Shown here piece by piece: positions 1 to 64,000 of a stretch of 64,000 nt of DNA. A program made the translations under genes and the position numbers. This DNA comes from Tribonema minus (Eukaryota; Sar; Xanthophyceae; Tribonematales; Tribonemataceae), in NCBI GenBank assembly GCA_017506865.1, contig JAFCMP010000170.1:57647-121646 (forward strand). The letters are read 5' to 3'. The first letter of the stretch is position 1. Every line of letters starts with the position of its first letter. Below the pieces are notes generated by a model, which worked only from the letters and a program-made list of their open reading frames with translations, made no database searches and was not told the origin of the DNA.

Positions 1-1302
1 GAGGTAGTGCTTCTCGGCAACCCTGATCTGCACTCTCCACACGGAAAGCACACGGCACTCTCGCGGCTATCCGGTGGTCTCGATCAGGCAGGAGCTACTG
101 CAAAAGCTAGCAGGAGAAGATCGCAGTGCATCGCACTCAAATGTGCTCATTGCTTCCAGGATCTGCAGTGGCTAGTCCGTGATCGGTCATTGTTGTCTGA
201 GACACCTGAGAAAGGAACAATAGTTGGCAGATCTAGCACAGCACAGGCGAATGGGAGCTGTGATTGCAGCACCTGCATCAGGAGAATGTAAGCGCCGCAA
301 GAAACTCCTGGACAGACGCTATCTGACAGCGACAGCTCAAGGGGTGAAGTTGGCAGTATGTCGGGTGTGTCCACCTCCGCGCTGGATCCGTAGAGCCTTG
401 AGCGTTGTGCGCATTGCCGATGCAAGTTAAAAAACAAACCGGCCTCCACTGGCAGGTCGTCCGGTACATGCTAAGCCACACGGACAAGCCAGACTGAAGC
501 AAGGGGCTGCAGCGCCTCAGCTGTGTGCCACAGGCAGTGCTGGGTGTGCTGCAGCGGCATGAGGACCTATGCCAGGACTAAAAATCTAACATGGCCGATG
601 ACACAGCAACGTTCAAGAAGCTGACGACATTTTCCTTGTGCCAAGGTGACAGCTGCATGCACGTGAGCAGAGTCTTCAAATTGAATGCACAGTTGGGTCT
701 GGCATGTGGCAGGTAGGCCCACGCTATGGCGTGTACTGCAGGCTAGAGAAGACGTACCTACATACTTGATGCGCATGTGTTTGAGGCGGCGAGTGGGTCA
801 CACTCTTTAACATTTTCAGAGTTGTCTCTGTCGATTCTGCTTGCTGCCTGTCCTTGGGCATCGAATGACATATTGAGGATGCGTGACGCATTCGAGGCGG
901 GGGGGCAAGGGGGACCAGGTTGACACAATAGCTTCATTTGCCACATGCAAGACCCAACTGCGCATTTAAGGCTCGGCTCGCGTGCAGCTCACCTGGGCAC
1001 CAGGAAATGTTTTGAGCTTCTCGGATCTGGCTGTGTCATCGGCCATTTTAAATACACCCCTTCTTGCAGAATCAGTGGTGTAGTCTAGGTCCCCATGCAG
1101 CTGCAGCACATCAGCACTGTGGCACACAGCTGAGGAGGTGCCGCAGCCACTTCGCCCCAGTCTGGCTTATCTTGTGGTTTCGAATGTAGCGGAGGCCCTG
1201 GAGGCAGAAGCGCGTTGCGCAAGACGCTCAAGGCTCTGCGGATCAAGGGAGGAAAACCCTAAACTGCGCGAGACTTCAAGCATTGAAGTTTGGTTTTGGA
1301 TC
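1..1302. other. Upstream region of the SART3-like gene, no gene recognised
   Basis: No open frame here resembles a known protein and no convincing exon chain was found. The frame of the first SART3 exon stays open upstream to about position 1138 but contains no ATG before 1303, so the 5' UTR and promoter probably lie in this stretch. No clear TATA box was identified. Confidence 0.5.
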
Positions 1303-4300
1303 ATGAAAAATCCGACCTCGAGAGTAGTCATGACTGATGATAGCATGGCCGTAGAAGTCGAGATAGGGGTGGCGATGCCACCTCCAGACCTTGTCAGCGT
1401 CGCCACGGGCGACAACTCGGCAGCCGCAGCAGCTGCAGCTTCAATGCAAGATTCCGCTATTGAGCTGGAAGCATTGCATAAGGCCGTCAAGGCCAATCCT
1501 CGCAGCTACGATGCGCACCTGACCCTGGTACAGACTCTCAGAACAGCTGGCGTAGAGCACAGGGAAGCCCTCAGGCAGGCAAGGGAGACATTCGCCAAGG
1601 CTTTCCCACTGAGTCCGGAACTCTGGGCGGATTGGATCGCAGACGAGAAGGCCGGGGGCGGCAATGCTGCGGATGTGAAGGCGTTGTACGAAAGGGCCTT
1701 CAAAGACTATCAGTGCGCCGCGCTGTGGCCTGGATACCTGGAGCTGCTGGACGAGATGAGCGACAACGAGGTAAGGGATGGTTGAAGTTCACGTTAATTG
1801 TGGTGGAGTGAGTTCGCCCTGATGTAGCAGTGTAAATTTGTCTTATCAGTACTGAGCCATGCTGGTCAGCAACGCTCTAGCACTATAGGTTCATCTTCGT
1901 CCGATCACAAAGGTGATGTTGTTGTGCCCATGCTGAAGCCCTGCAGGTCAGATCGGCGTGCCTGCTTAATTGCATCAATCAGCTCAAGAAAGTAGCACTG
2001 GCATTGCAACAATCCGGAGCCAAAAAGGCTGTGATGCTTCTTGCTCAATGAACCAGCTCGCTGACAACACTAGTTGGACAAGAATTTGTCGACAATCAGA
2101 CTGCCGTCAGTGCTGAGTTTCATGAGGAAGAGGCTGTGTGTATGAGACATGGCACAGTGCGCCTGCCACAAAGGAAGTAAGTTGTCTAGGTGACCGTGCT
2201 GGTCGTCTGAATATATGTGGCCACGACTACCTAAGCCTGCTGTATTGAAAGCTGCTACAGCCTGCGTTGCTTGTGCCTCGGAACTCATAGTAATCTTGGC
2301 GTCATAACCGCAACATGTCTACATACTGCTGAGAGGGGTACGGGGCAGATTGGTATGCAGTACCGTCATGTGCCTATTTAGGCCGACCGGGCCAACATTA
2401 GGCATCGTGAAATAAAGCACTCGGACACTGAATTAGGATCACGCGAAAAAAGCACCAGGCCTAATTACGACAGAGCCTCAGGAACACCCCACATGAGCAC
2501 ACATGACACATGTCCATGAGCGCGTCCTTCTGAAACAGTTTCGGCAAAAATTCAACTTCCAGGTTGTTTTTGCGAACTCGAGAAACGGTAGTGAACGGGG
2601 GGAAAGCCATCATTGTGCGGCTGCAAACAGACTGCACATCAATATCACGACACTTTTGAGCATGGAACTCGCCATCTGCTTGTCTGCTATGGCGTTCCGG
2701 TTCATTTATTTGACCGTGCGAGCACACAAATAGGGCCACGCAACCATTAGGTCAACACGGTGGATGTGCCACCAGGCCTAATTGAGAATGCCAGAAAAAA
2801 CACCTGGGCATAATTAGGATTGGTGCCCGGTACACGCCAATTGTTGGCCCGGTCAGCCTAAATAGGCACATGACGGTAAATGCTTACAAGGGTGTTCAGC
2901 AATCATCGAGTATAAGAACTGCTGTACTGTAGCGTTTCGTTGGTATTGTGACGGCAGGCTGTTGGTGCACATCACAGGAAGGCAGGGGGGCTGTTAATTC
3001 TGCGGTCACCAGCACTGGTTCTCGTCAGCGCCCGAATGTGAGCGCAGAGGGCATAGCTTATGCCGGCACATGGTGCGGCGCGAGGGCATACATTCAGTGT
3101 TTAGCTTGTCAAGTACTTGAACGGTGAAGTAGAACGACTGGGGCGGCAACACATATGTGTGCTTGGGACAATCTTTGCGTGCAGTGTGGCCGACAGGATG
3201 CACGCGCTGCAGTGCAACCCACACGGAGTTGAAGTGCGCTGTGTCTCAAGCGCACTTGAAGTGGAGCCTTCAGCGGGAGGCGAGCGCGGATAAGCTGCTC
3301 ACCGTTGAACCTAAATGATAACTTTAACTCTGATTCATTCTAACTGCATTAGCCCAGGTGCACTTGCTTGCTCATGTTCTGTGCAAGTTGCCCAATTTGG
3401 AGGCAGGCGCACATGGCAGTGCTTACGGGGGGGTTGCACGCACCCGCTATCCATGTGTTCGGTTGCCACATCATGTCTCTTTTCAAAAGCAGCCCAACAT
3501 GCAGAAGTATGACTACATTTGACATCAAGGTATCGATATCCCATCCTCCCGCATGGCAGGGGCTGTGCACAGCGAAGGTGCAATGCCCATCAGGGGTGAG
3601 AGGGGGGGGTTAGGGCGTCACCTGCCTGCTTCAAAACCGGTGTGATGGCAGTTCAAAATCCCAAACTGTAGTGATGCACTGACCACTTCTGCGTTCGTGA
3701 CGTTCAATTTTTAGAAGCGTATTACTTGTCACGTCAAACGCAGGATCTACTCTTTGTGACGTCTGTTATCGATAATGTCAACTGATCGTGCGAGACGCAG
3801 GATCTGGCTGCGATGGAGCAGGGACAGGCCCCCGAGGTGACGCTCACCGCTGTTGAACGATGGCAACTCGACGCCTCCAAGTGTAGCGATGCACTGACCA
3901 TTACTTTTGTCGTGTTGCACTGACCGCTACTGCGGTCGTGATGTTTCTCACGCTTACAATGCAGGAACTGTCTGAGACGGAGTTGAGACAAGCCCACGAG
4001 GCGGCGCTCACCGCGGTCGGCGTGCACCCCACAGTCGGGCCGCAGGTGTGGGCCGCATACCGCACGTTCGAGCAGGACGAGCTGCAGGATCTGGAGGTGG
4101 GTGGTGACGTGCCTGTGTGCATGAACTTCAAGAGTCAACTGCCGGAACTGGTGCGATCGGGCAGAGATTGCAGACACCAGCAGGCGTTGATCGGCGCGCG
4201 TGTGGCGGCGTACGGGGAGCCGATTGCTGCACTAGCCCTTCAATTAATTTGCGTCCACTTCAGATTGTTCCTCTGCTTGGGGCCAAGCAGACTGTTGCAC

Positions 4301-7300
4301 CCAAAAAGAGCCATCAGCAGCTGGTGCATGCGTCAGCAGCACTGCTGTCGCGGCAGCTGTTGGTTCCTCTCTCACGGCAGGTAACTGCGCTTTCACCAGT
4401 GCTCTTTGCCCCAAAATGGATCAGGCGCTGTAGTGGATCCTCACGGTTCACCGCGTAAACTGCGACACGTTTCTCTTACAAAGAAGTATCAATCAAAAGG
4501 TGATCGGTGGAAGGCATCCAATTTGGTGGCTAACTACACCTTGTCACGTAGAGCTCTACTTCGAAGTACGATCTTTTTATTTGTTTCCATCAATGTTGAT
4601 TCTCAGCCTCTGAAGCTGCCCTTTGCCTGCGGTGCAGGAAACCGGTGCATCGGAAGAGGAGCTAGCGGCTGCGCCTAGCGGCTGCGCGTGTGCGCATCAT
4701 GGCGCTGCTCTCGCAGTCGCAGTTGTGCATCCTCGCGGTTTGCCGCATAAACTGCAACACTTTTCTTTTACATAAATCAAAAATGTGTCTCAGCCTCTGC
4801 AACTGCCCTTTGTCCGCGGAGCAGGAAACCGGTGCATCGGAAGATGAGCTAGCGGCCGTGCGCACGCGCATCATGGCGCTGCTCTCACGGCAGCTGACGG
4901 TGCCCCTTCCCGGGAACGAGACCGTTCTTCAGCTGGCGGTGGCGCTGTCGCAGGACCTGGCGGCCGACGCTGCATCGGCGGAGAAAGAGGCCAAGCGTCT
5001 GCGCGAGGCGCATAGGAGGACGGAGGTGAGGGGCTGTGTACGCAGTGGTACTTGGTTGGCAGTACCTGGTAATGTGAGAACCACTTGCAGCAGCTGTGGA
5101 TTGCAGTTTCAGTGTCGGATGTGCTGCTGGAGCAGCAGTGTACGCTCTTATAGCCAGGTGCGTCCACGGCATGTGTGTGCAGGCTGATGCGTGGGCCACT
5201 TGCTTCATGCACGAATTTGCTTGTGCGCATTGTGCAGAACGTCTATGCCTGCTGGCCAGCGCATGCTTCCACGCTCTTCCACATACGACTCGCACACGAG
5301 TCAAATGTCGTCATACCCTGCTGCTCAATTTTTGGGGCAGCGCTTTGCATTCGCCACGCCATGTGAGTCAAATGTCGAAATACCCTGTTGCTTGATTTTT
5401 GGCGCAGCGCTTTGCATTCGCTACGCCATGTGTATTGTGTCTACAACTACATCGGGTGCAGCGTTGTTTGCTGAACCCCCCTGCCCTCTCTGCCTCCCCC
5501 CCCCCCACACACACACCATCATTCACAGGCACAGCTCCAGCCGCGGCTTGTTATGGAAGGCAAGGTGGCCGAAGCCGTCAAGGTGCGGACCCATAGAAGT
5601 ATCAACAATTGATTACTTTCAAATGCAATCCAATGCCTTGGATACACTGCCGTGTACAGGCTATTAGGGCACGAATGTTATTCATTACGGTTATTGGTGG
5701 AAGGCACTTGCGGCTAACCACTCCTTGTCACCTAGAGCTTCACGATCTTTTGAATCTTTTTCATTCATTAAAGTGAATCTGAACATGCGTGGACACAATG
5801 CAGCATCGCAAGCACAACGCAGCACGGCAGTGCGCAGTCTTCGTGTGCTCATGCACGTCGTGCGAAGAGCCGGCAGTGACGCAGTCCAATGACTGGTGCG
5901 GTGACTTGTACCCAAGGCGCTCATGCATACCGCATGACGCAGCATGTGCTCTTGCATACCAACCGTATGTTGCAGGCCGACGCATGTTTGACGCTCGTGC
6001 GCGCACACTACCCATGATGCTTATGCGCACGGTATGGCACATACCCGTGACATTCATGCATACCGTATGATGCTCATGCATACAGCATGACGCACCAAGT
6101 ACCCATGCAAACCGCATGGCGCATGCTGCATCGCGCTCACACATACGGTATGCATACCCGTGCATACTGTATGGCGCAGGCCGGCGTCGTGCCCCTGGCG
6201 CTCGCGCCCCGGCTTGCACTCATGCCACTCTCATGCAATGGCATGACGTTCATGCATGCCGCATGACGCACTAAGTATCCATGCGCACCGTATGGCGCAT
6301 ACCGCAGGATGCTCATGCATGCCGTATATCGCGCCGCACTCATGCATACACAACGCATGGACGCTGCCCTGCGACGCTTCCCTGGCGCTCGCGCGGTGGC
6401 GCGCACTGAAGCCAGTCATGCATACCGTATGATGCTCATCACATGACGCATATGAATACCGTATGACGCGCCGCATACCCATGCATGCCGTATGGGCGCA
6501 GGCCGGCGACGCGTCCCTAGCGCTCGCGCGCTGGCTCGAGTACTGCGAGTTCGAGCGCGCAGAGGAGCGCCAGCCCGCGCGTGCGCAGTTCCTGTACGAG
6601 CGCGCCCTCTCGGAGGGCGGCTGCTGCCTCTTCGACACTGCGTGGGAGCGGTACGCGGACCTTCTGCTGTGCGACCTCAAGGCAAAGGTGAGGTGTGCGC
6701 TCGTGTTGCGCGGCGTTTGTCCGCTGACACGCTGCGACGCTGCGGTGCATCGGCGCGCCTGCGCCGATTCCGCTCGTACTTCAGAATTTAGAGAAAGTAC
6801 CTCTGTAAGGTTTGACAACCTGTGCGACTTCACCAGTTCCGCTTGAACTTGAGACCGCCTGGGAGCGCTGCGCCGACCTGCTGCTGTGCGACCTCAAGGC
6901 CAAGGTGAGGTGTGGCAGCGCTCGCGCTGTGCTGCGTTCGCACGCAGTGGGGCGATGTGGTGCACACGTGCACCTTCGGCAATCCCGCTTGTACTTCCCA
7001 AAATCAGTAATGTATGCGTGTCATGTCTGGCACCGGTGCAGCTTCACCAATTTCGCTCATAAAGTACTTTTTATTAATTCTCGCTCAGGGCGCGAAAAAG
7101 CCCAGATGATTGGGTACTTCTTTGGCACATGACATGAAGCACTTCAGTAAGGTCGGACGCACACTTCATGTGCCGTGTCCCGGTCACCGCTGTGTGGTTG
7201 TCACTGCCTGTGAGCGTACTGTCGACGCGCTTTTGTGTCATCTCAACAGCAACTGCAGCTCAGCAGTGGAGTCGGATGTGACTTGTGACCTGTACTGTGG

Positions 7301-10300
7301 ACTGTACCATGGACTGTACTGTGGACTTGCCACTGTGGGCGCTGCGTCCTTGCCGGTTTCAGACATGCTTTCAACACGGCCCCCAAGTCAGAACTGTTTA
7401 TCGTTTCATGTCTGCCGACACTGCAGGCGCAGGAGCTGCAAGTGATGCGGCGTGCCGTGCGGAACGTCCCGTGGTAAGTTGAGCGCTGGTTCTCATTGAC
7501 ACACTTTTAAACTGACACATGATATGTAGATTCCGTACAGCAAGCTTAGATACCATTCATCTGGGCTTTGTTGCGCCCGAGCCAGGAAAAATCAAAACTA
7601 CACATTCCGAGGCCTGTTCCCCGTTTGGCAAGCACCAGCGCCAGTGCGGAAACGAAGGATGACGCACGCGGCGGCTGCCCGAAAGCGCTGCCAGATAGAG
7701 TCCAGTTTATCGGCGGTGTGGCCTAATTCACCCTCTGTCCTAAACGGTCACGGGCGGGGGGCTAGGCCGGCTACGCACATGCTGGTTGAAGTGTTCAACC
7801 AAGTAACATAAGCTACCATCCGCATATCATTGTTGGGTGCACGCGCTGCTTGCCATCATTGGTGCATGACAGCACTCGCAAGCATGATTCACTTCTTCAG
7901 GCATTCCTGCACAGAGTGCGTTTATAAAGTACAAGATTTCATCCCCCATGCAGTGCTTCCACATGTATTCCGCTAATGTCATCGGCCCATCTTCCCGTGT
8001 GCTGTACCTGTCTACTGGAATTGTACCTTACTGTACCGTACTTGTACCGCACTGTAACGTAACTGTATCACACTGTAACGGCAGGTCGTCATCGCTGTGG
8101 TGCCGCCTGCTGCGCTCGGAGGAGCGCTGTACCCCCGATGCGGAGGGCCGCGTCAGCGCGGTCCTTGCCGTTCTCGGGGAACAGGCGCTGCCGAGCACGT
8201 TCCCCACGCCCGAACAGGACCACTTGCGGTGAGCACTGCTGCTTTGTTTCCTGGCTCCATTCTACCAATAATTTGTGGTGCAGCTTGAGTTTTGACACCT
8301 GGCGTTTCTTACAACCTGGTGTTGAGTGCAAACGCCCCCCCCCCCCCCCCCCCCCTCCGCTCTTTGATGTGTTGTCCTTCTCAATCAAGTAGGGCTTCTT
8401 CTGGAACAAAGTTGTCGCGTCGCAAGTACGTGTCTGCATTGTGAAGTTTTTCGCAGCTGCGGCTTTCATCAAAGGCTGGTTACAGTGCTCATCTTCACAC
8501 ACACACCCCGCCCCTGTTGTCTCAACCTCCATCACAGGCTCCTCATGGCCGGCTGCGATGTGGCCAGGCGTGCCGTCGCCGCCGCCACCGCTTCTGCCGC
8601 TGACGTCAGGCCGCAGCACCCGTCTCAAATGACTAAAGACAAGGTGCTCACCTCACAACTTTCCATATGTTTCCGCAGTTTACTTGCACATGGGAGCATA
8701 ATGTTTCGCCCCCAGTGCAGACACCATCACATGACAAAACTGCTGCAGCGGTTGGCGCATGCTTTGTTGCGCACGGAACCTTTGTTTTCTTAAGCCCCCA
8801 ATGCAGGCATCACCAAATGACGAAAACTTTGCAGCGGTTGTTGCGTGCATTGCATTTCAGCAAATCGTGTCAGTTTCCTGCGTTGTGCGACGCAGCAACA
8901 CTGGAGTTGTCATGCATGCGGCGATGGTTATACCGTGCCCATGTGTTGCGTTTGCCTTTCCTCGAGATTTTACAGTGAGAAGCACATGTATTTACTCTGC
9001 TCAAACCAATAACCGTGTGCGGTGATACATACCTAGTCTGGCGCATCGTAAATGCAGGATTTGCTGCCTCACATCAGCCGTGCTCCCTTGTTGCCTTGCT
9101 GTGCAGGCAGCAACGCTCGTCAAGGATGCCGTGCAGCGCATGAGGGAGGTGAGGGTTGTTCCTGCCGCATGCACGGATTGTGCAGTTACATGGGACTGAC
9201 CGTGTTGTTCGGGAGGCAAGCCCGTCATCATTGAACGTGGGAGAAATTGTGTGGAAGTTGTGCCGTACTGCTGACACCGCCCAGGCTGCGCGCCCTACCA
9301 CAACGCGTCGAGTAGCAATTGCTGAGCGCTGCTGCCCTTGTGCGCGTCCGACCTTCCGGGTGCTGCTCCGCCGCCTGCAAGAAAAGATGCGCACGTGCTC
9401 TGCATTTTTCTCAGGCTTCTGTACACCCTCTGCAATTTGCTCTTTCTTCGACGAGGAATTGTCTAGCTATGTGCGCCATTTGCCCTTGAGGCGATCGGGT
9501 TTCTCATGTACCATTTTTTTTGTTCTTTTTTCAACACGCCCTCAACAGTAAGTTTTACTAAAGCGCTCACATCCAGCATCAGTTTCGCCTGCAGCAGCAT
9601 CAAGGGGCGGAGGGTGCAGCGTGCAGTGGTGCCGCCGCTGGATCGGTGCCACCTAGTGGAAGTGTGACTTGAAGATGCACCGGCTTTTCATCAACACGTC
9701 ACCTTGTTGCCTCTGTGCTGGAATCAGGCATTTTGTGGAGGCTGTGGTGGTACGGTGTGCATTGGCCCCACTTCAAGGCTGTGGTAGTATAGTGTACTTT
9801 GCCCGCAACTTATCTGCGCTGCTGTGCTGGAAGCAGGCGCTTGTGGAGGCGCTGGGCCCGTCTGCATTAGGGTTAGGGTTGCACCCTTATTTCAAACTGA
9901 CCCCAACCCTTGTCCTGCCCCTAAGCCGAGCACCGCGCACCACGCATTCGTAGATACACGTCTGCAAGCAGCCGACACATTCCTGCGTGCGCACGCCTTC
10001 ACCTCGCTACCTACAATTTTCACTTTGATGAATCTCATGCATACCGTGTGAATGCTGCCGTGCTGCGTGCACTTCAGGCCTTCATCGAAGCGCTGGGCTT
10101 CCTCGAACACCGCTACCCGCGCTGGGAGGAGGGCTGGCTCGCGCTGCTGGCCTACAAGGTCGAGACGGAGATGCAGCTGGTGAAACCGGTGAGAGACTCA
10201 TCGGGGGTACAAGCACACACACACCGAGTGCTACGAAATGTCAACGTTTCCTCTCTATGCGTGCAAAGTAATGGTGTCTGAAATCTTGTCTCTTCTGGTG

Positions 10301-13300
10301 CTACTAGTACAGTAGTACAGTGGCAAACACAACGAGGAGTGCTGCTGGCACCATACAGTAGTACATTGCTTAAAGGGCTGGCTCGCGCTGCTGGCCTACA
10401 AGGTGGAGGCGGAGATGCAGCTGGTGAAGCCTGTGAGACGCGCGCATACGGTGCAAGCAGGCGCTTGATTGCAGGATCTAGGCCGAATGCATGAGTAAAG
10501 CCTGTAAGCACGCCAAATGTTTTGGTAGGCTGCTGGGAGATGCACTGTACTTCGAAGTATAAATAGCAGTATGGAGCCATGATGAATCTTAGCAAATCTC
10601 ACCAGATCACAGACATTACCAGGCATGAACGCTGCGCCTGTTGCTGTCTCTCAGCCCCTTGCCCCCCCCCCCCCCCCCCTCCCCCCCCCCCCAGCCTCCA
10701 AGCAGGCCTCGTGCCCTCATTGAAGCGCAGCTTCTCTTGCATTTAACACGGGCCTGGAGCCTATCACCGCTTGCCATCGGGACCTCAGTCTCCTTAGATG
10801 CTGCTTCTGCAAGATTGATGAGCTGACTGTGTGTCCTTCGCGATATTCATTGCTCAGTTGGAGGCGCCTCAGTGCTCATCATATTTGGGGAAACCTGTGC
10901 AGTGTATGCCTGTTTCCATATTTTACCTTGAAGTTCTTCATTACGGTCCCTCCACGCTCGTGATCTTGAAAAGACCTCTGCAATGTATGCATACTCCACA
11001 TTTCAGCTTGACGTACTTAATCATGGTGCCTTGAGTGCTTATCATCTTGGAAAATAGCTCCACAGTGTATGCATGTTCCGCACTTGAACCTGAAGTACCT
11101 CATCACGGTGCCTAAATGCTCATGATCTTGAAAAGACCTCTGCAATGTATTCATGCTTCGCATTTCAACTTGATGTACTTCATTGCCTGACTGCTCAGCA
11201 TCTTGAAGAAACCTTTGCATTGTAGGTATGCGTGTTCAGCATTTCATCTTGAGGCACTTCACTACGACTAGCTGACTGTGTGTACCATCTGTGCTCTGCA
11301 ATGTCATTGCTCAGCTGGAGACGTCCTCCGACCTGCGCTGCGAGGCGAAGCAGGACTGGGAGGTGGCCGTTAACCGGTGCGTCGTACCTTGAAGCAGTAC
11401 TTCAAGTAGCGCGTGTGACGACACTGCCGTACTGAAGTTCAAGTTGAATTCCCTTGCTGCATGCCTCGTGCGCTTTCGGTGGTTAAACATAGACCTCCCC
11501 CAGTGATTTCTTATGATGTGGCGTGGGTGTGGAAAATGCTGTTGAAATTATTGTTAGAAGTATCATTTCATTACGTGCAATTGTACACATTGGGAAAGTA
11601 TAGGCGCATGCCTTCTGCACCATGGTTGGTCAGTACATCCATGCAACCAGCAAAGGCTGCTGCACATCCAGTGCACGCCTTTATGCCAGTCACGCCAAGA
11701 GCAGGTTTTGGCACAGTGCATCATCAAACACTCCAACTGCATCCCTGAGCGTTGCTGCATCAACACAGATGAGCGTTATTGACCAAGTCGCGTGCCTTTT
11801 GTTCTGCACATGCACAGTCATGCCCCCCCCCCCCCGCCGCCTCCGCACGTACACGCCACTGTCGACTGCAGATGGCAGCAGGGCAACGACACGTGCAAAA
11901 CCATAACAAGGCTGTATCGATCACTGGAGCCCCCTTAATTTTTGCTGTGCACTGATGCTCAACGAATCCCCCCCCCCCCCCGCCCCCCCCCCCCTTTTCA
12001 CCGCTTTTTATCCCTACCCCTGCAGGTGGCGGCAGAGCGCTGCCGCGTGGCTGAGCTACGCTGCATGGCTCAGGACGCAGCCAGGTGGCGCCGCGGCGTG
12101 CCGAGCGCTGCTGCGCAGGGCCCTCACGGCGCTGTCAGGGGAACCCCTTCAGGCGGTGAGCGCGCGCGACTGGCCGCTCAGTAGATGAAGTTCAAGACAG
12201 CAGTTGAAGTCCCGCACCTCTGTTCCTTGTGAACTAAGAAGGCAGGTACTACAAAGCATGTAACGCTGCGTTGTGGTTTGTCGCGGAACGCCCTCCAGGC
12301 GGTGAGTTCTTGCTCAGCGGTTGAAGTTTCTGAATGCAGTTGAAGTTATCAAAGAATGAAAATGAAAACGAATCAAAAAATCGTAGAGCTCTAAGTAGGT
12401 GACAAGGGATGGTTAGCCGCAAGTGCCTTCCACCAATAACCGTGGTCGCCGCTGCTGCAGCATGAATGTAAGTCGGGACGCTCTCCAAGCGGTGAGCGCG
12501 ATTTGCGCAGCGGCTGAGGTCTCGCGTCACTGTCATGATTGAAAGAATCGCAAGACGTGAAATGGTAAAATGAGGGCCGCAGCGGCGTGTTGAACGATGC
12601 CCCTGTGACCAGGATCATGCCACGATGTTGAAGGCGGTGGGCGCGCGAGTTGGCTGCTCAGCTGTTTAAGTATCTGAAGGCAGTTGAAGTCCCGCTTAGA
12701 AGTGTTTTGTACACTAAAATGGTTAGTACAGCGGAAGGCCCTGGCAGCGCTTATAAAAAAACTTCACGATGCCCTGAGGTTGCGTGCAACAACGGTACGT
12801 GAGCTTGTGCAAATACAAAAACGACATCTTCGCATTCCACGATCGGCAACTACTTTTTACAAGCTCTTTCTTGATGAATATGAACACTGCTGATGCTCTG
12901 TACATCAACGAGCAGGCACGAGGCCAGCATCCGGAGAGGTCAGTGCATGCGCGCTCTGCCGCTGCTGTTACTGGCGGTAGACCGTGTGCTGCGGCCCTCG
13001 TCTCCTGAGCAGTGCTTCGAAGCCAGCAACACTGTCGCGAGTGCCTCAGACCCTGCCAGTCCAACACTCACTGGCGTATGCAATGATTTACGTCGGATCC
13101 AGCTGCTTTGACAGAAGTCATCTGCAATCATGGTCTCCAAAGCGTCTGTGCTTACCTCGCCTTGAAGTACTCAAGCCACGAGCTCATTTCATGCCTGACC
13201 CTGCTACGTCGTCCGTATTTTCTGCGTTGCCTGAGGCGTGGTGTGGCGACAGGATGGTGGCTTACATGATCCGTGCTTAGGGTTAAGGTTAGGGTTAGGG

Positions 13301-16300
13301 TTATAGGGTTAGGTAACCCTAACCCTAACCCTAAACCCAAAGTGCTTACCTCACCTCGAAGTACCCAAGACACGAGCTGATGAGTGTCTGACCTAGCTAC
13401 GCTCTTCTGCGTCGTCTTAGGTGTGCGCAGCGGCCCTGGAGTTTGAGAGCCAGACCAGCGCCAGCCTGGACGAGTGGGACGACACCTACAGTAGGTACGC
13501 TTATTAGCATTTTTTTCAATCAAATGATATGTTGAAGTTAAACATGAAGTTTGGATTACACCTACTCCAGGTACAGTTTAGCGGCGCTCTCTGACCAGGT
13601 ACAGTAGGTACGCTCATCAGCGTTTTTTCAGTCAAATGTGTTGCAGTCAAAGTTGAAGTTCAGATTTCACCTACTCCAGGTACAGTTTTGCGGCGCTGTC
13701 TGATCAGGTACAGTGCTCCAACTGGGCAGCCAGGGCACCACTAGCAACAGTGGGGCCACTGAATCTGGCACGGCGTGCCACACACGCAAACATGGTGACT
13801 GACCGGTGTCGGTCTGGATGATTGGAGTGCCAAATGATGTGTTAAAGTTGAGGTTGAAATTTGGATGGCGCTTACTGGGTATGGTGCACACCGCGCTTGT
13901 CGGCGCGGTGCAGTACTTCAACTGTGGCGGACATGGCAGTTCCTGGCTAGAGGGAGCAGGGCCACTAGGTCGGGCGCAGCGTGCGCGCACGCTCAAGAAG
14001 TGCCAGACAGGCGTCAGTCCGGATGAGTGGAATGCGCGACGTACTCCAAGAAAGGTGTTGAAGTTGAGGCCACGTTCCCCTGTGGCGATCGTGACGCCTC
14101 TTGCCAGCTATGAAACTAAACACAGAGAGCTCTAAGCGTATGCACGATTCCAATGAGCGCCGCCCTCCATGTAGAGCAACACCCAGCCGCTTAAAAGTGA
14201 TGTCAGGGAGGGTAAGAGTGGACCTGCGCTTCATATGACCTGCGCTTCATATGCTTCACGCCTTGTCAGTGCACGGGAGGCGCTCGACCTCTGCTCGATC
14301 TGCTGTGTCATGCGCGCGTATGGAAGTACTCACCTCTGACTGTGCGCTGTGCGACGCTGCAGGGTGAGACAGCGGCGCGCTGAGGCGAGCAGCGGCGGCT
14401 CCAACGAGAACTCCTGGTAAGCCACGCTAGCGCTTGCGAGCATTGCATCCTCGTGACAGCTGAATGTACTTCAAATTCGCTGCGATTGGCAGTGTGAGCA
14501 AGCATGCTGTATGCGTGGCTATAGAAGTGTCTGCGACTGCTGAATATACTTGGCACTTGGTTTGAGTGGAGGTACGAACATATGTGCCGCGTCGAGTTCA
14601 GCTCTGCTCCGATACGTCTGATTTGCTGCGATCGGCAATTGGGACCACGGTGGGCAAACACAGTGGCACCCGGTCTGCGCCACACCTGTTGTGATTGGAC
14701 TGTGCTGTTCTCCTTGACTGCCAGATTGCCTTCCTCAAAACCCGCCGTTGGCAACACCGGCGTTTGCACATCATTTCACCTGCCCAGCAACCCAATTGCC
14801 GAAGCTTTTCGCTGACTCTGAGAGCTTCACACCCCGCATGTGATTGGCAGGTACGCTTCTGCGACGCCGTATACGGAGCAGCGCGCGCCGCCGAAACGCA
14901 GGCACCAGCAGCAGCAGCAGCAGCAGCAGCCGCAGCAGCGTGAGAGAGGCGGTGGCAACAGCCACGACGGCAACAGCAAGCGCCCGCGCGAGAGGGGGGT
15001 TCGCGGCGATGCTCAGGTGTGCGGCGGGGCGTCACCCTTGAAGTGCAGCAGTTTGTTGATGTTTGTGCGTACGCGCTGAACTGCCACCCTCACCGACATG
15101 CTTTCAAGTGCTTCCGAACATGTGGCGAAATGGACTCTGGTGTGCGGTGGGCATCACACTTGAAGTGCAGCACTTGAACATTATTTGTGCGTACTCGCTG
15201 AACTGCCGCCTCTTCCAACATGCTTTTGAACTCTTCCGAACATTTGACGAAATACACTCAGGTGTGTGGCGGGCGTCACCCTTGAAGTGCAGCATTGTGG
15301 TGATGTGTTTGTGCGTGCACCCTAAACTGCCCCTGACCTCCAGGCTTTCAAGTGCTTCCAAAACTGTGGTGAATCGCCCATTGCACGTGTGGGCTTGGGC
15401 CAGTACTGACTGTGATAGACAGCCTGAGCGCGTCACGCCTATCCACACGGAAGTCCTGAAAACATCTACTTCAAAGTAGTACATCAATACTTCAAGTCTT
15501 GAAGCTGCAAGATGCCAGTTACAAAACGCCCCGCTGGGCGCTGACGTACCGTCGCCGAGCGCCGCGCGTCAGCATTGGACGGGCGTCGCCGCACGTCAGA
15601 ACCTCAGGCTCCGCAGCGCACGCATTCCACGAGCTTCACTGTCACCCCAGTCATGGACACCGCATCCTGACGCGTCAGCGGATGGCGGAGCCTCGGGCCT
15701 TGCAGCGCACGCATTCCGCTGTAATGCGCGGCGATTGGACATGCATCCTGACACCGTGCTGCCTCGCTGACTCGCTGCCCTGACACCCGCCAGGCCGAGC
15801 AGCAGCAGCACGCGCAGCCGCGGCCCGCCAAGCGCCAGCGCCCGGAAACGGCAGTTACAGAACGCGAAACCGACGGCGGCGCGAGCGCTGCTGCCGTCGC
15901 AGGCCACGATGCCACGGAGGGCCATCGCAGGGGCGGGCGGCGCGCTGCAGCGGAGGCAGCGGCAGCGGCGCAGGAGGCGCAGATGCGGCGCGAGGCGGCG
16001 ACGTTGCCGCCGCCGCGCGCGGTGCTGCTGCACGGCGGCGCTGCAGCCGAGGTGAGATGGTGAAGCTGAAGTTGAAATTGCTGTAGTAGGTGAAGCGCAC
16101 GTGCGTGTGTCGCTGATTGCTCATGAGAAGCACCTTGATGGCATTGCGGGCCTGGTTTACGTTAAGTGGTAGGCCACGCATGTCGGCAGAGGTGGGATAC
16201 TGCAAGTGACAGGCGCTCCTGCGCATCCGTCATGATGCTTCTGACCCCTATTGCTGTGGCGAGTGGCGGCGGTGCCACTGCGCACGATGACGGCAGCACG

Positions 16301-19300
16301 GTGGCACAGCGGGCTCTCACGAGAAGGCGCGCAGCCCCTGGTGCAGTTTCACAACCTCGCCGCGTGCACGCGGCCCTTGAAGTGTGCTCTTGTGGACGTA
16401 ATTGGTGGACAGAAGATAATCTCTCTCCACAACGTCGCGTCGTGATGACGCGTGGTACGCGACGGTGGGCCACCGGGGCGCAGTGCCGCGCCACCGCCGC
16501 TGCGCTACCGTTCCTGTTTCCTGTCAGATAGCCCATCGAGCTCCAGTCAACAAGCTGCTGGGCTGCGGCGCCTGGCACAAGACGGAGCCTTGGTCCCTCA
16601 CGCAGCCGCCCGTACCTTCAACAGCAGAGTATCCACCCTTTCACCAGAAGCGCTGATATGCGTCCACACCGCAGAGTCGCTCCAAGTACATCGACATATC
16701 TCGCTCACCGATGGACACTGCCGCGTCAACTTGTGGCCCGCCCCTGTGCAGGGCTCGGCATCGGCGGCGGTGCACCACGCTCCACATGCGCTGCACACAA
16801 AGCCTGCGCTGCATGCTCCCGTCGCCGCCGCGGCGCCAAAAGCCACCACCTCAAAGGGCAGTTCAAAAGCCATGCCGAAGGCCGCGCTCGACGCCGCTGC
16901 TGCCGCGGCGCCTGCTGAAGCGATGGACACGTCGCCGGAAGGAGCAGCGGCAGCGGCGCCAGCAGCGGCGGCAGCTGCGCAGCCCGCAGCGGCGAGCCCT
17001 GCTGCTGCAGCAGCAGCAGCGCAGGCGCCCGTGGCTTGTCCCGCGGCGGCAGCGGCGATGGACACCTCGGAAGAAGCGGTGCGCGGCGCGGCGTTGGCGG
17101 CAGCACCGGCGGCAGCGCCCGCCGCGCGCAGCGCGGCGGCGGCAGGGAGTGCCGCCGCGCGCGCCGCCTCCGCGGCGGCGGCGCCGACGCTGCACGTGCC
17201 GCCGTTGCCGCTGGAGCGCGAGCGCGCGGTGGTGGTGTCGAATCTGCCGTTCAGCGTGCACGAGGGGGAGCTGAGGGGGATCCTGGCAGAGGGCGGCGGC
17301 GGCGGCGGCAGCGGCGGCAGCGGCGGCGGCGGCGGCGGCGCCGTGCGCAGCGTGGAGTTTGTGCTCAACAAGCGCGGCTTCTCTAAGGGCATCGCGACGG
17401 TGCTGTTCGAGACGCGCAAGGTGGGCGGCGGCGCATCGTGGCAAAAGTCCCAGCAGCAGCAGCAGCAGCAGCAGTGCGCACAGCGCAGCATTGCGCCTGC
17501 AGCACACGTTCACCCTCAGATGATGCCGCAGGACGCAGCCTTTGTCGTGCAGTGGGTCCGTGCCCCAAACGGTGACTTGGAGCTCATCAGTAGCCTTGGC
17601 TGCCCCAGCCTTGGGAGCCCCAGCCAAGGCTACTGATGGGGGCGCTGGCGCCCGACGATGAGCTTGTCATATGTGTGGATGCGCTCTTGCAGTCCTAGGG
17701 TGAGAGTGAGTCCTAATCCCATCACCTCAATCATCATGGATTCGCGCCAATCGCGCCAGTACTGACGACGTTTCGCCATTGCTGCCGACATAAATTGCCA
17801 CTGCCGCCGCTGCAGGCGGCGGAAGCGGCGCTGGCGCTGGACGGCAAAATTGTCATCAAGGGTTGATTTGCGCTTGCAGCAGCAGGGTTAGCATCAGCAG
17901 GGTTAGCGCTCACCAGGCCCACCGCCCTGATCCATCACGCCACTGCGCGAGCACTGATAACGTTTAACCATTTCTGCCATTCACCACCGCTGCAGGCGGC
18001 GGAAGCGGCGCTGGCGCTTGATGGCAAAATGGTCATCAAGGGCCGCCCAATGCGTGTCAGCGCCATTGGCGCTCCCGACGCACCCGCTGTGCAGCCCCCC
18101 CGGCTGGAGCCCATGCAAGCTCCACATGGGGGGGTCAGTGGGCCTCCGAGCGGGGCTACAGAGGGGGGCGCGAGTGGGCTCGAAGGGGGGCAGGGGGGGG
18201 GTGTCGCCCCCGCTCCAGATTCGCCGTCTGCACAGGGTGCAGGTATGTACGCCATATTGGGTCTCGCTAAAGGCGCGAACAGTCCAGATGATGAATGAAT
18301 ATTTACTTCGGATTTTCGTAAGCTTTACGCTTGCTTCGAGTAGTTTCTAGCTCATTGCGAAGTTGCGCCCATTAAGTGCTTGAGCACGCTGGATTACGTC
18401 GGCACGCGGCGCGGGTGCTTGGTGCGATACATGTCCTTTTATGCCCCCCGTTCAAGGTGCTGATGTGATTGAGCTGGGCGCACGACAGCAGCGCTCAAAG
18501 AAGGAATGCGTCGGGCGGCACACGTGGGGCGCATGTGCGCGAACCCCCTTTGGGAAGTGCACAGTGGTTCAGCAGCCGCGCGTCATGATGCACTCGCTGC
18601 GCAAGCAGAGCAGCACCGCCCAGCCAGCGCGGTGAACAGCAACGAGCATTTCACGCACAAGCAACTCACACGCAAGACGATTGTTCAGGTGCCCCATTCC
18701 GCACCGGTCTGCCCGGTGCAGGCGTAAGCGCTGGCTGACACCTTTGAAGTGTACGTCAAGTAGCTGCACAGGGCTGCCCGCATTGTGCTCTAGAGCGCAT
18801 CATCTGGGTGGTCCACTTGCAGTTTTGGGACAGTATCAGTGGTGCGAGAATGCGTTTGCAGTCTCGCACGCGCAAGCGCCTTCATACCCGGGTGCGCACG
18901 CGTTAAAGTGCGCAACACGCTTAAGCCTCGCAGTAGCAATCACGTGGGGTAATGATTAGTACATGTACGCAGATTGCTGCTATTGCAGTGGCACTCTTGA
19001 GTGTCAGATTAGGGTATGTATGTAGGCTGCTCCTACTGAGCTCTTGGAGACTGCGCCAGCAGCGCACAGCAACAATGACGCAAAGAAGGCAGTTCTGTGG
19101 CACGCGCAAGCACCGACGGTTACACCAGTTTTCGCGCCATCGACCGCCAACGACAGCCGAGGCGTTGACGCGCGAACGACATCGGTCGCAACTGCGCGTT
19201 GTCTCTGGAGCGGCCGAGCCTGTGTTAAATGAGGGTTTGTATCTAGGCTGCTCCTACTGAGCGCTGCCCTTGAATTCCGCAACCGTACGTTGTCTCTGGA

Positions 19301-22300
19301 GCGGCCAAGCCTGCACGTGCCGCCCCTAGTTGTAACGCCAGCGGGCGGGCAGAGGCAGCAGGCCGCAGCCAGCAGAGCTGCACATGAGTGTATCGACACT
19401 TCACAACTACATACTAGCGAGAACTTCAAGTTTTGTGGAACAGCGTACCGCATTGATTTCTGGTGGGTGTAATCCCGTCTGCGGACCCTCTGTTTCCGCT
19501 CCGGATGTGCCAGCCATGCCAGGGCAGCAGTCGCGCCGGCGGCAGCGGCGGCAGGGATGGCAGCGGGCGGCGCCCCATCGCGCCTGGCAGCACTCGCCAA
19601 AACTGAAGTTTCAACTTCTGCAACAAGGCGGTGCATGTACACCCAGCCTCATTACCCAATTCTGCACTGTCCAATCCCTCTGACGCCCTCCCTGGCCCCG
19701 CTCCCTGTGTATCGTGCTATGCCGCAGCAGCGGCGGCATCGGCGGCAGCGGCGGCAGCACCGGCAGCAGCGGCGGCAGCACCGGCGGCAGCGGCAGCATC
19801 AGGCGGCACCGCAGCGGGCTTGTCCAAGGACGCCGCTAAAGCAGCGCTCAGGGCTGGTGCGGGCAGGACGATCCACGTCGCCAACCTCCCCATTGACATC
19901 ACCGAGGAGGCAAGTCAGAGTCAGAGTCTTGATGGCGAGCCCGAGGGCAGTTTGGGGTGGCTGCTGGCTTGGCGCAATCTAGGGTAGGCCAGGGGTGGGG
20001 TCTGGAGTTGGGGTTAGGGGTAGAGTTGGGGTTAGGATTAGGGTTTGGCCTTTGATGTGAGGGAGCGCGTGTATGTTGGTAATTGTAGCTCCTAGCGCCG
20101 AGGCTACAGTAGGGTCAGCATTGGTGAACTCTGTCGTTTGTGGCGTATGATGTGTTGTTTGCGATGGGCATGGAGCCTTGTTTGCTCTGATTTTCACGGA
20201 TTCTGCGTAGCTGGACAGGTACGCACTGGCGGACGTAGTGGGGGAGGGCCATTCGGCGGTGCAGCAGTGATTGTTGTTACGCATCAAGCTGTTTTGTTAC
20301 AAGGTACCTGTCTAGAACCTAATCTGGTGGCAAGCTTGACATCTACCACCTGGGCTTTGTCGCGCGCCAAGAGAGAGAGTATGCACTCGAAGTTTGACGT
20401 AGAAGTATGTTCAAGTAGAAGCAGTACACATCTCTGTGCTTTTAGAACATCAAAATAAAACATCAATATGGTCCGCAAGCTCCTGCATTGCGCGTGGCAC
20501 TTCTCATACTGACGTGCGTCGCTCACACCTCGCTTCTGCAGGCCCTCAAGGCGTTTTGCGCATCGTGTGGGCCGGTGCTCGCGGTCAAGCTGCTGCGCGC
20601 CAAGGCCACCAAGCAGCCCAACGGCACTGCGCTGGTCGAGTTCACGGACGAGCGCGCTGTCCCCGTGGCGTTGCTCCGCAACGGCCACACGATGGAGCAG
20701 GGCGATGGTAAGGGCCGCGTACTCGCAGTTTCACTTTCGCTTTGCGCCAGAGGCGACGAACCCTAATCTGTACCTAGTTTAAAAGCGCTACTTCAGAAGT
20801 ACAAGACGGTAGGGGAGGACCCCGAGATGCCATTTGGCGGCGGCGGCGTTTGAGTGGTTGTCGTTGCGACACTTTCAGACTGTCATACGACATGTAGATT
20901 CCTTACAGCTAGATGCCAATCATCTGGGCTTTTTCGCGTCCTGAGCGAGAATTAATAAAAAGTACAAGACGGACCAACAGAGACATTTTGAAACGTTGCC
21001 CTGTGGCATTGCTCCGCAACGGCCACACGATGGAGCAAGGCAATGGTAGGGGCCTTGCAAGTTGCATCCAAGTGCTAGTCCAAAGTGAAGTACTTTAAAG
21101 GGACCATAAAAGGCCAGCAGAAAATGTTGAACTTTGCCTGTGCCACTGCTCCGCAACAGCCACGCGATGGAGCAGGGCAGTGGTAAGGGCCGTGCACTTC
21201 ATACCTAATTTCAATTCAAAAAATGCCACAAGACAGACCGACAAGGGGACCAGGCGTAAATGGGTACTTCTTTACTACGATAGGGAACGGCAGGCAGAGT
21301 AGCACAAAAGCTCATGTAGAAACATAGCAATGATGTATTGTCGTTGCGCTGGTATGGGGGGGGAGTGGTTGAAGCCGCTGCCAGTGTTACCACCTGGGGC
21401 AACCCCAGCATCTCCTAAATGACCCCTCCCCCTCTCTGGTCACCGAACCCTACCCCCTGAAGGCAACGAAGGGCATAGTGGGTGGGCTTTCTCTGCTAGC
21501 CTACCAGCTAGTACTCTGCTGCAGCCATGTGCCTATCCTTGCTGGTCGGTGCCATGCAAGGGATGCCCTTGCTGGTCGGTGCCATGCAAGAAGTGCTGCA
21601 CATGCTGCTACCTCTCCCAGACTCTTTGCAAAAACTTCACACTCTTTATGGCCTGTTCCCCCTTTGCAAGAAATGCCACGAGACTGACCGATAGAGATGT
21701 TAGAAATTTTGCCCGTGGCACTGCTCCGCAACGGCCACATGATGGAGCAGGCCGATGGTGAGGGCTGTGCGTGTTATAACTAGTGTTTTTTTGAAGTGCT
21801 ACAAGACAAACGGACAGAGGTGTTTGAAGTTCGACCGTGGCACTGTTCCGCAACGGCCACTTGATGGATCAAGGCGCTGGTAAGGCTCGGCAACTGTGTA
21901 GAAGTTCTTTGCAGAACTTCAAGCACTTAGGCAAATACCTCTTTGTCCCGCTGCGGTACTGAGTGCGATCACGAGCAGTGATTGCAGCCGCTGAGGTTTT
22001 ATCATTGGTTCGCGTCAGTGTGCTTTGTCAAGCGGCGGCGCTGCAAGTGTTGCGGCCCATAAGATCAACTTCTCTGTTCAGAAAATAAATAAATAACGTC
22101 CATAGAGGTGTAGTAGTACATATTTCTGATAAGCAGACACGCCTCTCGTACCAGTGCGCGCAGTCGCTTTGCAAGCATCTCACGGGAGCTGCGCTTGTTT
22201 GTTGAAGTTTCTTGTTGATGTTGCTGAAATTACAGCTGAGCACCCGCATCTCCTCTGCCTGTCGATGCCTCGCTTCTGCAGTCGATGCAGTGCTGCGTTC

Positions 22301-23006
22301 AGTGCGACGCGGCCTCACTGTTGAAGTTACCACCTCATGTTGCGGGCGGGGCATTGCGGTGACTGCGCCATCTGGATGGGGAGATGATGCTGTGCTTGCT
22401 ATGGCACTGAGATTTTTTCAAAACTCCAGAGAATCCCAGGATCTACGGCCATGTGCGCATCATCACGGCAGCATCGCGCTCGCACGCTCACCAACGCCCC
22501 GTCAGTACTGAGCGATTAGCAGCGATAGCTGCGTGCGCTGCATTGGGAAGCGCCCTCTCCATGGGCCGAGTGCCGGTGCCTCATTGTCGTGCTGACTCCC
22601 CCTGTCTTTTACTGCAACAACCGCCACCACAGGCCCTGAGCCCGGTGGCATCAAGGTCACTCGCTCGCGCTTCCCAGTGGTGGTTCCAGAAAGATTGCAC
22701 CCACACAAGCCCCCGGCCGCAGCAGCAGCAGCAGCACCGGCGGCGCACATGCAGCCCAGGCAGCAGGGCCGCGGCGCGCCCCCCGCTGGCAGGGGGCGGG
22801 GAGGGGGGAGGGGGGGCGGAAGGGGAGGGGGGAGGGGCGCGGGGGGGCGCACAGGCAGGGGGGCATCCGCCATTGCTCTGGGGTCAGCGAGGGGGGGCAG
22901 TCGCATGGGGGAAGGGAGGCATGGGGAGGGGGGGGGGGCGGGGGCCCCTTCGGGCGGTCCCATGTCGAATGCGGACTTCAAGGCGCTGCTCACCAAGGGG
23001 AAGTGA
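1303..23006 (+). CDS. SART3: SART3/Prp24-like U4/U6 snRNP assembly factor (21 exons)
   Basis: Exons: 1303-1770, 3965-4096, 4825-5025, 5529-5582, 6502-6687, 7427-7473, 8085-8228, 8538-8643 (or to 8604), 9107-9148, 10078-10188, 11315-11376, 12026-12155, 13421-13494, 14363-14416, 14851-15016, 15794-16051, 16752-17420, 17996-18242, 19728-19909, 20542-20707, 22633-23006. Phases agree at every junction, giving about 1290 residues (1277 with the shorter exon 8). Residues 1-586 carry HAT-type helical repeats. A low-complexity basic and Ala-rich linker follows, then RRM1 (about 902-992), RRM2 (about 1097-1190), an RG/G-rich tail and a terminal SNADFKALLTKGK. This order is diagnostic of SART3/Prp24, which anneals U4 and U6 snRNAs and recycles snRNPs in the nucleus. 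ATG 1303 is the first in-frame ATG; 1330 and 1345 are alternatives. Intron 19 uses a GC donor. The protein is longer than human SART3 because of the linkers. Confidence 0.93.
2363..2876. mobile_element. TA-flanked inverted-repeat element (MITE-like) in SART3 intron 1
   Basis: The two ends are inverted copies of about 35 bp, starting CCGTCATGTGCCTATTTAGG, with about one mismatch. A TA dinucleotide borders each side (2361-2362 and 2877-2878). The interior is about 440 bp and encodes no transposase. It contains subterminal repeats of a CACCAGGCCTAATT motif. Size, TIRs and TA flanks fit a non-autonomous Tc1/mariner-type MITE. Confidence 0.75.
3819..3870 (+). repeat. Degenerate copy of the 5' part of SART3 exon 2
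   Basis: About 150 bp upstream of exon 2 a diverged version of its interior (CGAGGTGACGCTCACCGCTG against CGAGGCGGCGCTCACCGCGG) lies next to a repeat of the intron text on dual GACCACT-like segments. This is one of several acceptor-side copies in this gene. Confidence 0.5.
4500..4595 (+). repeat. Dispersed repeat family B, copy 1
   Basis: This copy is related to 5690-5775 (plus) and 12340-12455 (minus). The shared core includes GGTGGAAGGCA, GGCTAAC, CTTGTCAC, a TAGAGCT segment and a T-rich end. All three copies lie in SART3 introns. No coding capacity was seen; it is probably a small non-autonomous element. Confidence 0.55.
4638..4684 (+). repeat. Copy of the 5' end and acceptor of SART3 exon 3
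   Basis: GCAGGAAACCGGTGCATCGG at 4635 onward repeats the true acceptor and exon start at 4821-4840 almost exactly, about 187 bp upstream. Intron text before it (CTGCCCTTTGCCTGCGGTGC) is duplicated too. The copy soon meets a TAG in the exon frame. Confidence 0.8.
5690..5775 (+). repeat. Dispersed repeat family B, copy 2
   Basis: This copy shares TTATTGGTGGAAGGCACTTG and CGGCTAACCA with the inverted copy near 12.4 kb. It lies in SART3 intron 4 and ends in a T-rich tract. Confidence 0.65.
5895..6500 (+). repeat. CATACCGTATG minisatellite with embedded exon 5 starts
   Basis: The near-palindrome CATGCATACCGTATGACGC and variants recur irregularly across SART3 intron 4. Diverged copies of the start of exon 5 occur at about 6178-6215 and 6362-6405 before the real exon at 6502. 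The array therefore grew together with the acceptor and exon start. A single related motif occurs at 10036-10050. Confidence 0.75.
6845..6910 (+). repeat. Copy of the 3' end and donor of SART3 exon 5
   Basis: GACCTGCTGCTGTGCGACCT followed by CAAGGCCAAGGTGAGGTGTG repeats the real exon end and donor at 6658-6694, about 217 bp downstream. The copied donor is intact, but the frame upstream of it is interrupted. Confidence 0.85.
7055..7115 (-). repeat. Dispersed repeat family A, half copy
   Basis: Read on the minus strand, this contains ATCATCTGGGCTTTTTCGCG and GAGCGAGAATTAATAAAAAG, as in the fuller copies at 20873-20966 and 43143-43232. It is in SART3 intron 5. Confidence 0.7.
7498..7600 (+). 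repeat. Dispersed repeat family A, diverged full copy
   Basis: It shares TGTAGATTCCGTACAGC and CATCTGGGCTTTGTTGCGCC with the family, in the same order. It sits just after the donor of SART3 exon 6. Confidence 0.65.
8709..8870 (+). repeat. Two-copy tandem repeat in SART3 intron 8
   Basis: Segments starting at about 8714 and 8807 share GCA(G)ACACCATCA, ATGAC(A/G)AAA and TGCAGCGGTTG with a period near 93 bp. They also resemble the ATGACTAAAGACAAGGTG end of the long version of exon 8, which would make them donor-side copies. Confidence 0.5.
10373..10440 (+). repeat. Copy of the 3' end and donor of SART3 exon 10
   Basis: GGGCTGGCTCGCGCTGCTGG through a GTGAG donor repeats 10131-10193 with only a few substitutions, about 243 bp downstream. 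The exon frame is open within the copy, so it could be used as a cryptic exon end. Confidence 0.9.
10870..11270 (+). repeat. About 75-80 bp minisatellite in SART3 intron 10
   Basis: About five diverged units share GCTCATGATCTTGAAAAGAC, TGCAATGTATGCAT and a TTTCAACTTGA(A/T)GTACTTCA block. A diverged copy of the exon 11 acceptor and start (ATTGCTCAGTTGGAG) lies at 10848-10862, just before the array. Confidence 0.75.
12280..12640 (+). repeat. Array of exon 12 3' ends with donors
   Basis: The real exon end (CCCTTCAGGCGGTGAGCGCG at 12145-12164) is followed by diverged copies near 12290-12306, 12479-12500 and 12624-12646, each a CTCCAGGCGGTGAGT-like string. A GTTGAAGT motif follows each one. Confidence 0.7.
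12340..12455 (-). repeat. Dispersed repeat family B, copy 3 (inverted)
   Basis: The reverse complement of this stretch reads GTTATTGGTGGAAGGCACTT near its start and matches copy 2 through the TAGAGCT block to the T-rich end. It lies in SART3 intron 12, within an array of exon 12 end copies. Confidence 0.65.
13278..13336. repeat. Head-to-head telomere-type repeat
   Basis: A run of degenerate TTAGGG units switches directly to CCCTAA units around 13317 (GGGTTAGGTAACCCTAACCC). This is the arrangement expected of an internal telomere fusion or an inverted telomeric insertion. It lies in SART3 intron 12. Confidence 0.8.
13480..13715 (+). repeat. Tandem copies of the 3' end and donor of SART3 exon 13
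   Basis: CACCTAC(A/T)(G/C)... followed by AGGTAC recurs after the true exon end. Units contain TCAAATG(A/T)T, GTTGAAGTT and ACACCTACTCCAGGTACAG with a period of about 118 bp. Confidence 0.65.
15014..15345 (+). repeat. Three tandem units of about 121 bp at the exon 15 donor
   Basis: Units start at about 15014, 15135 and 15258, each with a CTCAGGTGTG-like donor, CACCCTTGAAGTGCAGCA, a TTTGTGCGT block, and CTGAACTGCC. The first is the real exon 15 end and donor. Confidence 0.85.
17220..18061 (+). other. SART3: RRM1 of the SART3-like protein, split by an intron
   Basis: RNP2 reads VVVSNLPF and RNP1 reads KGIATVLF in exon 17. The domain finishes in exon 18 with a typical beta4 segment (AALALDGKMVIKGRPMRV). 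Between RNP2 and RNP1 there is a glycine/serine run of about 16 residues, encoded at 17293-17340, where ordinary RRMs have a short loop. Confidence 0.85.
17811..17866 (+). repeat. Copy of the acceptor and 5' end of SART3 exon 18
   Basis: CTGCAGGCGGCGGAAGCGGC through GTCATCAAGG repeats 17991-18043 nearly exactly, about 180 bp upstream. In the copy the next codon is followed by TGA, so only the downstream version continues the RRM. Confidence 0.9.
18262..18301 (-). repeat. Dispersed repeat family A, short diverged fragment
   Basis: Read on the minus strand it gives CATCATCTGGACTGTTCGCG followed by a CTTTAGCGAGAC segment, matching the central part of family A with several differences. It lies directly after the exon 18 donor. 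Confidence 0.4.
19990..20046 (+). repeat. Degenerate TTAGGG-type array
   Basis: GTTGGGGTTAGG, GGGGTAGAGTTGG and GGATTAGGGTTT units form a diverged telomere-like run just after the GC donor of SART3 exon 19. Confidence 0.6.
20873..20966 (+). repeat. Dispersed repeat family A, full copy
   Basis: About 94 bp: CATACGACATGTAGATTCC, then ATCATCTGGGCTTTTTCGCG, then GAGCGAGAATTAATAAAAAG. It sits in SART3 intron 20, downstream of the exon 20 donor. It matches the copy at 43143-43232 along its length. Confidence 0.75.
20995..21890 (+). repeat. Four copies of the 3' end and donor of SART3 exon 20
   Basis: The exon end (CTCCGCAACGGCCACACGAT, then a GGAGCAGGGCGATGGTAAGG donor) recurs at about 21010-21052, 21148-21188, 21722-21762 and 21845-21885 with substitutions. 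Nearly all keep a GGTAAGG or GGTAGGG donor. This is the largest donor-side array in the gene. Confidence 0.9.
22965..23003 (+). other. SART3: C-terminal LSm-interacting motif
   Basis: The last 13 residues are SNADFKALLTKGK, followed by TGA. The conserved SNADF core matches the short C-terminal motif by which Prp24 and SART3 contact the LSm2-8 ring on U6 snRNA. This supports the gene identity and fixes the 3' end of the coding region. Confidence 0.85.
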
Positions 23007-25195
<2,189 letters not shown>

Positions 25196-26383
25196 CTACA
25201 GCGTGGCGTTGCTGAACTCGCCGTGCTTCAGCACCATTCCCGAGTCCTGCCCCGCCCCCGGCAGGGCGATGAGAATGCTCTTGTTGATAGCACCGCTCAG
25301 GGTGATCTTGCCCGTGATGGCGACGCCCTTGTCGTTGCTGTAGCACTCGCGGATGTCCCAAATTCCGCCGTTCTCCTTCTTGGTGTGGTCCCAGGCCAGC
25401 TGAGGGCAGTCTATGGAGTACTGCATGGCGAAGGTGACGGGACCGAGGGCGGAGTCCTTGCCGCCTACCGTCTTGGTCCCCGTGATCGTCTCCGTGACGC
25501 TGAAGGACGCGGAAGCGGGATACGGGGTGTTGGCCAGGTCCACTTTTGCGGTGAGCGCCTTGGCGATCTGGTAGTCTACGGCGAGGGTCTTAGTGTTGGC
25601 GCAGCACGCGCCGGAGCGCTCCACATTGGCGCCGCCTTCCGTGTCCTTGCAGAGATGCCAGCTGTACTCCTTGTAGGAGATGTCGTTGCGTAGGAGCCGG
25701 CGTCCGGGTACGGCTCGTTCTCCATGCCGGGGAACGTGTGCAGCGGCGCGCCGCCGTTCCACTGGCTCGTCTCTGCGGTGATGCTCAGTTCGTAGTACTT
25801 GGAGGCGCAGCCCGTAGGTCCGGTGCCATCGGGCCGCTGTACCGTGGGGTAGATGGTCAGGTACAGCTGGTCGTAGATCTGGCGCTGGAGGCTGACAGTA
25901 TGCAACAACATTGTGCAGGATCTTGTCAGTCTCTGGTGTCAGGTGGTAAACATGCAGGTTCTGAGTGCATGCTGCTGAGTGGCACTTCTTCTTGTTGATT
26001 GGCCTCATTAGCGCGATGCATCACGACGAGCTGTGATCAGAGTATGCCGTCAATTACGGGATAATCAACTTTTGCACATTCGTGCTGTATCACACAACAC
26101 TAGCACTCGGCAGCTGTGTGTGTCCGCGCTTTCACTCCAGTATCATACGTTGCAACAGTCACGCGAGGCCAGGAGCGGTAGCGCCGATCGCAATGCTTTG
26201 AACAGCGCGCACAGTGGCTAACCGACTGAAACGCAACTGCTTGTGCATGCCTCGCATCTCTGTGGATGCTGCGCACCTGAGCTGTCGCCCATGTGCGCCA
26301 CGGAGGTTCGGTGTGGCTGCGCTTGCCATCGCACTGCACGCCAGCAGCAGGCTGATGCTTGTCGTGGAGCGCGCTGGGGCCAT
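25196..26383 (-). CDS. Unrecognised secreted protein, two exons, frame break in exon 2
   Basis: Exon 1 (26383-26277) starts at an ATG and encodes a likely signal peptide with the hydrophobic core SISLLLACSAMASA. A GTGCGC donor joins in phase to exon 2 (25891-25196). Exon 2 begins LQRQIYDQLYLTIYP and contains GCASKYYELSIT and a PGMENEPYPDAGSY segment. Near 25693 the frame shifts: the next 165 residues, with several cysteines, are open in another frame to a stop at 25196. A related stretch at 27.1 kb has about four extra bases at this position, so either a small deletion or a sequence error is likely. No domain is recognised; secretion is inferred only from the N-terminus. Confidence 0.6.
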
Positions 26384-26959
26384 GTTTATGAAGGTCTTGG
26401 GTGTTGACTAGCGCGAGTGAGTGATAGCCCAGCTCCGGCGCGCATTCAAACTTCAAGCAGAAGTGACTTGCCAGAAGAAAAATCCATCCCATGGAAGTTT
26501 CTGCTGGTGTGTCCATGAGAGAGCGGCAAGCCCACAAGTTGCCCTTTTCCTGCTGGTTTCCATGAGAAAGAGCGGCATTGCGAAGGACATGGAGGTGCTC
26601 TTGAAGTCTAGCTCGGCCTTGAACAACGGCTCAAGTCTCGTACGGTCGGCCTTTCACGCCAGATCACCTCCTTGACCAGCGACCCTCCGCAGCGCACGGC
26701 ACGGCCGACAGCCAGCTTAAGCGATGCGGGTATTCACATTCGCGCGTGCCGCACCTGGCTGAGGTGGTCGATGAGCGACGGCCTCGTGAATGGTCCTCAG
26801 AGGTTTGTTGGGCTAGTCTTGCGTGAAGTCAAACATGTGCTCAGATTGCAGACAAACTGGCATGCAACATCAAACGAACAAACAATCAGCCACCACTCCT
26901 GAGGATCCACAAAGCTCTTCCTTCCAGCACAGTCACTCTGATGGAAGCTCGTGCTCTCA

Positions 26960-27479
26960 GATATCGGCGGCAGGCCAGTGATCAGCTGAACCTGACTAAC
27001 TACCCTGACGACACGAGCACGGTCGTGACGCCCGATGGCACTGCCCCCGCCGGCTGTGCTTCCAAATACTACAAACTCATTGCAACAGCGCAGGGGAGCC
27101 AGCGAGTTGAGGCAAGCAGCTGCACAAGCTTCCCGGCAAGCAGGAGATCCTGGAGCCGTATTTCAGTGCCGGACGTTACGAGTGCAACAGATACACTGGG
27201 TGTGCCTATTTGAAACTTGTGAAGTACAACCCTCAAACAGCACAGAAGCGTAATCACGAGCCGCCCTGTAAAAAGCAGACACAATGTATTGACCGTCACA
27301 CACTAAGCGATGCGTGGGTGGAAATTTGTTCAGAAACATGGCTGAATGGGCAGCTTCCACCGCAGTGTTGCCGGCCGGAGTCGCGTTGCGTCGGCTGCGC
27401 GGCTGCCTGCGCCACAGTATTCGCCGACTTTGTGCCCTCACACACACAGATGACCCGAGAAAACGCCTGCCCCCGCTGA
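26960..27479 (+). pseudogene. Diverged paralogue of the 25-26 kb secreted protein, frameshifted
   Basis: After a CTCTCAG acceptor the translation gives RRQASDQLNLTNYP, then DGTAPAGCASKYYKLIATAQ, clearly related to the minus-strand copy. Near 27135 the similarity moves to another frame (PGKQEILEPYFSAGRYECN) and continues to about 27210; the frame then stays open to 27479 without further resemblance. No matching signal-peptide exon was found upstream. The two copies point away from each other. Confidence 0.6.
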
Positions 27480-27890
27480 GCACTGCTGACGTTGTGCGCG
27501 CGAGCCGCAGCGCTCATCATAGTGGTGATGCAGTCGCCGCAGGCCGTACATACATACATGCCCCCCAGCGCGATCTGCACGACAGCGCTCCACTTTTATG
27601 TGTGAGGCGCGCAGAGTGCAGAGCTAACCGGCCATGGTGCCTGTTCTAGTGGTAGAGCCAGGTCACCGAACACGGGGCGCACATCTCACAGGATTCGCTG
27701 AATCCACGACGTTGACAAAATGCAGAACCATGCTGGGGTCTGTCCAAATGGTGCCTGTGAACCCTGAGCAGAGCACTGTTGAACAGCCGAGGAAGCAAGT
27801 GAGGCACTCGGCACGGGGCAGAGCGTGCCTGCTTCTGCGCCGACTCCTGAGTCTCCTTTTGTACTCTGACTCCTGAGTCTGAGTCCTGAG

Positions 27891-30800
27891 CTACTGCCAT
27901 GGCAGTGCTCGGCCCAGCAGCTCGGCGAGCTGCGCGTTGTAGGGCGCATAGAAGTCCGTCAGCTGCTGGCGGATGGCTTCGCCCATTGGCGCATAGCTGC
28001 GAGTGTTGGCCGCCTCCTGAGCGGGTGGGGGGAAAGGAGAAGGGGGGGTTTGGTCAGAAGTCGCTGCTACTTTCTGGTACTTTAAAGTATATGTTTAAGT
28101 TTGCAGCCGTGAGTCCGGTTCTGAAATCTTGTGTTTTGCATGGGGCTACAGAAGTGACATCACCCAATTTGAATGATACGAAGTACTTCCACATCAACTG
28201 CATCATCCGCACAACGCACCCTGTCCTGCAAAGTGTTGAGGCGAGCAAGAGCCCTACTGATTTCACACAAACAATTGAATATGCCCTATTGATATCACAA
28301 AAACGATGGAATATCGTGAGTGACGCGACCACCGCTTCACGAGGTTGGTGCGACCGTCAGCTGCAACGGCATCCACACAACGCACCGTGTCCTGCACGTC
28401 GTCGGGGGGCAGGCCGACGTGTGCGTGCACGCCGTCCATCACGCTCTGCAGCGCCGTCGCAGCAGGCGTGTCGTTGCTGGCAAACAGGTCCTCCAAGAGC
28501 ACGATCTGCACAACACATCCAACACAGCGTGCGCGGGAGTGAGGGTCCGCAGCAGTGAGAGGGTCTGCGGCAGCGCTCAACTGTCAGCGTGTGCAGTGCT
28601 CAGCACATTGTGTGTTTGCCTGTGAGCCACCACAGCTGCGTGCTGAGGCAGGCTCTGAAAGCGGGCACGTTACAGACATATGAGCCACAATAAGAAGCAT
28701 GGAAATGAAACGGGACTCGGGTTCACACTGCTCGTGCAGCAGCGAATCGCGACGAAGCAAGCTGGAGGAATTCAGTGCGCATCAGCGGCACACGCGTCGT
28801 GCCACGGCGGAGTGCTGGGACAGGGGCTCAATGACACCGTTTTTGCTCGTGGCGAGTCACGGCTCCCGCTGCGCGCACTGTCACGAGCATCAAAGACACA
28901 TGGCGAGCTGACAGCTTCATCGTGGAGTACATGGTGTACGTGCAAGTGCAGTAACTGTGTCCGCGCCATGAGACGACGCTGCCATCGCAACGCTCCTCCA
29001 GCATTCGCGGCAGGTGTAGTTTGACTGGAAGCGCAGCAAGTTACGCTTTTTGAAACCGACGTGGACGTTGATGCCGTAACCCGCACGCGCCGCCCCACAG
29101 CTGCAGCTGCAGCGCATGACGACAAGCACTAACACACGCTTCATGTCGTAAGTCATGTACTCCGCAGCTTGACGCAGCACGGACCTTGAAGCGGTCCGCC
29201 GCACATGGCAAGCAACGAGCTTCCGCAATAATTTCGAAGTACGTCAGATATACTCCAGAGTATATGTGTATCTGAGGTACCGTCAAGTACACGCAGTTGC
29301 AAGCCATCAACTCTGCACTTTGACCATGGCGCAGACCTTGATGCGGTCCCCACACGCCGGCCTCAGTCGCAGCGCATGATGACAGCACTAACGATGCTTG
29401 ACACACACATCACCGTGAGTCATCTACTCCAAACTTGATGCGGTCGCCAGTTGAACATTGCACGTACCTTGATGCCATCCCCGCATGCAGCGAGCCACGG
29501 CCTCAGCTGCAGCGCGTACAGGCCGCGCGCGAGCATGCTGTGGCCGCCGTGGCCCATGGGGCACGACGGCAGGAAAGCGCAGGAAAATTCCTCGGGCCTG
29601 CGCGGGAGCAGCGAGAGAGCGAGCGAGCGTTTCAGCTGTCATGGCAATGACACGGGGGCGCTGAGCTGCTGCGTTGTGTGTGCGGCAGTTTGAGGCATGG
29701 GCTTGAACAGGACTGGGCAGGTTCTGAAAAAGGCGGTGGTGGACTGACGGGAAGTGACTCCAGTATGGAGAAACCTGGGTAGGTATGTATATGAGAGAGC
29801 GTTTCAGGTCTCCGAACGGCATGACAGACGCGCTTCGAAGTGCCGCTTTGCGCAAATCGGCAAATCTAAGAAGCCCTTGGAGGTATCACGTCTGCTGGCA
29901 ATGATTGGTCCATCGGGCATGAAGGGCAGCAAGAGAGGGCGGATCATGCCTCGACTTGTAGGGGCGACGAGCGTGGTGGATGCTTTTGGTCGAAGTGTGG
30001 ATCGATGCTTGCGTGAACAGCATTGGGGGTCGTAATTCCACACCCTAGTGCTCATCTGCGGGGCGGCTGAGAGGGCCAGCTAAAAAAAATGGCGACAAAC
30101 GTCTTCTGTACCATGCAGCGGACATGACGTTTTGCATCCTGAATCTTCCTTGTAGACCAGTAGGGGGTTTGCTTGATTCCGACGTAGTGTTGCGCTCTGG
30201 AAGCAACTGACGGTCCGCTCCACAGTCCTGCACTCCAGCGCCAGATAGCGAGATACGGCAATCTGCACCAAGATCACTGATGTCAGGCCGTCTTTTATGG
30301 CAATCAAATCGGGCGATCGAAATCGGGGCCCAAACGCCCCTTTTCAAATCCACGCCAACTTCGAAGAAAAGTGACCTGGGCTTTTGCGTGAAAATGAGGC
30401 AAACAGAACGGCCACGGAAATCGGGCACGGACTCTTCGAGACGAACAGGCGCAGAACTGCTGACGTTTGCATGGCGCAGGCTCAATGCGGCGACGCCCGA
30501 TCCGTTGGAATGGGACTTTTGTGCCCCATAAAAGATGGCCTCAGCGTCTGAAAAGGATTCAACTGGCGATGATGACCTTCCAACAGGCTTGTCAGCGCTA
30601 ATGCAGCACTTGTGCATACTTGCAGAGTATATGGCACTACACGACGCAGTCTCAGCAAGATATGCGTACATGCTCACGTCGTCACAGATGACCTTGCCCC
30701 TCACCCTGCTGAGAGCTGCTGTAATTCAAAGTATGCATTTCTTCAGGCATTGCATACTTCAACGTATTATTAAAACTTTGACTTTTTCAGCTTCAGAAAT

Positions 30801-33800
30801 GTAACACTTCGAGTTTTGCATACTTTGTACAAGTAAGGAGTACATCAAGTGTAATAGTTCCGACACTCACGTTGTTGCAGGCGTCGCGCCTGCTGCTGAG
30901 AGCTGCTGCAGCTCCGCGGCCACCGCCTGCTGAGTTTTTGAACTTCAAGCATACAGTACTTCAAGTTTGAATACTTTCAGGTACAAGTAGTGAACACATG
31001 AGGTACATAGTACTTCAAGCACTCACGTCGTCGCGGGCGTCACACCCGCTGCTGAGAGCTGCTGTAGTTCCGCGGACACCGCGCCTGCTTTGCAAATGCT
31101 TTGAGGTTTGAAATTTCAAGTATGGAGAACTTCAAGGAAAACTTCAAGTCTACATTTCAAGTACAAGTAGAACACACGATGTACATCGTACTTCAAGCAC
31201 TCACGTCATCGCGGGCGTCACGCCCTCTGCTGAGAGCTGCTGCAGCTGCGTGGCCACCGCCTGTCTGAATGCATTGAGGTTTTAACTTCAAGTATGTGAA
31301 ACTTCAAGATTGAGTACTTCAAGTACAGAGGATACTTCCACTCACGTCGTTGCGGGCGTCACACTCGCTGCTGAGAGCTGCTGCAACTCCGCGGCCACCG
31401 CTTGCTCAAACGTCTTCCCAGCCCATGCAGAGCACCCCCTGGACGCCTTCTGCGCGGCCGTGCCTGCGCAAAGCATTAAATCATGAATTGATTCATTGCT
31501 GTGAATGATAATGTACATGATTATCCTGGAAGGCTTCTGCACGTCTGTGCCTTTGTGACATGGCCCGATGTATGCATCAGTTGATTCATCATCATGAATG
31601 ATCGTCAGCATGATTGATTAATCATGATTGCCTTCTGCGTGTCCGTGCCTGAGAGGCATACGCAAAGGTCACCAAGATGATTACAATTCCATCGCGCACT
31701 TGCATCACCACAACATGGGCGTTAAGCGCAGGGGCGGACTGATTTCTGATGCTTGCATGCATAGCGTCATGCATGAGTAAGCAGGATAAGGTTCATGTCC
31801 AGGAATTCAAACATTTAAACGCCTCGTTCAGGGGGCTTCTGCGTATACACACGCACAGCTGCAGTCCTGATGCGAACAAAAAAAGGTCCGGCAGGTCTGG
31901 CGCTGAACTGCGTCGGGGTTGGGGTTTGGCCCTTATTCTGACTCGCTCCAACTAAAATCGCTTTACTTTAAAGCAAAAGCAGCCCTCTGTACCGGCAGCT
32001 TTGTGCCCCAATGTACTGAACAGAACCGACAAGGCTGATACCGAATTGTTAGAGAAATGCATCATAGCAGCTGCAGCAGGTGGAGCGTTGGCCGTGTGAT
32101 GCATTGTACAATACGGAGTGGAATGTCGTCAATATCAGAAAATTTATTTATCACATTTTTGTTGTATAACCAACATGCTTGTGTTTTTTATCTTCACATG
32201 AACGTGCGTACCTGAGTCATCCACTGTCATCTGGTAGTGCGAGTAGGCGCGCTTCACGGGGTCGCGCAGCATGACAATGAGCTGCGCAGAGCGGCGCGTT
32301 CACACAGACAACAAATAAGCAGACGTGCTGTAAGTCAGTAAATGGTGGACCAACGAACCCTGACCCTGGCCCTAAGACAGACGGGCATCCTGTGCATGTC
32401 ATTTCCGCGTCAAAGAGAGCGGCAGCACACAGATCCAGCGGACTGGAAAAAATGAGCTGGGAAGATGCTCCCTCATGGCAAGAAGTTCTACATTGTGGCG
32501 GTAAAGTATGCATCGACCACCAGAATGCATGCAATGTCTCAGCTGGATGGTGCCGTGTGAAACAGGTAGTGTCACCTTCCTGCAGGTACAATGGCGAGCT
32601 CCCGCTGGTGCAAAACAATGCACTCTTCACCAGAGCACACCTGTGACCTTGATTGAGGCACACACTTCTGTGATGTACTGTATGTGCACTGACATTGAAC
32701 ACAATCAAGCATTTACTTCCAAAGGTTGAAGTTACCGTGTGGCGCAACCGCCTGCAGGCGCGGAATTACAACGTCGTAGTGCAGCAGGTACGATGGCGTG
32801 CTCCTCCAGTACACATCTCACTGTGTTATTGAGTGCGTCATGTACCTCGACCTATTACAGCGAAGTGTACACTTCTGCCATGTACCTGCATGTGAGGCGC
32901 AGCATGTAATTTCAATTCAGTCAAGCATGAACTTCAAAGTTACCTTTGCGTGTGGCGCCACCGCCTGCAGGCGCGGTATCACCACGTCGAAGTGCAGCAG
33001 GTACGACGGCGTGCTCTCGCCGGTCACGATGCTGGGGTGCAGCGCTAGAGTCTCCCCATGGAAGAACTTGAGGTAGAACGCTTGCTGCGAGAGGGGGGAG
33101 GAGGGGGGGAAAGGGGGGAAAGGGGGGGGGGGGCATATTAAGGTGACTTTATTGAGTTCTCCTGATCTGAACCTTGATAACAAACATGAAGACTGGCTTT
33201 CTTACTGTGGACCTAGTTCTTCATAAATACCTTGTATCAAAAGGGTAGATGGTACAGGTTTCTTTAGGGCAATTGCCGGGCAGCAGGGCTAAGGCGACCT
33301 ACCATCTGGCAGCGACACTGATCTGAATGGCCAGCGAAGGCATCCATGTGGTGCGGCGCCGATCAAGCGTGCATGGTGGCAGCTCAAAGAAGTAGCAGCA
33401 GCACGACAGGAGAGTCACACTGCACTAGGACATCTAGCAAGATGCAGATCATGCTCGCTGAGTCAGGGGACCGCCTCATGGCAAGGCAGCAGCGCTCAAC
33501 AGCCACACAGCTGTGCTTTTAAAACGCCGATCGAATATATATATGTGGGGTTTTCAGGTGCGCTGTTCGCTGTGCAAAGTATCCACAAGCGCCACATGGA
33601 TGTGCACTTCCATGCGCTGTCATGTTTGCGAGCTGTAGCAGCAACGGCATGGAGCTCGCAGACAAGTTTCACCTGGAGAGAGTTTTATGTCCACAGTACA
33701 GCTATTTTGCGCAAAACTCCCAAGTACTACCTGTTGATGGAGGAGACCTGCTCCACCTCTGCTGCTACTTCAAGAGAAACTTCAAGCATGACCTGTCAAA

Positions 33801-36800
33801 GGGGTACAGTACCTGCTCGGCCTCTGTCTTGAGCTGAGGCTGCCAGCGCCAGTCGAAGAAGTGCGTCTCGCGTCGCCGCGAGCGCAGCACGAGGGGGTGC
33901 TGGTTGAGATACTCATACATGCTCGTGGTGCCGCATTTCTGGGGGCGGCGCGGGGGGGGCAGCTCAGAGTCACGAATGTGGTGGTGGCAGCGCTCAGCGC
34001 AGTAGCGCTCTTTGCAGCAGCTCAGATGCTCAGATGCACGCAGTGGGGGAGGAAGGCAGCAGCTCAGCGTTGCACGGGATGTTGGATGAAGCGCGGAGTG
34101 AAGTGGTGCGTTGATGTTGAATGAGGTGCAGAGTGAAGTGGTGCGTTGCGGCGATAGGGGCGGCGATGCAGATCATGGTAGAATTGAAGGTGAATACGCT
34201 GCTGGTACGGGCGAGGGGTGATGCTGCGGTTTGAATTCAAAAGGTAGAGGTAGTGATGCTGCAGATCTAATATCGGACTGACCAATGGACTCGTAAATAC
34301 TGAACGGACCGATTGTCAACTTCAATCTCCAGGTCGTCAATTTTGATCTCCCAAAATTTGCTGGACACCCAGTGTATTCAATCAAGCGCATGCACCTGCG
34401 CGCCGATGACGATGAAGGGGCCGGTGGCCGCCCCCTGCGCGGCGGCGGCGGCAGCCCCCTCGACAGTGCTCAGCAAATCGATGGAACGTCACAAGCATTT
34501 TTCGGAAACGTGACAGTCCCTAAACAGGAATGCCCTCACGCCACGCGGACGCACCTGGGCACCGATCACAACGAAGGCGGGACCTGTCGCGCCCCCCCGC
34601 GCGGCAGCGGCGGCAGCCCCCTCGACAGCGCTCAGCAGATCGATGCAGCGCCACAACATGTCGTTTTACTTCAAATAATTATCAGCGACATAGCAGTTGT
34701 TCTTTTTGGTGAAGCTCGTATGCCGTCGCACCTGCGCGCCGATGACGATGAAGGCGGGGCCCGTGGCGCACCCCTGCGCGGCGGCGGCGGCGGCCCCCTC
34801 GGCAGCGCTCAGCAAATCGATGGAGCGTCACAAGCATTTTTCAGAGACGTGACAGTCCCTAAACAGGAATGCTCTCACGCCACGCGGACGCACCTGCGCG
34901 CCGATCACGATGAAGGCAGGGCCTGTGGCGCCCCCCCCCGCGGTGGCGCCCCCCTGCGCAGCGGCGGCGGCGGCGGCCCCCTCGGCAGCGCTCAGCAGGT
35001 CGATGGAGCGGCGCGTCTGCGCGAGACGCGCGCCGGGCGGCAGCTGCAGCGCGCGAACGGGGTGGTCCTCCACGTAGTCCAGGATGAGGTGGACGCGGTG
35101 CCTGTCCCAGTCGTTGCGCACGGCGTGCTGCGGTGGCCGCACAAGGGGGGGGGGGGGGAGGGGGTAAGGCCGGATACCCTGCATGTCGTGCAATACATGT
35201 GCGTGCTGATTCTCATTCCTCTGTGCATCTATCCAGGCTTCGCACGACAACTGCTTCAAGGCATTCATGACTGCCACCACGCGGTGATGAGCTGCCGCGC
35301 AGTCGTTGCGCACGGCGTGCTGCACGGGGGGGGGGGGGCAGAAGGTATGCGCACAGCACTGGTCAGACTTTCCCAGCTCTGGGTAGGCAGTGGCCTCTCT
35401 GGCCTTGAAAGGCCTCTCTGGCCTTTCGCCCTTTACAGTTGGGGGATGCGCGCCACATCGGTCAGTTCATAAACAAGTCAGGCAGGTAGGTAGCGAGTGA
35501 CCGCACAGTGCACCCCGGCCCCCCACAGTGAGGTGCGCGCGCTGAGCGGCGAAAGGATGGCGATTGATGCGTCGGTGAATGCATGCAGCAATCGTCCGCC
35601 GGCGCGTGCACGTCTCAGCGCATTCTGCCAGCAATGGCGCTGTACGTCGCTTCTTGCCGGTAACACGCGCTTTGTGAGATGTCCCCCCCACTGCTGTGAG
35701 CAGCGCCCCATCGCACACCTTCGCCTGGTTGGTGAGCTCGTTGACCAGACATTGTGCGTTGTCATTTAAAGAGACACCATGCATTGAAAGAGCAGTTCAC
35801 AAAGCAGTCCGCGACGCAAGCCAGAAGTGCTGAACCGCCCCCCCCCCCCCCCCCTCCCCTGCTGAGAGCACTCCCCCCCCCGCGCACCTTTGCCTGGAGC
35901 TACTGACCCCCCCCCCCCCCTTTCCCCTGAGTGGTCCTGTCACGCACCTTGGCCTGGTTGTTAAGCTCGATGACCTCGCCCTCAGCGAACGCCACATCGC
36001 GCATTGCGTCCGCAGTTGGCCCGACCCTGAAGCGCACCTTGCCGGGGCACGTGTGAACCGCCATGTGGATTCTGCAGTTACAAAGGGCCCCCGCGCATCG
36101 AGTATGAGGCTGAAAAAAGCGGCAAAGGAGGCCCTCGCAGACCGAGCGGATATGGGTGGAAGTACGGGTATGCATGCGAAATGACCAGAAAAAGTAATGC
36201 CGTAACCTTGCATTTGATCACTTTAGAAGTGCACGACATAAAGCGATGCTTTGAAGTGGGGTAAATCACCGCACGTCAACGGCGTGACTCACTGCAGTGT
36301 AGTATCACTCAATGCCAGTCGCCCAGGAGGGACTATCAAAGCATCTGCTACCTGAAGGCTCTCTGCAGACCTGAGGGCGTGATTGAAATGATCAACACCA
36401 TCAGTGGGGCTACCTCAACAAAATATTAATGACTTGTGCTCAGGGTGAGGTGTGCTCGCAGCGCTCTTGAGGGGCAGTTTCAAATTGTCGTACCTTGATC
36501 AGTAATGCCTGCTAAAGACTGGACTAGACAACTGGAAAGCTGGCGAGCGGCCTGCAACTGTATGCATGTATGCAGTGGAGCTGGTGGCACGTGGCAATAA
36601 TCCCCAAAGCTAGTGAAAGCAACACAGTGGGGCTGACGAAGGACACCAATGACCCTGGTGCTCTCCCAGCTGGCTGTACTTGTATATAGTCGTCCCTGAC
36701 ACTGCTGCTAGCCCACACGTTCATGGCATCCATGACCGTCACCACAAGGCACGGTGGTGCGTTGCGCCCGCCATATGTTTATCAGTAGGCAAACATATGG

Positions 36801-37912
36801 CGCGTGCATGACACCGCTGGGCCTGTCGCATGATAATCTCCATTTTAGTGCATGCTGATCTGAACAGAACATCTGATTTACACATCCCCATGATCACTTC
36901 AGAAGCCTGTCTGTTGATCGCCTGACTGCGCGACCAGCAGCAAGGTGCCGGCTGAAACGGGGACTGCTAAGGGCACTGAAAATCAATCCAGAACACGCTC
37001 CGCGCATCCCCAGTTCTGCCAGGCAGGCTACGACCTTGGTCAGGACCGCAGCAGCTGACGACGCGCAGGTAAACGTCACGAACACATACATAAATACCCA
37101 CACAGGCGCTCTCTGTGAGTGTTGAAGTTGGTTGCCCGCACCTGTATACATATAACCTTCAAAGTATATGCAGCCATGCGGGCCTCTGACAAAGTGTTGA
37201 AGTCGGTCCCCCCCCCCCCCCCCCCCCCCCTCTCACCTGTGCGTGTGCTTCACCCAGTACCCCGTGTCGTGGTGCACGGGGATGTCGCAGCCCGACGGCA
37301 TCGACGCGAGCAGGCACCATGTATATAAACTTCATGTGGGCGCTCTTTAAACACTGTTGAAGTTGGCCCTCCTCACCTGTGCGTGTGCTTCACCCAGTAC
37401 CCCGTGTCATGGTGCACGGGAATGTCGCACCCCGGCGGCATCGACGCGAGCAGGCACCTCACCACGCGCTCCCGCGGCACGCCCAGCACGCGCAGCACCG
37501 GCGCCACCGCCGCGCGCCAGCGCTCCTCCCGCCACCACGGAAACCCATACACCCCCTTCAGAAAGTCGTCGCAGTACACGAGCACCGCCTTGCGCACCCC
37601 CCACCGGTCGTGCGCGGGGCGTGTGATGCGCACGTTGTCGCGCGCGTGCGCCGCCTCGTCCCACGCGGCGTCGCCGAGCTTGCTGAGCAGCGCTGCGAGG
37701 GGCGCCGCGCCGGCGGCGCCGCGCGAGAAGACGTAGGGCGCCGCCGCCGCGCGGAGAGTTCCGCGCGCGGACTGTTCCTCCACCGGCGCGGTCTTGTCCG
37801 CGAGGGAGACCTGGCCGGGGGGCGGTGTGGAGAGGGCGGGGGGTTCTTTGCTGACGCTGTGTTGAGGCTGCTGTTGCTGCTGCTGCTGGGGTGTGTCCTC
37901 TATCTCGCCCAT
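27891..37912 (-). CDS. Aspartyl/asparaginyl beta-hydroxylase-sulfotransferase fusion (10 exons)
   Basis: Exons, 5' to 3': 37912-37377, 36071-35948, 35127-34894, 33938-33813, 33084-32944, 32281-32212, 31463-31346, 29597-29468, 28505-28386, 28016-27891. All phases agree and the spliced frame is 575 codons including TAG. Residues about 60-250 form an Asp/Asn/Arg beta-hydroxylase domain: IPVHHDTGYWVKHTHR supplies the first metal-binding His, and NNQAKHAVRNDWD the second (H221). Residues about 290-574 form a PAPS-dependent sulfotransferase: 5'-phosphosulfate loop FIVIGAQKCGTTSMYEYLNQ, 3'-phosphate site RDPVKRAYSHYQ, then MLARGLYALQL, IVLLEDLFA and a C-terminal FYAPYNAQLAELLG. The linker is poly-Ala. 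ATG 37912 begins MGEIEDTP; an in-frame ATG lies at 38023. No clear membrane anchor is visible from 37912. Substrate is unknown. Confidence 0.88.
28190..28230 (-). repeat. Copy of the exon 9 3' end and donor (fusion gene)
   Basis: On the minus strand CTTTGCAGGACAGGGTGCGT matches the true exon 9 end (GTGCAGGACACGGTGCGTTG) and continues into the same intron text (TGTG(C/T)GGATG). It lies about 190 bp downstream of the real donor. Confidence 0.75.
29085..29390 (-). repeat. Copies of the exon 8 3' end and donor (fusion gene)
   Basis: Diverged versions of the exon 8 end (GCTGCAGCTGAGGCCGTGGC to GGCATCAAGGTACG) occur at about 29385-29326 and 29200-29090 on the minus strand. The flanking intron text is repeated with them (GTGAGTCAT or GTAAGTCAT, CATGATGACAGCACTAAC). 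Confidence 0.7.
30045..30804. other. AT-richer island with open frames inside fusion-gene intron 7
   Basis: This stretch is less GC-rich and less repetitive than the rest of the intron. A minus-strand frame stays open for about 219 codons (30704-30045, no ATG at its start). A plus-strand frame of 89 codons begins at a true ATG at 30535 (MASASEKDSTGDDDLP). Neither resembles a known family. It could be an insertion carrying a decayed or unknown gene. Confidence 0.3.
30868..31262 (-). repeat. Three copies of the exon 7 3' end and donor (fusion gene)
   Basis: The real exon end (CAGCAGCTCTCAGCAGCGAG to CGACGTGAGT, about 31400-31341) is repeated at about 31262-31199, 31085-31022 and 30932-30866. 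Each copy keeps a GTGAGTG donor and has an AG just before the copied part. TTCAAGT motifs fill the spacers. Confidence 0.9.
32735..32815 (-). repeat. Copy of the exon 5 3' end and donor (fusion gene)
   Basis: On the minus strand AGCACGCCATCGTACCTGCT to GCGCCACACGGTAACTT repeats the end of exon 5 (33020-32938). A shorter, weaker copy is near 32585-32612. The copy lies about 205 bp downstream of the real exon end. Confidence 0.85.
34388..34870 (-). repeat. Three tandem copies of the exon 3 3' end and donor (fusion gene)
   Basis: Units starting near 34888, 34725, 34548 and 34385 repeat with a spacing of about 163-177 bp. Each contains the exon end from TCGATTTGCTGAGC through GCCTTCATCGT(C/G)ATCGGCGC and a GTGCG(T/A)C donor, plus intron text with AACAGGAATGC and GTCACG. 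Only the unit farthest upstream in transcription is joined to the full exon 3. Confidence 0.93.
35716..35905 (-). repeat. Copies of the exon 2 3' end and donor (fusion gene)
   Basis: Minus-strand GAGCTCACCAACCAGGCGAA followed by GGTGTGCG (about 35745-35716) and a shorter version at about 35905-35883 resemble the real end (GAGCTTAACAACCAGGCCAA then GGTGCGTG, 35966-35941). Poly-C tracts separate them. Confidence 0.75.
37208..37318 (-). repeat. Copy of the exon 1 3' end and donor (fusion gene)
   Basis: The minus-strand copy runs from GCCTGCTCGCGTCGATGCCG to the CACGCACAGGTGAGAG donor. It matches exon 1 end 37460-37372 with a few substitutions, about 140 bp downstream. A C-run of about 24 bases lies next to it on the plus strand. 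Confidence 0.9.
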
Positions 37913-38236
37913 TGTGTCCAGGCTGCTGTGTGTATGATCACCTTGTGGTGTGGTTGGACGAGGGCTGATGCGGGGGCTGAAATTGTGCCCGTAAAACAGT
38001 GCTCTGTGAAGGACAATATGCATGCAACAAAGCAGCAGCAGCAGCAGCAATCAGCATCAGCGATCGATGCCATTGTGGATCAGCATCCAGGCTGCTGCAT
38101 GGTTCGCTAGCGCTGGCTTGTGATTGTGGCCGAAAGTCGTCATGCCGTCCAGTGCATCCATAGTTGTTGCAAGTGTTTCATGTACAGGTGATTGCTGATA
38201 GCAATGCGAATGGTGCAAAATGCCGCTCGGACTTAC

Positions 38237-38293
38237 AAGGCAGTAGTTGCTTTGCGCCAGCGGCGCCTGCACGTCCGCGCGGTTGAGTTCAAT
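38237..38293 (-). other. Candidate 19-codon 5' exon upstream of the fusion gene
   Basis: A CGACAG acceptor, 57 open bases (IELNRADVQAPLAQSNYCL) and a strong GTAAGT donor make a well-formed in-phase exon on the minus strand. No acceptor that clearly joins it to exon 1 of the fusion gene was found, apart from a weak one before the CAG tract. It may be a 5' exon of that gene or a chance match. Confidence 0.3.
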
Positions 38294-39081
38294 CTGTCGG
38301 TCTTGCCGTTGCACCGTTGCAACAGAATATCGTGTGGCTTTGATGGCGCGCTGATCTGTCACTACTGACTTCTGTTTTCCTTCCACTAACCTTGGTTGAA
38401 GTTGACATGCCCTCTTGAACTTTTAATGTGCCAGTTGAGGTTGGTTTATGTGAAGCCTGTAGGTACGCGTTGTTCACAAAGTTTATCCCTTCAGATTACG
38501 AGTACACACATGCATACATAGTCATATCTGATGAGCAAGACATCAGCTGCGTTAGGATTGCACACGATGATACATGTGGCGCACCATCTTTGTGTGTGCT
38601 GACACTAACACATGGGGCATCGTTTGGCTGCGGATGATCTGCCTAAGAAGCTGTTCTGACCCAACGTGCAACACCACAACTGCAGGAACAAACTATATCC
38701 AACAACATGACACCAGATGTGCATGATAGCGCTGCTATTGGAGAGCAAGAGTGTATCTCAATGCGATGCACAGGCAAACAGCTGAGACCTCCCCTGCAGT
38801 GGTGCAGACGCGCAGTCTTGCACAGCACACACAAACACACAGAATGGAGAGGGGTTTAATCTGCTGAACCGGCTGCTTTACTCACCATGCCAGCTGCTAC
38901 GAGGCATGTGCGCCCAGGCGTATCGGTGCGTGCGCAACCAGGATGCACAAGCAGCATAAGCCAGACCTACCTAGGGCGCCCTGTACCATCATGACGCTTT
39001 TTAAAACCACTGCAACTGCTGAACACGCAGGCGGTGCAGGCCCCTTCTAGCACTAGTGGATCGCCTGCACCGCGGCGCTGG
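38294..39081. other. Spacer between the fusion gene and the FNIP-repeat gene
   Basis: No supported gene or notable repeat was found. Confidence 0.4.
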
Positions 39082-40581
39082 CTAATCTACTACGCGAAAA
39101 AGCAACACATCAGATACAAATGTCTGCGGCAGAGGCGGCAGCGGGCGCGGGTAGCTGAGCCCAACGTACACGTGCCTCAAGGACGGCCTGAGATCCAGCA
39201 GGTGCGTGTAACTGTCGCCGATGCGCAGGTCCTCGAGGGCCGCCGGCAGCATGACCGGCGCGTTGAAGCACTCGCCCATGCGAAAAACGCGCAGCGTGTC
39301 TGGCAGATGTGGCTGCAGCTCCTGCTGGAAGTCATGTCCGAGCACGAGCACTTCGAGGGCGGGGGGGAGCGTCTGCAGGGGGTGGTTGTAGGTCCAGCCG
39401 AGCAGTAGCTTGCGGAGCGTCGCCGGCAGACAGCCGAGGGGGTGGTTGAAGTTGTCGCAAATCTCCAGATCGAGCACGCGCAGCGCACAGGGCAGGCGCC
39501 CCAGCGGGTGATCGTAGTGACTGAAGTGGTGCTCTGGGAACACTGTGCCGAGTGTCAGCGCTGTGAGGCCTCGCGGCAGCTCCCCCAGCGGCTGTGTGAA
39601 CCTTGGGCCGAGGCTGAGGGATGTGAGGCTCGGAGGCAGGGGGCCTAGCGCGCTGTTGAAGGCGGCGACATGCTGCAGGTTGAGGACTCTGAGGCACTGC
39701 GGCAGCTGGCCCAGGATGGGGTGAACTCTGGTGTCGGGGTGCGCCGACAGCTCGAGAGTCTCCAGGCCACGCGGCAGAGGCGCCAGGATGTGCGTGATAG
39801 CTCCGTCCCAGAAGGGCATGTAGACCACCTTCAAACGCACGAGGCTGTGCGGCAACGGCGCAATGGGCCAGCGGGGGTCCCACCACAACAGCCGAAGCTC
39901 CTGAAGAGGGAATGCGAAGCCTGCTGCGGGCGCAGGCAGGAGACTCGTGAGCTCGGAGCTCGCGCTCGTCAAATACCTGAGAGTAAAATCCTTTGGGGTG
40001 ATGCTGGTCAGTGAAGCGGGGAACTGGCAGCGCACGGACAGCACCAGACCCCCCAGCTCCAGTGTCTCCAGGCGCGGCGGTAGGGCAAAATCCACTCCTA
40101 TGTCTATTGAGCGCAAGACGCGTCCCTTGGCGCTTCTGCCTAAGCTGAGAAATCGCACACTGTCTGGCAGAGAATCGATCAGCGCCGCTATGCCCTCAGC
40201 TTCTGCATCCGCCAGCGCCTTGATTGTGACGCACTGGAGTTGACGGGGCATCGCCAGCAGCGGGCCGCGAATACGCCTAAGCTCCAGTGACTGAATTTCT
40301 CCCGAAAGGTCGAGCTGAGGGTGCGCGTTGTGCACCTCGAGGAGCTTGATTAGTTGGGTGTCGAGTATCCTTCGCAGTGCGGTGTACGGCATGTCCTCCG
40401 TGGCAGTGACGCTGACAGTCAGCTTGACGTCTCGCTGCAGCTCCTTGTTGAGCCCCAAGGCGCATTTTGGAAGGAGCGATAGCGAAGCCATAGCCTTGAA
40501 CACTTCCACGACCGTAGATCGCTGAATGCTGGTGCTGAATGCTGTGGTGCGCACGCCAGCTCCTTGCTTTGAGGACCGCAT
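39082..40581 (-). CDS. FNIP/leucine-rich-repeat protein, single exon
   Basis: A true ATG at 40581 opens an uninterrupted 499-codon frame to TAG at 39084-39082. From about residue 150 onward the protein consists of repeats of about 20-25 residues with the pattern LPxxLxxLxLGxxFNxPLGx, for example LPPSLTSLSLGPRFTQPLGE. This pattern resembles FNIP-type leucine-rich repeats known from Dictyostelium and giant viruses. The N-terminal 140 residues have no recognised domain; no signal peptide or membrane segment is evident. Such repeats usually bind proteins; the partner is unknown. It is the only clearly intronless gene in an intron-rich window, and no junction-type duplications surround it. Confidence 0.82.
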   Translation of the reverse strand: MRSSKQGAGVRTTAFSTSIQRSTVVEVFKAMASLSLLPKCALGLNKELQRDVKLTVSVTATEDMPYTALRRILDTQLIKLLEVHNAHPQLDLSGEIQSLELRRIRGPLLAMPRQLQCVTIKALADAEAEGIAALIDSLPDSVRFLSLGRSAKGRVLRSIDIGVDFALPPRLETLELGGLVLSVRCQFPASLTSITPKDFTLRYLTSASSELTSLLPAPAAGFAFPLQELRLLWWDPRWPIAPLPHSLVRLKVVYMPFWDGAITHILAPLPRGLETLELSAHPDTRVHPILGQLPQCLRVLNLQHVAAFNSALGPLPPSLTSLSLGPRFTQPLGELPRGLTALTLGTVFPEHHFSHYDHPLGRLPCALRVLDLEICDNFNHPLGCLPATLRKLLLGWTYNHPLQTLPPALEVLVLGHDFQQELQPHLPDTLRVFRMGECFNAPVMLPAALEDLRIGDSYTHLLDLRPSLRHVYVGLSYPRPLPPLPQTFVSDVLLFRVVD

Positions 40582-43142
40582 ATTTGTCAGCCCCAGCGTA
40601 AGGATGTTGCTTTCTGCTCAAGCAAAAGTATGTGAGCTACTGCTGCAGGTGCAAGTGGCCTCCAGCTCTTACGCCAACAAGTTCAAAGTTGAGGTTTCCA
40701 AAAACTCAATTTTCATGGATATATGGATCCACCCTTTGTTGGTTTTTGCAGCATACTTTGTGGTTTCTGCAAAACCTTTCGAAACAGGATTGCGATTGGA
40801 AGCATCAACTTTGAAGTATGATGACTTTCAGCAACACGCACAGTAAGTATGACAGAGAGCTCTAGGTTCCTTGAGCCACACCATTACTTCAAATGAGAGA
40901 GACATGCTAAGAGTTGTATGCGCAACACCACACACATGAAGTATGACAGACAGCCACACCGATTACTTCACATTTATGAGCGACATACTGAGCTAATGAT
41001 TGATTTGCGGAAAATCCGACAAGGCCCATTCCAAAGTAATCTCATCAAGAGGCTCAAGTGCACCATGGTGAGTGGCGAGCAAGATGCCCACCCCTTGCGT
41101 ATAGCAAAACAGACATGCACGCAGCGGCAAGCAAATCTTCAGAGCTGACTTGCAAGCAATGCAAGCGGTGATGGACAAGCAATGCTTAAAAGCGCAACGG
41201 GTTCAAGTTGGACAGGACTTGTGTGTTGACATGTCGGTAAACAGGCTGTAACGTCGACCCTAGGAACCAAGGACTCAGTGCAAGGCAGCACCTGACGCAT
41301 CGTCTGAGACAGCACTGGAATCACTTGTGCAACTTGAAGAGAATGCATTCTGAGTGCGGCTGAGCCCCCTCTGCCGCCCCCATTTTGCCCCCCCCCCCCC
41401 CCCCACGCCTTGCGCATTGGCAGCTTGAAGAATCTTCAAGAACAAGGCGTTTGGTTGCGGAGCACAAAGCTGCCCCGGGAATGCTTCTGTATTGCCCCTG
41501 TCGCCGCGCACGCCGCGGCGCACAGCGCGGTGCAGCGCGCGGCCCTGTAGCCGGCTGCCGCTGAGATGCAGCGAAAGGGGTCATGGCGCTGTCGCGTACT
41601 GCAGTGAATAGGGCGCGTCGCTGAGGGCGTGACCCCACAACATGAAGGGGCACCATTGGCGCTTCAGCTGCTTTCAAGGCATACGACTCAATGAAGGGCA
41701 TCACTGGCGCTGCCGAGTCAATTTTCCAAGCGTAGGACTCGATGAATGAGCGTGGCTTTGCGCGCAGCGGCAGCGCGTGCGCGCATCATCTTATGCAGGG
41801 GACATCGGATCATCACGGGGGGGGGGGGCGGTGCGCGCACCCCCTGCGCCACCTCTGCTGTCACAGTGCAACAGGAGAGCGCGCCGAGGCGCGCAGCAAA
41901 GCAGCCGCAAAGGGGTAGGTAGGTATCTACGCGTGCGCCCAGGTGTCGTCGATGCAACGCATCTCCGAGTCGGAATCTGCACAAACGCTAGTGTCGGACG
42001 GGGGTGCAGCGCCCAGGCGCGCATACATACGCGGCGGCGGGAACTTCGATTGAATGTGGCGGCGGTGCGCGCGTCACATGATGCAGCAGCCGCCGCAGCG
42101 CCGCTGATTTCGAACGACAACGTAGCCCTCCGACCAGCCGTACAGCGGCGCTTCGAGGTCGACGGACGGCTCAGTCCTGCCAGCAGTGCACGCATGAGAC
42201 ACGATGGCAGCACGCAGCGGCATTGCGAATAAGCAGGAGAAATGTACTACTCTGGGACGGAGGGTCGTGTCAAGCGCGCTACCCTCCCAAACTCTGTCTT
42301 GGGGGCTTGAACGTTAACTCCAAAACGAGCTTTCTGAATAGCGTTTGAGCATGACTCTGGCCGGGATTACTCGCACTGATTTTGAGGCAACTCCGCATTG
42401 GTAACTTGGAGGAGGCTTCTTCACGGTCAGCAGGCTGCTCAAAACAGTGCATGATGCAGTCCATGCACTCACGCGCACCGTCAGCAGAGCGCATGCATGT
42501 ACATGCCCACAACAGCCAGCGCAACACTGCAGGAGCACCGAAACGCAGTGTGCGAGTATGCCGCGTTCAGCGCTAGTGCTTCACACTTTGCGGCATGCAA
42601 TTTTCAACAACTAGGATGACGTGGCTGAAACAACAGTTTGTTACTTGTTGAACAGTTCACAGTGCCGTGGTGGTGCTGCCATCAGCCCCAGATCCATACT
42701 GCTGCTACTGCTCCGCTCTGAAGAATGCCAACAAAGTGACCTGCTGTGCAGCATTTGCAATGATGTAAACATGAACTATGGCGCATCCCGTGCATGTGAG
42801 CGGTGCTGCGGCCTGTGCATGAGCATTCGCTTGCTGCCGCGGACGCTGCGGCAGGTTCTGTACAGCAGTACTTTGAAGAAATATACGGTTGCAATATATG
42901 AGCAAGACCTTGTACATGAGCCAATGATTTGTAACTGAACATGCACGCTAGTTTCTCCCAATACTCATCACGCGTGGCATCATGCAGTGGCGCTGCCGCA
43001 GCGCCCCCTGCAGCAGCGCTCATACCACAATGTTGCTGCCGGAATTGGCACTGCAGAAGCACCACCGACCTTGTGTGGTAGGAACCTGACCTGCTACTGT
43101 TATGTGTTCTCTAAATTTATTACAAGTAGTACTCTTTCAAAA

Positions 43143-43232
43143 GTCACACGACATGCAGATTCCGTACAGCAGCATCAAGTTAGACCATCATCTGGGCTTT
43201 TTCGCGCCCTGAGCGAGAGTTAAGAAAAAGTA
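43143..43232 (+). repeat. Dispersed repeat family A, full copy
   Basis: It contains ACACGACATGCAGATTCCGT, CATCATCTGGGCTTTTTCGC and GAGCGAGAGTTAAGAAAAAG in order. This is the only full copy outside the SART3 gene in the window. Confidence 0.75.
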
Positions 43233-43914
43233 CATCTTGCTTTCGAATACTTCAAAGGGCCTCTTCAGAAGCTCCATCTTGCACGGTAGGAACCTCAACA
43301 ACTACTGTAGCATGGACCGGTCCAGCACTAGTTGAGTACTGTTCCTACCTACCCTGCGTCAGGACTGTTTCTCCACTTGCATGAGAAACCCAGCCTGTGC
43401 TGGTCAAGTGCTGTTCTGCACTCCTGCACTGGGTCCACCTCGGGTGTCCTACTCTGCCACATGATTCACTTCAAGTTGGTGTCTTCATGCAGTCAAAAAA
43501 ATAAAAGTAGGTAGAAATTTCAAAAGCTACTGTCGCATGTTCTACTTTGAAGTATTTACATCTTGCGCTTCCAGAAAAGTACCTGAGCGGGAGTGGCGGG
43601 GCATCTTGTGGCAGCAACGCCGCCGCCGCCGCCGCCGCTGCGGCGGCCGCAACCTCTTTTGACGATGGTTCCGGTTTTGACAGCGACCCTTTGGCACTAG
43701 GCAATGACGACGGTGAGTCAGCACCGCCGCTGGTCTGTCAACGGGGGATAGCGTGCGGAAGCAGAAGGCCACGGAGCACAATATATCTGTCAAACAGCTG
43801 TTGTGACTGAATCGCCCACCACAATAAGCTGAAACATTGTCCCCTCGGACTTCCCGGCTTCAGACCCCCCTATCAGGGGCCTAAAGGGGGAGGAGAGCGG
43901 CCGCTGGGGGGAAC

Positions 43915-44350
43915 TAGCTCAAAAACGCTCTTCTCTGCAGCTTCCTGCAGGTCCATCTCGCTGATGGTCGGCGTCGTGCGCCAGTGCTCTTATGTCTGAA
44001 GTTTGAGTTGAAGTTAAGCTGGATGTTCATACCAGGGTGTCGCCTGCAGGAGCATCTGCGGCTGGTGCTTGTGTGCATCATGGCTGAATGTCAAATGAAT
44101 GAAATGCAACTCGAGGTGTATATTGCAGTTCTCGTACACATGAAATGCCCGCGCACGCGCACCTCACGTGCCCCGCCCACGGGGTCCGTCTCGCTGATGG
44201 ACGCCGTCGCCTGCGCGAGCGTGCGCTAATGTCCGGGCCCTGAGAATGTCTGAACTTCAACTTGAAGTACCTGCTGCAAGAATTCATACGTCGCGCGCGC
44301 GCACCTCTCGCACCCCCCCACGGGGTCCATCTCGCTGATGCACGGCGTTG
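43915..44350 (-). repeat. Copies of the 3' end and donor of exon 44676-44482
   Basis: Minus-strand CGTCCATCAGCGAGATGGA(T/C)CC followed by GCGAGAGGTGCG recurs at about 44345-44290, 44205-44155 and, less well, 43980-43950 after the real end at 44520-44480. The donor is preserved or nearly so in the first two copies. Confidence 0.85.
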
Positions 44351-44481
44351 CCTGCGCTGGCTACTGTTCAATTGGAATCATATGCTGCAAGTGCTCGTAC
44401 ATGAACCGTCGCGCGTGCGCAGGTGTCTGAATGAACAACCTCACATGTCTGAACTTCAACTTTCAGTTATGCTGCACGCAC

Positions 44482-47400
44482 CTCTCGCGCCCCGCCTACA
44501 GGATCCATCTCGCTGATGGACGGCGTCGCCTGCGCGAGCATCTGCGGCCGGCGCGCCGCCTCGCGCACGCTGAGGCGCGGCTTGCTCACCGCCACGTTGA
44601 TGACCGCGAGGCCGCCTCGCAGGCTCAGCCGGCGCCGCGTGACGCTGTTGCGCCGCTCCGACGCGCCGTCCTGCGCCTGCTCAGTTGCGCAGATATATCG
44701 GTGCGTCAAAGCAGGCAGCTGACAACTCGGGTCCAGTTCAATGCGCACAAGGCGATTGCGGTGTTGCCGACATTGAATGCTCGACGAGTTCTGGTGTGGT
44801 TCAAGGCTAGTCAGCCTTAGCCGCTGGCTACGCTCAGCCGGCGCCGCGCGACGCTGTTGCGCCACTCCGAGGCGCCGTCCTGCACCTGCGACATTATTCA
44901 GCAACCGGCAAATGTGTGAGTAACTGACAGTGGTGACCGCGCACATTGTCGCTCGCAACAAACGACCGCTGCCGGTGGACAAACGGAACCCCGAGCCACG
45001 GTACAGCATCGCACGCACTTCCAATATTTTTCAGCATCGCCCATCAAGGTGCAAACATCTCCATCAGCGACTGAAGGCATAACATGACTGATTGCATAAC
45101 GCGGATGACTGAGACCGTTGTTCCACGCACATTGTCGCTCGCCACGAACGACCGCTGCCGATGCATGAAGGACCCTGAGCCGCGGTGCAGCATGGCGCGG
45201 AAGCTGTTGCGCGGGCTCGCCACCGGCGAACCGGCGGCGGTGTTTGCGTCGGGGAGGGGGAACTGCGGGGGGGGGGGGGGGGGGGGGGGGGCAGCAGCAG
45301 TGCACACAAGCAAAAAGTTTGTCAGATAGAACGTGTTTCCTGCCAGGATTTCAGTGCTTCCTACCATGTTTTCACCATGCTTTTCTGTTCTGGTTTTGGC
45401 ACAAGGTCTCATTCATCGTGCACCCCGCAGTAGTGCCTATACCTTATGTGTGGGTATTCGCCGGTGCTGCGGGGCGGCAGCGGCAGCAGCGAACACGGGC
45501 GCCGAGTCAGTGTCAAACAGTACACGCGCACTCAAGCGCCTGTACTTCAAGGTATATGTACACTCGCAGGTGCAGCTCACAGGGGTGCCAGTATTTGTTG
45601 TGGAGTGGTGGAAGGAGTGTGCGGGTATCGGTGCTCGATGAGAGGATTGCCCACGCGACGCGCGCTGTGCAGTGCTGCAGATGCCTCCAAGTGCGCGGTT
45701 TGCTAGGTCACGCGACCGAATCAGTCCCATGAGGCAGGTGGCCTTCATCTCAACAGTACAGTAACCGTTACGTCAGACACAGATATGTGGAGTGCGCACT
45801 GGTTGCGGCGCGCGCTTCAACCACGGACCACCAGGGCCCTAAGTGCTGGTACTTTCTGGAATCTGGAGATGGTGATGTTTGCTTCTGTGGTGCCTTGGTC
45901 ACGAGATTGCCGATGACATTTTGCTAGCAGCATGATCACCAGAGTCACCCTGCAGACAAGATTCATATCACCAATATGTACAATCACTGCACAGGCGTGA
46001 AGTATAATATGATGTAGTCTCGAAATCCTCTGTGTACAGAGCACTTCGAGAGGCACTTCAAATACTGAGGTGGTCCATCCTTCCTATCTGACCCACGTTT
46101 AGCTCTTGAATATGGCAGCAAAGCTCTGATCGCTACAACAGGCCATTGCCGTGTACGTACTAGAAGTATACCTACCTTTCTAAATTAAAGTGCGCAAGTT
46201 TTCCATGTTTCCAGCACTTTGATAAATCAACCGCCTCTCCATTCCTGTTTGGTGGTATTTTAGTAAGTAGCATCCCGCAGTCTTCGGATCTGATTTCATA
46301 CAATCCTATGCGGCTCAATGGTCACCAGATTCTATGCTGAACGTTGCTCTGTCAAGTGCGCGACTGTCTGCTCTGTAGACGGAATCACAGAGTCTACGGA
46401 TCTGATTTTACACGACGCTACAGGGCTCAATGGTCACCAGATCATTGCTGAACGTTGATCTGTGAAGCACACGACTGTCAGCTCTCTAGAGTTGCTGCTC
46501 AGAATTCGCTGGTTAGTTGCGCCGCGTGCGTGCGGGAAGCGATTCATCCAGTCAGGCACGCGCTATGGCCGCTGCGCACCTTGATCGCCAGGTAGCGGTC
46601 GAAGAAGCTGCTGTCGATGAACTGGGGGATTACGTCCTGCGGGAGAGGGAAACGGGGGAGGGGAGGAGCATCACAGGCAGAAGTTGCAGGCGAGGTCGGC
46701 AAGTGTCGCCATGAGATGCAGTGCCGCAACCACATCCTGCAAGCTTCACTATAAGATGTCACCATTCTATTTTCATAGATCTCTGCTGCGAGAGGGTGTG
46801 CTGCCTGTCTATCCGGAGCTGCTGTATCAACAGCAGTCGCGTCTTCGTGTGCCATGGCTGCTTGATGAGCACTGAGGCGCTGCGTCAGCAGAACTAGCAG
46901 AGCATTGCGGCGACGCTTTTTAAGAGACGACTCTTAATAACAGCACTCAGTGCTGTGGAGCGATGTGGCGTTGCGCTGAAGCCGTGCGGAGTCACACCAC
47001 ACACACTCAGGGCGACACCGCCAGCTGGTGTTGCGTCAGGTGGGGCGCAGCACAGTACAGGTACAATTTCCGCCCCTCAAGCGGAAGCAAATAAAACGCC
47101 CTAGGCAAGCATCAATAAAAAGTACATGAGCACCACTCTCACTGGCCTACTTGGTCCTAGTAGAAAACTTCAACTTCATTTGCGCCGCACCCCCCCCGTG
47201 CTCAACCCCATACAGAGGGTCCTGCTTCGACCATGAGCAAGAAATGAAAACGATGACTGCGGCAAGGCAATACGTTGTTGCCGTGCAGAGTTGCAGTGAG
47301 CTGCAGCTGCGCTCACGCTGGTAATTTAGCTTACGCCTTCACCAATATCACTCCTCAGTCATGAACGGAAGCTGGGAGTTGCAAGCCTGCTCGATGCGCA

Positions 47401-47621
47401 ATGCAATTCAATCACAACGGCTACTTCAAGTATGAATTCATGAATGCACAGACGTCCCACCTGAGCGATGGTCGTGTCCACGCTCTGGCTGATGATCTCG
47501 TCGAAGATGCATTCGCTGGGGACCTGCGAGCGAACCCGCAGGGTAAGGGTTAGGGTGAGGATTAGGATGAGGGGTAGGCTTTTGGGTTAGGGCAAGCGAC
47601 CCTACAGATCAGACACACAAG

Positions 47622-47655
<34 letters not shown>

Positions 47656-48897
47656 CACACACACACACACACACAAACACACACTCACACACATACTTTT
47701 GAAGTATCAGCAGCCAGTTGTGGAACGCGGCGCATGTCGCGCGGTCAGCACGAGCGGTTTGCATCTTCAAATGTGATGTGCCAGTGGCCGCTGTCGCAAG
47801 GCCCCAGTCTGCGATACACGGCTCAAGTGCGCTGGGGGTAGGCGCAGGCTGAGGTTCAAGGTTACAGTTGCGTGAAAGACTAGTCTGACGCCATGTCGAT
47901 GCTGCGACTGCGCCGGACCGCGTCGCCATGAGCGCCGACACCCGCCCTACTTCACCTTGAAGTTCCTTTGAAGCAGCAGTGAGCCACGGCGGCCGTCTCC
48001 ACGTGCGCTCGACGTCTGCGCAGTATGCCCCCACAATTGGCGTCGCCTCGTGGAGCACCTGCATACAAAACCCTACCCAAACCCTAACCCTAACCCTAAG
48101 TACAGCTTCACCATGACCCCATCTGTACAAAACAGCTTCCAGCACCGGCCGTCACCTGACCCCCCGGCCCCTTCATCCTGACCGCATAGCGACACTCAGT
48201 CTACGCCCTTACCTTGTCCCCAAGATATTCTCCACAGTGATGTGTGCAGCACAGCACCGCACCCGACCCTGACCACATGCGCCCACCCCCGCCAACTCCT
48301 TCAGTACAACTTCAACCCTCTCCCGACTCCCCACGGCGCACGCGGTTCTTTGTGTGGAGCCTGACCCGCTCTTACCAGTCCCCGCCGCACATCTCGCCTT
48401 AACTCCAACCCTAACTTATCGTCTTCTCTCGCTCGGAGTCACCGACGCTCACCAGCACTTACTCCCTGACTCCGACTCCGACTCCGACCCGCACCTGCTA
48501 CTTGGTGATGAGCAAGGCCTCGCCATCAGCAAGCCGCATCACTGTCACTCACTCACTCTATGACTCTGACTCTGACCCGCACCTGCTCTTTGGTGTTGAG
48601 CAGCGCCTCGCCATCAGCAATGCTCACCACCACTTACTCACTCAGTCTGTCACTCACTCTATGATTCTGACTCTGACCGCACCTGCTGCTTCGTGTTGAG
48701 CAGCGCCTCGCCGATGGCCGTCTCCGCGTCGCTGGCGAAGCGCGCCGCCGCGTATTGCGACCCTGTGCTCGAACCCGCAGACGCATCCGCCATCCCCCCG
48801 CACACAGCGCTCAGATCGCGGCCCCCCCTCCCCCCCCCCAAACCCCCTACCGACCCCCGCTGCCCCCCCCCCAGCGACCTCCCCCCGCCCCCTCCCC

Positions 48898-48942
<45 letters not shown>

Positions 48943-51900
48943 TGCGGCAGTGTCGATCGCGCCGCTGCTGCTGTGATGGTGGTGATTATGGTGGTGAGAG
49001 GAGTGGTGGCGGTGCGGCCGAGTGCTGCCGCCGCCGCTGCTGCCGGCGCTCGCGACGCTGCTGCGGCTGTGGCGCTGCTCGGCGGTGGCGGTGGCGGTGG
49101 CGGCGGCGGCGGCGGCGGCGTGATCGTGCTCTGTCTGCGCTACCTCCGCGGGGGTGAGCTCCGAGAGGAGCAGGTCGGACCTGAGCTGGTGGCCGGAGTC
49201 GCTGGCTGAAGTTGAAGTTGCAGCGGGGGATGGGGACAGGACAGGGAGGCAGGGGGGGGGGGGGGGAGGGGGGAAATGCATGCAGAGTTGAGATTCGAGA
49301 TGCTGGCTGGCTATGGCCTTTCCGGAGGCATACGGGATTCATGACCTAGTACAGCCCTAGTACATCTGTGTTGGGTGTACTATCCAGCACGACTGTGGAC
49401 AGGGCATTTGCAGCTGAGACTTCCTGTACAACAGAGACTGAAACCATCGTCACATGACACAGTTATGCTTGCGTGCTCCACATAGCTAAGAGCAATATAC
49501 TGCTCAGCTGACCTGCGTGTACGGGGAAGCAGGGGGCAGGGGGATCCCCCCAAACAGTAGTTCCACCCGTAAACTAAACCCTAAATCCTGACCCTGGCTG
49601 TGACCCTAACATCCGCCCTCTCTGACAATTGTGTACGCATGCCTCGGTTTCCTGGCGCCGCGCCACCGGATCTTGGCCACACCGTAGTGCTACGCATGTG
49701 ACAAGCACCCCAATCTGTCTACTAGTATTGTGAAGCATCGCTAAGCTCCGTGCTGGCGCAATCGCTCTCACTCCAACTCCAAACCCCTCAACCCTAACCC
49801 TAGCCCTAACCCTAACCCTAACCCCTACCCTAACCCTAACCCTAAACCTGACCCGAAACCTAGCCCCACCGCCCTACCTGACTGCGATGCATTGCTCATC
49901 TCGATGCTATTGCGGCCCTCCGCGAGCACTGAGTTGTGGGAGAGTCGCAGCGGCGGCAGCGGACCCGTTCCGGTATGCCCTAGCCCTAGGGCTGTCGGAG
50001 CGCTGCCGTTCAGGTCCAGTCCGAGATCGGTGCTACTGCGGGCACCAGGAAATGCAGCGGCGGCGGCGGCAGCGGCGGCGGCAGCGGATCGCAGGTCAGG
50101 CAGCATGCAAGTTGAGAGTGGGCATGTATTGAAACCCATCCCAACAAATATTCGTCCTAACCCTAACCCTCACCCTAATGCTGACCCTACTGAGTGCTGC
50201 CGTTCGGGTCCAGCCCTAGGTCGGTGCCACTGCGGGCACCGGGAAAGGCGGCGGCGGCGGCGGCGGTTTGCATGTCAGGCAGCACGCAAATTGAGGGTGG
50301 GCATGTATTGAAACTCATGCCCACATGACCCCTAATCCTAACCCTAATCAGCCCAATGGCGACCCTTACATTGGCGCTAACCCTCACTTTAGTGCAAACC
50401 GTAAGTTCAGCGCTACTGAGAGCTGCCGAGTAGGTATGACAGTGCACAGCTCAGCTCAAGTTGAAGTTGGGTCCTGTTGGCACTGACGTGGCTGTTCATG
50501 TTTTGCCTCCTGGTTCTCAATCATCACTTCTAGCAACACAAGCACTAGCCGTGAGTCTTGTGTCTGCTTGGGTCCCTTGATTTGTTCATCGCTGGCACGA
50601 CGGTGAGCTATACGCTCTCAGGTCCCGACCCTAACCCTACTGCTAACACTAACTCGAACCCAACTGAGCGCTGCCGGCTAGGTCCCAACCCTAACCCTAG
50701 CGCTAACCCTAACTCTACCCCTACTGAGCGCTGCCGGCTAGGTCCAGCCCGACATCGGTGCGAGCGCCACAGGAGGGGGCTTCGGCGGCGGAGTGCAGGT
50801 CATACAGCGTGCGTACGGCAATCTTTTGATACGTTTCCACATTCAGGCAGAAGCGGGCCTCCGCACGCAGGCCTAACCCCCCCCCCTTGCCCCGAATGTG
50901 CAATAGCGTGGCGCTAACCCTACGCCGCACCCTCCTTGCGCGCGGCGACGGTCAGCGCGCGAGTTCTCACCTGGACCGGTGCAGCAGCCGCGCGTGCCGC
51001 CGCGCGAGCTCACCACGCCTTCCTTCGACTCTACACCGTGCTCATTAGACACAGCGATGGGCTTAATAAGCTCTCGCATCACGGCGTGTGGCAGCGGCGC
51101 GTGCCGCGGCATGAGCGATTGCGCTGAGGTCAATGGACACCACACGTTCAACACCGACAAGGAAGGCCCTCCCTTGCACCTCCGGAGGTAGGGGGCAAGG
51201 GACCCCTCGTGCATGTGGACGAAGAGATGTAAGTTGCGCTCAAAGATGAACACAACGCCTTCAACACCAACAACAACGCTCCTTAAGCGCATCGATGAGC
51301 AACGCGTGAGCTCTCACCTCGAGGGGTGCAGCAGCGGCGGGTGCCGCCGCGCGAGCGTCGCGCCGAGGTTGATGAACACCTCCACGGTGCGGCGCTGCTG
51401 CTGGCTCGCGTGCACTCGCTGCTGCGGCTTGCCGCTGCCGCCCGTTGAGTCCGGGCGCGCGCTGGTGGCAGCGTCGGGGTCGATGAAGCGCTCTGCGCAA
51501 GCGGCGGCGCACAGCGCTGCTGTCAGCGCTGAAAATATAAAAAGCGTGTTGATGGTGTGTTGTAGAAGTTTGTAGTGGTACTGCTGTGTTCAAGCATCGC
51601 CGTCGGTGAAGCGCTCTGCGCCGTAAGCGGCACGTACGGGGGCGCAGCGCACTGCTGTCAGCGTTGGGAGCTATATCATGGAACTGCTTGCACTGAATTG
51701 TATCTATTAATGAATGGATTCCGCTTGCCGCTGCCGCCCGGGGAGACCGGGCATGCGCTGGTGGCGGCGTCCGGGTCGATGAAGCGCTCTGCGCGCGCGG
51801 CGTGCGATGGCAGCGCAGAGCACTGCTGTCAGTGCTACAAACTTTTATCATGGTACCGCTACAGATCATTTTACCGGAATTTTCGTGGTAGTGGTGGTAG

Positions 51901-54900
51901 GCATCTGGGTGGATGAAGCGCTCTACGACGCGTGCGGGGGCGCACAGCGCTGCTGTCGGCGCTGGGGACACGATTATAGTACTGCTGGTATGTTATAGAA
52001 GTAGTGGTGTTTTTTGTAGCTAGGAACGTGCATGTGGTACCGCTAGCACTAGATGGTATCTACAGTAGTGGTGGTGATGCTGTATTCAGGCGTCGGGATC
52101 AATGAAGCGCTCTGCGCGCGCGGCGTGAAATGGCAGCGCCGAGTCTTGCTGTCAGCGCTGGAAACATGATCATGGCACATACCGCTAGCACATGATGGTG
52201 GTCTATGATAGTTGCGATGGCACTCAGGCGTCAGGGTCGATGTAGCGTTGTGCGCAAGCGGCGTGCGCGGGGGCAGATGACGCCGCTGCCAATGTGGGGA
52301 CATGATCATGGTACCGCTAGCACTTGATTAAAAATACTACTTCTGAAGTATGCAATTACTTTGCACCAGTAATTGTCAAAGCAAGCTGCTATCAACATAT
52401 GCTTTTCGAAGCCTATTTGCGATGAAAAAAGTTATGATAGTAACTTTGGCAAACCTTACACAAGTCAAAGCCATTTGTAACTGGCAGCACCGCTCAGCTC
52501 ACCCCATATCTCCCTGGCGTGTGCCCTGCGCGACGGCACGTCGCGGCCGTCGTGCAGCCGCTTGTACTTTTGCACCTGCCGGAGATGAGGAGCGGTGACA
52601 CAGTTTTTGAAGTTAGAGATAGGGTTCTGCTCTAAGTTATCAAGGATCAGGGCTAAATGAACGATCTCCTTGTAGGTTGCACCTGCCGAAGATGAGCAGC
52701 GACACAGTGGTTGAAGTTATGTTAATGGGTCCTATTTCAAGTGCATCAAGAATGGGGGTTCTTCAGGCTGACTCAGCGGTGGCACAGTCTCCGTGATGAA
52801 CTCAGTGCAAAACGCAACCAGCTGCATCAATGGCATGTTGAGATGGGCACGGTTAGGGTTAGGGTAGGTATCACGGCGAAGCACAACCTCAGTGGATGCT
52901 GATCTCAGGCGGTTGTCGCAGTGACGAGAGCGCGGCTGCTCGTCCTACCCCTACCCTAACCCTAACCCTATATCTGGCTGTGAAAACAGAGCACACGCCA
53001 GGCTAGCAAAATGTGCCAGGCAGCATACATACTCTATGCTTGGTCCCTCGCTCAGCGCTCGCATGCACACTGGGGGGCTGCTTCTAAAACAATGGACGAA
53101 CAGAGGCGCTGGGTCGCGCGACTGTCGTCTATCTCGCATGCCTGCCACACTGGCGCTTGAGCCAAACTAGTACTTCAAGTGCGTACATGAAGTACCTTGA
53201 GTTCTCGTGCAGCAGGCCCGTGCCACACTCATCTCGCGCACACATACAAGCGCATATTCATTAGATGCAGTGCAGTCCGCCGTGTATGCTCGTATACGTG
53301 CGTGCACCTCATTGTAGCAGTCCACGACGACCTTGCCGCGGCCGCGTCAGTAGTCGCGCAGCAGGTCCATGCCACACTCATTCTGCACATACATCAAAGC
53401 CTGCGTACGAAGTAGATAATACTTCGAGGTGTCCTCGCATACATGTATGTACATGCATACCTCATCGTAGAAGTCCATGACGACCTTGCCGCGGCCGTGG
53501 CAGCAGTCGCGCAGCAGGTCCATGCCGTACTCAATTGCGTACATACATGAATGCATCAAAGCGCACGTACGTTTGACATAATTGAACGTTCAAAGGCGCC
53601 TGCACCTCGTCGTAGAAGTCCATGACGATCTTGCCGCGGCCGTGGCAGTAGTCGCGCAGCAGGTCCATGCCGTACTCCTCACGGCCGTCGCGTATGATGT
53701 CCCACAGGTCGTTCATGTGCTGCTTGCGGAACTGGCGCACGCGGTGGTCGCGCAGCATGCGCGCACGCGTATCCGCCCCGGTCACCTGTTTGTTAGTTGA
53801 GGTCGCGGTTAGGGTTACGGTTAGGGTTGGGGCTAGGGTGAGGGCCAGGATTACTCTGATTGGAAGGTTCATGCAGCATGCGCGCACGCGTGGCGCCTGT
53901 CACCTGTCATTGATAAGGGTTGAAGTTCGTGTTGGGGTGAGGGTAAGGGTTGGGGTCAGGATCAGGCAAGGGTTACTCTAACACTACGGTGCGGTGCTGT
54001 TTGCGGAAGTGGCGCGTGCGGTGGCCGCGCCGGTCACCTGTCGTTAATCAGGGTTGCATTTAGGATTACGGTTAGGGTTAGGGCTAGGGTTACTCTAAAA
54101 CACGAGTTCATGTCAGTTATGGATGCCTCCTCAGAAGTAGGGGTGGAGTTGGAAGTAGGGCTAGTGTCGTTGTTGGGTCAGGGTTACTACAACACTAATG
54201 GTGCTGGGTCAGGGTCAGCGCTGGTAACGACGTTGACGGGCGTGCGAATGTCGGCGACAGCGCTCCGCGGTGTGGCGCGTCATCAACCGAGGGGCGGGTG
54301 TTGACGAATAATGACGGCTGGGGTGCCCCTTATCCTACCTACCCCTTATATCAGATGCGGCCGTGCCGCGCGCGCGTGCGCGTCCGCCGCGTCGCTCACC
54401 GTTCGGCAAGGCGCATATGCTGAGCAGACGTTGCGGCTGAAAGTCAAGGTCTACACCTCAGCAGCACTGCTCATCAGATGCATGTCTACCCATGGCAGCG
54501 CTCACACGACGAGGCTGTCTCACGAGCACATGGGTTCCCGTCCCCAGCGGTCAGGTCTTTGGCAGCAGCACATGGGTCAAAACCTGGGGGTCCAGAGTGA
54601 GTGAGGGTTGGGGTTGCACCGCCCAGCATCGTTTCATCATCGTCACAAGTGCAAGTTTAGCGGCGGTTCACCGCAGTCACGCGCCCACCCCAAACCCGCC
54701 ATCCAGAGCAAAATTATATGAATAAATCGCACGTTCTGCGCAAGCTCGGGGGGCTAGGATTAGGGTTAGAGTAAGGGCCGTGGCATCGCTCAGCATTGTG
54801 CAGCAACGCACTCACCATGTCGATGTCCGTCTTGGGCAGCACGTACAGCAGCAGGTCGTCGCGCGCGCGCACGGACGCGTAGGCGGGGGATCCCGTCAGC

Positions 54901-57900
54901 ACCTGCGCGCGTAGAGAAGTTGAAGTCGAGGTCACGTTAAAACAGACTGTCATGATGCGCGCGTGTGGCAGCGTTTAAAGGCCACAGAGATGCGCGCCCG
55001 CGTGTGTAGAGGCGCAACAATGAGGCAAGTCAGCTTCAAGTAGTCGTTGTCGCGCGCGCGCACGGGCGCGTCAGCACCTGCGCGGCGGCAGGGTTATCAA
55101 TAATTCCAAGTTTGAGGAGGCGGGGGAGGTCACGCAGCGCGAGTGGTAGTGGCTGCAGGCGACGGGGACGCGTGCCCGCGTGTGTTGAGGTGCTGATGAA
55201 TCTCAAACTTGACTGATGATTGTCGCGCGCGCGCATATGCGGGCGACCCCGTCAGCACCTGTGCGTGCAGAGAAGTTCGATTCAAGGTGACTTCAACAAG
55301 CTGTCACGGCGCGTGCATGTGGCAGTGATTGCAGGCCACTGGGACGCGCGCCCGTGCGTGTTGAGGCGCAGTGCTGATGAATCTCAAACTTGACTCATCA
55401 TTGGCGCGCGCGCGCACGGACGCGTACGCAGGAAACCCAGTCAGCACCTGCGTATGCAGAGACGGGTTCACGTAAGAGGATAGTTTTAACAAACTACCGC
55501 AGTGACGGCGCGTGGAAGCGCGCCACGGTAGCGCGTGCCCGCATGTGTCTTTGAAAGCTCGCATAATCAACCTTGCACACGAACGTTGCGTTGTGAAAAC
55601 AAGAATACGTTCAAGGCGCTGGTGGGCACCATCAAGGGGAAGTTGGCTCGTACGGTGAACACCATAAAGGGGAGTTTTGTTTTTAAGAAAAAAGGGGAGT
55701 TTTGTCTGTCAAAAAAGGGGAGTTTTGTCTGTAAACATCATTTCTTTTCAAAGCACCGACGGGCAATTTGATTCGTGAACATCATTCCCGTTCAAAAACT
55801 CACTGACAAACTCCATCAAAGCAGTCCATTGGAATGGTAACTTTTTACTCGCGAGCGGGCTCTTGTCAATCCTATGGCGGCTTGAGCTCCGAGATGTCAA
55901 CCTCCTTGTGGCATAAACCCACCAAACTTTCTCTGAAATACTCCGACTTGGATATCATGCATACATGAAGTTTGATCCCAGCACAGCCTCGCCGTGTTCT
56001 CTCCAAAGTATTCTGGCTGCTTGAGCTCCGTGATGTTGCTGTAATGACATCAAAATCTAGCAGAACGATCTGAGATGGTCTTGTACTTCAAAGTATACAT
56101 ACATATACATATATGCCTCACCGTGCCCTCGCCAAAGTACTCTGGCGGCTTCGTGATGCGTGATGTCGACCTCCATGTGGCATAAAGCCATGAAGGTCTA
56201 CTTGTACATCATAATGAAAATGTCTTTTATAAATACGTACATATATTTTTAATATACATATACGCCTCACCGTGCCCTCGCCAAAGTATTCTGGCGGCTT
56301 GAGCTCCGTGATGTCGACCTCCATGGTGCCGCCGCCGTCGGGCACCTGCACAAAGATGCTCACCGTCGCCGCGCCCGAGACCATCATGAAGATGGCGGGG
56401 TTGGCGCTGCGTGTGCCCTCCTGCGAGAGTCGTACAGTGAGTCAGTGAGTAAGTGAGTCCGTGAGTGAGGATTGAGCGAGTGATGAGTTAGTACATGATT
56501 ATTGAGCGTCGCTACGCCCAGGAATATCGTGAAGGTGGCGGGGTGGCACAGCGTGTGCCTCCCTGCGCGGGGAAAGCCACGTAATTCACCAGGTGAGTGA
56601 GTGAGTGGAGTACACGCGTATGGAGCATCGCCCCACGTGAAGATGGCGAAATTGGCGCTGCGCGAGCTCCTAATTGGGAGGAATCAAGTGAGTCAGTGAG
56701 TAAGTGGGTAAGTGATCCAGTGAGTACGCAAATTTCTAGCTGCCGTACAGCGCAAAGCGCCGTGGCAGGTGTGTGCCATCGTGATCGCCGCCGCCGCAAC
56801 TGCAGAAGACAGCACCAATGCGTGGTGGTGAACGGATGACTCACATCGTGAAGTTGGTGCGCCCATGCACAGCCCGCACGTATTTCATTGGAGTATGTAA
56901 GTAAATGCGACTCGTGCGTCTGCGGCCGCGCGATCGCCAAAACCGTCCAGGCATAAATGCAATACATGTACTCCAACATGGGCCACGTGCTCGCGTGCGC
57001 ACGCCGAGATGTGACGGCGCGCCAGTGATGGCACCGCTGCGCCGGCAATCGGGCATAGGCAGCCTCACTCGTGCACGCAGCGCGCAGCGCCCGGCGTTAC
57101 ACAGGTCAACCGCCATTGCGTCAGGACATGGCGTCAGGACAGGCGGGGTCGCGCACACTTCAACATCCGGCGCTTCAACATCGGGCATGCGCGGCACGGC
57201 GCTGCACTAGCGTACGTCAAAGACTCCGCATTCGTCGCCAATCGCGCAGCTCTGCCACGCTGCGGGCGGCCGTGTGGCATGCTGCGCAATGGTGGCGCGT
57301 GCGTGACAGCAGTGCTCGGAAGCTGCTGCTGCGCGCGCCACTGAACACGCTTCAAGACACTTGAACATCGGCAGACGCGCCGCGCGGCGCTGCATTGATG
57401 TACGTCACTGACTCCGCCCCCTCCCCCTCCACCCCTCTCAGAGCTCCCCCATGGAAGGGCGGCGCAACGCTTTTCGCAGCCCGGCATGCGCGATTGACAG
57501 AACAGCGGCGCTCGGCAGCATGCGCAGCAGTCAGAAGCAGTTGGCACCAACGCTGAACAACATGTGCCCCAAACGGCGCTGCCGCCGCGCAGAAGCGAAT
57601 CGGAAGCAACGCTCAACAACGTGTGTCCGCGGACGGCGCAGCCGCCGCACCGAGGCAAAACAGAAGCGGCACTCAAATGACTTGCGCGAACGGCGCCACC
57701 GCCGCGCAGAAGCAAATCTGGAGCGGTGCTCAACAGCAAATCGTCGGCAGTGTCAGCGACTTGCCCGGATGATGTTGTCGCCGCGCAGAAGCAAAATGGA
57801 AGGAGCAGTGCTCGGATGATGTGATGTTTTCGTCGTGGACAGGGCAATGATCAGAAGCAGCGCTCAACAACGTGCCCGGATGATGCTGTCGCCGCGCAGA

Positions 57901-59571
57901 AGCAGTGATACGAAACAGCGCGCAGCGACTTGCCCGAATGATGTTGTCGCCGCGCGCGACGGTGAGCGAGCGCATGCGCTTGGCCAGCTCCTTGCGCTCG
58001 TCCTCCTTGGCCTCCGCAAACAGCGGGACCTTCTCCAGCTGCGCCAGCGCCGCGGGCCACTGAGCGCTGCGTTGCGAGACAGGATGAACGGTCGCACACA
58101 AGGGCAGGGTCAGGGGGGTTGCAGTTTGGGCCGGAGCTGGCTATATGTGTGGGTCAGGGGGGCACTTGCGGCTCAGGACTGCTGAACCAATGCTTTACAA
58201 TAATATGTTGCGCATATGTCACCGTGAGCGCCGCGGGCCATTGAGCGCTGTTGCGAAAGGGGGGGATGACAGTTGTAATCACCATGGGGGTTAGTGCTAC
58301 GGTTTGGGCTAGCATTGGCTAGGTCTCTGGACCATGGGGCAGACGCGCGGCTCAGGACAGCTGAACCGATACCTTATGTACAACCGCGTGACAAGTAACA
58401 GGTGGCGTGCGTACGTTGTCGTGCGCCAGCGCCGCGGGCCACTGAGCACTGCGTTGCAAAAGGGGGAGGGGGGAGGGGGCCCGTCGCGGTCGGGGTGAGG
58501 GGAGTTGCGGTTTGGGCCAGAGCTGACCACTTGTTAGGGCTGCGCGTGGGGCTTGCGGCTCGGGACTACTGCACCGATACTCGACAACTCAGCGCCAGCA
58601 CAGGTTGCGCGTACATTGTCGCGAGCTGCGCATCAGGTGGTGTAAGCAGCAGGTGCACGCAGCGTGCCTCGTAGTGGCGCCGCCCTGCTGAAAACAGCTG
58701 ACAGCCATTCTGAAAAAAAAGGAAGAAAAACGTCCGCCACAGCATCGCTCAACGCCGCTCCTCCAGTCATCCAGCTGCTGCCGTCACCTCAGCAGTTGAG
58801 TTGCGTGATTGACGGATCGGTTTCGAACCGCTTAACACATGCACAAGGCAGCACGACCTCTTGCTGGTGCTGTACAAGCGGTCCGCAGCGCTGCACGGAC
58901 ACGCATCGAGTACGCCGCGCTGCGCGCACAGCAGCAGCGGCAGCAGCGCCGCCAACAGCATCGCCACGTCTCGGCTGCCCCGGCTCATCGAAGCAGGCCA
59001 GCCAGCAACGCTGCGCTGCACCCGCATGGCGCGCAGCAAGAAGGCGCGCGGCGCTCGCTCACGGCGGCAGTGGCGTCGACAGCGGCACCATGTCCTGGCT
59101 CTGCGTCATGGCAACGCGCTGCAGCGACCGCGCAGCTTACGACGAACAGCGAGAGCGTAACGAGCAGCCAGCCAAGCCCGCGCGGCACGCGACATGGACT
59201 CACGGCGGCAGCGGCGTCGACAGCGGCACCATGTCCTTGCTTCCACGGCTCACGAATACTGAAACTCAAGCAACTCAAACCGCAACGCAAGCAATCAGCG
59301 GCGACCACGCGCGCGCCGCAGCAGACGCGCAGCAAGCAAACATGCGACATTGACTCACGGCGGCAGCGGCGTCGACAGCGGCACCATGTCCTTGCTGGCC
59401 TGGCTCTGCGTCGTGGCGATCTGCACCACGGCGCCGAGGCTGCCCGCGGCCACCTTCTTGGTCTCCGTCACTGCGCCGTGCTGGTCGCCGCTGGTCAGGC
59501 GCCGCAGCCCCGAGCGCTTGCTGTCGCCGCGCATCAGCAGCTTGAGGGAGAACGCCGACGTGCGCTGGGCG
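44482..59571 (-). CDS. Cyclic-nucleotide-binding-like and RGS-like domain protein (multi-exon, partial model)
   Basis: Supported exons: 59571-59359, 58059-57934, 56420-56271, 54902-54816, 53785-53606, 52575-52503, 51492-51318, 48762-48683, 48058-47951, 47523-47461, 46636-46580, 45262-45131, 44676-44482. The second to seventh join in phase, as do the last six. Unresolved are the 59.4-58.1 kb junction and the 51.3-48.8 kb stretch, where exon-like pieces lie near 50.87-50.73, 49.96-49.88 and 49.21-48.9 kb. Exons 2-4 form a cyclic-nucleotide-binding fold (LEKVPLFAEAKEDERKELAK; FMMVSGAATVSIFV; YFGEGT-VLTGSPAYASV). Then come RGS-like helices (MDFYDEVQKYKRL; AREIWERFIDPDA; CIFDEIISQ; DVIPQFIDSSFFDRYLAIK) and a basic Ser/Arg-rich tail. 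RGS domains accelerate G-alpha GTP hydrolysis. Both true ends are unknown. Confidence 0.7.
44829..44890 (-). repeat. Copy of the acceptor and 5' end of exon 44676-44482
   Basis: Minus-strand CAGGTGCAGGACGGCGCCTC to GCGCGGCGCCGGCTGAGCG matches the real exon start (CAGGCGCAGGACGGCGCGTC), about 210 bp upstream. Confidence 0.85.
44925..45020 (-). repeat. Copy of the 3' end and donor of exon 45262-45131
   Basis: Minus-strand GCGAGCGACAATGTGCGCGG and the preceding CACCG/TGGCTC(A/G)GGG segment repeat the real exon end (GCGAGCGACAATGTGCGTGG), about 190 bp downstream. Confidence 0.85.
45266..45291. repeat. G-run (C-run on the coding strand) before an acceptor
   Basis: About 25 consecutive G on the plus strand read as the pyrimidine tract directly before the CGCAG acceptor of exon 45262-45131. 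Similar C-tracts precede the acceptors of exons 33084 and 59571. The plus strand could form G-quadruplexes. Confidence 0.85.
47518..47700. repeat. Degenerate TTAGGG array followed by a CA microsatellite
   Basis: GGGTAAGGGTTAGGGTGAGG-type units (about 47540-47595) are followed by CA dinucleotides (about 47626-47690) in one intron of the CNBD/RGS gene. Confidence 0.85.
48450..48720 (-). repeat. Two copies of the 3' end and donor of exon 48762-48683
   Basis: The real end (minus-strand GGCGAGGCGCTGCTCAACAC then the AGCAGGTGCGG donor) is repeated at about 48620-48578 and 48525-48483 with GACTCTGACTCTGACCC-type spacers, period about 97 bp. All keep the CAGGTGCGG donor. Confidence 0.88.
49785..49852 (-). 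repeat. CCCTAA telomere-type array
   Basis: About ten CCCTAA units with single-base variants form the longest of many interstitial arrays between 47.5 and 61.3 kb. Others are near 48077, 50157, 50330, 50625, 50687, 52850, 52945, 53805, 54065, 54757, 60930 and 61053. Orientation varies between arrays. Confidence 0.9.
50016..50290 (-). repeat. Two copies of an exon-like segment whose likely original is near 50.75-50.80 kb
   Basis: Segments at about 50016-50110 and 50196-50290 read on the minus strand as poly-Ala, then FPGARS(S/G)TDLGLD(L/P)NGS. They resemble the piece at 50810-50739 (GARTDVGLDLAGSA). Each ends near a CAGTAGGG-like or related donor. Confidence 0.65.
51580..52262 (-). repeat. 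Five copies of the acceptor and 5' end of exon 51492-51318
   Basis: Minus-strand CGCAGAGCGCTTCATCGACC followed by CGGACGCC recurs at about 51612-51585, 51795-51760, 51928-51900, 52118-52085 and 52258-52228. Spacers contain ATCATGGTACCGCTAGCAC-like text and a CAGCGCTG(A/C)CAGCAG block. Confidence 0.9.
53195..53540 (-). repeat. Three copies of the 3' end and donor of exon 53785-53606
   Basis: GGCATGGACCTGCTGCGCGA to ATGGACTTCTACGACGAGGT (minus strand) is repeated at about 53535-53455 and 53385-53303, with a short remnant at 53235-53200. The nearest copy is almost identical. CATACATGAATGCAT-type text is duplicated with it. Acceptor-side remnants also occur near 53880-53910 and 54010-54045. Confidence 0.92.
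55046..55460 (-). repeat. Three copies of the acceptor and 5' end of exon 54902-54816
   Basis: Minus-strand CAGGTGCTGAC(G/T)GG and GCGTCCGTGCGCGCGCGCGA recur at about 55080-55046, 55263-55217 and 55452-55405, with spacing of about 185 bp. Spacers share GATGAATCTCAAACTTGACT and a GGGCGCGCGT(C/G)CC block. Confidence 0.9.
55865..56185 (-). repeat. Three copies of the 3' end and donor of exon 56420-56271
   Basis: Minus-strand ATGGAGGTCGACATCACGGA to TTTGGCGAGGGCACGGTGAG is repeated at about 56180-56122, 56035-55985 and 55905-55865 with increasing divergence. The first two keep the GGTGAG donor. Confidence 0.92.
56513..56685 (-). repeat. Two diverged copies of the acceptor and 5' end of exon 56420-56271
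   Basis: Minus-strand text with AG(C/G)GCACACGC, CCAA/CCC and GCCATCTTCA(C/T) recurs near 56575-56518 and 56675-56635. GTGAGTGAGTGAGT-like spacer text on the plus strand is shared. Confidence 0.6.
57752..57912 (-). repeat. Copies of the 3' end and GC donor of exon 58059-57934
   Basis: Minus-strand GGCGACAACATCATCCGGGC then AAGTCGCTG at about 57787-57756, and versions near 57840-57815 and 57903-57870, repeat the real end with its GCAAGT donor (57960-57928). The rare GC donor is copied intact in at least one. Confidence 0.88.
58225..58465 (-). repeat. Two copies of the acceptor and 5' end of exon 58059-57934
   Basis: Minus-strand GCTCA(G/A)TGGCCCGCGGCGCT at about 58250-58229 and 58450-58425 repeats the real acceptor and start at 58068-58045. 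A GACAACGTACGC-type donor-like string lies beside the second. Confidence 0.85.
59035..59240 (-). repeat. Two copies of the 3' end and donor of exon 59571-59359
   Basis: Minus-strand GACATGGTGCCGCTGTCGAC then GCC(A/G)CTGCCGCCGTGAG recurs at about 59095-59055 and 59235-59198. The donor is intact in both. Confidence 0.9.
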
Positions 59572-59649
59572 CTGTTGCGGGGGGGGGGGGGAGATACGGC
59601 AGGGGGGAGGGGGGAGGGGGGGAGGGGGGGAGGGGGCGCTTTGTTGTGA

Positions 59650-59825
59650 ACAGTCGGCGTGGCTTGAGGGAGAATGCCGACGTATGCTGAGCGCTGTCGC
59701 ATTGCGTTGAGAGGGAGGGGGGGGCGGGGTGTCAGGGCGCTTTGTTGTGAACATTCGGCGCAGCGCAGGCGGCAGCTTGGGGGAGAACGCCGACGTGCGC
59801 TGAGCGCTGTTGCGTTTGGGGGGCA
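59650..59825 (-). repeat. Two copies of the acceptor and 5' end of exon 59571-59359
   Basis: Minus-strand CAACAGCGCTCAGCGCACGT then CGGCGTTCTCCC at about 59815-59775, and a weaker version near 59700-59665, repeat the real start at 59575-59538. Poly-G/C tracts accompany each. Confidence 0.85.
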
Positions 59826-62800
59826 GGGATACGGCACAGGGGGGGGGGGGGCGCTATCAGGGCGCGCTTTATTGTAACAATGCGTTGTACCAGGGCGCTT
59901 CGTTGCGAAGATGTGGCGCAGCTCAGGCGGCGTGCGTACATGCGCAGAGGTACGAGGAGCGCTGCTGCGCGGCGTAGAGCGGCGAGACCCCTGCAGGGGG
60001 GGGGTGCGCTCTCTGGGGGCGCGTTGTTGCCGTGTGCGGCAGGCGCACGCGCGAAGGCGCACGCTGCGTTGCGCGCTGACAGAGAGTGCCCATGTTCTGT
60101 TGTCGTTTGAGAGAGCATGCCCTGGCATCCGCGTGGCGCATTCAGTCCCGTGCTATATGGTGTACTACATCACGTGTACCCACATGTGTACGTACAAAAG
60201 TATAACTTGATGAAATTCAATTCATTCATAGTCATTTGTTTTTTGCAAAGCGGACATCAAGTCTTTCTAGTGAGACGAGCGCAGTGCCGATCGCGACAGC
60301 GCGCCGCTACGCACGCGCATGGCGAACCGTTCGCCCACGGGGCCGCATCTGCAGCTGCCCGCTGCCACCGCGCCCGTGCACCTCGCGCCAGAGCGCCAAT
60401 GTGCGCTTGAGGCGTCATCTTGGGTTAGGGTGTAGGGTAAGCGTATGTCGTTACGCAACGGATGCAGTGCGCGGAGCTGCCACTCGCGCGGAACTTCTCA
60501 CCCGCGCAGTGCGCTTGCGCCACCGGGCTGCGCAAGCGCGCGGCGCTGGCAGCGCTAATTGCCGAGCGCTGACACAGCGGCGCTGGTCGCCGAGCGCTGG
60601 CGCAGCGTGCAGCGCCGACGTGCGCCTGGGGCGTCATCTTGGGGCGGTGGCGAGGGTCTGAGAGTGAGGTTAAGTAGGGCGCGCCGTGACGCATTGATCA
60701 CAGCCTGCAGGGCCGCCGATCGCACTAAACGCGTGACGCGCGCAACGCGCTTGTGACACCGGGCTGCGCGCTGGTCGCCGAGCGCTGATGCAGCGTGCAC
60801 AGCCGCAACTCGCACACAACTTCTCACGCGCGCAGCGCGCTCTCTCGACGCCGGGTACACGAGCGTACGGCGCTGGTCGCTGCGCGGCGCGTGCGAGCGC
60901 CGCGGCTGAGCCCGCTTTAGGACTGGGGTCAGGGTTAGGGTTAGAGTTAGGGTTAGAATCAGGGTTAGGCCGAACCAGCACTCAGCGCACAAACGCCGTC
61001 CCCTGGAGCACTGAGCAGACGAGCGCTGCTGCGGCGCGTGCTGCACACCTGACCCTAACCCTGAGCGCCGCGTGGCGTTAAGCGCCACTCGACAAATGGC
61101 AGATTATAAACCGCAGTGCGGCCCGGACCTGACCCTAACTGCGACCGCCGTAACCCCTGCCCCCCACACCCTTACCCTGGCCCGGCCTGCCGCTCCTGGG
61201 GGAGGCGCGAGCAGAGCCCGCCCAAATCAGGGTATCTTATCATAAGCGCAGGGATTAGGGTCAAGGTGAGGAGAAGGGTTGACGTTCGGTCTGTGAATCC
61301 AATAATATAAAAATGAAAGTATAATAGACTATTACTTGAAGTATGAGTGTGGCTAACATGCTGCACTGAGAGGCCAGCATGATATGACAGCATAGCACTG
61401 TCGTTTCCAGTCCATACAGACCCCCTTGCCCTTGGCCAGCATTCATGATGAGTTCTACGGCTGTGTCACAGTCGCGGTAATACTTCGGACAGCACGGCTG
61501 GAGCTGCTTTGTGGGAGAATCACACGGCAGACACTGGTTTCATGACCCTCCTGACCTATCCGCATTCCATAGAAGGACCACATTCACTGCCGGGGTGTGT
61601 TGCCTGAAGCCAGGGATACGGCAGAGCTCGTGGCGGGCAGACCCAACCCCACCTGACCCTAACGCCAAGTAGGGCCTGGTAACATACGGTGCACATTCAG
61701 CGCACTGGTGACACGGGCACGGCAGTAGCCCTTGGCTGAGGGTGTTGGGGGAGAGCGCCCCCCCCGGCCACAACCTGTTGTCGATTCCCCCCCCCCCCCC
61801 CCCCCCCCCCCCCCGCCACTCAACGGCTCCAGCAACCCCCGTTGCGCGCACGCGCACCCAAACGGTCACCGTTTTCTAAACTTGAGAGGGTGTAGGCACA
61901 TGCCGCCGGCTCGCCGGCGGCGCCCAGTACAATTACGAGACGAGCGCGCCCTGCTGCGGCATTGCCCGCAGCTGCGTGCCCGCAGCTGCGGTTCCAAGGC
62001 AGTCTTGACAAATGGCAAACTTGGGCTTTGAAGGTGAGAGTGCGCCGCCGTGCACGGCAAAAGTGGCTGGCAAAAGGACGGCGGAAGTGGCTGGCAAAAG
62101 GCCGGCGCAGCTGGCAGAAGAGGCACGCACCCGCATTGATGCCGGTCGTGGACAGCACCCCAAGCGCACGAGGCCAGTCGCCGCGCTGCTGGCGCTGCTG
62201 CAGCGCAGCGAGCGCACGTACTGGTCACGCGGTGCTGCCGCGCATGTCGCTGAGCACTCACACGGTGCAGCGCAAGGGGAAGGAGGGGGTGGGGTGTGTG
62301 GGGCGGGGGGAGCGTCGCTCCGCTGCGAGCGCTGCCGCGGACTCTGCTGTGCAAAGTCGTGCTGATCAGCGTCTGTCCGCAGCACTCAAGTGTGACTGTT
62401 ACGACCAGTGTATGCTGGCGACCGTTGACATCGAACTTGTCCGCGCCAGCAGTGTATGTGCTTTTTTGACTGAGATGGAATGCCCTGTTGCAGGCCCAGG
62501 CTGCCAGCACGACTGCACCGTGAAGTGCGCTGCTTGATCGAGGCACAGCAGCGTTGAGCCGAGCTCGAAGCGCCACACGGGAGTTATATTCCCCCTCTAA
62601 TGAAAATCACGCGCCCCTTTCAATGGCATATAAAAGGCCAAGTGAAGGCGGAGAGTGAAGCGCTGACAGGTCACTGTGTACGCTGTGGCAGCTGCGGCAG
62701 CCATTGATTTCGCACAAATGCCCCGGGGGGCGCCGGGCCAGCGGCGCGGCCCTTGCTAACAACCAATTGAGAGTTGGTCGTTGCAGGGTTGGGGCAATTC

Positions 62801-64000
62801 AGATTTACGCGTACCTCTCAACTGATTCGCTTCTTGTGTCGCCCTTGGCTGCCTTGTGCCACACAGATACGCAGCACACTGACGATGCGATGCTGTGGTT
62901 GGTACAGAAGAGCATCACATCACAGCACCATAGGCCCAGTAGCTGGGAGTTGCACTCACTTTCTGGCAGCATGGCCTCCCGCGCCTCCTGATCCCCGTTT
63001 TGAGTGGTTGTTCGCCGCAGTACCGTCTGTTGGCAGGGTGGCAACGACATCTGGGTCAGCCTCCCTTTCCGTGACCCTATACCGCTTCCGACTGTTCAGC
63101 ACCATGCCTCCTCCACGGCTCCTCCACTCCGTGTCCAGCCGCTGCTTTCGCCTTTGGCAGCCACCCTTCCCGGAGCTAGTCAGTCGCTACAGGAACAGCT
63201 GCAGCAGCGTCAGAACGAGCATCAACAGTGAGGATGCCGCATCTGACCTCATGGCAAGTATTGGGCGATGACTGTCGGCGTCGCTTGCAGCTGCTGCAAC
63301 ACCACTTCTTTCTGATGTTGGAGCAGGCCAAGCATGCTGCGGTGTAGGATTGCTCATATGATGGTCATTTGCCACCTCAATCATTGAGGACGTCAGGGCT
63401 ACACCATGAACTAGTTGCTGCCTTACCTCTCGCTGCGACCTGTGTTTCTCGGTCACCGACTCTGCTGATCTGGTGCGCTTCGCCGATTACAGTACATGGT
63501 GGCGAGCTTTGAGTAGGATGAGCGGGCAAACATGCCTCTCGCCCTGCTCGCCAACCGCAGCAGCAAACAAGGCTCTCCCAGTGTTGCTGCGGGCAATATG
63601 TGCTTTTGGAAAAGCCGTTACATCAAGGGGTGAAGGAAAGGCTTGCATTTATGACGAGTGCTTGGGCGCTAGGTAGCTGCCCGAATAATTGATGGATTTG
63701 CAACATCACAGCAGGCGCGCCAATAACTGGCCCTCTCCTCTCCTACTACGTGTGTGTCTCGTCTGGTGTCTCATCGCTCTGTGACACCAGGGGGTTTGGT
63801 GTCACAGGCTGAGGGCGAACTCTCTTTCCAAAAGCCATTTGCCTACTCCGTATCCCGTACTTCCCGTGCAAGGAGAGGCCTTGGCATTGACTGAGAGTAG
63901 CACAGCTAAAGAGGCGAGAGCAAGCAGGCAGGAGCTGGGACAGCGCCAGTCTATCGGCACTCTTAAAAAACCGCAGTCAGTCACTAGGCGAGCGAGGCTG
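59826..64000. other. Right-hand region without a resolved gene
   Basis: Repeated GC-rich exon-like fragments occur, for example the ATGACGCC(C/T)CA segments near 60405-60420 and 60625-60645 on the minus strand. There are also TTAGGG/CCCTAA arrays near 60.93 and 61.05 kb and a long C-run at 61787-61815. None of the fragments could be joined into a recognised protein. The window may end inside another gene. Confidence 0.4.
63037..63231 (+). other. Candidate terminal exon, 64 codons, unknown
   Basis: After a TTGGCAG acceptor the frame reads GGNDIWVSLPFRDPIPLP and ends EQLQQRQNEHQQ before TGA. The composition is protein-like, but no upstream exon or family was recognised. Other frames are also open here. 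Confidence 0.2.

What the first reader, a model, noticed from the sequence alone, without database searches (positions are those of the whole stretch)
3819..59825. Introns contain tandem copies of the adjoining exon ends with their splice sites
In all three multi-exon genes, nearly every exon has one to five imperfect tandem copies of its 3' end plus donor in the downstream intron, or of its acceptor plus 5' end in the upstream intron. Clear cases are 6845-6910, 10373-10440, 15014-15345, 17811-17866, 20995-21890, 30868-31262, 34388-34870, 37208-37318, 48450-48720, 51580-52262, 53195-53540, 55046-55460, 55865-56185 and 57752-57912. Units run about 95-245 bp and always span an exon-intron border, while the complete exon itself is not duplicated. 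I know of no described genome feature with this systematic pattern. It may show intron growth by local duplication, supply decoy splice sites, or reflect a repair or retro-copy process acting at junctions.
Basis: seen in the sequence. Interest (0 to 1): 0.88.

Follow-up and report, generated by a model that had tools for sequence, protein, structure and literature searches.

The report
Exon-edge duplicates piled up inside introns
In an alga's genome, short stretches straddling the edges of exons have been copied again and again into the neighbouring introns, leaving many strong-looking but apparently ignored splice signals, which offers a natural test of how cells choose the right splice site and how introns grow.

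Summary
All 14 cited intervals hold local direct repeats of a neighbouring exon edge. "Nearly every exon" is too strong: 25 of 43 window exons, and 58 of 176 borders in ten genes, have copies. In genes chosen without regard to repeats, 20 of 72 donors and 12 of 72 acceptors match their own intron, against about 0.1% of non-own introns.

Copies are direct (165 pairs, 2 inverted). Most carry the intron part too (57 of 79). None holds a whole exon (0 of 106). They drift like untranslated DNA.

Best reading: recurrent local tandem-type duplication of roughly 140-bp segments across exon borders. The copies left in the intron are neutral half-exons that splicing seems to ignore. Border-spanning arrays (53 of 72) exceed a simulated null of random duplication, selection and decay (22.7 of 72), so exon edges look like duplication hotspots. 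The cause is unknown. Retro-copying, intron birth by exon duplication, introners and alternative exons were tested and do not fit. No RNA data or second eukaryote genome was available.

The parts
1101..22997 (+). SART3/Prp24-type gene (spliced alignment runs from 655 to 22997); 10 of 21 exons of at least 20 nt have copies
3797..3853 (+). copy of acceptor + start of exon 3983-4096
4692..4712 (+). short copy of the intron end just before exon 4894-5025 (does not reach the exon)
6152..6403 (+). two copies (6152-6214, 6338-6403) of acceptor + start of exon 6502-6687; the second has TG for AG
6851..6938 (+). copy of 3' end + donor of exon 6502-6687
10374..10438 (+). copy of 3' end + donor of exon 10078-10188 (94%), 179-bp spacer
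13600..13714 (+). tandem copy of donor region of exon 13421-13494, 6-bp overlap TACAGT at the junction
15135..15373 (+). two further copies of donor region of exon 14902-15016 (about 5 nt of exon included)
16823..16991 (+). two weak matches to the edges of exons 15794-15878 and 17025-17420, low complexity, doubtful
17804..17862 (+). copy of acceptor + start of exon 17996-18242
20999..21885 (+). four copies (20999-21054, 21147-21198, 21712-21765, 21835-21885) of 3' end + donor of exon 20542-20707
28204..28230 (-). short copy of donor region of sulfotransferase exon 28386-28505
30864..31263 (-). three copies of 3' end + donor of sulfotransferase exon 31346-31463
32702..32803 (-). copy of 3' end + donor of exon 32944-33084 (TT in place of GT)
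34383..34827 (-). three copies of 3' end + donor of exon 34894-35127
37228..37318 (-). copy of 3' end + donor of Asp/Asn hydroxylase-like exon 37377-37922 (95%)
44832..44889 (-). copy of acceptor + start of exon 44482-44676
44937..45015 (-). copy of 3' end + donor of exon 45131-45262
48474..48612 (-). two copies of 3' end + donor of exon 48683-48941
49024..49078 (-). weak matches to the acceptor of exon 48683-48941 and to exon 51318-51492, low complexity, doubtful
50953..51141 (-). two copies of 3' end + donor of exon 51318-51492 (one GT, one GC)
51593..52268 (-). five copies of acceptor + 5' end of exon 51318-51492 (four keep AG)
52677..52708 (-). short copy of acceptor of exon 52503-52575
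53300..53532 (-). two copies of 3' end + donor of exon 53606-53785
53873..54030 (-). two copies of the 5' end of exon 53606-53785 (one reaches the acceptor)
55046..55452 (-). three copies of the 5' end of exon 54816-54902 (two reach the acceptor and keep AG)
55875..56177 (-). three copies of the 3' end of exon 56271-56420 (two reach the donor: one GT, one GC)
56507..56701 (-). two copies of acceptor + 5' end of exon 56271-56420 (one AG, one AT)
57754..57897 (-). two copies of 3' end + donor of exon 57930-58066
58227..58457 (-). two copies (58227-58256, 58422-58457) of acceptor + 5' end of exon 57930-58066
59058..59241 (-). two copies of 3' end + donor of exon 59359-59702

Best explanation
In this alga, short genomic segments (mostly about 60-250 bp, typically about 140 bp) that straddle an exon-intron border are repeatedly duplicated in place, in direct orientation. 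The exon and its outer splice site stay in use. The extra copy, holding half an exon with one splice site plus some intron, is left inside the intron and drifts as neutral DNA, lengthening it. Splicing appears to ignore such half-exons, probably because each has only one splice site and so is not defined as an exon, and because the true donor is transcribed before its copies. Direct orientation, lack of coding constraint and border excess are shown here. That splicing ignores the copies is inferred from gene models, not from RNA. The duplication chemistry (slippage, template switching or microhomology end-joining) and the reason why borders are hotspots are inferred or unknown.
For: Elsewhere in the genome: five HSP70 genes and one CarB-type gene, picked for their exon hits before their repeats were looked at. 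Border excess: 53 of 72 arrays against 23.2 by random placement, 39.9 if border copies were three times easier to detect, and 22.7 by a simulation of random duplication, removal of exon-disrupting events, neutral decay and the same detection, P about 3e-13. It holds for single-pair arrays (26 of 42, my count from the rows; P=5e-5) and for the seven homology-defined genes (34 of 49, P=6e-8). Intron-only and intergenic arrays have similar background densities, 1.8 and 2.2 per 10 kb (predicted genes). Direct: 165 pairs vs 2 inverted; borders 53 vs 1 of 176. Genomic template: intron part alike in 57 of 79 copies. No coding constraint: mismatches by codon position 0.077/0.063/0.151 in the CarB-type and HSP70 genes, as expected if the copy drifts everywhere and the exon only at third positions; 45 of 58 indels not a multiple of three; splice dinucleotide kept in 78 of 89 copies. 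Gain: paralogue L015 has two exon-start copies closer to its own exon (91.8%, 90.0%) than to that of L014 (88.8%, 84.4%); L014 has none. Overlaps of 6 bp in two and fillers of 3-8 bp in three of 14 junctions inspected.
Against: In 22 of 79 tested copies the intron part is not detectably alike; six of these are among the 27 copies whose exon part is at least 93% identical. About two thirds of 107 neighbouring pairs have spacers above 10 bp. So plain tandem duplication needs extra deletions or template jumps. No mechanism explains the border excess. Splice dinucleotides are kept more often (0.88) than other dinucleotides in the exonic parts (0.79); I put this down to change on the exon side, but it could hint at retention. 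The SART3 gene lacks the third-position excess (0.149, 0.155, 0.121). Some genes lack copies (L047, 0 of 10 borders; the fetched parts of L035/L049 show no self-repeats). The pattern is weaker in loci annotated only by my predictor (12 and 7 of 88 introns). P values assume independent arrays, and the simulation assumes an exon rate of 0.3 and shuffled introns.
Confidence: 0.6

Rival explanations
1. Unbiased local tandem duplication everywhere. Border-spanning events merely stand out because exon sequence is conserved and wholly exonic events are purged.
For: Intergenic and intron-only arrays exist at similar density. Conserved exons do slow the loss of detectable similarity (57% vs 45% detected). 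Border periods are longer than background (median 137 vs 93.5 intron-only and 120 intergenic), as length-biased spanning would give.
Against: The simulation that includes these effects predicts 32% border arrays; 74% observed. A threefold detection advantage still gives P=0.0003.
Confidence: 0.22
2. Copies are retained because they do something: alternative exons, back-up splice sites or regulatory decoys.
For: 33 of 51 GT-bearing donor copies score at or above the lower quartile of real donors. GT/AG kept in 78 of 89, more often than other dinucleotides of the exonic parts (2783 of 3540).
Against: Codon-position and indel patterns show no coding constraint, and dinucleotide retention is close to the 0.86 that I work out for a neutral copy with about 7% change. 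All 51 would cause a frameshift or stop if used, by the gene models.
Confidence: 0.06
3. Introns arose by tandem duplication of exonic AGGT segments (Rogers-type gain), leaving exon copies inside the new introns.
For: Acceptors are mostly followed by GT, as expected for AG|GT proto-splice sites.
Against: The donor region should match the acceptor region at a distance of one intron; in 0 of 51 arrays (best pair of each) do both copies cover a border. Most copies carry intron sequence of the same border.
Confidence: 0.03
4. Break repair by copying nearby DNA into intron breaks (SDSA or repair-mediated duplication), with exon edges as preferred templates.
For: Spacers between exon and copy, fillers and abrupt ends resemble the vertebrate repair-mediated duplications of PMC2671141 (passages).
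Against: Only 2 of 167 local pairs are inverted, and about a third of neighbouring pairs are head-to-tail or nearly so. That paper lists 4 partial exon/intron donors against 278 intronic ones, so border preference is not its hallmark.
Confidence: 0.2

Closest known systems
Repair-mediated duplications of proximal DNA in vertebrates (Pace et al. 2009, PMC2671141; abstract, outline and passages seen)
   Same: Short closely linked duplications; microhomology, filler or deletion at breakpoints; may copy splice sites; no coding constraint found on the two copied exons tested there.
   Different: There 278 donors are intronic and only 4 partial exon/intron, and an inverted case is described. Here 53 of 72 arrays span a splice border and copies are almost only direct.
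Intron gain by tandem genomic duplication (PMC4974935, listing and start of abstract seen; Rogers model recalled)
   Same: Local tandem duplication involving splice signals.
   Different: That creates a new intron from exon sequence; here existing introns receive border-spanning copies and no donor-acceptor match is seen.
Introner elements (PMC9860276, start of abstract and one passage seen)
   Same: Mass remodelling of introns in diverse eukaryotes.
   Different: Introners are the same element in many genes; here copies match their own neighbouring exon.
Tandem exon duplication with alternative splicing (recalled, no call)
   Same: Exon sequence repeated in the same gene.
   Different: Never a complete exon (0 of 106), no coding constraint.

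Membership tests
Repair-mediated duplication (Pace 2009) | duplicate within about 5 kb of its source | tested here: met
   103 of 108 window pairs within 3 kb
Repair-mediated duplication (Pace 2009) | microhomology, filler or deletion at breakpoints | tested here: inconclusive
   14 junctions inspected; overlaps of 6 bp in two and fillers of 3-8 bp in three, no control
Repair-mediated duplication (Pace 2009) | copies in either orientation | tested here: not met
   165 direct, 2 inverted
Tandem duplication | direct orientation | tested here: met
   165 of 167 local pairs
Tandem duplication | head-to-tail, without spacer | tested here: inconclusive
   gap of at most 10 bp in 33% of 107 neighbouring pairs
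Rogers-type intron gain | donor region copied at the acceptor of the same intron | tested here: not met
   0 of 51 arrays, best pair of each
Introner | same intron sequence in many unrelated genes | tested here: not met
   176 introns; 27 cross-gene pairs share a piece at E<1e-6, the longest 235 bp; pieces were not compared one by one with whole-intron length
Introner | terminal inverted repeats or short target site duplications | not tested
   -
Alternative or duplicated exon | complete exon with both splice sites and coding constraint | tested here: not met
   0 of 106 whole exons; no coding constraint
Alternative or duplicated exon | use in transcripts | not testable with these tools
   no RNA data

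The most novel reading that the evidence does not exclude
Exon-intron borders of this alga are themselves hotspots of a direct, roughly 140-bp duplication process tied to splice junctions (74 of 350 splice borders have copies against 5 of 58 coding starts or stops, and donors more often than acceptors, predicted genes). It would be a so far undescribed junction-linked mutational process that drives intron growth and floods introns with strong splice sites that the spliceosome must ignore.
Probability: 0.35. Interest if true: 0.85.

Novelty: new variant of a known kind. Interest (0 to 1): 0.64.

Why it matters
If the border excess holds genome-wide, it points to a mutational process focused on splice junctions, and to a direct route by which introns grow from the exons beside them. 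It also supplies a natural experiment: strong donor sites with their own exonic context, tens to hundreds of bases from the true one, whose use would break the protein yet which show no sign of having been purged. This makes the question of how real splice sites are told from near-identical decoys (exon definition, order of transcription, intron motifs) directly testable. It also warns that gene finders and splice-site predictors may call false exons in such genomes; my own predictor did so at 6854-6904, 34732-34773 and 34396-34434.

Tried and rejected
Rejected: mRNA-derived or retro copies (intron part included in 57 of 79); orientation-free capture; Rogers-type gain; introners; coding or alternative exons; mere detection bias. 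Assembly artefact is unlikely for most copies, since their exonic parts differ from the exon by up to about 24%, but some short ones are identical. Of two near-identical contig pairs, one has equal numbers of local repeat pairs (L017 and L018, 3 each), the other 7 and 3 over partly different stretches (L028, L029).

Considered: a recombination motif. TTGAAGT is enriched near donors but not clearly linked to copies (10 of 19 introns with the motif have donor copies, 25 of 69 without). A diverged homologue as repair template: the contig pairs differ by under 0.1%, so not supported. A nucleosome-sized unit: border periods cluster at 110-180 bp (52% vs 22% of background), but longer units also span borders more often, so no claim. 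Donor over acceptor bias: 35 vs 23 of 88 borders, p=0.08; 47 vs 27 of 175 in predicted genes, p=0.013. The splice-border versus coding-end contrast (p=0.03) rests on predicted starts and stops, at least one of which (CarB-type gene) is a misread splice border.

Organism: a cryptophyte phycoerythrin family gave no match, without a positive control; one LHC protein resembles fucoxanthin chlorophyll proteins; the species is unknown.

One SART3 exon end (20752) was moved to 20707 after the predictor. Exons under 20 nt were dropped; contigs L018 and L029 were left out as near-duplicates; predicted 'copy exons' resembling a neighbouring exon were removed (by hand for the minus-strand window genes, by rule; not). 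Reading frames of the minus-strand window genes are approximate, and that of the hydroxylase gene is wrong. L001-L012, L034 and L041 were not used in the counts.


Full report
WHAT IS THERE. The window is G000:C170:57647-121646 of a 158-Mb eukaryotic assembly. The genome has many light-harvesting protein matches split into exons, and the one tested is closest to fucoxanthin chlorophyll proteins in the PDB, so I take it for a photosynthetic alga of the red-plastid kind; the species was not identified. Within the window I modelled a SART3-like gene on the plus strand and, on the minus strand, a cyclic-nucleotide-binding/RGS gene, a sulfotransferase-like gene (Pfam match below its curated cut-off) and an Asp/Asn hydroxylase-like gene; an FNIP-repeat reading frame lies beside them. 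Self-BLAST gave 108 direct repeat pairs, 103 within 3 kb.

NOT ONLY THIS WINDOW. To avoid choosing genes by their repeats, I took five HSP70 genes and one CarB-type gene (of two loci) from the same genome. I defined their exons with a protein-to-DNA spliced aligner written here, using E. coli DnaK and CarB. With the SART3 gene this gave 72 introns. Probes of 60 exonic plus 20 intronic bases matched the interior of their own intron in 20 of 72 donor and 12 of 72 acceptor cases, against 0.08% and 0.12% of non-own introns. In 88 introns of 27 genes predicted in 18 other loci, the counts were 12 and 7 of 88, against 7 and 4 of 2,187 probe-intron pairs from other genes.

BORDERS ARE FAVOURED. In ten genes (88 introns; seven genes by protein alignment, three by the predictor) I found 72 arrays of local direct repeats: 53 include a splice border, 17 are intron-only, 2 exonic. 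Rigid random placement predicts 23.2. A simulation with random tandem duplication, removal of exon-disrupting events, neutral decay and the same BLAST detection predicts 31.6%, or 22.7 of 72. Single-pair arrays alone give 26 of 42 (counted from the rows), and the seven homology-defined genes 34 of 49 (tests). In predicted genes of the window and 18 loci, background arrays are about equally dense in intergenic DNA and in intron interiors (2.2 and 1.8 per 10 kb; 18 and 23 of 92 arrays, with 46 at borders and 5 touching coding sequence). Predicted coding starts and stops show fewer copies (5 of 58) than splice borders (74 of 350), p=0.03.

ANATOMY. There are 106 copies at 58 of 176 borders: 35 donor and 23 acceptor. 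The estimated unit has a median of 144 bp (donor side) and 142 bp (acceptor side), with 54 and 37 bp of exon; the exon share is lower than uniform. No copy covers a whole exon (0 of 106). Copies are direct: 165 pairs against 2 inverted. In 57 of 79 testable copies the intron part is also alike, so the template was genomic DNA. In 22 of 79 it is not, in six of these beside an exon part at least 93% identical; they need later deletion or a jump of template, and I do not explain them. Of 14 junctions inspected, two show a 6-bp overlap and three a filler of 3-8 bp.

AGE AND FATE. In the CarB-type and HSP70 genes mismatches at codon positions 1, 2 and 3 are 0.077, 0.063 and 0.151. This is what a neutrally drifting copy facing an exon that changes mainly at third positions would give. 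The SART3 gene does not show the third-position excess (0.149, 0.155, 0.121). 45 of 58 indels break the frame. Splice dinucleotides survive in 78 of 89 copies (0.88). A neutral copy with about 7% change would keep 0.86; other dinucleotides of the exonic parts are kept in 2,783 of 3,540 (0.79), which also counts changes on the exon side. So there is no sign of purging and at most a weak hint of retention. Yet 33 of 51 GT-bearing donor copies score at or above the lower quartile of real donors, and by the gene models all 51 would damage the protein if used. The models place the used donor first and the used acceptor last; this is inferred from protein alignment and prediction, not from RNA.

TURNOVER. 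Paralogous light-harvesting genes L014 and L015 share an exon at 90% over 768 bp. L015 has two upstream copies of acceptor plus exon start, closer to its own exon than to the exon of L014; L014 has none. Intron lengths are 2,040 and 624 bp. So these copies were probably gained after the genes split. The fetched parts of the HSP70 pair L035/L049 have no copies and L047 none at 10 borders, so genes differ.

MECHANISM. Shown: local, direct, genomic, border-biased, without coding constraint. Inferred: slippage or template switching or microhomology end-joining; half-exons ignored because they carry a single splice site (exon definition, recalled knowledge) and because true donors are transcribed before their copies while acceptor copies come first, which would also fit fewer acceptor copies. 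Unexplained: why borders are favoured.

KNOWN OR NEW. The nearest published process that I found is repair-mediated duplication in vertebrates (PMC2671141; abstract, outline and passages seen). It duplicates splice sites now and then, but its donors are mainly intronic (278, against 4 partial exon/intron). Intron gain by tandem duplication and introners fail the defining tests made here. Searches for the pattern itself (two of them empty) listed no paper that by its title and abstract start describes it. I looked into four papers by passages (PMC2671141, PMC9860276, PMC11347835, PMC12730881), and the library lacks most subscription journals. I rate it a new variant of a known kind, with a possible new junction-linked mutational process behind it.

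Noticed in passing
introns of the ten modelled genes (88 introns): The 7-mer TTGAAGT is strongly over-represented in introns (TTGAAGTT 45 seen, 1 expected; TTGAAGT 87 sense, 47 antisense), denser in the first 50 nt after the donor, and not seen in the last 50 nt before the acceptor: perhaps a donor-proximal intronic splicing motif. The donor-proximal excess is not seen in the 88 introns of predicted genes alone.
   Followed up: partly
21271-21665: A roughly 390-bp dispersed element with 45 other matched stretches listed in the genome, many partial, in tandem on contigs C479 and C187; a 180-bp part is the most frequent; nature unknown.
   Followed up: partly
49785-49866, 48068-48099, 60926-60969: Telomere-like CCCTAA/GGGTTA arrays, the first two in introns of the cNMP/RGS gene, the third outside the modelled genes; AGGGTTAG is also enriched in introns.
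   Followed up: no
exon starts: Exons mostly begin with GT after the acceptor CAG (G 0.76, T 0.57 over 25 introns), so both intron ends read AG|GT, and most introns are phase 0, as expected if introns entered AGGT sites.
   Followed up: no
24462-24677 and 47613-47693: Long CA/AC dinucleotide arrays.
   Followed up: no
L017/L018 and L028/L029: Contig pairs about 99.95% identical over 8.5-9.7 kb (small contigs against large ones): haplotigs or assembly duplicates; L028 also holds a 100% local duplication at 1289-2154.
   Followed up: partly
39082-40617 (-): A long open reading frame with FNIP repeats (Pfam PF05725, E=7e-21) without local repeats in it; it looks intronless, but my predictor joined it to the genes downstream.
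   Followed up: no
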